39,468 bases of DNA from an uncultured Anaerolineae bacterium (GTDB lineage Bacteria; Chloroflexota; Anaerolineae; Anaerolineales; Villigracilaceae), in contig CAINXK010000029.1 of the NCBI GenBank assembly GCA_903854805.1, forward strand, positions 1 through 39,468. The letters are read 5' to 3'. The notes under the pieces are model-generated. The model saw only the letters and a program-made list of their open reading frames with translations, was not told the DNA's origin and did no database searches. The position numbers and the translations under genes were made by a program. Positions 1 through 39,468 of the stretch are shown here, piece after piece. Positions within the stretch are counted from its first letter, which is position 1. The number at the start of each line of letters is the position of its first letter.

Positions 1-47
1 CCAGTTTCACTTATTTCCTGCCACGGCTTGAGCGTGCTATACTCCAT
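1..47 (-). CDS. 5' end of an unidentified gene, cut by the window edge
   Basis: An ATG at 45-47 on the minus strand opens a frame that stays open to the window edge and begins MEYSTLKPWQEISET. A strong ribosome-binding site (GAGGAGG) lies a few bases upstream of the start, which is the main support for a real gene. Only 15 residues are visible, too few to assign a family. The gene diverges from the DUF1540-like gene at 523. Confidence 0.5.
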   Translation of the reverse strand, partial: MEYSTLKPWQEISET

Positions 48-522
48 ATCGATCCTCCTCGGTTGTTGGTTGTCTGGCGACACCAATTTTACCGAGAAGG
101 GTCTTTTTGTCTAGCTGTCAAGCTTTCTTGAGAACGCCATAAGTGGGAAGCGCTAATGGCGTTCCGACACGGATAGAATAGGAAAAAGCAGGCATTTCAA
201 TTAAGCAAAAAACGAGATTCATTTTCATGCTTCCATGCCAAGATGCTATAATACTTGCAACAGGATTAAGATTGGAACTCAACCCAGCATTTATCGCTAT
301 TGTGAATGGATATTATATATATCCACAGAATAAATGCTTTCTGTTTGAGATTTATCATCAGGCAACCTGATTGTTGTTTACAAATTCTCTTTTGAGAGAA
401 CACCGGTGTACACTCTAATAAATTCGCCATTTATCTCTACCGGGAATTCTTGAATTCATCAGTTATGCCGCCACCAGACACCACAAATCTAAAACATCAA
501 TGAGTAAGTTAGGAGAAAATTT
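48..522. other. Divergent intergenic region
   Basis: No credible gene lies in this A/T-rich stretch between two divergent genes. It should hold both promoters. A 9-bp inverted repeat (GAACGCCAT ... ATGGCGTTC) spans 132-164 and could be an operator or a leader hairpin of the minus-strand gene. A TATAAT at 247-252 has only a poor -35 partner. A run of alternating A/T lies near 310-325. Nothing else stands out. Confidence 0.5.
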
Positions 523-762
523 ATGCCTCGTATCCGATGCCATTATATAGACTGCACGTTCAATGACGATCTTTTTTGTTCTGCGGCAACCATTGAGGTT
601 GATCCCAAATTAGGGTGTATCACATTCTCTAATGGCGATAAAGATGAAGATGGAAAAAACATTGTAGATGAAGAATTGGAAGAAATCGACGAAGAAAGTG
701 ATGATGACGACGATTTGTGGGCTGAGGACGATGACGATGATGAAGAGGAAGAAGCTTATTAA
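523..762 (+). CDS. DUF1540-like small Cys-rich protein with acidic tail
   Basis: This is a 79-residue protein. Residues 1-35 follow the pattern I associate with DUF1540: C6, C11, C19, then AATIEV, then C32 followed by ITF. The four cysteines could bind a metal, which is inferred from spacing only. From about residue 40 the protein is almost entirely Asp/Glu with few hydrophobics and is probably disordered. Typical DUF1540 proteins are this small but usually lack so long an acidic tail. The start is supported by an AGGAG-type site 8 nt upstream. The gene stands alone with a long upstream region. The function is unknown. The tail could buffer cations or mimic nucleic acid, but nothing here proves either. 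Confidence 0.75.
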   Translation: MPRIRCHYIDCTFNDDLFCSAATIEVDPKLGCITFSNGDKDEDGKNIVDEELEEIDEESDDDDDLWAEDDDDDEEEEAY

Positions 763-1075
763 TTTCTTGCGCTAACTAAATTTAATTAGCAAACTATTTG
801 ACACCCCGTCCATATCCTACCAACTGCATTTTCTCAACATTGTTGGTTCTCGAAAGGCTTGTTTTGCATCTGTATAAGCTGACACCCTCGCCACCATTTT
901 GGAAAGCTGAAGTATTAATGGGTGACCATGGCTACCCTGGTGCTCCCGCTCCGGATACCGAAATAGTTTTGCGGGAGATCGTTCGTTGGGTGACCAGCGA
1001 GATGGTTTGAGACTGAGCGAGAAAAATCAACATCCTCGGCTAGCGAGCCTGGGATACCGCAAGATCAGCAAAAAG

Positions 1076-1109
1076 AGAGAGTGTGCTTACACAGACACGC
1101 TCTTTTTTT
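1076..1109 (+). terminator. Rho-independent terminator
   Basis: The arms AGAGAGTGT and ACACGCTCT form a 9-bp stem with one A/G mismatch and a 10-nt loop, followed by seven T residues. The orientation fits transcription on the plus strand. The nearest upstream plus-strand gene ends at 762, so the hairpin ends either a very long 3' UTR or an unrecognised transcript. Confidence 0.7.
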
Positions 1110-1581
1110 GTTATCGCGGCAGAACCGATCTGCGCGAGCATGATGCTCATGGCAATCCGGTCTATATTTAGCCCCAAGGGGATGAAGTAAAGCATAAACC
1201 TAAAGTTGGTATCGCTGGTTGGAATCAGCGTGGATTTCGAAACCATGCTTCATGCTGAATCCATGCATCACTGTATGCTGGCGATGACGACAAAAATAAT
1301 GACATCCAGTTTCATCAGATTGGCTGGTTGGTAACACTTTGAGCAAACTGAATTGTAGGCTATCAGGCTCTAACTCCGCGCCTGCTCCAATCAGTTGTAA
1401 AATTCTAAGCAGGCATGCACGGTACGAGCGCCAACACCTGCCCCCTAAACAGCGCATATTATTTTTCAATCACATCAAAACGGATATCTTTCAGCACAAC
1501 TTCGCCAATTTGCGGGAGGCTGTGTTGATTAATGGTCTACCCTGCTGGTGATATACCCAAATATGCGCACAATCCGGTAAA

Positions 1582-1601
1582 ATAATCATCAAAATGATTA
1601 T
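1582..1601. promoter_or_regulatory. Palindrome upstream of the serine dehydratase
   Basis: ATAATCAT and ATGATTAT are perfect inverted repeats around a CAAA spacer. They end 24 nt before the start codon of the L-serine dehydratase gene. The position and symmetry suit a repressor operator. No protein in the window can be assigned to it. Confidence 0.35.
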
Positions 1602-1625
1602 CCCTGCAAAAAGGAAGGTGCCCCA

Positions 1626-3197
1626 ATGTATTATCCAAGCATATACAATGATGTGATCGGGCCTGTAATGCGTGGGCCATCTAGTTCGCACTGCGCCGCG
1701 GCATTACGGATTGGAAGGCTGGCCAAAGATTTAATGGATGGCAAGATTGAAGAAGTGCTAATTGAGTTTGATACTCAAGGTGCGCTTGCCACCACGCATA
1801 CCAGCCAGGGATCGGATATGGGTCTGTTCGGCGGCCTGCTTGGGTGGGAGACGACCGACGAAAGGTTGGCTGACTCTGCAAGCGCCTTACTGGATGCTGG
1901 AATAAAATTCGAGATAAATATTCTGGATATTGGCGCAGTCCACCCCAATACTTATCATTTGGTACTCAGAAATTCGATCGAAACCCATTCACTAACAGCC
2001 ATATCAACCGGTGGTGGCATGATCGAGGTAACCGAAATTGACGGCATCCAGGTTTCGATGGCAGGTGACTATTTTGAAACGCTGGTCTTCCTGGATGCAC
2101 AGGGCCATGAACTCATTAAATCCTTAAAAGCCAGAGTCAAGGCTGACGAGATTATTCTGTTGGGGAAGCCTGACCACCAACTGATTGTCGTAAAAGCACT
2201 AAACTTTCTGGACGAAAATTTAATTTCCGACCTGTTAACCATGGAGCAGGTTCGAACCGTTAAGAAAATATCGCCAGTATTGCCGGTACTATCGCACCAA
2301 AATCTTCAGGTTCCGTTTATTACCTGCGAGGAGATGCTGGTATACAACACAGGCAAAGATCTTGCCTTGTGGGAGCTGGCAGTCCATTACGAAAGCGCCA
2401 GAGGTAATTTATCGCATGATCAGGTCGTGGAAAAAATGAGGGTTATTGTCGGTATCCTGCAAAAATCCATTCTACTTGGGATCCGTGGAACAAAATATGC
2501 CGACCGAATTCTGGGGCATCAGTCTGGACAATTTCAAATTTTGATGGATAACCATCAACTTTTAGAGAGCGGCATGCTCAACCAGATCATCCTCAGTGTC
2601 ACGGCATTGATGGAAGTGAAAAGCTCGATGGGCGTAATTGTGGCTTCGCCGACTGCCGGGTCTTGTGGCGGGCTTCCGGGCGCCTGTATCGGGGCAGCCA
2701 GTGTGATGGGGTTGTCTTTGGAAGAGAGTACGCATGCCATGTTGGCGGCAGGGTTGATTGGGGTATTCATCGCAGCTCACGCAACTTTTGCCGCGGAGGT
2801 GGGAGGCTGCCAGGCGGAATGTGGCGCAGGCTCGGGCATGGCAGCCGCAGCGCTGGTTACATTGGCAAAGGGCAGCACCAAACAGGCAGTTAATGCAGCC
2901 TCCATGGCGCTTCAAAATTTGATGGGGCTGATTTGCGACCCGGTTGCGAACAGGGTTGAAGTGCCCTGTCTTGGAAAAAATGTAATGGCTGCCAGCAACG
3001 CCCTGGCGTGTGCGAATATGGCAATCGCAGATTTCGATGCAGTCATTCCCCTGGATGAAGTCATTGAAACAATGGATCGGGTTGGCAAGAGCATTCCGGT
3101 TGAGTTACGCTGTACGGCTCTTGGTGGCTTGTCGATTACAAAGACTTCGATAGCAATAGAAAATAAATTAAAGGTGCTCAATCAGGCAGGCAGTTAA
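1626..3197 (+). CDS. sdaA: L-serine dehydratase (L-serine ammonia-lyase), iron-sulfur type, single chain
   Basis: It converts L-serine to pyruvate and ammonia in the cytoplasm using an oxygen-sensitive [4Fe-4S] cluster. The 523 residues contain both parts of the family. A beta domain covers about 1-155 (early GPSSSH motif) and an alpha domain about 240-515 (AGSCGGLPG, GGCQAECGAGSG, CDPVANRVEVPC). Cys395, Cys437 and Cys448 have the 42/11 spacing that, from memory, matches the cluster ligands of the Legionella enzyme. The chain is longer than E. coli SdaA (about 450 residues), with extra sequence between the domains containing an ACT-like GGGMIEV stretch. The start has a GGAAGG site 7 nt upstream. 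The gene is monocistronic. The iron-sulfur form suits an anaerobe. Confidence 0.93.
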   Translation: MYYPSIYNDVIGPVMRGPSSSHCAAALRIGRLAKDLMDGKIEEVLIEFDTQGALATTHTSQGSDMGLFGGLLGWETTDERLADSASALLDAGIKFEINILDIGAVHPNTYHLVLRNSIETHSLTAISTGGGMIEVTEIDGIQVSMAGDYFETLVFLDAQGHELIKSLKARVKADEIILLGKPDHQLIVVKALNFLDENLISDLLTMEQVRTVKKISPVLPVLSHQNLQVPFITCEEMLVYNTGKDLALWELAVHYESARGNLSHDQVVEKMRVIVGILQKSILLGIRGTKYADRILGHQSGQFQILMDNHQLLESGMLNQIILSVTALMEVKSSMGVIVASPTAGSCGGLPGACIGAASVMGLSLEESTHAMLAAGLIGVFIAAHATFAAEVGGCQAECGAGSGMAAAALVTLAKGSTKQAVNAASMALQNLMGLICDPVANRVEVPCLGKNVMAASNALACANMAIADFDAVIPLDEVIETMDRVGKSIPVELRCTALGGLSITKTSIAIENKLKVLNQAGS

Positions 3198-3402
3198 ATA
3201 GAGACGGGATTAGGCGAAAAAAATATTAGAGCGAACCCTCTCTTTGCCGGGCTGCTGGGGATGAACCGAAGAGTTATTGTGGACCGGCAGGTTGGGGTGC
3301 AAGCCATGCCCCGAAAATCCGAGTTGGTAGAAGACCAGAGCTGGCAGGTTATAATATTTAAAATGACTACAATGCTCTTTCAGGCAATACCAAGAGGAAA
3401 CA

Positions 3403-4446
3403 ATGGGAATTCAATTACAACGATTTGCGTATCACTTTGTGGACAAGGCTTCCAACTATTTTAGCTATTCAGAAAACGAAACAGATATTAGTACGCTCAA
3501 TATCACGATTGTTGATTTCCTTGAAACCCTCACCAATAAATTATGGGATGCAGAAGATTCCGGGAATACAGTATCCGGGGTCTTTAATAGCGGGGTTCCT
3601 GCTTCAAGGGCACGACCGTTAATTCACGCCATCCTGGAAAATCCTGACACAATTTTGGATAATTCAAAACAATTAGCCGACCTGCTTTACCAGGTTTCTC
3701 CGACCAATGCATCTCGAGGAATTCTGGTGGTGATTTTGTGCCGCGACACAAATACAGACCAGCGCTATGTAGCCATCTATAAAATAAAATGTGAAGATGA
3801 GAAAGTAATAAAAATTCTATCAGGAGATAATTTACCGGAAATCACTGTCGAAGAAGTTAGAAACATTTTGTTCAAAGAACTTCAAAAGGGAGCATTGATT
3901 CCCCATCCCGATAAACTTCAGTATGATTTGAAGGTGACAGACTTGCAATCAGCAGAACCCAGAAAATACTTTGGCGCGACGTTTCTAGGCTGCACAACAA
4001 AAAAATCTGATGAGCTCCAAATCAAAAAACTTGTACCTGAATTAGTGAAATTCGCGGGTGATAACGAGATACAGGTGAAGACAGAAAAAATTCCTGCCGT
4101 TCTTGCCGCGCTTGGAAGAACAGCAGGCAATGTCACGATCCCCATCATTGAAAAAATAATCGAATCTGAAAAACTCTACGACGATAATTATTCGAGAGAA
4201 GCTTTTACTAACTACGCAGAACAATCAAGCCATCTAAAAAACTTTGATGTAGAGGCAACCAAGCTGGTCAGCAAGAAAAACGGTGAACCACGGAAAATGA
4301 GATATGTAATTCGTGACCCTGAATTAAGTGGAATTGTCATTTCAGGCCCCATAGATGCCATGCAAAAAATAAGAACAACAAATGGCGACAAGGTTGTGAT
4401 TCAGATCGAGATATTTGAATCTGACCTCAAAATAAAATTTGATTAA
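3403..4446 (+). CDS. Putative 37-kDa nucleoid-associated-like protein
   Basis: This 347-residue soluble protein has no signal peptide or membrane segment. The layout resembles the NdpA/YejK family: an N-terminal LQRFAYHFVD start, a helical DFLETL segment, a hydrophobic strand RGILVVILCRD near residues 108-118, and a PRKYFGATFLGC motif near 186-197 like the conserved arginine-tyrosine-phenylalanine-leucine-glycine region of that family. The similarity is distant and was judged by eye. The coding sequence is clearly richer in A/T and in Lys/Asn/Ile than the carbohydrate genes, which suggests horizontal acquisition. Such proteins often occur in mobile or defence regions, but no partner with a recognisable defence domain is adjacent. 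The start has an AAGAGGAAAC site. Confidence 0.5.
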   Translation: MGIQLQRFAYHFVDKASNYFSYSENETDISTLNITIVDFLETLTNKLWDAEDSGNTVSGVFNSGVPASRARPLIHAILENPDTILDNSKQLADLLYQVSPTNASRGILVVILCRDTNTDQRYVAIYKIKCEDEKVIKILSGDNLPEITVEEVRNILFKELQKGALIPHPDKLQYDLKVTDLQSAEPRKYFGATFLGCTTKKSDELQIKKLVPELVKFAGDNEIQVKTEKIPAVLAALGRTAGNVTIPIIEKIIESEKLYDDNYSREAFTNYAEQSSHLKNFDVEATKLVSKKNGEPRKMRYVIRDPELSGIVISGPIDAMQKIRTTNGDKVVIQIEIFESDLKIKFD

Positions 4447-4699
4447 CCAAGGTTTGTGTTGGTTTCGCCAAACTCAAACAACAATAAATTTCTGCCGCTG
4501 AGTACATCAAAAACTGTTTCAGCACAGAATTCTGGAATGGAAAAAAACATTCCAATGAAAATCAACAGGTTCACAGCCTTCATGACGATTGTCACCTGTA
4601 ACAGATTTTCAGTTTTGCCCTATTTAGAGGAAAATAGACCTGGAATCTGGAAAAAATAAGCATCCCACCCCAGAAATTCCATACGCAGGAGATGATTAA

Positions 4700-4966
4700 A
4701 TGAGAAAAATCGTCGGTGTAAGCGAATTAAAAAAGATATCAGTCCTCTACGAAGGTGACGTGTACGAACTAGCCTGTACCCTTTTAAAAATATATGATGC
4801 GAAGGCCCAAGGCACGAACACGAATTCACGTGCGACTGTGGTTGGCCTTTTCAAAATATATGCCCAGCTTGCAAGCATGGATGAACGTCAGGTTATCGCC
4901 ATCGCCGAGCAGAACAAACTTCCGCTTGGGGCGGTGGTTAATTATGACAATCAGAAATGGCCCTAA
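4700..4966 (+). CDS. Hypothetical 88-aa protein
   Basis: I do not recognise this protein. A clean AGGAGA site lies 8 nt before the ATG, and the residue mix (two amphipathic helices, LACTLLKIYDAK and VVGLFKIYAQLASMDERQ) looks like real coding sequence. No cysteine pair, signal peptide or membrane helix is visible. It lies 253 nt after the nucleoid-associated-like gene on the same strand. That gap contains only short hairpins (for example GGAATG/CATTCC at 4534-4553) and no clear terminator, so the two genes may or may not be co-transcribed. Confidence 0.6.
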   Translation: MRKIVGVSELKKISVLYEGDVYELACTLLKIYDAKAQGTNTNSRATVVGLFKIYAQLASMDERQVIAIAEQNKLPLGAVVNYDNQKWP

Positions 4967-5231
4967 ACCGACGATGTTTACTGTATGAAAGAACCTATTC
5001 TATCCAGCAATCGATATAGTATCCGCTACTCATCGAAACCGGAATAAAGTGAGCGGTCCAAATAGCGGGCACCCGAATTGGCCGGGTGAGATAATCTGCA
5101 AGGCAACCAGCACTCCCGCCCAGATGCCATTTTCTTTTGGACACCTGGCATTACGAAAATCTCGATTTGCAAAGTCATATAACGAAAGACAAGCTGAGTG
5201 ACAAGGATTGGTAGTGTTTACCTTTCACCCA

Positions 5232-8200
5232 TCAGTCCACCTCGTGATTTTCTACCATGGGCAGCCACACATCGAACCGGCTGCCTGCTCCCAGCTCGCT
5301 TATAACCTGGATCTTCCCATTGTGTTTATCCAGTATCGAACGCACGATGAATAAGCCAAGCCCGGTACCCTGGATTTCGTTTTCTATGGCATTACTGCCA
5401 CGGAAAAATCGATTGAACAACAACGGCAAATCCTTGCTTGGGATACCCAGCCCAGTATCGATGATCGAGATCAGCAAATTTCCATCCACGCTTTGCGCCT
5501 GGACGCTGACCTTACCCCCGCTGGGCGTGAATTTGATCGCATTTCCCACCAGGTTAATCAGTACCTGGTTCAAGGCATTTTGATCAGCCTGTACCCGGCG
5601 CGGCAATTTGTCTTCCGCGGGAATTGATTCCACACTGAGCATGATATTTTTTTCCCTGGCGGCTGGCTCTAGATCCTGGATTGCCTGCTGAACCAATTCA
5701 TCAATTTCAACAGTACGGAAGTTCAATTGCTCCTGTTCACTTTCCAAACGGCCCGCACTGAGCAGATGCTCAACCAGCGTGCGCTCACGACTTAGTTCAC
5801 TTTTTAGCACATCCCAATACTCATCAGAATTCTCAGCACTCATTTTCGTATCCAGCAGGTTGACCATTAACAACATGGTGGCGATCGGTGTTCTCAATTC
5901 ATGGCTGGCCCGGTTGATAAAATCCGTTTTCATTTGTTCCAACCGGCTTTGCTCACTGATGTCTCGAACAATAGCCACAACCTCATTCTCCCCATTGTCT
6001 TTGAAGCGCACTTCAAAGATATGCAGCCTGTCTTTCACCTTCAAATCGAATTCCATGGTTTGCAGCTGCCTGCTTCGCAAAGTCAGGTTAATCAGGTTTT
6101 TTACCCTGGTTGAGAGTCCAACGTCCCCTCTTCCATAAACCGATTTTCCGATCAGTTGATCTGGATGTTTTATGAGCTGATCGCCCAAATTAGCCTTGCA
6201 ATCCAGGATGACCCCGTCACCCCGCAGCCGAAAAATAATATCCGGAATGGCGTCCAGTAAGGCTCGATTATGCGATTCGCTCTGCCTGAGATCATTTTCC
6301 ATGGTTTTTTGCGCAGTGATATCTTCCTTCAAAGCTAAAAAGTGGACGATGCGCCCCTTCTCGTCCAACATCGGTGCAATTGATGCTTTTTCCCAGTACA
6401 GAGAACCATCTTTCTTACGGTTAAGGAATTTTCCCGTCCAGATTTTGCCTGCTAATATGGTTTCCCAGAGCTGTTGATATTCTATTTTGGATGTAAAACC
6501 AGTTTGCAATATGCGAGCGTTTTTCCCGACGATTTCATCGAGAGAATAGCCGGTCAATGTGCAGAAGTGCGAGTTGGCATATTCAATCGATCCATCGGGC
6601 TTTGAGATCATAATGGAAACCGGGCTTTGCTCGACAGCCTGCAAAAGTTTGCGCACATCGTTATCGAAAACTTTTCTCTCGTGCCATAAACCCATTACGT
6701 TTGCAATATTATCCAGCAGGTTTTGCTCTTCGGGCAGATCAAAGCGCGCAGATCCTGTGTAACAAACTGTTATCTGTCCACATTCCTTAGTATTGTGCAA
6801 AATAGGGGCTGTTAATCTGGTCTCGAGCCCGTTTGAATAATTTTTGCTTTGATATTCTTTCCCATCCAGGGTAATTGCCGCCACGGCAATCTGCTGAAAC
6901 CCCATGGCAGCCGCCAGACACTCAATCACCTGCTGGCAAAGCTGTGCTTCCGTCAGATTTTGATTAAAAACCAGCCGGCTGACATCATTGATGCAGGTCA
7001 ACTCTTTCATTCGTTTATTAATCTGGGTTTCAGCACGTTTCTGTTCAGCAATATCGCTGAACATCACCCGGATCATCGGGGCGCCGTTTGTATCCAACGC
7101 GCCAGATGTTTCCACCCGTGCCCAGAAAACCGATCCATCCTTATTTAGCATCTGCAATTCGAAGGCCTGTGGGGTGCCCGTTTCAATCAGTTTTCTGGTG
7201 TGCAGGTAATAAATGTCTTGATTTTGCTTGGCAACGAAAAGGCTCAATGGGTGCTTGATCATGGCTGTCTTGGTTGCGCCCAGCATGTTGGCGGCTGTCA
7301 GGTTAACTTCCAGGATCAACCCTTTTTCGTTGACAGTGCAATACCCCACCGGCGCCAGATCGTATAGATCGAAATAGCGCGCCCTCGTCAAATCGAGCAG
7401 GTCTTGCGATTCGCGCAGTTCTTCATTCTGGATTTCGAGTTCTAATTTTTTGTTATTCACTTCTTCCAGCGCAGTATCACGTTGTTCCACCGAATTCTGA
7501 AGCTTGATGTTTGTATTTTGCAGAACCTGTTCCACTTGCTTGTGGCTGGTGATGTCCTGTCCCTGTGCAATCGTGGCAATTGGCGTTTGCCCATCTGGCT
7601 CAAACAGCGTGGCGGAATTCCACAGCACCGTTCGGACCGATTCATCCCGATGCAAGATTTCGATTTCCACTGATTACCAGCGCTCACCGATCGAAGTTTT
7701 ACGGATCTGTGCCATTGATTTTTTGACAAGTGCGGCTGGAAACAGAACCTTGAGGGATTGTCCGCGCACATCCGCTTCACTGCGGCCAGTCAGGAATTCG
7801 AAGGCGTGATTGAACCGGGTAATCCTAAATTGCGGATCCCAGACGATAATGGGCGCATTGGCATAGTTGATCAGATTTTCGAGATAGGCATTCGCAATGA
7901 CTAACTCGGCGGCTCGTTTTTCTTTTTCTTCGTTTTGAAAAACAAGTTCTTTATTCGCAATAATTAACTCAGCTGCTCGCCTGGCCTTCTCTTCGTTTTG
8001 AAAACCAAGCTCTTTGGCAATCACCAGCTCAGCAACCCGTTTGGCTTTCTCTTCGTTTTGAAAAGCAAGCTCCTGGTTGGCGATCACCAGCTCAGCCGCC
8101 CGTTTTTCTTTCTCATCATTTTGGAAAGCAAGTTCCTGACTGGCAATCACCAGCTCGGCCGCCCGTTTGGCTTTCTCTTCATTTTAAAAGACAAGTTCCT

Positions 8201-8810
8201 GGTTGACAATCACCAGCTCGGCAGCAGGTTTGATTTTTTTTGCATTTTGAAGATCAAGGGCTTTATTCGCAGTGATTAACTCGGCTGCCAATTTTTCTTT
8301 CTCTTCATTTTGTGATGCGATTTCTTCGTTAAGGCTGAACAAATCGGAGGCGCGATATTTTTGCAGGTTGAGTAAGGCAGCTTCCGCCCGTTTATGTTCA
8401 GTAATGTCAGTTACGATGCAGAAAAATAGCTGCTCACCCTGCAAAATAAGCGCAGACGACAGCACTTCCACATTGCGTTCTTCCCCGCTGGCTAAACGAT
8501 GTAAATAAACAGTGTTCGCGTGTCTATCATCCAGGATCGTTTGATCCTTATCCACGAGCGGCTCAAACGATAAACTATTAATTTCAGAGATCAACATTCC
8601 ACACAAGTTTAATTTTGGGTAGCCATAAAACTGTACTGCGGCGGGGTTGGCTTCCCGAATACGACCTGTTTCGGGTTCGATCAGCAGCATGACCGCCGGA
8701 TGACTTTCGAACATCAATTGGAAAGTCGGAAGGTCAGATGCGGGCTGTAATTTGTGTTCGATGAAGGTTTTTGGGATTGTCATGTGGTTTCTCGCTTGAA
8801 TAAACATCAT
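5232..8810 (-). pseudogene. Multi-PAS/GAF sensor histidine kinase interrupted by two in-frame stop codons
   Basis: Three open segments lie in the same frame: 8810-8184, 8183-7674 and 7673-5232. They are separated only by TAA codons at 8184-8186 and 7674-7676. Together they would encode about 1190 residues. In order these are an N-terminal PAS (ANPAAVQFYGYP), a long repeat coiled coil, PAS (NAPIIVWDPQFRITRFN), PAS (RYFDLYDLAPVGYC), GAF, PAS (ANSHFCTLTGYSLDEIVGK), PAS, HisKA (NRASHELRTPIATM) and HATPase (NLVGNAIKFTPSGG, DTGLGIP, GTGLGLFIV). In the first stop the surrounding repeats all have CAA (Gln), so one C-to-T change explains it. No frameshift is needed. The last segment could start internally at GTG 7670 and still encode a kinase of about 812 residues. 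A sequencing error cannot be excluded. The start could also be ATG 8783. Confidence 0.85.
7905..8342 (-). repeat. Seven tandem 63-bp units encoding a 21-residue coiled-coil repeat
   Basis: The consensus residues are AAELVIANQELAFQNEEKEKR. Units begin at 7905, 7968, 8028, 8091, 8154, 8217 and 8280. Six are 63 bp, and the unit at 7968 is 60 bp (one codon shorter). They form a helical signalling linker between two PAS domains of the broken kinase. The units at the two ends are the most diverged. The fifth unit carries the first TAA. Confidence 0.9.
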
Positions 8811-8835
8811 TATTCCACAATCTGCACTATCTTAT

Positions 8836-8853
8836 TACCGTAAATGTACGGTA
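8836..8853. promoter_or_regulatory. Inverted repeat upstream of the kinase
   Basis: TACCGTA and TACGGTA are perfect 7-nt arms with a 4-nt spacer. The repeat lies 26 nt upstream of the kinase frame on the minus strand. On the plus strand it is followed by TTTTT, so it could equally be a weak terminator. Confidence 0.35.
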
Positions 8854-9351
8854 TTTTTCTATACTGCTCGGCATAACCCTTCATCGACGGGCGCGGCTTC
8901 AAAGGAATACCCAAAACCCCCTGCCTGACGATTCACTTCCTGCAAGAATTGAACCCATCAAAAAAGCCTGACCGCAACACGCCAGGCATAAAGTTTGACA
9001 ACCAGCAATTTTACTCAAAGATAGGGAATGTGCTACTACCCCAGCCGCACCAAAACAGTTCGTCGTGGCACCGTAAATGCTACACACAAACACAGCAAAA
9101 CGAGCTTAGACAGTTTTCAAACTACCAGTCCGGATGACCGCTGGACCATATCTTTGGGCCAAGGCAGAATTCGTTCAAGCGCAAGACCTTTAGAGTCGAC
9201 AAAATTAAACGAGGCTTTCTCCTGCAGGTAGAAAGCGCAGCCACCTCGGCCAAACTCCTGCCTTCGTTCCGCTGACATCATCTTAAAGCATGGATTTTTA
9301 AAACCTGATCTATTTTCATCCATATTCGATCTGCCCGTCTTGTTGAAACTG

Positions 9352-9367
9352 ATCGGTCAGGACCGAT
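9352..9367 (-). terminator. Hairpin after the last gene of the carbohydrate locus
   Basis: ATCGGTC-AG-GACCGAT forms a compact palindromic hairpin about 20 nt after the stop of the last UroD-like gene. It lacks a proper T-run on the minus strand, so it may be an end-stabilising hairpin rather than a full terminator. Confidence 0.35.
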
Positions 9368-9385
9368 AATAATTCTGTTTCAAGA

Positions 9386-10438
9386 TCAGGCATTTTCTTC
9401 TGCACGAATTCGTCTGGCGCCCTCGATCATAGCCAGGTAGCCATTTACCGGTATGTACTCAGGGATAGAGTTACCCGACCCAAGTGCGTAGCCGCGTGCC
9501 GCCGCGCGGAATCTCCGGCCTTTCACAAATACATCTTCGGCAACCTCCGCCGGCGATTTCCGGCAGAGAATGTCTACATCAATACCGCCTAACAAGCCGA
9601 TGCGATCACCATAGCGAGTGATCCATTCATCGAATGGGGCGATCTGATCTTCATTGGAATGCTTGGCATTGATTCCCAAAGCGATGGCATCTTCCATCAC
9701 CGGAAAGATACGACCGCAGGAATGCCAGAGGAAGGGCTTATCCGCGGCTTTGATCAACGCAATGACTCGCTGGTATTGTGGCATAATGTGCTGACGAATT
9801 AATTTCGGCGAAATAAGCGTGCTGGTCTTAAACCCCAGGTCATCGCCAAAACGGCATATGGCGAAATTATCGGCATATCGCCGCAGAAATTCTGCCCAGA
9901 TGCCCAGCATCAGATCGCCTATGCGCACATAAAGCTGTGCATAGGTCTCAGGGTCGTCGGCCATCAGATAAGCCAGCGATTCGAACCCGACCAGGTCCTC
10001 GCTGATCTCCAGAACGCCGTTGCCAACACCACCAAGTGCCTTCATGCCCGCCGGAAGATGACGGCTCAACGCGGCAAACTTCGGCTCGGCGTGCGCCCAA
10101 TAGCGATCCTGAAGCTCGTCCCATGGATAACGCTCAAGGTCGGCCCGGTTCTGGATCGGTCCTTTGCCCCCCATGATCGCGCCATGCCCCGGCAGGATAT
10201 CAGTGATGCAAACTTCGTAAGAAACCGTATCATAGGTCATCATGGGCCAGAAGCGGCAGTAGTGATAGAAAAACTGATCCAGGTCACTTTCGTCACCCTG
10301 ATCAAGGTGCGCAAAATTGGTCCCAAGTATTTGCTCCATGACAATCGGACTGATAATATGTTCGTAGATGGGAAGCCTGGCAGGGCGCCGGTTCGCGACC
10401 ACATCCAACATGCAGCGATAATCAGGTTGAAAATCCAT
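9386..10438 (-). CDS. UroD-like (MtaA/CmuA-type superfamily) protein, HxC variant
   Basis: This 350-residue cytosolic protein has the fold signature of the uroporphyrinogen decarboxylase superfamily: GxxD-rich core strands, an ISPKLIRQHIMP motif near 210-220, then WHSCGRI with His239 and Cys241. It lacks the HemE motif RQAGRY, so it is not a heme enzyme. HxC is the zinc-site motif of corrinoid methyltransferases such as MtaA. The third MtaA-type ligand, a Cys in a PGCG-like loop, is replaced by GSGN (Asn323). The ribosome site AGGAG precedes ATG 10438. It is the last gene of the locus, 65 nt after the previous UroD-like gene. I infer methyl-group chemistry. The substrate is unknown. Confidence 0.8.
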   Translation of the reverse strand: MDFQPDYRCMLDVVANRRPARLPIYEHIISPIVMEQILGTNFAHLDQGDESDLDQFFYHYCRFWPMMTYDTVSYEVCITDILPGHGAIMGGKGPIQNRADLERYPWDELQDRYWAHAEPKFAALSRHLPAGMKALGGVGNGVLEISEDLVGFESLAYLMADDPETYAQLYVRIGDLMLGIWAEFLRRYADNFAICRFGDDLGFKTSTLISPKLIRQHIMPQYQRVIALIKAADKPFLWHSCGRIFPVMEDAIALGINAKHSNEDQIAPFDEWITRYGDRIGLLGGIDVDILCRKSPAEVAEDVFVKGRRFRAAARGYALGSGNSIPEYIPVNGYLAMIEGARRIRAEENA

Positions 10439-10503
10439 TATTCAGTGGCTCCTGGTCTTTATAAAGGTTCTCACCAAATTGATGATGACCCATTTTTTAA
10501 TGA

Positions 10504-11643
10504 TCAGCGATAGAAGCACTTGCGAGCTTCGTCTGCAAAAGCGGAGATAAGCTCTGGCTCGACATCAAAAAAGTGGTCCGACGGGCTGAGGATAAAACCA
10601 CCACCAGCGCCAGCCGCTTCAAAACAACGACGCACCTCGGCGCGCGTCTGGGCTGGCGTACATCCGGTGAAAAAATGAAACTGGTCAAAACCACCAATCA
10701 TACAGACTTTTTCGCCGATACGTTGTTTGGCCTTGGCCAAGTCAACATCACCGCCCATATTCCTCGGGGTGAAGGTTTCCATGGCATCGGGCTCCATCGC
10801 CGCGATCTGCTCCAGGATGGGCATCATGCCACCACAGGTGTGGTAAACGATTCGCTGTCCAACTTCGTGCGCGGCTTTGATCAAGCTGGCATCATAAGGA
10901 GCTACAAATTTCTCAAAAATGCGAGGAGAAATAACCGTAGTTGAAGCATCGCCCCCACCAAGTTCGAGGATATCGTAGCGAGCGCCCGCCAAAGACTGAA
11001 TGAATCCCAGCTTTCGCTGTCTCAAGATCCCAAGCAGCTCATGAACCCAGGCCGGATCATCATAAGTGGCCATGATCAGTTCCTGGGTACCAAACAAACA
11101 GGCAGCATCCTGCCAACAGCCCGGCTGGCCAAAAATATCGAAGCCAGGGATGTGACCACGCACAATACCGCGTTCCCCAAAAGCTTCGGCAGCAGAATTT
11201 ACAGCTTCCACGTCGCAAAGCGGAACCGGGAGAAACTGGCCGATAAGATCAATATCCCGTTTGGCTTTAACCGGTCGTTCAGACACCCAGGCAGTGTATT
11301 CGTTAGCCTGCATTACCATGGTCAGTGTGCCACCCGGCGTGACGATGCGGTAGCGTGTAGTTTTGTATTCGCCGCCAGGCACATCTTCTGATTCAATTTG
11401 CCATTCAGCATTGCAGGTGAAACCATGCCCTCCAATTTCGACCTGGCCCGTTACGGATCGGAACGGAAGTATCCACCGGATGGCATCCAATTCATAACGA
11501 TCAAAGAAGCTATCGTAAGAAGTGCCTTCCAGATATTTATCCAGAAAATAAGACATGACATGGTGGGTGGTCACTGGCAGCCGGTCTGGCACGCCTCGTT
11601 GGATGGCTGTGAGCAGCCTTTGTCTTGATGTCAGGGCAGTCAT
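10504..11643 (-). CDS. UroD-like protein, HxC variant
   Basis: The 379 residues match the UroD superfamily layout: an N-terminal TSRQRLLTAIQRGVPDRLPV, typical of this branch, ELGGGDASTTVISP near 227-240, and YHTCGG with His268 and Cys270. The C-terminal loop reads LSPSDHFF, with Asp356 where MtaA has its third zinc-ligand Cys. No HemE arginine motif is present. The start codon overlaps the stop of the upstream alpha-mannosidase gene (ATGA), so the two are translationally coupled. That coupling ties the protein directly to mannoside metabolism. No B12-binding protein is encoded nearby, so a methyl acceptor or donor would have to come from elsewhere. Confidence 0.8.
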   Translation of the reverse strand: MTALTSRQRLLTAIQRGVPDRLPVTTHHVMSYFLDKYLEGTSYDSFFDRYELDAIRWILPFRSVTGQVEIGGHGFTCNAEWQIESEDVPGGEYKTTRYRIVTPGGTLTMVMQANEYTAWVSERPVKAKRDIDLIGQFLPVPLCDVEAVNSAAEAFGERGIVRGHIPGFDIFGQPGCWQDAACLFGTQELIMATYDDPAWVHELLGILRQRKLGFIQSLAGARYDILELGGGDASTTVISPRIFEKFVAPYDASLIKAAHEVGQRIVYHTCGGMMPILEQIAAMEPDAMETFTPRNMGGDVDLAKAKQRIGEKVCMIGGFDQFHFFTGCTPAQTRAEVRRCFEAAGAGGGFILSPSDHFFDVEPELISAFADEARKCFYR

Positions 11644-14600
11644 TGGGTTGCACCCTTTTCAGGAACAAATCCAGGCTCAAAAACCAGGCGCAGGGTGAGA
11701 ATTTCGCAAGGCTTCAGCACAATTGGAAGCTGATTGTCTACAGGAATCAGCTCAGTTTCAATATTTTCCATCAAATCACACGACCAGGCCTGCAAAACTC
11801 GTCGATCAAAATTGAGGGTTGCGTTGGTGAGACAATTGTGGCGTTCCACCAGCCGCAAAATGACATGCTGCCCATCCTGGGATTGTTTAAGGGCTTCAAG
11901 GCTGAGGTTGGAAGCTGAGCAGCTGATGAATGAATGTTGTACCGCTTGCGAGTCGGCTGGAGCTCCCAGGCACCAGGCCAGCGGACTGTTGAGATTAAGA
12001 GCATGCTGCATGGTTTGTGCAATTTCCCATGACCCACTATGGGGGTAAAAAGAATAGGTGAAATCATGATGGCCCAGGTCAGCCTCAGGATCAGGATACA
12101 CTGAACCCTTGAGCAGGGTTAAACGGATGAGCTTGCCGTGCGCCTCGTGTCCATACTTGCAATCGTTGAGGAGCGATACGCCGTAGCCTCCGTCAGAAAC
12201 ATCCATCCATTGATGTGCAGGAACCTCGAATTTCGCCGCATCATAGGATGTATTGCGATGCACAGGCCGGCGCAGGCTGCCGAAAGCGATGTCGAAGGTG
12301 GCAAAACTGGCATTAACTTCGACCGGAAATCCAACCTTCAACAGTTTTTGTCGTTCTTGCCAGAATACATGCGTCTCGAAAACCAGTTGGCGCGCACCGG
12401 CATACAGGCTGATCCGCTGTGTGATGAGAGAGTTTAGGAATGGCTTCTCCAGATGCAGAGATGCACGTACCGGCCCACACTCATCAACTGTCAGAGTCCC
12501 GGTACGTGGCAAGACAATCTCATGATCCGCAAAACTGGCCACAATATCCCAAGCATCGTATTTACCGGGCATGTCTTCAAAAAGCTGGAAACAATTTCCC
12601 AACTGCCCATCCACCAATACCTCACGCTGCTGCTCTTTATCCCATAATGAGATCAACTCGCCTTGCGGATTGAATCTGGCGCACAGGTACTCATTTTCCA
12701 GGAGGCCTTCAGACACATTGGGGGTCTTAGCAGTCTGAAAGACCTCAGCAGCCGGCCGGGCCAGGTTAAAGACGTGATAACCCACCGATGGAATGACCGG
12801 GAGCTGCGTGAGCAGGTAAGCCTGGTCATCCAGACCAGTGATATGCTGGTATGGAAGCGGCTGGCCATGCTCACCAAACAGCACTGCATCACCGATGAGC
12901 GCGGCTGGCAGGCACAAACAGTCGGCTCGCGGATGGATGAAGGAGTTGAAGACCGTGATACCAGCTGGCGCAGCAGTGCCCGCAGCTGATAGCAAGGCTT
13001 TTGCGGAAGTCTCATGAATCTGCCCACCGAGCTGTGTAATGGAGGCGAGTTCCGCCAGAAGATCGTGAAAAACTTCGGTAATATGCGTGCCGGGGAGTGA
13101 ATCATGAAACTGCGTGGTCAGTAGAGCCTGCCAGCCTCGAGAAAAAGATTCAGCCGGGTAAGGGTTACCATTCGCCCAGGCCAGGGTCGCAAGGATCTCT
13201 GCCTCGCGGTAGAGCAGCTCCAACCGGCGGTTGTACTTCTTGAGTATGCCCTTGTTGGTAAATGTTCCGCGATGTGCCTCCAGGTAGAGCTCGTCGCGCC
13301 AGACCGGCAGATCAGCCTGTGAGGAGCGCGCCGCTATGCTGGCAAGGGCCTCTTCGGCACCGGAGAATTTCAGCGTCGGAATGCCCATGAAATCTGTATA
13401 ACGCCGGGCGCTTTCGAGCATTTCGATATCGACACCACCGCCGCCATCACCCCAGCCATAACAGTACATCGATTCACCCAGGCTGTCCTTTTCGGAAAAA
13501 TTCCGCCAGTGATCGTGGAGATGGTCCGGGTCAACCATGCCGATGAAGTGCGTGGAAGGAACAAAGGTGAATACGCGCGAACTATCGATGCCTTCCCACC
13601 AAAAGGCGTTTTTTGTCCAGGGGTTGGTATCGTTCCAGACGGCCATCTTGGTGGTCATAACGTATTTGACGCCGCTGCGGGCCAGGATTTGCGGCAGCGA
13701 GCCTGTCATACCGAAAACATCCGGCTGCCAGCAAGTTTGGGACTGAATGCCAAACTCGCGCTTGAAAAAATCCTGGCCATGCAAGATTTGACGTACAAAT
13801 GACTCACCTGAGATCAGGTTACAGTCTGGCTCAACCCAGAAGGCTCCAATCACTTCCCAGCGTCCTTCGGCAATTCGGCGTTTGACCTGCTCAAAGATGT
13901 CGGGGAAATTTTCCTTCATCTCGGCATAGGTGTTGGCCATACTCTGGCAGAAGCGAAACTCGGGGTATTGCTCCATCAGCCTCAGCATCGTGGCATGCGT
14001 ACGACCGACCTTACGCACATATTCGCGGTAGGGCCACATAAAAACCAGATCGAGGTGTGAGTGACCAACCAAGTGGATGAGGCCAGGTGACTTGAAGCAG
14101 GTGGACTGGTAGACAGTGGCGCGTAACTTTTGCTGCCCATCCAATAAGCGCGCGCGAAAATCTGCGGCATCTTCAACCTTGGGCGGGATTTGTTTCATGG
14201 CCTCCCAGAGATGGAATTCCAGGTATTGACGCAGCTCTGGAGTGAGATCTTCAATCGAGAGGACCTTGAAGGCACACCAGAAATCCCAGTAGGCATCGTA
14301 GACGGGTCGATCCACCACAGCCAACTCCGCCTGGTGGAAAATCTTGTTGTCGGCCTCGCCGGTATGCCAGTTCACGAATGCTTCCACTGAAATATCCAGA
14401 CGCTCGCCAGATGCTGTGGGCGGGAGCACGACTTCATTGCGGAAGGGGTCCATGCCTTGGAACGGGACACCATTGACCGAGAGCAGTGAATCGCCACCAA
14501 TGTAAAAACGCAGCGCCACATTTTGATTGGCAAATTCGGCAGGCATGTCGATCGACCGGCGAAAAAAGGCGGTCACATCCTTCCCACCCCAAGCATCCCC

Positions 14601-14831
14601 CACCGCAATCGAGCGCCAGTCGCCCAAAAATTCATACTCTCGGGTGCCACGCTGATAACATTCACGGATTTCCCAAGTCTCAAGGGGCATACGCTGCCGA
14701 TAAATCTGTCCTTTGATGGCGTTCAGACGAATATCCGCTCGTTCGCCAAAGGTGTAGACCATGCGACGTTTGTTCTTGATGACGGCGCGCCAACTGTTGA
14801 CAACCTCATTGGCATCTGCTTCGATGTTCAC
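11640..14831 (-). CDS. Alpha-mannosidase, glycoside hydrolase family 38 (large, Ams1-like)
   Basis: This retaining zinc-dependent exo-alpha-mannosidase probably acts in the cytoplasm because no signal peptide is present. I place the start at GTG 14831, because AAGGAG lies 6-7 nt upstream and directly after the stop of the preceding gene. A longer frame reaches back to 14879. That gives 1063 residues: an N-terminal beta domain (about 1-245), the GH38 catalytic domain with HSHLD (His259, Asp261 as metal ligands) and WQPDVFG (Asp371, nucleophile and metal ligand), a helical middle domain (FHDSLPGTH near 590-600), and a C-terminal beta-sandwich. Length and layout resemble the cytosolic/vacuolar Ams1 class. 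Its stop overlaps the next gene. Confidence 0.9.
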   Translation of the reverse strand: MNIEADANEVVNSWRAVIKNKRRMVYTFGERADIRLNAIKGQIYRQRMPLETWEIRECYQRGTREYEFLGDWRSIAVGDAWGGKDVTAFFRRSIDMPAEFANQNVALRFYIGGDSLLSVNGVPFQGMDPFRNEVVLPPTASGERLDISVEAFVNWHTGEADNKIFHQAELAVVDRPVYDAYWDFWCAFKVLSIEDLTPELRQYLEFHLWEAMKQIPPKVEDAADFRARLLDGQQKLRATVYQSTCFKSPGLIHLVGHSHLDLVFMWPYREYVRKVGRTHATMLRLMEQYPEFRFCQSMANTYAEMKENFPDIFEQVKRRIAEGRWEVIGAFWVEPDCNLISGESFVRQILHGQDFFKREFGIQSQTCWQPDVFGMTGSLPQILARSGVKYVMTTKMAVWNDTNPWTKNAFWWEGIDSSRVFTFVPSTHFIGMVDPDHLHDHWRNFSEKDSLGESMYCYGWGDGGGGVDIEMLESARRYTDFMGIPTLKFSGAEEALASIAARSSQADLPVWRDELYLEAHRGTFTNKGILKKYNRRLELLYREAEILATLAWANGNPYPAESFSRGWQALLTTQFHDSLPGTHITEVFHDLLAELASITQLGGQIHETSAKALLSAAGTAAPAGITVFNSFIHPRADCLCLPAALIGDAVLFGEHGQPLPYQHITGLDDQAYLLTQLPVIPSVGYHVFNLARPAAEVFQTAKTPNVSEGLLENEYLCARFNPQGELISLWDKEQQREVLVDGQLGNCFQLFEDMPGKYDAWDIVASFADHEIVLPRTGTLTVDECGPVRASLHLEKPFLNSLITQRISLYAGARQLVFETHVFWQERQKLLKVGFPVEVNASFATFDIAFGSLRRPVHRNTSYDAAKFEVPAHQWMDVSDGGYGVSLLNDCKYGHEAHGKLIRLTLLKGSVYPDPEADLGHHDFTYSFYPHSGSWEIAQTMQHALNLNSPLAWCLGAPADSQAVQHSFISCSASNLSLEALKQSQDGQHVILRLVERHNCLTNATLNFDRRVLQAWSCDLMENIETELIPVDNQLPIVLKPCEILTLRLVFEPGFVPEKGATQ

Positions 14832-14842
14832 GTTGCACTCCT

Positions 14843-17344
14843 TTAAATTGGCTGCTCTATAAGATTGACTTCCGTCCACTCGCTCTTTTGCTGATTCAGG
14901 CGAAATGTCCTGATCTCAAAGGGGCCGAAGGCCAATTGCTTCGATGTGTCAGACAACCTGACAGTTGTAGTTTGTTCCTGGCCGGTTGGGTTGAACAAGC
15001 GGATAAGTAGATCATCGCCGTCTTCAACCTTTTTCAGAGCTGTAATTTGCATCACCTGATCGTCAAGGGTAATGAAAGCCTGTGGTATAAGGGTTCCAGC
15101 ATCTGGGAAAAAGGATAAGGCCATCGGTCGTTCATTATGGACCAGCGCTTCACGATCTACCACGGCCAAGCGTGCATCCAAAGGACCACCGTTGATCCAG
15201 AAGTGATACAACCTTTCGCCCTGGTCATGGCGTGGTAAGTAGCGATCTTGTGGCAGGATGGGCCGGTTTAGGAACGGATGTCCAGAGTAAGCTGGGGAAC
15301 GTAACAGTGAAATCCGCGCCTCACCATAACAGAAATCAGAGCCATAGGTACCATCGTTGATGATCGTCAAGGCGGTGCCAAGGGATTTGGAAACGATAGC
15401 AACCCATTTTTGCGCCACCTGCTCGCTACCATTGCCAGCCAGGGTATCGCATCCATAGGCCACCTGCCCCATATAGGTCGAGGCTTTGTCCAGGCTGGGA
15501 AGCGAAAGTTTAAGCATCCGATCTTTCTCATTCCAGTGGACACGTACTACCACTTCGATTTCTGTGCCTTGTTTTGGAAGTTTGTACTGCAACACAATCC
15601 GCGAATTACCGTAACCGAGGACGGCCTCGACCACTGAACGTACCGCCCCATCCTCGATGACGCGCACGCTGGGCAAGGCGGCATTCAATACCCCAGAAAA
15701 GCGCTGATTTTCCTCAGGTGAGAGCAGGTTGAAACCCCCGAGATCATCGCGAAATTTCCTGACCAACATGCCCCAAGAATCTGGATTATCCCGCATCACC
15801 AACGGGCAGAAGGCATTTTTATCGAGGTAATCTACCCAGGGATCAGCCTGTGCTGCACGGGTTCGATAAGCATCTACCAGCCCTGTCTGGGCGTTGATTG
15901 TAACTTCGAGTTGATCGGTTTGGAAATTGATCACGCCATCTCGGGTTTGAAGCTGGACAGTGGGTTTTTTAGGAATGCGGTTAAGGCGGCAATCGAAACG
16001 ATTCATCTGGGATGGCGCCAACTCAGCGGTAAAAGCAATCCGTTTGCGCCAATCCAAATTAAGGTTGCTAATTTCTTTCTCCACCTGGGTGGGAAGAGCC
16101 TGATCCCCACTATAAGCAGTCGCATCTGTGAAGATGTCTTCCCAGTTGAAGTCGTGAAGCTGAAACTCACATTCCACCACGCCTTGAATAGGATAGGGGT
16201 GAGGGTTATAAACGAGGATCGGGATGCAATCATCGATAGCAGCCGGTTGACCTTTGGCAAGCGAGAAGAAAGCACGCGCTTTCACGCGGGTTAGATTCTC
16301 CAAACCATGATCGATAATGCGTAAGGCCATCTCTTCCGCCGGCTGAATGGATGAGCCAGGAAGAATATCGTGAAATTCGCAGGTGGCAAGATCGTATTGG
16401 GCTTCCCGCAGTTCGACGATTGGATAAGCCATCCAACCCCGGCTCCACGCTGCGACAACCATCTTTTCTGTGGCGTAAAGCTCATTTTCGAATTGACGGT
16501 GCTTCTGCTTGACGCGGATCATGGAGGTGTAACAGCCAACCGCCCAAGGATTGATGTCCATACGATGAACAGGCAACCCGTCAGACCTGGCAGATAGTCC
16601 GGCGAAATACGCCTCAGGCGTAGAATGGCGGATGTCCAGATCGACCGTGGAATTAATCAAGTCGGCCAGATCGGCGAGGTCTTTGCGTGATGGCCCGCCG
16701 CCGTGATTTCCCACTCCCCAGAGCATGAGTGCAGAGGTGCTTTGGGGAGCACTCTTGATGAACAGTTCTGTTTTTTCGCGAGCACCGCCAAGCGGCGTGT
16801 TGTACATGGTGGAAGGTCTTAGTACCAAGACACGCGAGCCATCGTAGCCTTCCCATATAAATTCATTGCCAGGTAGTTTGCAGGTATCCTGGTCTGGGCG
16901 GCAGATCAAATATGAATCAAAGCCACTTTTTGCCATAATTTGAACCAGACCGCGTGAGTGGCCGAAAGAATCGAAGTTAATGGCGGTAGTGGGAGTAACC
17001 CCAAACTTCTCTTGAAAGTAGTTGCGGCCCAGCAAAATCTGGCGGACGAATGATTCGCCGCTGGGCATATTACAATCTGGCTGCAGGTACCACCCGCCCA
17101 TGATGTGCCATTTGCCCTGCTGCACTAAGCGCTGAATACGCACGAAGAGGGCTGGCTCATATTCTTCAACCCAACGGTAGAGAATGGCTTCGTTATGATT
17201 GAAGATAAAGCCATCGAATTTTTCGCCCAAATCAGCGGCAGTACGGAAGGTGCTGATTGCCGCGGCGGCACCTTCCTCCCATTCCCATAACCAGACCGGG
17301 TCCAGGTGGGCATTGCAGACTAAGTGTATGGTGCGATCTGTCAT
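14843..17344 (-). CDS. Alpha-mannosidase-type glycoside hydrolase family 38 (short form)
   Basis: An 833-residue GH38 enzyme begins almost directly with the catalytic domain: NAHLDPVW (His13, Asp15) and NFDSFGHS (Asp125, predicted nucleophile), then GNHGGGPS near 220-227. It lacks the N-terminal beta domain of its neighbour and is clearly not a recent duplicate of it. No signal peptide is present, so substrates must be imported. It probably removes terminal alpha-mannosyl residues of a different linkage from those cut by the larger enzyme, but linkage cannot be read from sequence. The larger mannosidase gene starts 11 nt after this stop, so the two are co-translated. GGGAAA lies upstream of ATG 17344. 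Confidence 0.88.
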   Translation of the reverse strand: MTDRTIHLVCNAHLDPVWLWEWEEGAAAAISTFRTAADLGEKFDGFIFNHNEAILYRWVEEYEPALFVRIQRLVQQGKWHIMGGWYLQPDCNMPSGESFVRQILLGRNYFQEKFGVTPTTAINFDSFGHSRGLVQIMAKSGFDSYLICRPDQDTCKLPGNEFIWEGYDGSRVLVLRPSTMYNTPLGGAREKTELFIKSAPQSTSALMLWGVGNHGGGPSRKDLADLADLINSTVDLDIRHSTPEAYFAGLSARSDGLPVHRMDINPWAVGCYTSMIRVKQKHRQFENELYATEKMVVAAWSRGWMAYPIVELREAQYDLATCEFHDILPGSSIQPAEEMALRIIDHGLENLTRVKARAFFSLAKGQPAAIDDCIPILVYNPHPYPIQGVVECEFQLHDFNWEDIFTDATAYSGDQALPTQVEKEISNLNLDWRKRIAFTAELAPSQMNRFDCRLNRIPKKPTVQLQTRDGVINFQTDQLEVTINAQTGLVDAYRTRAAQADPWVDYLDKNAFCPLVMRDNPDSWGMLVRKFRDDLGGFNLLSPEENQRFSGVLNAALPSVRVIEDGAVRSVVEAVLGYGNSRIVLQYKLPKQGTEIEVVVRVHWNEKDRMLKLSLPSLDKASTYMGQVAYGCDTLAGNGSEQVAQKWVAIVSKSLGTALTIINDGTYGSDFCYGEARISLLRSPAYSGHPFLNRPILPQDRYLPRHDQGERLYHFWINGGPLDARLAVVDREALVHNERPMALSFFPDAGTLIPQAFITLDDQVMQITALKKVEDGDDLLIRLFNPTGQEQTTTVRLSDTSKQLAFGPFEIRTFRLNQQKSEWTEVNLIEQPI

Positions 17345-17432
17345 CAGTTTTTTCCCATAAGTTTAATAATTGCGTAGAATGTGAGTACATGGTTGGCAGC
17401 CAAAAAGGCGGCCCCGTTTATTCGGGCGGTCT

Positions 17433-18497
17433 TCATAATCTGACCGTCTGCTGTTTATAAAAGCCATGCTTGAAGCCTGATTCATACAGCAAGACGATAT
17501 TTTCAACCGGAATTTCAGGCAGGAAGCCCTGGGACGGGCCCAGGATAAAGCCACCATCCTGCCCCAGTATTTCGATCCTACTTTTCACCTGTGCATCAAT
17601 CTCGTCGCGGGTGCCGGTAATAAGAGTCCGCATGGCATCGATGGAACCAGCAAAGTACAACCGGTCTCCGAACTGGCGTTTCAGCGCAAGCGGATCCATG
17701 CCTTTGGCCGTGACTTGGATGGGATGAATACCATCCAGACCAATTTCAATCATGTCATCCAGCAAGCCAACTATACTGCCGCAAGAATGCTGCATGACCT
17801 TGTAACCATAGTTCCTGGCCTGGCCATAGATCTGCGCGAGACGGGGCTTAACGAAACGACGCCACATTTTGGGGCTATAAAGCAGCCCTTGCTGTCCGCC
17901 GTAATCATCACCCATAAAGAAAATCTGCATCTTGTCACGAGCCCGCTCGAAAATGATCCGGTTGCATTGCATATAAAAAGCGCTGGTCTTATCCAACAGG
18001 TAATCAACAAAGGCTGGCGCATCAGACATCATCAGCATGAACTTCTCGAAACCGACCATAAGCATGGCCTGTTCAGAAAACGGTCCCCACATGCCGCCAA
18101 AGACGCAGTGGTTCGGAAATAAGTCCATTCGCTGAATGAGAGCATCGAAATCAATTTGATCAGGACTGGGCCAGGCTTGATATGCTTCCAAATCCTGGAT
18201 GGTTTCGGCATGCGCCAGCGGATGCTTGACCGGGATTCCGCCATAGAGTGTTTTTTCAACGCCCCACATATCAACGAAAGTACCCGAAGTGTAGATATTA
18301 ATGGGCTGAAAATCCTGCGTGCAGGTACACCAGCGGCAGTCGATGTTTAAGCGTCGCAGCATGTCTTCTTCATCAGCTGCGCCTACCTGCCGGATAAGCG
18401 CAGCCAGGACATCCTCGGTGCTGCAGTCCATGAACATCGGCACCCGGTCGGCTGCCTGATGATTAATCACTCTGAGGGTTCTTTCTTTGGAATTCAT
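17433..18497 (-). CDS. UroD-like protein, HxC variant
   Basis: I choose ATG 18497 (MNSKERTLRVINHQAADRVP), which aligns with the starts of the paralogues. A GTG at 18527 would add ten unlikely residues. That gives 354 residues. The superfamily features are GDDYGGQQGLLYSPKMW near 196-212 and QHSCGS with His237 and Cys239. The C-terminal loop is LGPSQGFLPEIP, so the MtaA-type third Cys is Gln323. An unusual cluster of cysteines (CRWCTC) sits at 54-59 and could bind metal. It lies 34 nt after a UroD-like gene and 88 nt before the short mannosidase gene, within the same transcription unit. The substrate is unknown. Confidence 0.8.
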   Translation of the reverse strand: MNSKERTLRVINHQAADRVPMFMDCSTEDVLAALIRQVGAADEEDMLRRLNIDCRWCTCTQDFQPINIYTSGTFVDMWGVEKTLYGGIPVKHPLAHAETIQDLEAYQAWPSPDQIDFDALIQRMDLFPNHCVFGGMWGPFSEQAMLMVGFEKFMLMMSDAPAFVDYLLDKTSAFYMQCNRIIFERARDKMQIFFMGDDYGGQQGLLYSPKMWRRFVKPRLAQIYGQARNYGYKVMQHSCGSIVGLLDDMIEIGLDGIHPIQVTAKGMDPLALKRQFGDRLYFAGSIDAMRTLITGTRDEIDAQVKSRIEILGQDGGFILGPSQGFLPEIPVENIVLLYESGFKHGFYKQQTVRL

Positions 18498-18530
18498 TGG
18501 GTCTCGCTTTTCGAGTCTGGTTTGCACCAG

Positions 18531-19559
18531 TTATTCGGCGGCATGGTACATTGCGACAGCGTTCTCAAAGGGGATGGCGTCAATTAGAATGTTGCAGGTA
18601 CTGAGGATAAAGCCACCATCTGTACCAATGTTGCGGCAGAGCCAACGGGTTTGCTCGCTAACTTCGCTGGGTGTGCCAAAGGTCATCAGTCTGTCCAGAT
18701 CAAGGTTGCCCCATAAACATAGACGAGCGCCGTATTGGTGCTTGACGGCCAGAATATCCATATGCGCGCTGGGTTGAAGAGATTGCAGGCCATCAAATTC
18801 GCACGCAATAATATGTGGCAGCAGGCTGCGAATATCACCGTCAGTGTGAAGAAAGACCGGGACATTGCGGTGGGCTTTGATGCGGCTAATCATCTCGCGG
18901 TAAAAGGGCCAGGCGAAACGTTCCATTGAAGATGGTCGCATAAAAGACCCACTATTATAAGCAATATCATCAGCGATAAGAACGGCATCGGCACCGTGAT
19001 CTAAAAAATAACAAGCACGCTGGATTTCAAACTCGATCATTTGCCTTACAAAACAAAGCATGGCGTCGGCTTCGGTCAGGCACCAAATCATCATATTTTC
19101 CATACCCAGAGCCCAGGTAAGGCTGCTGATGGGACCACCGACTTGGGCCGTAATGAAAAGGTCTTGTTCCCGGCGGAAGAAATCGATCTTTTCGGCCGAG
19201 AAAAGATCGATCGACGGCATACAATAAGCAAACGCCTCTGACGGATCAGCGAGCGCGGGTTTGGTCAAAGCATGGCCGTATTCGCCAAGCGCGAACTCTT
19301 CCCCAAAGGCGCCACGGAATACTGGTCGGCCCTGGGCATCGCCGCCGATGGCCTCGACAGGATAATCATGAACGTGCGCAATATCCGCGCCAAGAAAGCG
19401 TAGCGCGGTTAATTCACGCTCATTAGAATTATCTCCTTTGTAACCTCCAGCATCAGCCAGGGCACGCATAAGTTTAGCCTCGATGGCAAGATCGCCCTTC
19501 GGCGTACGATCGGGGCGTTGATGTTGAATAGCACAAAAGACCCGTTCTCGACTGTTCAT
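18531..19559 (-). CDS. UroD-like protein, HxD variant
   Basis: The 342 residues begin MNSRERVFCAIQHQRPDRTP, the usual opening of this branch. ADDIAYNSGSFMRPSSME near 196-213 and FLHTDGDI (His238, Asp240) mark the superfamily core. Here the zinc-site Cys of the HxC proteins is Asp, but the C-terminal loop gains a Cys (LSTCNI, Cys322). This is the reverse of the HxC paralogues in the same locus. The start codon shares one base with the stop of the upstream gene (TAATG), so translation is coupled. No HemE motif is present. I infer a related but distinct reaction, or metal, from the HxC members. Confidence 0.8.
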   Translation of the reverse strand: MNSRERVFCAIQHQRPDRTPKGDLAIEAKLMRALADAGGYKGDNSNERELTALRFLGADIAHVHDYPVEAIGGDAQGRPVFRGAFGEEFALGEYGHALTKPALADPSEAFAYCMPSIDLFSAEKIDFFRREQDLFITAQVGGPISSLTWALGMENMMIWCLTEADAMLCFVRQMIEFEIQRACYFLDHGADAVLIADDIAYNSGSFMRPSSMERFAWPFYREMISRIKAHRNVPVFLHTDGDIRSLLPHIIACEFDGLQSLQPSAHMDILAVKHQYGARLCLWGNLDLDRLMTFGTPSEVSEQTRWLCRNIGTDGGFILSTCNILIDAIPFENAVAMYHAAE

Positions 19560-20563
19560 TAAATAATCTCATCCCAGGTTTTGAAGACCTGTTCAACATT
19601 TTGCGGGTTGGCGCCGATGCCGAAATCGCACTGGGCGATGACACCGCCGCTGTGGTAGAGCGCTTGCTTGACCCGCATCACTGCCGCCGTAATCTCTGCC
19701 TGTGTTCCAAAGGGCAGCAAGTATTGCCGGTCCATCTCTCCCCAAAAGGTGATCTTCCCGCCGAACTGCCGGCCGAGGGCTTCAATATCCATGCAAAACA
19801 ATTGCGAGTTGACTGCGTCCAACCCAATCTCCACCAGGTCAGGGTAGATGGCTGTGATATTGCCATCGGAGTGCATGAAGGCTTTTTTGCCATGACTATG
19901 CGCCAGAGCAACATACTCGCGATAGAGCGGTTTGAAGTAAGTGCGCCAGGTCTTCGGCGAAATGAGCAGGTTCTGCTGTGAGCCCCAATCATCCTGGAAG
20001 AAGAGCCCGTCCACGTCTGTCTGAGCCCAACATTCCAGCTCGGACAAGTAGAACTGGTGAAGCTGATCGAGCAGTGCGATCAATTCCGTGCGCCTTTCTG
20101 CAAGATCTATAAATACATTTTCGGTGCCCCGAATAAACTGGAGCTGCTCGAAGGGCCTCGGCCCTGTCCCGGCAAGAATGAATAGATCTGTTTCACGGCA
20201 ATATGCGTTGACCTGTGCCTTATCAACGCTCAAGCGCTCGACCGGGATACGCAGGCGATTGGGCTGGTCCCAAGTTTTGATGATTGGCTCTTTGACTTCA
20301 CCAATGATGCCACGCTGGCGATTGATAAAAACGCAGCCCCAATCGTCTGTGTGCGTGCCAATCGCGTAAGGGTCGCCCTGCACTTTGAGAGGCAGACTCA
20401 AGAAGGCAGGCGACCAGGTAATATCATCCGGGTAGCGTTCCTGGAGCGCCAGCAACTGGGTAGGATAGGTCTGCGCCGTCCAGGGCACTGTCCAGGTGTG
20501 TCGTGGAATGCGCGCGGGGCCGGCGTTTTCAAGTGTTTGTCGAACCAAATCTCGTGAGGTCAT
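19559..20563 (-). CDS. UroD-like protein, HxD variant
   Basis: The 334-residue member has the core FFQDDWGSQQNLLISPKTW near 188-206 and FMHSDGNI (His231, Asp233). As in its downstream neighbour, the C-terminal loop has a Cys (IAQCDFG, Cys312), so the pair shares an H-D-C pattern. The ribosome site GGAG lies 7 nt before the start. It is the first UroD-like gene after the transporter genes, 331 nt downstream of them, and may head its own sub-operon with the mannosidases. It is only distantly similar to HemE and lacks its N-terminal substrate-binding arginines. Its substrate cannot be named. Confidence 0.8.
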   Translation of the reverse strand: MTSRDLVRQTLENAGPARIPRHTWTVPWTAQTYPTQLLALQERYPDDITWSPAFLSLPLKVQGDPYAIGTHTDDWGCVFINRQRGIIGEVKEPIIKTWDQPNRLRIPVERLSVDKAQVNAYCRETDLFILAGTGPRPFEQLQFIRGTENVFIDLAERRTELIALLDQLHQFYLSELECWAQTDVDGLFFQDDWGSQQNLLISPKTWRTYFKPLYREYVALAHSHGKKAFMHSDGNITAIYPDLVEIGLDAVNSQLFCMDIEALGRQFGGKITFWGEMDRQYLLPFGTQAEITAAVMRVKQALYHSGGVIAQCDFGIGANPQNVEQVFKTWDEII

Positions 20564-20894
20564 CTGGATACTCCAAAATAAATACTGCCATCAGTTCGCC
20601 AGCGCAGGCAGGCAACGCAGCCAGGTCATGTACACTGGGGCTATTCTTCCCCGTGAAATTTAGGAATACAGTAAATTCGGGTATTTACTCAGGCAGTGTA
20701 CGGCCTGAGCGATAGAACAGATCCAAATCGTGGAGAATTATATTTTGGGGTATTTTGCAGAATATTTTTCCGCAAGATACCCACCAGCAGAGTAAACTCC
20801 ACCGGCTAGCTTTCATTTATTCACAATATTTGTAATGATTAAACCTGACCCTGGATACCAGTTAAATGAATACAATCCAAGGTTTGTTTGCAGG
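20564..20894. other. Gap between transporter and UroD-like genes
   Basis: The 331 nt contain no gene. No convincing terminator follows the permease gene. A TATAAT lies on the minus strand (20737-20742), and may be the -10 of a promoter for the UroD-like/mannosidase block, although no good -35 is seen. The palindrome found before the regulator gene does not recur here. Confidence 0.4.
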
Positions 20895-21725
20895 TTAACC
20901 CTTCAATGAGCCACCCAACAAGCCAGCGATGAATTCTTTTTGAAATGTAAAGAAGAAGATCAACATCGGAAAGGAGGCAATCATCATGATGGCAAACATC
21001 TGCCCGTAATTGATGGTATACAGCTGACCGAGAGACATATAGACACCGAGCGTGATTGTGACTCCATTGCCGGGCCCGAGCAAGATGAGCGGCATGAGAA
21101 ATTCATTCCAGATCCATAAAGTTAAGAATATGACAACCGTGGCAGTGGCAGGGCGCAAGAGCGGGAACAGGATTTTCCAAAACATCTGAAACTTATTTGC
21201 CCCATCAATCATGGCGGCTTCTTCCAGCTCGCGGGGGATATTTTTGATGAAACCAGTGTAGACAAATACGGCAAACGAAAGCAAACCACCGCCAGTAAAG
21301 ACCACCAATACACCAAAATACGACCCGATCAAATGAAAGGTTCTAAATATTTGGACGATTGGGATCAGATAGACCTGGGCGGGGATCATCATGCCAGCCA
21401 TGAAGAGCAATTGCAATCCCTGGGTAAATCGCGTGTTATTACGCGCAATATAGTAGCCAATTGCGGACGAAAGTATGACAATGAAGAAGACTGAGACCAC
21501 AACTAATATGGTGCTATTCAACAAACCACGTGCGATCAAATTATCCGGGCGGCTAAATGCATTTATTAAATTATTGAACGTGAAGGGCGCAGGGAAACCA
21601 AGCGGATCAGCCAGGATTTGCTCCTGGGTTTTGAAAGTATTGACCAGTGCCATATATAGAGGCAGACCGAACACGGCTGTAATCCAGGTGAGTAAAATCG
21701 GCATGGCAACGCGGCTGATTTTCAT
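20895..21725 (-). CDS. Carbohydrate ABC transporter permease (MalG type)
   Basis: This inner-membrane permease of a CUT1-type sugar importer has 276 residues with about six hydrophobic segments. The cytoplasmic EAA loop is EEAAMIDGANKFQMFWKILF near 183-202, the site where the ATPase docks. It forms a heterodimer with the upstream MalF-type permease. Its start shares one base with that gene's stop (TAATG). No ATP-binding subunit gene is present in the locus, so a shared ATPase encoded elsewhere is likely, as with MsmX-type systems. Confidence 0.92.
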   Translation of the reverse strand: MKISRVAMPILLTWITAVFGLPLYMALVNTFKTQEQILADPLGFPAPFTFNNLINAFSRPDNLIARGLLNSTILVVVSVFFIVILSSAIGYYIARNNTRFTQGLQLLFMAGMMIPAQVYLIPIVQIFRTFHLIGSYFGVLVVFTGGGLLSFAVFVYTGFIKNIPRELEEAAMIDGANKFQMFWKILFPLLRPATATVVIFLTLWIWNEFLMPLILLGPGNGVTITLGVYMSLGQLYTINYGQMFAIMMIASFPMLIFFFTFQKEFIAGLLGGSLKG

Positions 21726-22618
21726 TAGTACTCAACCTCCCGGCTGCGCAAGAATACGCCCAAACATGCTGAAATAAATGCGATAAAAATGAACAGAACA
21801 ACGGCCATCGCTGAGGCGTATCCAACTTTATTTACAGTGAAGGCCATGCGCGTGACATAGAAGGCGAGAGATTCTGTCGAACCAGCCGGTCCGGCGGAGG
21901 TCATGACCTGGATGATGTCGTACAGCTTGAACATCATAATCAGGAGCATGACCACATTAACTGTCACGCCGGGAGAGAGTAGAGGAAAAGTCACATTCCA
22001 AAAAGATTGCCAGGGGTTGGCACCATCCACATTAGCAGCATCTTTTAAATCTTGAGGCACACTTTGAAGCGCGGCCAGATATACCACCGTACAAAACCCG
22101 ACCATTTGCCAGACGCAGACCGCAATCACTGAAAACGTGGCCAGCCCAGGCGTGCCAAGCCAGGAGATATTACCAGCTATCCCAATCAGCCCAACCTGAC
22201 GCAGTATGGTATTAACCAGGCCACGCTGACTGTTCAACATACCGCTCCAGATAAAACCGATGACCACCGAACTGAGCACTTGCGGAATGAAAAATATCGT
22301 GCGCAAAACAGTATAGAAAATACCCGTATGGTTCAAAGCCAGGGCCACCATCAATCCCAGGACATTGGCAAGCACAGTCACAATAATGCTGGTTTTCAGG
22401 GTGAATAATAGCGTGGACAAAAAAGTGTCATCACCTAACATGGTGATGTAATTCTGAACGCCAATAAAATTGTTAGTGGCTTTTAGTAAGTTGAAGTTGG
22501 TGAAGCTGTAATACAAACTGAGCAAGAGCGGGAAGACCAGAACGGCCAAATATAACAACACCCCGATGGTCATCGTGACTGTGATGTAATCAAATTGAAA
22601 ACGCCTGAATGGTTTCAT
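21725..22618 (-). CDS. Carbohydrate ABC transporter permease (MalF type)
   Basis: This is the partner permease, with six or more membrane helices and an EAA loop at DAANVDGANPWQSFWNVTF in the C-terminal third. I choose ATG 22618 (MKPFRRFQFD), with GGAAAA just upstream. A TTG at 22657 would add 13 residues of poor quality. It is 297 residues long, normal for this family. It lies 114 nt after the binding-protein gene and is coupled to the next permease by a one-base overlap. Confidence 0.92.
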   Translation of the reverse strand: MKPFRRFQFDYITVTMTIGVLLYLAVLVFPLLLSLYYSFTNFNLLKATNNFIGVQNYITMLGDDTFLSTLLFTLKTSIIVTVLANVLGLMVALALNHTGIFYTVLRTIFFIPQVLSSVVIGFIWSGMLNSQRGLVNTILRQVGLIGIAGNISWLGTPGLATFSVIAVCVWQMVGFCTVVYLAALQSVPQDLKDAANVDGANPWQSFWNVTFPLLSPGVTVNVVMLLIMMFKLYDIIQVMTSAGPAGSTESLAFYVTRMAFTVNKVGYASAMAVVLFIFIAFISACLGVFLRSREVEY

Positions 22619-22732
22619 ATTTTCCAATGCCTGGCTAGTGCGGATGGATAATAACAAGCAGTGAGTGACGGTTTTTAGCAGGAACCGCCAAACCTGTTCA
22701 TCAAATCACTGTTTCAATAGCTTTCGAGCCTG

Positions 22733-24097
22733 TTATTTTGAGGCAAGATCCCAGGCATCATCCAAACGCGCCAACTCGCTCGCCACATCTGCGCCGTTGA
22801 CGATTGCCTGCGCGGACTTGGTGATTTCACCTTGCATACCAGGCGCCAGGGCAAAGTCATTATTAACCCAATCGAATGCATCCACGTTCGTGAGACCATC
22901 CTTGCCAACGTAATTCATGGCTTCTTTGTAAACATTCGTGACGGTCGCGCCATACTTCTCAACAGTCATGCCCTTCACCATCGAGATCGCGCCATCTGTC
23001 TCGATCAGGGTCTTCATATAAGCTTGTGAAAGCGCGACTGCCTTGGCGAATGCAAGTGTTTCTGACGGATGGGCACTCTTTGAAGAAAGGTGAATGCCTC
23101 CACCGACCGAGAATGGCACAATTTGTTTACCATCATCACGTGGGAACAGGAAGACACCGGGTTCGAACTTGGCATTCTTGACTGCATCGTATTGCAAGAA
23201 CCAACTTCCCATGAAGTACATGGCCGCTTTGCCATCACCAAAGGCGCTGTTAGCATCGGCAAAACCAACACCCATATCAGCCTTGTCGAAGGCGCCATTA
23301 TCCACCAACCACTTGTACTTGTTGAAAGCAGCCAGCATATCGGCATCGGCAAATTTGACGGTACCAGCCTTACGCTGCTTGGCCCAATCAGGAGTATTGC
23401 CGAGCACATCCGCCGATATAATACCTTCCAATGTAAACGCCGCAGCCCAGCCACCATCACCCGCTCCAACCATCTGGATCGGTTTGATACCAGCAGCCTT
23501 CAGCTTGGTAACCACACCCTGGAAGTCTGCCCAGGTCTTGGGAGCCTCAACGCCAACCTGTTTAAATAAATCCTTGTTATAGAAAACAAACGGGATGACC
23601 TGTGAGTTCGTGGGAGCCTGCCAGATCATGCCATTGCTGGAGGTCGCCATTGGGAGAATGAAGTTTTCCTCGCACCACTTCTGATCCCAGGGTTGGAGCA
23701 AACCGGAATCGACGAAATCCTGTGTGGAAATAGACTGCATCAGGTCAGGTTCGGTACCGGCAGCAATCAATTGCTTGGCATAGGCAGTCCGATCGCTTCC
23801 GGGAGTGATCAACTTCTCAACGATGAGGCCCGGCACGCCTGAATTTTTCACTCCATCGGCTATGACTTGATCCCAAAAAGTGGCAGTCAGTGCAGGAGTT
23901 TCAAATGTCATCCAACTGATCGTAACTGGGGCTGCAGTTGGGACGTCGGTTGCTTTTGGAGCGTCGGTTGCCTTGGGGGCGTCGGTTGCTTTGGGGGCCT
24001 CGGTCGGCGCTGGGGCCGCAGTAGGGGTTGCCGCTGGAGCACAAGCCGCCAACACGAGTGCAAGCACCGTGAGCATGACTAATAATTTGGATTTCAT
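22733..24097 (-). CDS. Sugar-binding lipoprotein of the ABC transporter
   Basis: This extracellular solute-binding protein (family 1) has 454 residues. The signal peptide ends in a lipobox LAAC, with Cys19 predicted to be lipidated. Next comes a Pro/Ala/Thr linker with repeated PKATDA units (residues about 35-53), then a two-lobed binding domain (LKAAGIKPIQMVGAGDGGWA, FGDGKAAMYFMGSWFL). It captures a sugar or oligosaccharide for the two permeases. Judging by the locus this is a mannoside, though specificity is inferred. The start has an excellent GAGGAG site six bases upstream. It is the first gene of the transporter operon, and high expression is expected. Confidence 0.93.
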   Translation of the reverse strand: MKSKLLVMLTVLALVLAACAPAATPTAAPAPTEAPKATDAPKATDAPKATDVPTAAPVTISWMTFETPALTATFWDQVIADGVKNSGVPGLIVEKLITPGSDRTAYAKQLIAAGTEPDLMQSISTQDFVDSGLLQPWDQKWCEENFILPMATSSNGMIWQAPTNSQVIPFVFYNKDLFKQVGVEAPKTWADFQGVVTKLKAAGIKPIQMVGAGDGGWAAAFTLEGIISADVLGNTPDWAKQRKAGTVKFADADMLAAFNKYKWLVDNGAFDKADMGVGFADANSAFGDGKAAMYFMGSWFLQYDAVKNAKFEPGVFLFPRDDGKQIVPFSVGGGIHLSSKSAHPSETLAFAKAVALSQAYMKTLIETDGAISMVKGMTVEKYGATVTNVYKEAMNYVGKDGLTNVDAFDWVNNDFALAPGMQGEITKSAQAIVNGADVASELARLDDAWDLASK

Positions 24098-24237
24098 GGT
24101 TATCTCCTCTATCTTGAATTATTTGAAATTTGCGGTTCGATTTTGGTCTTTTAATGCTTCTTCGGTATAATTGTTTTGCGGTATTCTCCTTTCAATTTCA
24201 AGCTTTGCAGAGCGTGGATGGAACAGAAGGACATCGT

Positions 24238-24271
24238 GAACAGCAGCGTCAGTCACGTGATGCTGCTGTTC
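24238..24271 (-). terminator. Strong hairpin between regulator and transporter genes
   Basis: GAACAGCAGC and GCTGCTGTTC pair perfectly, extended by a G/T and TCA/TGA to a 14-bp stem with a six-base loop. It starts four bases after the regulator's stop codon. It lacks a T-run on the minus strand. It may partially terminate transcription or protect the mRNA end, separating low regulator from high transporter expression. Confidence 0.5.
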
Positions 24272-24274
24272 TGT

Positions 24275-25543
24275 TTAACCGGACTTCTTGTCTCGTTTGG
24301 ACCGAGGAAGAACCGAGGTTGCATGATTTTCTACCTGAGAGTGAGCCGATTGATTGTCTGGGGATTCTTCAGATCCAGGAATGGAAGAAGTCTGGTTGGG
24401 CGTCAATTGCAGAATAGGCATCGGCAAGTGCAGACGCTGAGGTTCGGAAGGCAGTCTGCCATTTATGCGTCCAACCAAGATTTCAGCAGCCGTAGCGCCC
24501 AAAGTGTCGCCAGAATGAAGACCTAGCACTGACACAAGCGGTGTACCGGGCGACATTTCTTTATGGTTGAAAGTGCCAATGGCGAGGCCAGATATTAAAT
24601 GAGCTTTACGGCCAGTGCAGGGTGGGTCTGAGCACAAAATATCAATCAACGTTTCGGCCACGTCTACATTCGCAGCCAACAAACCGGTGGGCTTGTCGGT
24701 TTTCAAATGATGATGGAGTAGATCATCGGTTGCCTGGGTCCGAAACAAACCAGAACCGCTGGAGTTAAAGGTACTCGGCAAATCTGACCAGATCAGATTT
24801 TCATCATAAACCAGGCCATGCTCTTTGAGGGCACGGCGGTAGCCATTCAAACGTTCGCGGAGACTGGTGATGCGCTGCTCGTGCGAGGGAATAAAGGCGA
24901 TGCGGGTATGGCCCTGACTGATCAGCGCACTGGTCACATCATACCCAGCCTGATCGTTTTCATAGATGACGTAATCTGTAAGAATTTCGGTGTAATAGCG
25001 ATCAACCATCACGAACGGGAAACCCCGGGCATTAAGATCGGAAAATAAGGGTGCATTACGGTATTCGCGCCATGGATTAACGATCAATCCACCCACTCCG
25101 CGCCGAATTGCGTCATTGATGGCGTTGGCCTCATCCTGGTTCGAATTCACCGAGCCAAAGATGTGCATCGGATGACCATGCCGGGCTGCGATTCCAACCA
25201 GGCCAACCAGAATCCCGGAGATGAAGGCATCGTCTAACGCGAAAGAGACCAGGCCAAGCGTGGGTGCTGTGATTTGATCGTCGGTCGATGCCGCTCGATT
25301 GGGTGCGTCGGTGACAAAGGTGCCGCGACCTTGTTGCCGAATTACGTATCCGTCGCGTTCCAGCATATCAAGGGATTTGATGACCGTGATCCGGCTGACA
25401 CCGTACTCCTCGCCCAATTCACGTTCAGTTGGGATCGCACTGTCTGGTGCATACTCACCAGATTGGATACGATCCAACAAGAAGGTGTAGACCTGGTAGT
25501 AGCGCGGCATAGGGTCGTTAGGATCAACTTTACGAAGTGCCAT
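24275..25543 (-). CDS. GntR-type transcriptional regulator with LacI-like sugar-binding domain
   Basis: This is probably a sugar-responsive repressor. Residues about 1-75 form a GntR winged helix (IPTERELGEEYGVSRITVIKSL, then GYVIRQQGRGTFV). Residues about 95-370 resemble the periplasmic-binding-protein-like sensor of LacI/AraR (GLVSFALDDAFISGILVGL, GHTRIAFIPSHEQRITSLRERLNGY in pieces). I choose ATG 25543, six bases after AGGA. ATG 25546 is equally possible, and the longer frame to 25588 would read through the palindrome. The architecture matches AraR-type regulators. A 48-bp palindrome directly upstream suggests autoregulation. It heads the 16-kb carbohydrate locus and probably controls it, though the palindrome was not found before the other genes. 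Confidence 0.88.
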   Translation of the reverse strand: MALRKVDPNDPMPRYYQVYTFLLDRIQSGEYAPDSAIPTERELGEEYGVSRITVIKSLDMLERDGYVIRQQGRGTFVTDAPNRAASTDDQITAPTLGLVSFALDDAFISGILVGLVGIAARHGHPMHIFGSVNSNQDEANAINDAIRRGVGGLIVNPWREYRNAPLFSDLNARGFPFVMVDRYYTEILTDYVIYENDQAGYDVTSALISQGHTRIAFIPSHEQRITSLRERLNGYRRALKEHGLVYDENLIWSDLPSTFNSSGSGLFRTQATDDLLHHHLKTDKPTGLLAANVDVAETLIDILCSDPPCTGRKAHLISGLAIGTFNHKEMSPGTPLVSVLGLHSGDTLGATAAEILVGRINGRLPSEPQRLHLPMPILQLTPNQTSSIPGSEESPDNQSAHSQVENHATSVLPRSKRDKKSG

Positions 25544-25555
25544 CATCTTTCCTGA

Positions 25556-25603
25556 ACTGTAATATAGGATATGTTGATATATCAACATATCCTATATTAC
25601 AGT
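25556..25603. promoter_or_regulatory. Perfect 48-bp palindrome, probable operator of the GntR-type regulator
   Basis: Both 24-nt arms match perfectly with no spacer. The centre is TGTTGATATATCAACA and the outer ends are ACTGTAATATAGG and CCTATATTACAGT. It ends 10-13 nt upstream of the regulator's start codon. Its length could accommodate two dimers. The position suggests repression of the regulator's own gene. Confidence 0.75.
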
Positions 25604-25950
25604 CTTTGAGGTCATTTGTCAATAACATGTTTTCGCTCAGATTCAGCATTACCCATGGTATCGGCAAACGATATACCTCGCGAGCGCGTTATTGCATAAC
25701 TGCTGTTACTCCAGCCCAGATATTAATCATCCAGACCTACTGCCTACCAAAGAACGAATATCGATAGACTTCCCGGCAAGTGCTGCCAAAAAATAATCCC
25801 GCTCGATCTGGGAGTGTTCCATCCATCCACAAATACACCCTATGATTTACTGACTGGCAGGTGCATTCTGCCCTGCAGAAAGAAAATAAAAAAAATAGAA
25901 ACTGGCGATTGACTGCCAGTTTCTATTTTTCATTTAGATTTTATATTTGC
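25604..25950. other. Intergenic region upstream of the carbohydrate locus
   Basis: These roughly 350 nt hold the promoter of the regulator and, at the far end, the terminator of the next gene. No gene or further repeat was found. Confidence 0.5.
25891..25930 (-). terminator. Rho-independent terminator
   Basis: A perfect 16-bp stem (AAAAATAGAAACTGGC with its complement) encloses an 8-nt loop and is followed by a long T-run on the minus strand. It lies 20 nt after the stop of the secreted helical protein gene. Confidence 0.9.
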
Positions 25951-26463
25951 TTACGGAGTAGTTGTTGACGGTTGATTCCAGCCGCCCATTCCGCCACGTG
26001 CGCCGCGACCAGCGCCAGCACCGTTTTGCATCTGGCAATTGGCAAAATCGAAGCCAGCGGCACTCATGTTTTGAAGCATGCCATCTGCCTGAGCCTGGGT
26101 CATGACACCATCACTGACTGCTTTTGCAAAAGCGGTCTTATGAACATCTGTCAACAGGGCAGGTATATCAGCGGTCTTGATATTTTTATCAATTGCGAGC
26201 TGGTACATGTTCTTGCCACCATCCAGCGCGGCTTCAACATTGGCTTTGGTCATACCAAGCTTATCGGCCAGCGCCTGCTCAACATACTCACGACCTTGCC
26301 CGCCGCCCATCATGCCGCCGCGCCCACCTGCCATGTGTCCCGGGCCATAACCCGCTGGCATACCAGCCGCGCTAACAGCATTCGATTGAGCGAAAATAAA
26401 ACCTGCGCCAAAGATTACAAGCGCTACCAACACTGAAGATACGATAACCAATATTTTTTTCAT
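25951..26463 (-). CDS. Secreted DUF2680/YckD-like helical protein
   Basis: The 170-residue protein starts with a signal peptide or membrane anchor (about 1-32, ending VSAAG). A Gly/Met-rich segment (about 33-57, GGRGGMMGGGQG) follows. A helical domain (about 58-133) has the repeated pattern ADKLGMTKANVEAAL ... LAIDKNIKTADIPALL ... AVSDGVMTQAQADGML. This helix-turn spacing recalls the YckD/DUF2680 group, whose function is not established. The C-terminus is again Gly-rich. The start has AAGGAG nine bases upstream, and a strong terminator follows, so the gene is monocistronic and probably well expressed. Confidence 0.75.
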   Translation of the reverse strand: MKKILVIVSSVLVALVIFGAGFIFAQSNAVSAAGMPAGYGPGHMAGGRGGMMGGGQGREYVEQALADKLGMTKANVEAALDGGKNMYQLAIDKNIKTADIPALLTDVHKTAFAKAVSDGVMTQAQADGMLQNMSAAGFDFANCQMQNGAGAGRGARGGMGGWNQPSTTTP

Positions 26464-26910
26464 TTTAATTTTCTCCTTGAAATGTTAACCTGGTTTGTTT
26501 TTGTGATCCAGGTTACTTTCTATAGGATATCGCTCCAACATAAAGTTCGTGTAAAGGCCGTATAAACCTTTCACAAAGAACAGGGGCTTTCCAGGCTGAG
26601 AACATGAATTCTTGTTTTTTGGGGTTATATTTTTTTCTTGAAGAGCGTTTGAGCAGCGATCTGGCGCACTTAATGTCAATAATGGCTACGCGAAATTCGC
26701 ATCAAGACAAGCCGCAAAGGTTTTAGTGTAGTTTTTGATGCGCAAACAGTCCATCCATAACCACCAGCGTGGAAAGTCAGCTGCCAGGTCTGCACAGCGC
26801 TCAAAAAATCAAACTATCAGGAATAACCATTTCAGAGCTTGCTGAAATGGTTCAAATGTACCCATCCAAATCAGTCAATTCACTCTGTGCCCCTGATGTA
26901 CTATTCAAAA
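26464..26910. other. Intergenic region with a hairpin
   Basis: No gene was found in about 450 nt. A perfect 11-bp hairpin (AACCATTTCAG-agcttg-CTGAAATGGTT) at 26825-26852 follows the membrane-protein gene on the minus strand and may end its transcript. The promoter of the secreted helical protein must also lie here, but I cannot place it. Confidence 0.45.
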
Positions 26911-28593
26911 TTAACGATCCACGATGGTAACTCTGAAACGCCCAATCAGAAAATATTGAACTGAATAGGTTGGGTCGACAATTGGGGCCGCCTTAAAGGA
27001 ATAATTAACCAGGTACCTGCCCGTCCCAAACGCCCTTAGCTGGATGCCTTCTTGGGAATTTGTCAAACCGTAGCGGCGCCGCAAATCATAGTCGAAACTC
27101 CTACCGAAGGTCATCGGGGCTGGGTACCATTTTTCTAATCTTTGACCAAACTCAGGAACCCAATCCCAAATTCCACCGCCCAATTGATAATCTACAGGGA
27201 TTTTATTGTCATTTGATATAGTTTTCCAATCCCTGACGATAAAATCGACTACTTTATTCTTCTGGGTCAGGGGCGCGTCAGCCTGTGACAAAACTTTGCC
27301 AAGATAATGTTGATTTGAATCCACAATCAAAATTCCACCAATGGCGCTCGAAATTGCAAATATTGCCGCCAAAGAATATATTATTTTTGACCTGAACAGC
27401 TCTACTTTTGGCGAAAATTTAAAACAAAAAGGTGCCAGAAAAACAAACACCAAAAAGGATGGGAGATATTGGATCAACTGGTCGGTTCGCTGGTCACGAA
27501 CCCAAACAGGACCCCCAAGACCAATTGAAAAGACATAGGAGAGCACAATAAAACCATAAGAAAAAATAACAGGGCTGGCAATATCCTGATTAATTTTTTC
27601 TGCAAGTGGGCTATTAGCGGTATGTCTCGAACGATAATGATGGTACAGCCCAAGTAGTAAAAAACCAAATGCAAAAAAAGATTCGATCAAATACGTCCAG
27701 CACGATATTAGAATAAATATAGAAGCAGGGCGGGAAATTATCTTTTCATTATATTGAAAAATCGAAATTAAACTTATATCAGCCCATTGAAATCCAGCAT
27801 AAGCTGGAAAGCTAAAAACGGACTCGGCAATATAGCGAAGTTTTTGTAGAAGACTAAGCGGTTCCCCATAATTAAAATTCATCAAATCTCGAAGAGTAAT
27901 CGCTTGAAAATATGGGATCCACGTAGATAGAAGCGAGATCATCAAAATAAAAACTGATATCAGCGCAGGTTTCCACCAACCAGTCCTCCAACCCGGTGGC
28001 GGGCGGAAGATAATGATGGCGCAGCCAAGTATTCCCATGACAACTGCGTTCACAATTCCAGCAAGATAAATTGACGGGGCAATACAAATCAGGATAACCC
28101 AAAAGGGAATTTTCCAAAGGTTAGGACTGTTCAGGTACTCGTTCGCCCAAATAAAAAATAGCAGATTGGGTAGTGTCATGATCCATTGATTCCAAAACTC
28201 CACCGACGAAGCACGTAAAACAACGGATGTCAGTAAGGGAACGGCGATCAATAAAAATTTGGGGATGGATGTCGGAAATAATCTCCAGCAAAGCAATAAA
28301 ACCAGCACAGCTTGCAGACAACCCAGGAAACTGCCAATCAGCCACAAGGTAGGCAAAAAACTCAGGAAATATCCCAGGATCACCATTCCGTTGGGATTAG
28401 GGATTCCCTGCGAACTGATCAGACCGACTGGAATATTTGATAAATGCTGTGTGTATCCTAGCCAAAGATTGGTTGCCTGATCTTCACGCCAGGGTGAAAC
28501 AGAAGCCCACAAAACCCGGTCTGCGACCAGCAAAAGGCCAATCAATAATAATAGAACACTTACGAAGATTTGTTTTCGATTAATTTTTAACAT
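26911..28593 (-). CDS. Polytopic membrane protein, possible GT-C glycosyltransferase
   Basis: The 560 residues have about ten hydrophobic helices between 8 and 430, then a soluble C-terminal part of about 120 residues. The first extracytoplasmic loop contains WREDQATNLWLGY, an acidic pair placed like the catalytic loop of GT-C enzymes that use lipid-linked sugars. This is the only functional hint and is weak. The gene is richer in A/T than the mannosidase genes and contains many Trp, Phe and Ile codons. It is alone, with no polysaccharide genes next to it. It could also be a non-enzymatic membrane protein. Confidence 0.65.
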   Translation of the reverse strand: MLKINRKQIFVSVLLLLIGLLLVADRVLWASVSPWREDQATNLWLGYTQHLSNIPVGLISSQGIPNPNGMVILGYFLSFLPTLWLIGSFLGCLQAVLVLLLCWRLFPTSIPKFLLIAVPLLTSVVLRASSVEFWNQWIMTLPNLLFFIWANEYLNSPNLWKIPFWVILICIAPSIYLAGIVNAVVMGILGCAIIIFRPPPGWRTGWWKPALISVFILMISLLSTWIPYFQAITLRDLMNFNYGEPLSLLQKLRYIAESVFSFPAYAGFQWADISLISIFQYNEKIISRPASIFILISCWTYLIESFFAFGFLLLGLYHHYRSRHTANSPLAEKINQDIASPVIFSYGFIVLSYVFSIGLGGPVWVRDQRTDQLIQYLPSFLVFVFLAPFCFKFSPKVELFRSKIIYSLAAIFAISSAIGGILIVDSNQHYLGKVLSQADAPLTQKNKVVDFIVRDWKTISNDNKIPVDYQLGGGIWDWVPEFGQRLEKWYPAPMTFGRSFDYDLRRRYGLTNSQEGIQLRAFGTGRYLVNYSFKAAPIVDPTYSVQYFLIGRFRVTIVDR

Positions 28594-28940
28594 TTGATTG
28601 GCAACTTTCTCAGTACAACGGGATCGGATCTAATCTATGAAACGATTAGGTATTATATCCGTTTTTTTCTGGGCTAATTTTTACAAAAAACCATGGCCTG
28701 CTGCCAACCAGATTATAACCTGCACAGCATAATTGATCAGCTCGTCAGATTGGTGCCGTCTGGGTTTAAAGTAGCGTAAAGGGGCTAAAGTTTGGGATTG
28801 GCGGAATGAGATTGGATGATAGTTCCAACGGATTTGCGCCGTGGCTATGCGAATAAATTTTACGAGAATCAATTCGCATGTATTGAAAATTGACCGGCAT
28901 CCATACCATTGCCACGCTAGAAATCGAGTTCGGGATGTGG
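28594..28940. other. Intergenic region
   Basis: About 350 nt between two minus-strand genes. It should hold the promoter of the membrane-protein gene and the end of the kinase transcript. I see no gene, strong hairpin or repeat. Confidence 0.4.
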
Positions 28941-31040
28941 TCAAACCTGCCAGGGCAGGCTGACGATGAAACGACTGCCCTGGCCAAATTCACTTTCCAC
29001 AGACACGCTGCCAGCATGCAGTTCAACTATTTGCTTGACTATCGCCAGTCCCAGCCCAGTTCCCGGGTATTGGCGAGAAAGCCCCATATCCAGCTGCACA
29101 AATGGCTGAAACAGGCGGGGTAGATCCTCTGGCTTTATTCCAATGCCGGTATCACGGACAGTAATTACCACCCGCTGAGAATCGGGCTGACCTGTCACCG
29201 ATAATTCAATATCGCCTCCAACCGGTGTAAATTTGATGGCATTGTTTAGCAGGTTTACAATCACTTGCTGTAAGCGCCGCTCATCAGCATGGAGAATGAT
29301 ATTTTCCGGTGACACATGGAAAGATAAATGCTGTTTCTTTATGATAGCCTGGGCATTCAGCTTCTGAATACTTGCCTGGCAAATGCCCTGCAATGAACAA
29401 GGGGTTAATTGAAGCACTAATCCACCCGCCTCGAGCCTTGAATAATCCAACATTTGATTGATCAAATCCAATAAATGCAGACCACTTTTTTCGATATTTC
29501 GAATCGCTGTGGTTTGTTTCGGATTAATTTCTCCCAAAGAATTTGTCTGAAGCACCTGCGAAAGACCAAGAATACCCGTTAGTGGTGTACGCAGTTCATG
29601 ACTCATAATGGCCATAAATTCATCCTTGGCCTTTGAGGCTTTTTCCAAGGCTGCATTCAATTTTTGCAAATCGGCAGTACGTTCCAGCACGCGCGCCTCC
29701 AGTTCATCATATGCGACGCGCAAAGCAGCCTCAGCCTGTTTACGGTCGGTAATATCCGTGTGGGTTCCGAACATCATCAATGGCTTACCGCCAGCCGTAT
29801 AGGTAATGACACAACCGCGATCATGAACCCAAACCCAATGTCCATCCTTGTGTTTCATACGTAGTTCACAATCATAGTATGGCAACTCCCCGGCGAAATG
29901 GCGTTCCAAAAGTGCAGATGATTGTTTCAGGTCATCCGGGTTGGCCAACAACTCCCAAGTAGTGATAGTGGTAGGCATTAATTCAGCCAGCGTATATCCG
30001 CAGATTTGCGCCCAAATTTCATTAAAGATCGTTTCCCCAGTCTGAATATTCCATACCCAGGTGCCAGCCCGGGTAGCTTCAATAACCATTTCCAAACGCC
30101 ATTGCAGGTCATACAGGTTTTCTTCTGCCAGCTTACGAGCACTGATATCGCTGATCACCACTAATGCAGCCACAGGTTCGGCAGAGTCCTGTTTTAAGTA
30201 CGCCAATGGTTCCTTCGTGACGATAGCTTCCAGATGCCCCCAAAAATGCGAGCCATCCTGCCTTTGCATCTTGATATCCAGGGTTCGCGGTTGGCCTGTT
30301 TCAAAGAGCTGCCTGCGGTATAGAAAGTAAGCCGGTTGGTATTGCGGGTGAACAAAGCGATGGAATGGTGTATTCACCATGGCACCCCGGGTTGCATCCA
30401 GCAGGCTGGCGGCGGTCAGGTTTGTTTCCAAAATCAAATCATCCACGCTAATCGTGCAATATCCCACCGGGGCCAGATCGTACAGATCGAAATAACGCGC
30501 CCGCGCAGCTAACAATTCGCCCTGGGTTCTACGCAATTCTTGGTTCTGCATCTCAAGTTCAATCTTATTGGTACGCAAATCGTCGAGCAAAATCTCGTGC
30601 TGTCGAACTTTTTCTCGCAAGTCAAGATTCAAACTATAGGTGGGAGACTTCAAGCACTCAGTAATGTCATGAATGATGGTAAAAGTCACTGGCTTTTGCT
30701 GCCAAACAAAGATGGAAGAAATTTCTTCCACAATGCGCTCTTCGCCATTGGCCAACCGGTGCGGCAGAACCAGATTAATTCGGCCCTCGTTTTTTGCTTT
30801 TTGGCGCTCCAGCGCCACCTGTTCGGCTGGCAAGGCATTGATTTCATCGATTGACATGCCGCATAGTTTTGATCTGGGGTATCCGTAAAACTGTACCGCA
30901 GCCGGATTGGCTTCCAGAATAATGCCAGTTTCGGGCTCAACCAACAACATGATCGCCGCGCTCTCAAACATCAGGCGCAAAGATAGATCATCCCTGGCAA
31001 AAAATGGGGATTCCTGGCTGCTCATTTTATTATTCCCCAT
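28941..31040 (-). CDS. Multi-PAS sensor histidine kinase
   Basis: This 699-residue kinase has no membrane segment, so the signal is probably cytoplasmic. In order: PAS (LMFESAAIMLLVEPETG, ANPAAVQFYGYP) at about 20-130, a short coiled coil, PAS (RARYFDLYDLAPVGYC) at about 180-300, PAS/PAC (EATRAGTWVWNIQTGETIF) at about 315-440, HisKA (MSHELRTPLTGILGL, phospho-accepting His near 478), and HATPase (NLLNNAIKFTPVGGD, DTGIGIKPEDLP, GTGLGLAIV). The first two PAS domains are close paralogues of those in the broken kinase at 5232-8810. ATG 31040 has AGGAG seven bases upstream. No response regulator gene lies nearby, so the kinase is an orphan. Confidence 0.92.
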   Translation of the reverse strand: MGNNKMSSQESPFFARDDLSLRLMFESAAIMLLVEPETGIILEANPAAVQFYGYPRSKLCGMSIDEINALPAEQVALERQKAKNEGRINLVLPHRLANGEERIVEEISSIFVWQQKPVTFTIIHDITECLKSPTYSLNLDLREKVRQHEILLDDLRTNKIELEMQNQELRRTQGELLAARARYFDLYDLAPVGYCTISVDDLILETNLTAASLLDATRGAMVNTPFHRFVHPQYQPAYFLYRRQLFETGQPRTLDIKMQRQDGSHFWGHLEAIVTKEPLAYLKQDSAEPVAALVVISDISARKLAEENLYDLQWRLEMVIEATRAGTWVWNIQTGETIFNEIWAQICGYTLAELMPTTITTWELLANPDDLKQSSALLERHFAGELPYYDCELRMKHKDGHWVWVHDRGCVITYTAGGKPLMMFGTHTDITDRKQAEAALRVAYDELEARVLERTADLQKLNAALEKASKAKDEFMAIMSHELRTPLTGILGLSQVLQTNSLGEINPKQTTAIRNIEKSGLHLLDLINQMLDYSRLEAGGLVLQLTPCSLQGICQASIQKLNAQAIIKKQHLSFHVSPENIILHADERRLQQVIVNLLNNAIKFTPVGGDIELSVTGQPDSQRVVITVRDTGIGIKPEDLPRLFQPFVQLDMGLSRQYPGTGLGLAIVKQIVELHAGSVSVESEFGQGSRFIVSLPWQV

Positions 31041-31644
31041 ACCCTGGCTCCTGAATAATTGAAAAGACTATACTCATTAACATATTTATTCCAGCGAGCA
31101 ATCCGCATTGCACCCGCTTTTTTACACAAACCGGTCCCGAATTTCATAGTGCATAGACTGGAACAATTAATGTCAGCCAGCCCCCAGACAAGTGGTAGCA
31201 CCCAGGCTATTTTGCGAATGTTGATTGCCCAGGCGTCACATCAGAGTGGGCTAAATATGTTCGAGCCTGCACTGCTTTACTTATTATATTATCAATCGCA
31301 AAGCAATGCACAATCAAACGCAGTAGATTTGCGAAAAACCTCAATTTTATTGTCACAATCCACCCATCCAGGCCGCCGCGCTTCCAACGGGTCGGAAACT
31401 TTCAAACAATCGCAGCCATCGCCAGAATCAGCCTGCGTGCTACCCGCGCGAGCGGGGCTGCGCTGGCACCTGAGCCTGTGTATCTGCTCAGACGCTCCGG
31501 GCTTTCCGCTAATGATTGAAAACGCACCCGAATAATGGCTTTCGGCCTTGGGTGGCGCTCGTTTAAATCATCCAAAACCAGTTAACCGCATGAATTGATC
31601 AGATACGGAAAATAATCTCATCCGTACAATATTTTTCCAGCTGG
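31041..31644. other. Intergenic region
   Basis: About 600 nt. A long plus-strand frame here (31059-31535, TTG start) has low-complexity, shadow-like composition and no ribosome-binding site. An inverted repeat TACGGA ... TCCGTA at 31604-31626 follows the isomerase-like gene and may be part of its 3' end. Nothing else is supported. Confidence 0.45.
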
Positions 31645-33081
31645 CTAGCACACCCGAATGACTTCAATGCCCAGCAGGGCAGCCAGTTTCTCAATTTTCT
31701 CTGCAATTAGCCCTACGCCAATCGCACAGTGATGCGAAGGACCAGCTTTGGCCCAAGCATTCACAAAAGCCTTGGCTCCGAGCGGGAAGCGGTAACGACT
31801 GTTGGTGTTGCCGATCATCAAGACAGGTCCCGGCTCAGTCTGCCCTTCAGCGACGAGCAGCTTAATCGAGCCATCTCGCTCCTGTAAAACTGATAACAAC
31901 GTGACCGGTCCGTGTTTGACACTCATCTGGATTGACAACCCCTGTCCGGGTTTCCCATGGAAGACAGTCAGCGGCACAAGCTGAACTTTACCTTCAGCAA
32001 TCGCCGAATGTGCCGGGCCATCATGCCCCAGCATGACGATATCGTCCACGAAATCCATCGCGTAAAATTCCGAGAAGGAGCCCCCAGCCCCAAAGCTATC
32101 CATAATCTTCATGGCGAAGGCATTTTTGATTTCGAACTCGCCCGCCACAGGCACATGGTTGGCAGTCAGCAGCGTGTTACCCGCAATAATCGAGGTGACG
32201 ATCTCTTCGTGCTCATTCCCCGGCTGGCCCTCGTAGTAGTAAGCCATGAAGCCCAGGTGATGTTTCTCCACAAGGCGGTGTAGTGCGCAACTGGTGAGCG
32301 CCGCTCGGCGAAGATCGCTCGGGCTGCACTCCAAACTGACACTAAATGTGCTTTCAAACCGCGAAAGCATTCCAAGAATCTCATCATCCGAGACAGCCCG
32401 ACGAATTGCGGCCAACTCGTCCATTTCAGTGATGACAAAACGCGTTTCGAATACCCCCGCCAATTGGGTAAAGTCAGAGTACACATCCAGCATGCCGCAA
32501 TAATAATGTCCAAGCAGCCCAATTGAAGTATCACGCAGGGTTGCTTTCACATAAGCAGCATCCAACCAGGCCTGAATTTCGCGCCAACTATCTTCAGCAT
32601 CCAGAACACCTGTCACGAGATGGTAATCCACACCTGTGCGCTTAAAAACGCTGGCGATTTCAGGGGTGGAACATGCCTGACAATGCGCCAACCACTCCCC
32701 AGTCATAACCTCGCGGGAAGGCAATGAGTTGAAGTAGTCATAATCAATCCGTGCTACCGGCTGCAAATTTAACACCACGACTGGAACCTTGGCCTGCTTG
32801 ACAACCGGCAGGACAGTGGAACTGAGCGCATAAGTAGAGATATAAAGAAAGATGATTTCTACGCGCTCAGTCACAAAGAGCTCTGCAGCCTGCTGGGCTT
32901 TTTCGACTGAATCAACCAACCCGGCATTTACAACGCAGACCTGGCTACTCTCCATTTTTTTGTGAATGAATGTCTGGTAACCCTCCAGGCGCTCTTTCAA
33001 ACCGGCGAATTGGGGCCAGTAAGTATCCAACCCAATCCCAAACAAGCCGACCTTGATCGTTGAACTTTGGTCATGATTCAT
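31645..33081 (-). CDS. L-arabinose/L-fucose isomerase-family protein
   Basis: The start is ATG 33081 (MNHDQSSTIK) with GGAG five bases upstream. A frame back to 33102 exists. The 478-residue protein begins with a Rossmann-like strand (KVGLFGIGLDTYWPQF). It carries residues typical of the metal site of the AraA/FucI superfamily: Glu in GEFEIKNAFAMK, Glu in GSFSEFYAMDF, His in GHDGPAH, and His in GPSHHCAIGVG near the C-terminus. It therefore probably isomerises a sugar in the cytoplasm. The substrate is uncertain, because many such proteins are annotated as arabinose isomerase without proof. It is monocistronic, but may work with sugars released by the mannosidase locus upstream. Confidence 0.82.
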   Translation of the reverse strand: MNHDQSSTIKVGLFGIGLDTYWPQFAGLKERLEGYQTFIHKKMESSQVCVVNAGLVDSVEKAQQAAELFVTERVEIIFLYISTYALSSTVLPVVKQAKVPVVVLNLQPVARIDYDYFNSLPSREVMTGEWLAHCQACSTPEIASVFKRTGVDYHLVTGVLDAEDSWREIQAWLDAAYVKATLRDTSIGLLGHYYCGMLDVYSDFTQLAGVFETRFVITEMDELAAIRRAVSDDEILGMLSRFESTFSVSLECSPSDLRRAALTSCALHRLVEKHHLGFMAYYYEGQPGNEHEEIVTSIIAGNTLLTANHVPVAGEFEIKNAFAMKIMDSFGAGGSFSEFYAMDFVDDIVMLGHDGPAHSAIAEGKVQLVPLTVFHGKPGQGLSIQMSVKHGPVTLLSVLQERDGSIKLLVAEGQTEPGPVLMIGNTNSRYRFPLGAKAFVNAWAKAGPSHHCAIGVGLIAEKIEKLAALLGIEVIRVC

Positions 33082-33725
33082 GTGCACTCCATACATTTTC
33101 ATTAATGTCGATTTGTATTTACGTACCGAATTCAGGTTCCGCGCTTACCCATCACAGCCATTGCGTACCAGGCTAGCGCCATCGAATATGCTGCCTTGTG
33201 CAGGGCAACCCTTTGATGCGCACACACAGCAATCCGCGCAATAAATATCAGCCAGCGTTTAGCAAACCGAGGCAGCCGGTCAGCAGATTCGTCCATCAAA
33301 TATTGATGGAACACCAGGCTGCCACACACTCTATGGATTGCTAGCTATCTTAACGATAAGTTCCCCCAGCTTCATAATAGTACACCCGGGCACAATGCTG
33401 TGCAATGGGTATTTCAAATGAAAGCGCGGCTTATTATTCCGGAAAGGATTAGCTCAGGATGGAATGATTGGTTTTCAAGTCCCTTACCCCAGCCCGCTCC
33501 CACGGAGAATTCGAATCCAAGAGAGCGATTAATACGCGACATGACCAGCGTTATCTGTGGGCCAAAGCGAAAAGCGATCTCGGGAAAGTTGATGATTATC
33601 GGTCAGCGTTGGTGATATAAAAGAGGCTCACAACCATCAACGCCTTTGATAAGCTCTACAACGATTAAAAAGCCAGCCGGATGGCTGGCTTTTACTTGCC
33701 AAATAAATGCTTGAATGCAGGCTGA
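33082..33725. other. Intergenic region
   Basis: About 640 nt without a supported gene. The minus strand should carry the promoter of the isomerase-like gene. A plus-strand segment 33583-33693 has a weak promoter-like sequence (TTGATG, then TGATATAAAA) followed by about 75 nt and a terminator. It could be a second small RNA, but the promoter is poor. Confidence 0.4.
33668..33693. terminator. Bidirectional rho-independent terminator
   Basis: AAAAGCCAGCC-GGAT-GGCTGGCTTTT is a perfect 11-bp stem with a four-base loop and T residues on both strands. It lies 33 nt after the stop of the SipW-type gene and should end the SipW/TasA operon. Confidence 0.88.
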
Positions 33726-34547
33726 TTACGGGACAGGTGTGCTTGCTATTTCTATTGTGGGCTCTGACGGTGGTCCGGTTGGCGACGGCAGATCGGTTGG
33801 CGGTTCGGTTGGAGCTTCGGTTGGCGTCTCAGTTGGCGTCTCAGTTGGCGAGGGCGTGGAAATGGGCAGCAATGTTGGGGGCTCAGCCAGCAAGCTGATT
33901 GACGTGCTGGTCGGCTCTGATCTGGCTGTGGGCGATGGTGTCTCAGGTGTGCCGGTCTGCTCCAGAGTGAGGCTGGGCAGCGGTGTAACACTCCTCAATG
34001 GGGTTGGGGTTAATGTGCCGCTCGGGATTCTTACAAGAGTACGCAGGCTGGCACGCAGCGCAATAATTTCGCGATCTACAAACCAGGCTCCGCTGGCATT
34101 AACTTTCAAAAGGTCCTGAATGGCGGCTAAAACATACCCGAGTAGGGGGACCCGGGCGCGGTAGACACCCACCAAACTGACCCTGGCGCTGCCCCATTCA
34201 TCTGGTGCTATGTTGGCATCCCCCTTCGTGATAAATTTGCCGTCAGGTCGCAACTCAATCACTCGATGGGTTACCAGATTATCATTCACAAGAAGGGTCA
34301 CGATCGATCCTGCAGCAGGGAGCAGCGGCGGTGGGGAAATAAGGATCACATCGCCAGCCTTGATGGTAGGTGACATACTACCACTGTAAACAAATAAGGT
34401 GTGGTACCAGCGATTAGGAAGGATGCCATAGGCGATAAAAAGGCTAAACAACACCAGACCCGCGATCAAGAGATCGAAAATGGCATTGAGCCACCTTTTT
34501 AACAGGGGAGCATGTTTATACGAACTGTAATAACGCCTATCAGACAT
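33726..34547 (-). CDS. SipW-type signal peptidase I with TasA-like motif and Pro/Thr-rich tail
   Basis: This membrane serine peptidase of the ER/archaeal type has 273 residues. A membrane helix covers 21-43. The catalytic residues are Ser57 (SGSMSPT), His94 (VTHRVIEL) and Asp110 (TKGDAN). A second hydrophobic segment ends near residue 147. Immediately after it comes ASGAWFVD (151-158), almost identical to GSGAWFTD at the signal-cleavage region of the TasA-like product encoded just upstream. Residues about 175-273 are a Pro/Thr/Ser-rich stalk with PTET repeats. The shorter SipW-type paralogue ends where this motif begins. I infer possible self-cleavage or stalk display outside the cell. It is the last gene of the cassette. 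Confidence 0.85.
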   Translation of the reverse strand: MSDRRYYSSYKHAPLLKRWLNAIFDLLIAGLVLFSLFIAYGILPNRWYHTLFVYSGSMSPTIKAGDVILISPPPLLPAAGSIVTLLVNDNLVTHRVIELRPDGKFITKGDANIAPDEWGSARVSLVGVYRARVPLLGYVLAAIQDLLKVNASGAWFVDREIIALRASLRTLVRIPSGTLTPTPLRSVTPLPSLTLEQTGTPETPSPTARSEPTSTSISLLAEPPTLLPISTPSPTETPTETPTEAPTEPPTDLPSPTGPPSEPTIEIASTPVP

Positions 34548-34567
34548 TCAGCCTCGATTTTAAAAAA

Positions 34568-35173
34568 CTATTTCGACCAATCTTCGGCAGTGCTGATCCA
34601 CTGGGTGGCATCCAACTGCAAGTTAGCCGCAAAATTGGATTGGTTATAACCGTCGCCTGCGCTACCTTTCATTTTTGCCTGGAAAGAGAAACAGGCACGA
34701 TCATTAGGTTTAAATGGCTCAGAATTCATAAGAATATATCTATTGGGCTTCATCAACTCTGAAACAGATTTATCCGTAAACCAGATAATGTTGTTTCCAC
34801 CACTCTCACCATCGTGCTTGCCATCACTTCGACTGGAAGAATTTTTATCAGGGTTGATGATGATAGCCTGGATAAGGATCTCGTTCTCCATCCCACCTGG
34901 CGCGCTGACATCCGTTAGCTTGCCACGCCATTTCGTGTTATAGCTGCCACCGTTACTCACGCAAAATCTGAGCAACTCCTGATAACCCGCGCCGGGTTCA
35001 AGATCGGGGTTGGACCTGACCTCATCGCTGACCAACAGGGCAACCTTGCCGGTTGTGATGATGTTTTTCTCGATGGTGACAGAGTCTGTGAACCAGGCAC
35101 CACTGCCGGTGATCCCATAAGCCATGATCGCAAATAGAATAAAAAGAAAAGAAAAACCAAAGATACGTTTCAT
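34568..35173 (-). CDS. TasA/CalY-like secreted fibre protein (second copy)
   Basis: I choose ATG 35173 (MKRIFGFSF), preceded by GAGG. ATG 35200 would add nine residues. The 201-residue protein has a hydrophobic signal segment and then GSGAWFTDSVTIEKNIITTG, the hallmark of SipW-processed TasA/camelysin proteins. The mature part is mostly beta-prone, with LEPGAGYQELLRFCVSNGGSYNTKW as in that family's jelly-roll, and ends with NLQLDATQW. Members form extracellular fibres or surface layers in Bacillus. Here that role is inferred from the family. It lies between two SipW-type peptidase genes. Confidence 0.82.
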   Translation of the reverse strand: MKRIFGFSFLFILFAIMAYGITGSGAWFTDSVTIEKNIITTGKVALLVSDEVRSNPDLEPGAGYQELLRFCVSNGGSYNTKWRGKLTDVSAPGGMENEILIQAIIINPDKNSSSRSDGKHDGESGGNNIIWFTDKSVSELMKPNRYILMNSEPFKPNDRACFSFQAKMKGSAGDGYNQSNFAANLQLDATQWISTAEDWSK

Positions 35174-35220
35174 AATAAAATAACCTCGCATGAATAACAA
35201 TCCGACTGGAGATCGTGGGC

Positions 35221-35625
35221 TCAGGTACTCTTCACCATTGACCGAAGGACAACTTGAATAAAATCAATGGCATAGCCAATTTTAGGGATCGCGAAAAGCA
35301 CCTTCCCATCAACACTATTAATCTTTTCCATATCAATTGCATTGTTGGCATCACCCTGTGTGGAGATGCGTCCATCTTCAACCGCCACCACCCGGTGAAT
35401 GGTGGGCCCAATGGCAGCAGAAAAGAGCACCACATCGCCAGGTTTGACCGCAATATCTTTCTGTACAAAAACGACCGCGAGATCACCAGGCTGATAAGTG
35501 GGCCGCATCGAACCTGAAAACAGGTAAACAAAACGGAACGGGAGTATCCCCATCTGACAAAAAATGATGAAGAACATCAACCCACACAGGCCAAAAAACA
35601 AGATGTTGCCAAGGTTTTTTTTCAT
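35221..35625 (-). CDS. SipW-type signal peptidase I (short form)
   Basis: ATG 35625 (MKKNLGNILF) gives 134 residues. A frame back to 35685 would read through the upstream hairpin. A membrane helix covers about 7-30. Catalytic residues are Ser39 (SGSMRPT), His77 (TIHRVV) and Asp92 (TQGDAN), so it uses the Ser/His/Asp arrangement of SipW and eukaryotic/archaeal enzymes rather than Ser/Lys. A C-terminal hydrophobic segment (YAIDFIQVVLRSM) probably anchors it. It should cleave the adjacent TasA-like precursors. Its own ribosome-binding site is weak, in keeping with low expression relative to its substrate. Confidence 0.88.
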   Translation of the reverse strand: MKKNLGNILFFGLCGLMFFIIFCQMGILPFRFVYLFSGSMRPTYQPGDLAVVFVQKDIAVKPGDVVLFSAAIGPTIHRVVAVEDGRISTQGDANNAIDMEKINSVDGKVLFAIPKIGYAIDFIQVVLRSMVKST

Positions 35626-35650
35626 AATATTCTTTGAGATTTTAGAGAAT

Positions 35651-35680
35651 GGGGGAGCCTGGAAAATTCCAGGCTCCCCC
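35651..35680 (-). terminator. Very stable hairpin between TasA-like and SipW-type genes
   Basis: GGGGGAGCCTGGAA and TTCCAGGCTCCCCC form a 14-bp G/C-rich stem around two A residues. It lies 18 nt after the stop of the first TasA-like gene, with no T-run. It may be an attenuator or mRNA-protecting hairpin that keeps the structural protein in excess over its peptidase. Confidence 0.6.
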
Positions 35681-35697
35681 TGCATTGCGAGTGCTAT

Positions 35698-36312
35698 TTA
35701 ATTGCCAGCAGGAGTTTTTTGCGTGGCCTTGATGACAAGATCATAGGTGATTGTTTTGCCTTGGAACGTATCGTCGGCATTCGGATCGAATACTAATTCC
35801 ATTGACATCCAGCCAACTTCACCCACAGTCAGATATGGGTAAACATAGGTAGCAGACCATACAGAATTAGGATCAAGTGATGCCAAATCATAGAGAGTAT
35901 TGATACCCACAGAATTAAATACTCCCACCTGATTCCCAGCATCATCATTGTCTTGGATACTTACAATAATTAGCTTTTTAGCAAACTCTGCGCCACCAGG
36001 TGTTTGCAAAAGGCTGGCCCAGTCATAATAAACTTTTCCGGCATCAGCATTTCCTGTGATCTTCATACAGATTGTTTGATTTACAACGTCGCCTGGAACC
36101 ATATTCTCAAAATTCCAGGCCGAGGCAGCGCTGCCCCAAGATGTATTGTTTGGTTCTGTTATGCAATTATTAGCCAAAACCAGGCCCATCGTACCAGAAG
36201 AAATTTTGCTGCCGGTTATTGTTTGGCTTGCTGAGAAATATGCGAACGCGCCAGTGCTGAACATGGCGATGCTTACGAGTAAGGTTGCAATAACAAAAAT
36301 CTTGGTTTTCAT
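35698..36312 (-). CDS. TasA/CalY-like secreted fibre protein (first copy)
   Basis: The 204-residue precursor has a signal peptide (1-25) ending in TGAFAYFSASQTITGS, the TasA/camelysin cleavage pattern (small residue, Ala, then aromatic and Phe). The mature beta-rich domain includes NNCITEPNNTSWG, GDVVNQTICMKITGNADAG and a C-terminal TYDLVIKATQK strand, as in the family. It is first in the cassette and followed by a stable hairpin, so it is probably the most abundant product. The start has GAGG six bases upstream. Its leader contains a long stem-loop (36362-36405). The product should form an extracellular fibre or matrix component. That role is taken from Bacillus relatives. Confidence 0.85.
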   Translation of the reverse strand: MKTKIFVIATLLVSIAMFSTGAFAYFSASQTITGSKISSGTMGLVLANNCITEPNNTSWGSAASAWNFENMVPGDVVNQTICMKITGNADAGKVYYDWASLLQTPGGAEFAKKLIIVSIQDNDDAGNQVGVFNSVGINTLYDLASLDPNSVWSATYVYPYLTVGEVGWMSMELVFDPNADDTFQGKTITYDLVIKATQKTPAGN

Positions 36313-36361
36313 GATATCCTCAAAAAAAAGTATTTTCTCCCTACGGAGGTGGATACGAACC

Positions 36362-36405
36362 CCAATCGTAATCTTGAGTATCTCGTAACCCAGAAGGACG
36401 ATTGG
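36362..36405 (-). promoter_or_regulatory. Stem-loop in the leader of the TasA/SipW cassette
   Basis: CCAATCGT and ACGATTGG are perfect 8-nt complements around a 28-nt interior that can fold further. The element lies 50-93 nt upstream of the first TasA-like start codon. It could be a 5' UTR structure or operator. No known riboswitch signature is recognised. Confidence 0.35.
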
Positions 36406-36511
36406 TTTGGATAAAGGTTCAAATAAAGGTTAGCTTTTCTGTCAGGCAGCCTCCTAACGCGTGAAAAAGTCAGGCTGTGCAGGTGTCTATGGGAATCGGG
36501 CTAGAATAGAA

Positions 36512-36540
36512 TTGACTTTACCATCCCCGGTGTGTATAAT
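36512..36540 (+). promoter_or_regulatory. Consensus-like sigma-70 promoter of a small RNA
   Basis: TTGACT (36512-36517) and TATAAT (36535-36540) are separated by exactly 17 nt. It is the best promoter in the window. No protein gene follows on this strand for 1 kb, and a terminator lies 42-77 nt downstream. The expected transcription start is about 36547. Confidence 0.8.
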
Positions 36541-36546
36541 TAAAAT

Positions 36547-36617
36547 AACACAAAGGGTGCCGCCCGGTACCTTTCGTAGCCAGCTTCGGAGAGCGCTAAC
36601 TCTCTGAAGCTTTTTTT
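36547..36617 (+). ncRNA. Candidate small non-coding RNA (about 71 nt)
   Basis: A near-consensus promoter is followed by about 71 nt and a strong terminator, with no open frame or ribosome-binding site between them. The 5' half folds into a hairpin (AAAGG(G)TGCC-gccc-GGTACCTTT), the middle CGTAGCC is single-stranded, and the 3' half is the terminator stem. It is encoded between the TasA/SipW cassette and the PilZ gene, both on the opposite strand. It overlaps neither coding sequence but starts within the intergenic region of the TasA leader. The family is unknown. It does not match the 6S, SRP, tmRNA or RNase P signatures I know. A trans-acting regulator is the simplest reading. Confidence 0.7.
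36582..36617 (+). terminator. Rho-independent terminator of the small RNA
   Basis: AGCTTCGGAGAG pairs with CTCTCTGAAGCT (12 bp with one G/T) around a CGCTAA loop and is followed by seven T residues. Confidence 0.9.
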
Positions 36618-36651
36618 ATGATCGCCAACTACCTGCACTTTCGAATAAAAC

Positions 36652-36680
36652 CATTTACACAATTGGAAATTGTGTAAATG
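36652..36680 (-). terminator. Hairpin downstream of the PilZ gene
   Basis: CATTTACACAATT-gga-AATTGTGTAAATG is a perfect 13-bp stem, 22 nt after the PilZ stop codon. On the minus strand it is followed by GGTTTTATT, a short T-run, so it probably terminates PilZ transcription. Confidence 0.65.
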
Positions 36681-36702
36681 AAAACACCATAATCAAGCGT
36701 CC

Positions 36703-37050
36703 TCAAATAAACTTATAACCATGGAACTTAATCGCGAGCCCAATCGACCCATCAGGTTGAGGCTCATTTCGGAGCACGGTCCCTTTTACTGCCAGTCTGG
36801 AAGGGTTGTCCAATTCCAGCGCCCCCGTAGAGAGCGCAATCTTAACGTGGATTTCATTATTATTCTGGATGCCCCACTTGGTTATCAGAAAAATACCGCT
36901 TGAACTCAGGTTGATCACCCGCGCACGCGCATCGAAATTATGATCCTGATCATCCAGGCTTTGTATGATCGCCGGGTATGAGCATTTGATCCGGGGTTTC
37001 GTGCGCTTTTCAGTTCGGATGAAATCGCGAAGGGTCTTTAGCTGTTCCAT
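36703..37050 (-). CDS. Single-domain PilZ protein
   Basis: The 115-residue cytosolic protein matches the PilZ c-di-GMP-binding domain. It has an RxxxR motif (RTKPR, about 17-21) and an NxSxxG motif (NLSSSG, about 47-52), followed by the expected beta-barrel strands. Both ligand motifs are intact, so it should bind cyclic di-GMP. With no effector domain it probably acts by protein contact. It lies next to the small RNA and the TasA/SipW cassette, which fits a role in the switch to surface or biofilm growth, but that link is inferred from position only. The ribosome site is weak (GAGAAA). Confidence 0.85.
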   Translation of the reverse strand: MEQLKTLRDFIRTEKRTKPRIKCSYPAIIQSLDDQDHNFDARARVINLSSSGIFLITKWGIQNNNEIHVKIALSTGALELDNPSRLAVKGTVLRNEPQPDGSIGLAIKFHGYKFI

Positions 37051-37573
37051 TAGGTATTTTTCTCACTGGCAATAGGGTCAGGTCGGCGTCAAATAATTAT
37101 TTACTGTTTTATTGTATGGCAAATAACCTGAGAATTTTAGGGCGAAAGGTGTATAAAACGATACTACAATTGCGACTAATTTAAGCAATTATTATGGCAC
37201 AATTGTGCTGGGGGAGAATACACAATTTGGCCAATTTCGCCATATTTTAAGTATTAGGCTAGAATCTAGAATGGTCACGTAAAAGACGAACACCCAAGCC
37301 ACATTTAATTCCCTGGCTGCTTTATGCTAAAATAATTCCACGCCATTTATTCATCCAATTCCCCCGCCAGCGATTCGATCCAAGAATCAGCCAGCAGCAC
37401 GAGGGTAGAATGATTGGTATTTTTTTATCCACAGCCAGCCAGCTCCGGACAACTCTTTTGCGCGGGCCAGGACCATTGCCAGGCATGCTTACGAGAAAAG
37501 TACTGGAAACCGTGCGAGCCAACGTTTCGATGCCATCAGGCCTCCGCTAAAAAAACCAACAGGAAAACCAACC
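37051..37573. other. Divergent intergenic region
   Basis: About 520 nt between the PilZ gene (-) and the EamA gene (+). It should carry both promoters. A 12-bp perfect palindrome GCACAATTGTGC lies at 37197-37208 and could be an operator. Short frames here are not convincing. Confidence 0.45.
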
Positions 37574-38446
37574 ATGCTATCCGCGCGCAAATTTATCCTG
37601 ACATCCATGGCCATGCTCGCATTTGCAGGAAATTCGCTGCTGTGCAGGATCGCGCTCAAACAAACTGGCATCGATGCTGCCAGCTTCACCACCATTCGTT
37701 TGATCTCTGGTGCGCTGGTGCTGTGGCTGGTTGTCCGGTTTCGCCGCCAGACACAGACTGGCGGGGGTAACTGGTTATCAGCGGCTGCTTTATTTGCGTA
37801 TGCAGCTGGTTTTTCTTTTGCTTATCTAAGCCTGCCAGCAGCAACTGGCGCGCTACTGCTTTTTGGCGCCGTCCAGGTGACCATGATCGGTTTCGGCATT
37901 TGGTCGGGAGAGCGCCTGCGCAGACTGCAGCTTGTGGGGCTCTTGTGTGCGTTCGGTGGGCTGGTTGGTCTGTTACTGCCAGGGCTTTCGGCACCGCCGC
38001 TATCCGGATCGATATTGATGTTAGGAGCGGGGGCCGCCTGGGGGATTTATTCTTTAAGAGGCAGAGCCTCAGGTGACCCGACCAGGGTGACGGCCGGGAA
38101 TTTCTTGCGCGCTGCTCCGATTGCGGCTGGTATGAGCATTTTTTTGCTGCATAGTACTTCAATCAACAATCCCGGGGTTTGGTACGCAATTGCCTCGGGC
38201 GCACTGACTTCTGGAATTGGCTATGCCATTTGGTACACGGCGCTACCCGGTTTGAAAGCCACCAACGCAGCCACGGTGCAGCTCAGCGTCCCGGTCATCG
38301 CGGCCCTGGCTGGCATCGTTTTTCTGGGCGAGGCGCTCAGCCTGCGCTTGATCCTGGCCAGTGTGGCTATTCTTGGTGGCATCGCACTGGTGATCCTTGA
38401 AAAACAGCAGGTTACACCAGGCCCAGGCAGCCAGGTTGGCAGGTAA
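37574..38446 (+). CDS. EamA-family (drug/metabolite) transporter
   Basis: This inner-membrane exporter or importer has 290 residues and about ten hydrophobic helices in two EamA halves (about 1-130 and 140-282). Features typical of the family are FAGNSLLCRIALKQTGIDAASFTTIRLISG split over helices 1-2, and AWGIYSLRGR at the start of the second half. The last helix pair reads VPVIAALAGIVFLGEALSLRLI, the conserved PvfaallgwlfLGE-type motif. The substrate cannot be predicted: amino acids, metabolites and drugs are all known for the family. AACAGGAAAA lies upstream of the start. The antiporter gene follows 122 nt later on the same strand. Confidence 0.9.
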   Translation: MLSARKFILTSMAMLAFAGNSLLCRIALKQTGIDAASFTTIRLISGALVLWLVVRFRRQTQTGGGNWLSAAALFAYAAGFSFAYLSLPAATGALLLFGAVQVTMIGFGIWSGERLRRLQLVGLLCAFGGLVGLLLPGLSAPPLSGSILMLGAGAAWGIYSLRGRASGDPTRVTAGNFLRAAPIAAGMSIFLLHSTSINNPGVWYAIASGALTSGIGYAIWYTALPGLKATNAATVQLSVPVIAALAGIVFLGEALSLRLILASVAILGGIALVILEKQQVTPGPGSQVGR

Positions 38447-38568
38447 ACCACGGCTCTCAGATTCCGGATGGCAGCTGCGCAGGATTTAAAAAACTGAATA
38501 AAGCAAACCCCAAGATCAAAGCAAACGCTTATCACAGCCGCCAACCACAGATTGAAAGAAGAGCGTTA

Positions 38569-39468
38569 ATGACGCGAGAACCACACAAAATGAGAAAAAA
38601 GACCAGCCTCCAGATAGACCCGCCAACAAAAAAACAGCCGATCGCAGCGCTCAGGCAGTCACCCATTCGGGCTCTGGTGGGTTACGGCTTGATGATTCTC
38701 GTAACGATCATCATCTTTCTACTAATTCGCAATTATGGCGAAGCCCTGGTGGCACCAGCCACAGCCAGTACCGGAACAGTCGTGACAGCGGTCCAGGCAG
38801 ATGACATCTTCTTGCGCATCCTGGTGGCGCTCACAGCCATCGTCGTAGCGGGACAGGGCCTGGCAAAGCTGTTTTCTTACCTGGGACAACCACCGGTAAT
38901 CGGCGAGGTGGTCGCAGGCATTTTGCTTGGCCCGTCCTTGCTGGGCGCGGACCTTTCGGCGCTGATCCTGCCAGAATCGATTGCTCCAACCCTGAAAGTG
39001 GTTGCGCAGTTGGGGGTCGTCCTATACATGTTTCTCATCGGCCTGGAATTTAATCCTGGGCTGCTTAGGGACCGCGCCCATGCCATCGTAGCCACCTCAC
39101 ATGCAAGTATTTTTGTTCCCTTACTTCTGGGGGTACTATTGGCGCTGCCTTTATACCCACGTCTTTCAAATAATACGGTGACATTTACTAACTTCGCCCT
39201 GTTCCTGGGCGTGGCAATGTCCGTCACGGCCTTCCCCGTTTTAGCGCGAATTTTGAGCAGTAACCACTTGACCCACACAAAGCTGGGAGTCCTGGCGTTG
39301 AGCTGCGCGGCTATTAACGATGTTACGGCCTGGTGTTTGCTGGCGATCGTGGTCGGTGTTGCAAATGCGCAAATCGGCGCAGGTTTTTTCGTCGCAATTG
39401 GGGCGCTGGCCTATATTGCATTCATGGTCTTATTGGGTCGCCCGCTGCTGGAACGCAGCATAAAGCAC
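38569..39468 (+). CDS. Kef/NapA-type cation/proton antiporter, 5' part only
   Basis: The frame runs from ATG 38569 to the window edge (300 codons) without a stop, so the gene is incomplete. A second ATG at 38590 is possible. After a positively charged N-terminus (about 1-35) there is an extra helix (about 36-55). The CPA2 transporter fold follows: LGQPPVIGEVVAGILLGPSLLGADL near 105-128, YMFLIGLEFNP near 152-162, SVTAFPVLARIL near 221-232, and AINDVTAWCLLAIVVG near 247-262, whose Asp should be the ion-binding residue. It exchanges Na+ or K+ for protons across the inner membrane. A C-terminal regulatory domain, if any, lies outside. Confidence 0.9.
   Translation, partial: MTREPHKMRKKTSLQIDPPTKKQPIAALRQSPIRALVGYGLMILVTIIIFLLIRNYGEALVAPATASTGTVVTAVQADDIFLRILVALTAIVVAGQGLAKLFSYLGQPPVIGEVVAGILLGPSLLGADLSALILPESIAPTLKVVAQLGVVLYMFLIGLEFNPGLLRDRAHAIVATSHASIFVPLLLGVLLALPLYPRLSNNTVTFTNFALFLGVAMSVTAFPVLARILSSNHLTHTKLGVLALSCAAINDVTAWCLLAIVVGVANAQIGAGFFVAIGALAYIAFMVLLGRPLLERSIKH

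Follow-up and report, generated by a model that had tools for sequence, protein, structure and literature searches.

A one-strand run of eleven genes, lying within positions 9386-25588 of a 39,468-nt stretch of DNA (the window, here and below, is the whole of this stretch), joins five UroD-fold proteins, U1 to U5, to two GH38 alpha-mannosidases, M1 and M2, a sugar-binding protein, two permeases and a regulator (Table 1). We read the locus, tentatively and with a confidence that stops just short of even, as a catabolic operon for imported methyl-ether mannosides, in which U1-U5 would act as corrinoid-dependent O-demethylases; its substrate would be an O-methylated mannoside. Glycans can be shielded from digestion by methyl ethers. 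Were U1-U5 corrinoid demethylases, a separate way of removing such ethers would be open to anaerobes from guts, digesters, sediments and hot springs, and a function would be given to many genes at present annotated as uroporphyrinogen decarboxylase.

Table 1. Predicted products of the eleven genes of the locus, with positions in the window
Product	Length (aa)	Positions	Strand	Basis
Likely regulator, GntR-type DNA-binding domain + LacI-type sugar sensor	437	24275..25588	-	Pfam PF00392, PF13377, PF00532
ABC sugar-binding protein (SBP_bac_1)	454	22733..24097	-	Pfam PF01547, 79.8 bits
ABC permease A	310	21725..22657	-	Pfam PF00528
ABC permease B	276	20895..21725	-	Pfam PF00528
U5, UroD-fold; metal-site residues H-x-D ... 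C-D	334	19559..20563	-	Pfam PF01208; motif in U5 lineage; trees
U4, UroD-fold; H-x-D ... C-N	342	18531..19559	-	Pfam PF01208; structure model
U3, UroD-fold; H-x-C ... Q	364	17433..18527	-	Pfam PF01208; AlphaFold2 model
M2, GH38 alpha-mannosidase	833	14843..17344	-	Pfam GH38 N, mid, C, C2; PDB 7ufs
M1, GH38 alpha-mannosidase	1079	11640..14879	-	Pfam GH38 domains; PDB 6lz1 (Ams1)
U2, UroD-fold; H-x-C ... D	379	10504..11643	-	Pfam PF01208; motif alignment; tree
U1, UroD-fold; H-x-C ... N	350	9386..10438	-	Pfam PF01208; motif alignment; tree

All eleven genes lie on the minus strand with open frames, in the single direction claimed in the original prediction, and Pfam confirms their families. The same prediction had placed overlaps of 1-4 nt between UroD-like and mannosidase genes. 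This is true of one UroD/mannosidase junction, U2/M1 (4 nt). Overlaps of 1 nt are found at U4/U5 and between the two permeases, and one of 37 nt at M1/M2, taking the listed GTG start; gaps measure 3 nt at U3/U4, 65 nt at U1/U2, 88 nt at M2/U3 and 331 nt between U5 and the permease gene. The regulator-like protein is likely to control the locus. No gene for an ABC ATPase is present among the eleven. As had been claimed for B12-binding and MtrH-like genes, profiles purpose-built for this analysis found no gene for a corrinoid protein or the reactivator RACE in the window at E<=1, and Pfam scans of 20 of its larger reading frames found no MtrH-like gene. The 16-kb stretch has no near match in 72,556 plasmid records, and a plasmid origin was rejected.

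Pfam profile PF01208 recognises U1-U5 at 46.7-87.5 bits (Pfam cut-off 23.9). Pairwise identity among the five is 17-26%, and they represent five old lineages. A HemE function is ruled out by score, motif and tree: on the NCBIfam HemE equivalog model (cut-off 303) U2 scores 20.2 and U4 23.7 bits, with U1, U3 and U5 unlisted; RQAGR, the N-terminal arginine motif of HemE, is present in the HemE reference from a related genome and absent from the five translations, as read by eye; and the HemE row bearing it sits outside the clade described below. UroD-like proteins lacking the HemE signature had indeed been predicted. On the NCBIfam models of MtaA/MtbA/CmuA type the five score 20.8-76.7 bits, all below cut-offs of 235-600. 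The first two residues of the metal site are H/C in U1-U3 and H/D in U4 and U5; the third position reads N, D, Q, N, D from U1 to U5, with a Cys one residue earlier in U4 and U5. In the alignment, the His-Cys-Cys zinc site of MtaA-type S-methyltransferases is missing from all five. A passage of PMC10418091 links a site other than His-Cys-Cys to O- rather than S-methyltransferases. Modelling against MtaA and HemE, which had been proposed for all five proteins, covers U4 (pLDDT 95.2) and U3 (pLDDT 93.4, AlphaFold2). It gives confident UroD/MtaA folds, in which the conserved His-x-Cys/Asp aligns with that of MtaA; the U3 model is closer to UroD than to MtaA, by a small margin. The UroD fold is thus predicted by models for U4 and U3, and by Pfam alone for U1, U2 and U5.

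M1 and M2 both match the four GH38 domains of Pfam (N, mid, C and C2). The nearest solved structure to M1 is Ams1 (PDB 6lz1, 415.6 bits), and M2 matches PDB 7ufs at 169.1 bits. Their AHLD/SHLD, FDSFG/PDVFG and FHD motifs, which we take to hold the metal-ligand His/Asp and the nucleophile Asp, align with those of solved GH38 enzymes. Both are presumably cytosolic, since no signal peptide is visible by eye. Six peptide patterns found no viral relatives of M2.

The neighbourhood is conserved beyond the source genome, as had been predicted. A scan of genome contigs for relatives of U4 confirmed 53 loci among the best 80 stretches (more relatives may exist), and 21 of the 53, among the matches listed, hold a clear GH38 gene within the stretch fetched, against an expectation of at most 2.19 (P=6e-16) obtained by assigning to every locus the greatest GH38 density seen among 23 genomes. 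A weak match of 74 bits in L001 belongs to a count of 22/53, not to the 21. For the 29 closest loci (L001-L029, among the matches listed) the figure is 17, with 1.29 expected (P=2e-16). With a threshold of 200 bits, 15/53 U4 loci contain at least two of the five UroD lineages, and ABC sugar permeases are likewise found in 15/53, both among the matches listed. Of 120 neighbours picked, 84 were scanned, the 36 left out being mostly already assigned and a few not. A mannose-6-phosphate isomerase gene adjoins the GH38/UroD genes in some related loci. GH38 and the same UroD lineages also stand together in Planctomycetota, Bacillota, Spirochaetota and archaea. GH38 is absent from 31/53 U4 loci (among the matches listed), several of which are truncated where their contig stops, and from the whole of one genome assembly (G005) that has U4, U5 and U1. 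The 31 loci lend something to a somewhat unlikely alternative, in which U1-U5 are corrinoid-dependent methyltransferases that take the methyl group from something other than a sugar ether, for example from a methyl glycoside, from a methoxylated aglycone or from a methylated compound, not itself a sugar, that GH38 frees from a mannoside. The clade, fusion and RACE evidence given below would apply to it just as well, and the UroD-fold demethylases known from PMC13222342 take methoxy-aromatics and haloalkanes. Against it, GH38, mannose-6-phosphate isomerase and sugar importers are accompanied by more than one UroD lineage, which fits several sugar methyl positions better than one aglycone.

Kinship with methyl-transfer enzymes, another claim of the original prediction, is upheld by the clade to which the proteins belong, by its fusions and by the gene context of relatives. 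Trees rooted with HemE as outgroup place U1-U5 and the corrinoid fusions in one clade (100/99, 99/98 and 99/98), with the HemE, CmuA, MtaA-like, Mlp and HVHG rows outside it; U2 enters the clade solely via the root on the HemE side. These trees comprise 58, 68 and 66 hand-picked rows, in which MtaA-like proteins stand in for MtaA itself and which do not include the characterised O-demethylases MtvB, OdmB, VdmB, MtoB and CdmB; one fusion protein is represented by its wrong end in the 68-row tree and by the right end in the 66-row tree. Natural fusions to a corrinoid domain occur within the clade in both domain orders and in two lineages. One, a UroD-corrinoid fusion, comes from a spirochaete genome, and the same three domains are found in 118 of the best 120 of its 775 matches. 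In one Anaerolineae-class genome, two corrinoid-UroD fusions have ABC transport genes and DeoR regulators as neighbours. The U4 sister group (100/98) adjoins RACE directly in two loci from Syntrophomonadaceae; in a deltaproteobacterial locus the series runs corrinoid-UroD-UroD-U4 sister-RACE. Together with the genome co-occurrence that follows, these fusions and neighbours tie the clade to B12 chemistry; corrinoid methyl transfer by U1-U5 is supported by kinship and context.

RACE is present in 23/23 genomes with U4 relatives and in 1/14 controls. Corrinoid-domain genes and the pterin-binding family also occur in 23/23; both are weak evidence because they are common in control genomes (PF02607 in 9/14, the pterin-binding family in 13/14), and the latter is no proof of a methyl carrier since it also holds folate-synthesis enzymes. 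In the family of G011 (220 genomes), RACE is found in 41/41 with at least three UroD matches versus 89/179 others (p=2.8e-11). It is also present in 77/154 genomes of that family without any UroD match, and its background is 282/396 in Anaerolineae-class genomes. Thirteen of the 66 UroD-matching genomes of the G011 family have no RACE; all thirteen have one or two UroD matches, and the three of them that were inspected (L131-L133) carry a different UroD, of HVHG type, outside the U1-U5 clade, so that the lack of RACE was not taken to refute the reading. One could still suppose that U1-U5 are lyases, isomerases or decarboxylases with a UroD fold that act on sugar derivatives and that corrinoid genes co-occur with them through an anaerobic life style. 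We think this unlikely: it sits badly with corrinoid-domain fusions in two lineages of the clade, with the RACE or corrinoid genes that adjoin U4's sister group, and with RACE in every UroD-rich genome of the G011 family.

The association of GH38 with UroD is more evident when UroD genes are the starting point than when GH38 genes are. Only 2 of 396 Anaerolineae-class genomes have a U4 relative at E<1e-70. Relatives of M2 form 30 loci in the same genomes, with flanks of about 1.5 kb, and a UroD gene (U1-U5 as queries) is found in one (L082); the four genomes with the nearest M2 relatives (58-64%) show UroD neighbours in 1/4, on contigs of 4-10 kb. That the locus serves ordinary alpha-mannoside utilisation, with the UroD-like genes as mere passengers that take no part in it, would agree with this 1/30 and with the sufficiency of GH38 and an importer for a mannoside pathway, yet it is very improbable given the recurrence of the same UroD lineages with GH38 in the four groups named above and the short reading-frame overlaps in the window.

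The partners of U1-U5 had been predicted to lie elsewhere, and relatives point the same way, corrinoid domains and RACE being present in all 23 genomes. Neither a corrinoid nor a RACE gene is found on the fetched stretches of the 29 closest U4 loci (L001-L029, among the matches listed). The two genes lie within 5 kb of each other in 12/23 genomes with U4 relatives; of 11 such loci, from 10 of the 12 genomes, nine lack a UroD gene within the 8-15 kb covered, one of these (L111) ending 0.4 kb past the corrinoid gene. As for the other two, L120 is an Mlp-type cluster and L121 has an MtaA-like neighbour. A genome has 1-7 corrinoid domains, counting MetH, but between 4 and at least 57 UroD matches, the UroD counts being lower bounds; Christensenella sp. 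Marseille-P2438 (G018), for one, has a single PF02607 match and a single match to PF14574 (RACE). Either one corrinoid protein is widely shared, or many UroD-like proteins act otherwise.

On the demethylation reading, the observed families suggest that the binding protein and the two permeases import an oligosaccharide; a shared ATPase would be supplied from elsewhere. Cytosolic M1 and M2, by family and motifs, would then hydrolyse alpha-mannosidic bonds. U1-U5 would be corrinoid-dependent O-methyltransferases that differ from one another in the methyl position or sugar context they serve, a role suggested by fold, residues, clade and the gene context of relatives: the methoxy oxygen may bind to a metal that is coordinated by His and either Cys or Asp, and the methyl group pass to Co(I) of a corrinoid protein. 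This protein and its RACE reactivator would be encoded elsewhere as a two-gene unit, as seen in relatives, and the unit may serve many UroD-like enzymes. Finally, the methyl group would go to a folate-type carrier and bare mannose to central metabolism, the latter suggested by the isomerase genes of some related loci. In its widest form, with one stand-alone corrinoid protein and RACE serving, as a hub, dozens of substrate-specific UroD-fold O-demethylases spread over glycan operons, the proposal is possible rather than probable. If true, anaerobes would be able to demethylate mannosides and other sugars that carry methyl ethers, using both sugar and methyl group.

M1 and M2 are, like Ams1-type alpha-mannosidases, members of GH38; we know of no described GH38 system with UroD-fold partners, and a literature search found none. 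Nor did it find a description of the pathway, an oxygen-independent use of methylated sugars through B12-linked demethylation, which agrees with the original prediction. The one enzymatic sugar O-demethylation that the search turned up relies on cytochrome P450: as reported in PMC10033563, marine bacteria demethylate 6-O-methyl-D-galactose aerobically in this way. The task, removal of an O-methyl group from a sugar, is the same, with P450 and formaldehyde there and corrinoid-type transfer proposed here. Unlike HemE, U1-U5 stay at or below 23.7 bits on its model and apart from its row in the trees. They differ from MtaA/MtbA/MtsA, Mlp and CmuA in falling below the family cut-offs and in their metal-site residues, and the rows of CmuA, Mlp and MtaA-like proteins lie outside their clade. 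They resemble MtvB, OdmB, VdmB, MtoB and CdmB in belonging to the UroD superfamily with a metal site other than His-Cys-Cys, and, as in corrinoid O-demethylases and dehalogenases, the sister group of U4 and the fusions of the clade adjoin or contain corrinoid/RACE parts. PMC13222342 describes cdmBCA as a cluster that encodes a demethylase together with a corrinoid protein and a second methyltransferase; for some homologues it finds the partners only elsewhere in the genome. Unlike cdmBCA, U1-U5 have GH38 and a sugar importer as neighbours, and a corrinoid hub common to many demethylases would, if true, be an unusual layout beside clusters that keep the three parts together.

The genes of the locus follow one another on a single strand (see the table), in a window with a G+C content of 48.7% where no tRNA genes were found. 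The linker of the binding protein, together with the make-up of the genes, suggests that the host is probably a chloroflexotan of the Anaerolineae type. The two permease genes overlap by 1 nt, as do those of U5 and U4, two of its five UroD-fold proteins (U1–U5); M1 and U2 overlap by 4 nt, 3 nt separate U4 from U3, and the genes of the GH38 alpha-mannosidases, M2 and M1, overlap by 37 nt if the listed starts are used. The solved structure nearest to M1 is that of Ams1 (6lz1, 415.6 bits). M2 is shorter and more distant (169.1 bits against 7ufs). Both contain motifs which we take to be the metal-holding and nucleophile motifs of GH38. Elsewhere in the window, a 485-aa protein, encoded 6 kb upstream of the regulator, matches the C-terminal domains of L-fucose and L-arabinose isomerases and could be a sugar isomerase. 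Two proteins resembling signal peptidases alternate with two others, each of about 200 aa, that look exported, an arrangement reminiscent of SipW/TasA operons; Pfam gave a weak match for the one of these four that was scanned.

Coordinates of the features discussed
Feature	Position	Strand	Remarks
Eleven-gene series	25588 down to 9386	minus	GntR/LacI-type regulator, binding protein, two permeases, U5, U4, U3, M2, M1, U2, U1
485-aa protein	31645-33102		
Signal-peptidase-like/exported set	33726-36312		scanned protein, 33726-34547
Multi-PAS sensor histidine kinases	5232-8810; 28941-31040		
Repeat-rich start	7674-8150		in multi-PAS kinase region
Corrinoid-UroD fusions	L141:7346-9130; L141:13952-15793		different lineages, within 9 kb; ABC transport genes nearby
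HAD-like proteins	L014:15048-16121; L022:4840-5817; L004:10989-12017; L006:7023-8003; L008:5942-6934; L023:5191-6183		

The association of UroD-fold with GH38 genes extends to many other genomes. When genome contigs were scanned once with the U4 alignment, at least 53 loci were confirmed among the best 80 stretches, in records of Planctomycetes, Clostridia, Lachnospiraceae, Spirochaetes, Propionibacteriaceae, Chloroflexi/Anaerolineae, Armatimonadota, several archaea and others. Of the 53 loci, 22 have GH38 on the stretch retrieved, one match being weak; with that one left out, 21 of 53 stand against 2.19 expected (P = 6e-16), and the 29 closest have 17 where 1.29 would be expected (P = 2e-16), the highest GH38 density among 23 genomes having been assigned to every genome. 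UroD lineages also gather: at least two of the five, each at 200 bits or more, occur at 15 of the 53 loci, with four together in L003 (Sedimentisphaerales) and L014 (Clostridiales Family XIII), and three in L005 (Propionibacteriaceae), L016 and L022. L014, ordered U1, unassigned genes, two permeases, U4, U5, U2, ABC ATPase, HAD protein, GH38 and mannose-6-phosphate isomerase, reads as a fuller version of the window's locus. Among neighbours (84 proteins scanned of 120 picked) were mannose-6-phosphate isomerase (4), HAD (6), D-lyxose isomerase (2) and GH95 (4); none of the 25 families listed, of 74, was corrinoid or pterin-binding. The HAD-like protein, directly before or near the GH38 gene in six loci (48–56% identity to that of L014 in the five others), may act on a phosphorylated mannoside.

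Three trees (58, 68 and 66 rows) with HemE as outgroup unite U1–U5 and UroD-corrinoid fusions in one group (100/99, 99/98 and 99/98), outside which fall the HemE, CmuA, MtaA-like, Mlp and HVHG rows. The U1, U2, U4, U5 and fusion groups each occupy one side of a branch at 100/99 or better, that of U3 ranging from 93/83 to 99/94. Placement of the fusions within the clade varies, beside U4 in the 58-row tree (91/84) and beside U1 in the 66-row tree (91/80). One of them, L116, comes from a spirochaete and is 621 aa long; its corrinoid domain lies behind a UroD domain that bears H-S-D-G, and the same three Pfam domains are found in 118 of the best 120 of its 775 matches. In two proteins of G316, a genome of the Anaerolineae class, the corrinoid domain comes first; ABC transport genes and DeoR regulators are encoded close by, and elsewhere in this genome (L092) UroD genes neighbour a relative of M2. 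As a separate group, the UroD-fold proteins of L131–L133 carry H-V-H-G or H-A-H-G and Pro-Gly-Cys; their genomes show no match to RACE (PF14574, the corrinoid-protein reactivator).

The sister of the U4 group is formed by L040, L041 and L048 (100/98, 66-row tree). RACE directly adjoins this gene in L040 and L041; in L048 it stands in an unbroken series, after a corrinoid gene and two Mlp-type UroD genes and before RACE. Gene context would place this sister line in corrinoid methyl transfer and, by kinship to it, probably the rest of the clade. Of the 24 less close U4 loci, only L051 (a corrinoid gene) and L047 (a weak corrinoid match) add to these three, and the 29 closest have neither gene on the fetched stretch.

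Candidate partners were found at the scale of the genome. In the 23 genomes representing 24 of the 53 loci, RACE is always present, against 1 of 14 controls, which are mostly not anaerobes of the groups compared; the corrinoid domain PF02607 is present in all 23 (9/14 controls), and pterin-binding PF00809 likewise, its presence in 13/14 controls making it uninformative. RACE is also common in the background, with 282/396 genomes of the class of G022 (Anaerolineae). In the family of G011 (Robinsoniella peoriensis per its record; 220 genomes) it accompanies three or more UroD matches in 41/41, one or two in 12/25 and none in 77/154 (for three or more, p = 2.8e-11 against the rest, 5e-11 against none). 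Corrinoid and RACE genes lie at most 5 kb apart in 12 of the 23 genomes; nine of eleven such loci, examined in 10 of the 12, have no UroD gene on the stretch.

The 23 genomes hold from 4 to at least 57 UroD matches each, and 1–7 of PF02607, MetH included. For this disparity a corrinoid protein shared as a hub is the simplest explanation. A non-corrinoid role for part of the UroD proteins would also fit. To judge by the metal site of U1–U5, methyl groups bound to oxygen are the probable target; GH38, the importer and mannose-6-phosphate isomerase make mannosides the putative substrates.

We found no account of demethylation, whether UroD-like or corrinoid, in a glycan context in the open-licence literature; subscription journals fell mostly outside this scope, so that this is weak evidence of novelty. 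Published work describes O-demethylases and dehalogenases of the UroD superfamily that work with a corrinoid protein and a second methyltransferase (PMC13222342, PMC10418091), as well as the demethylation of a sugar by a P450 (PMC10033563).
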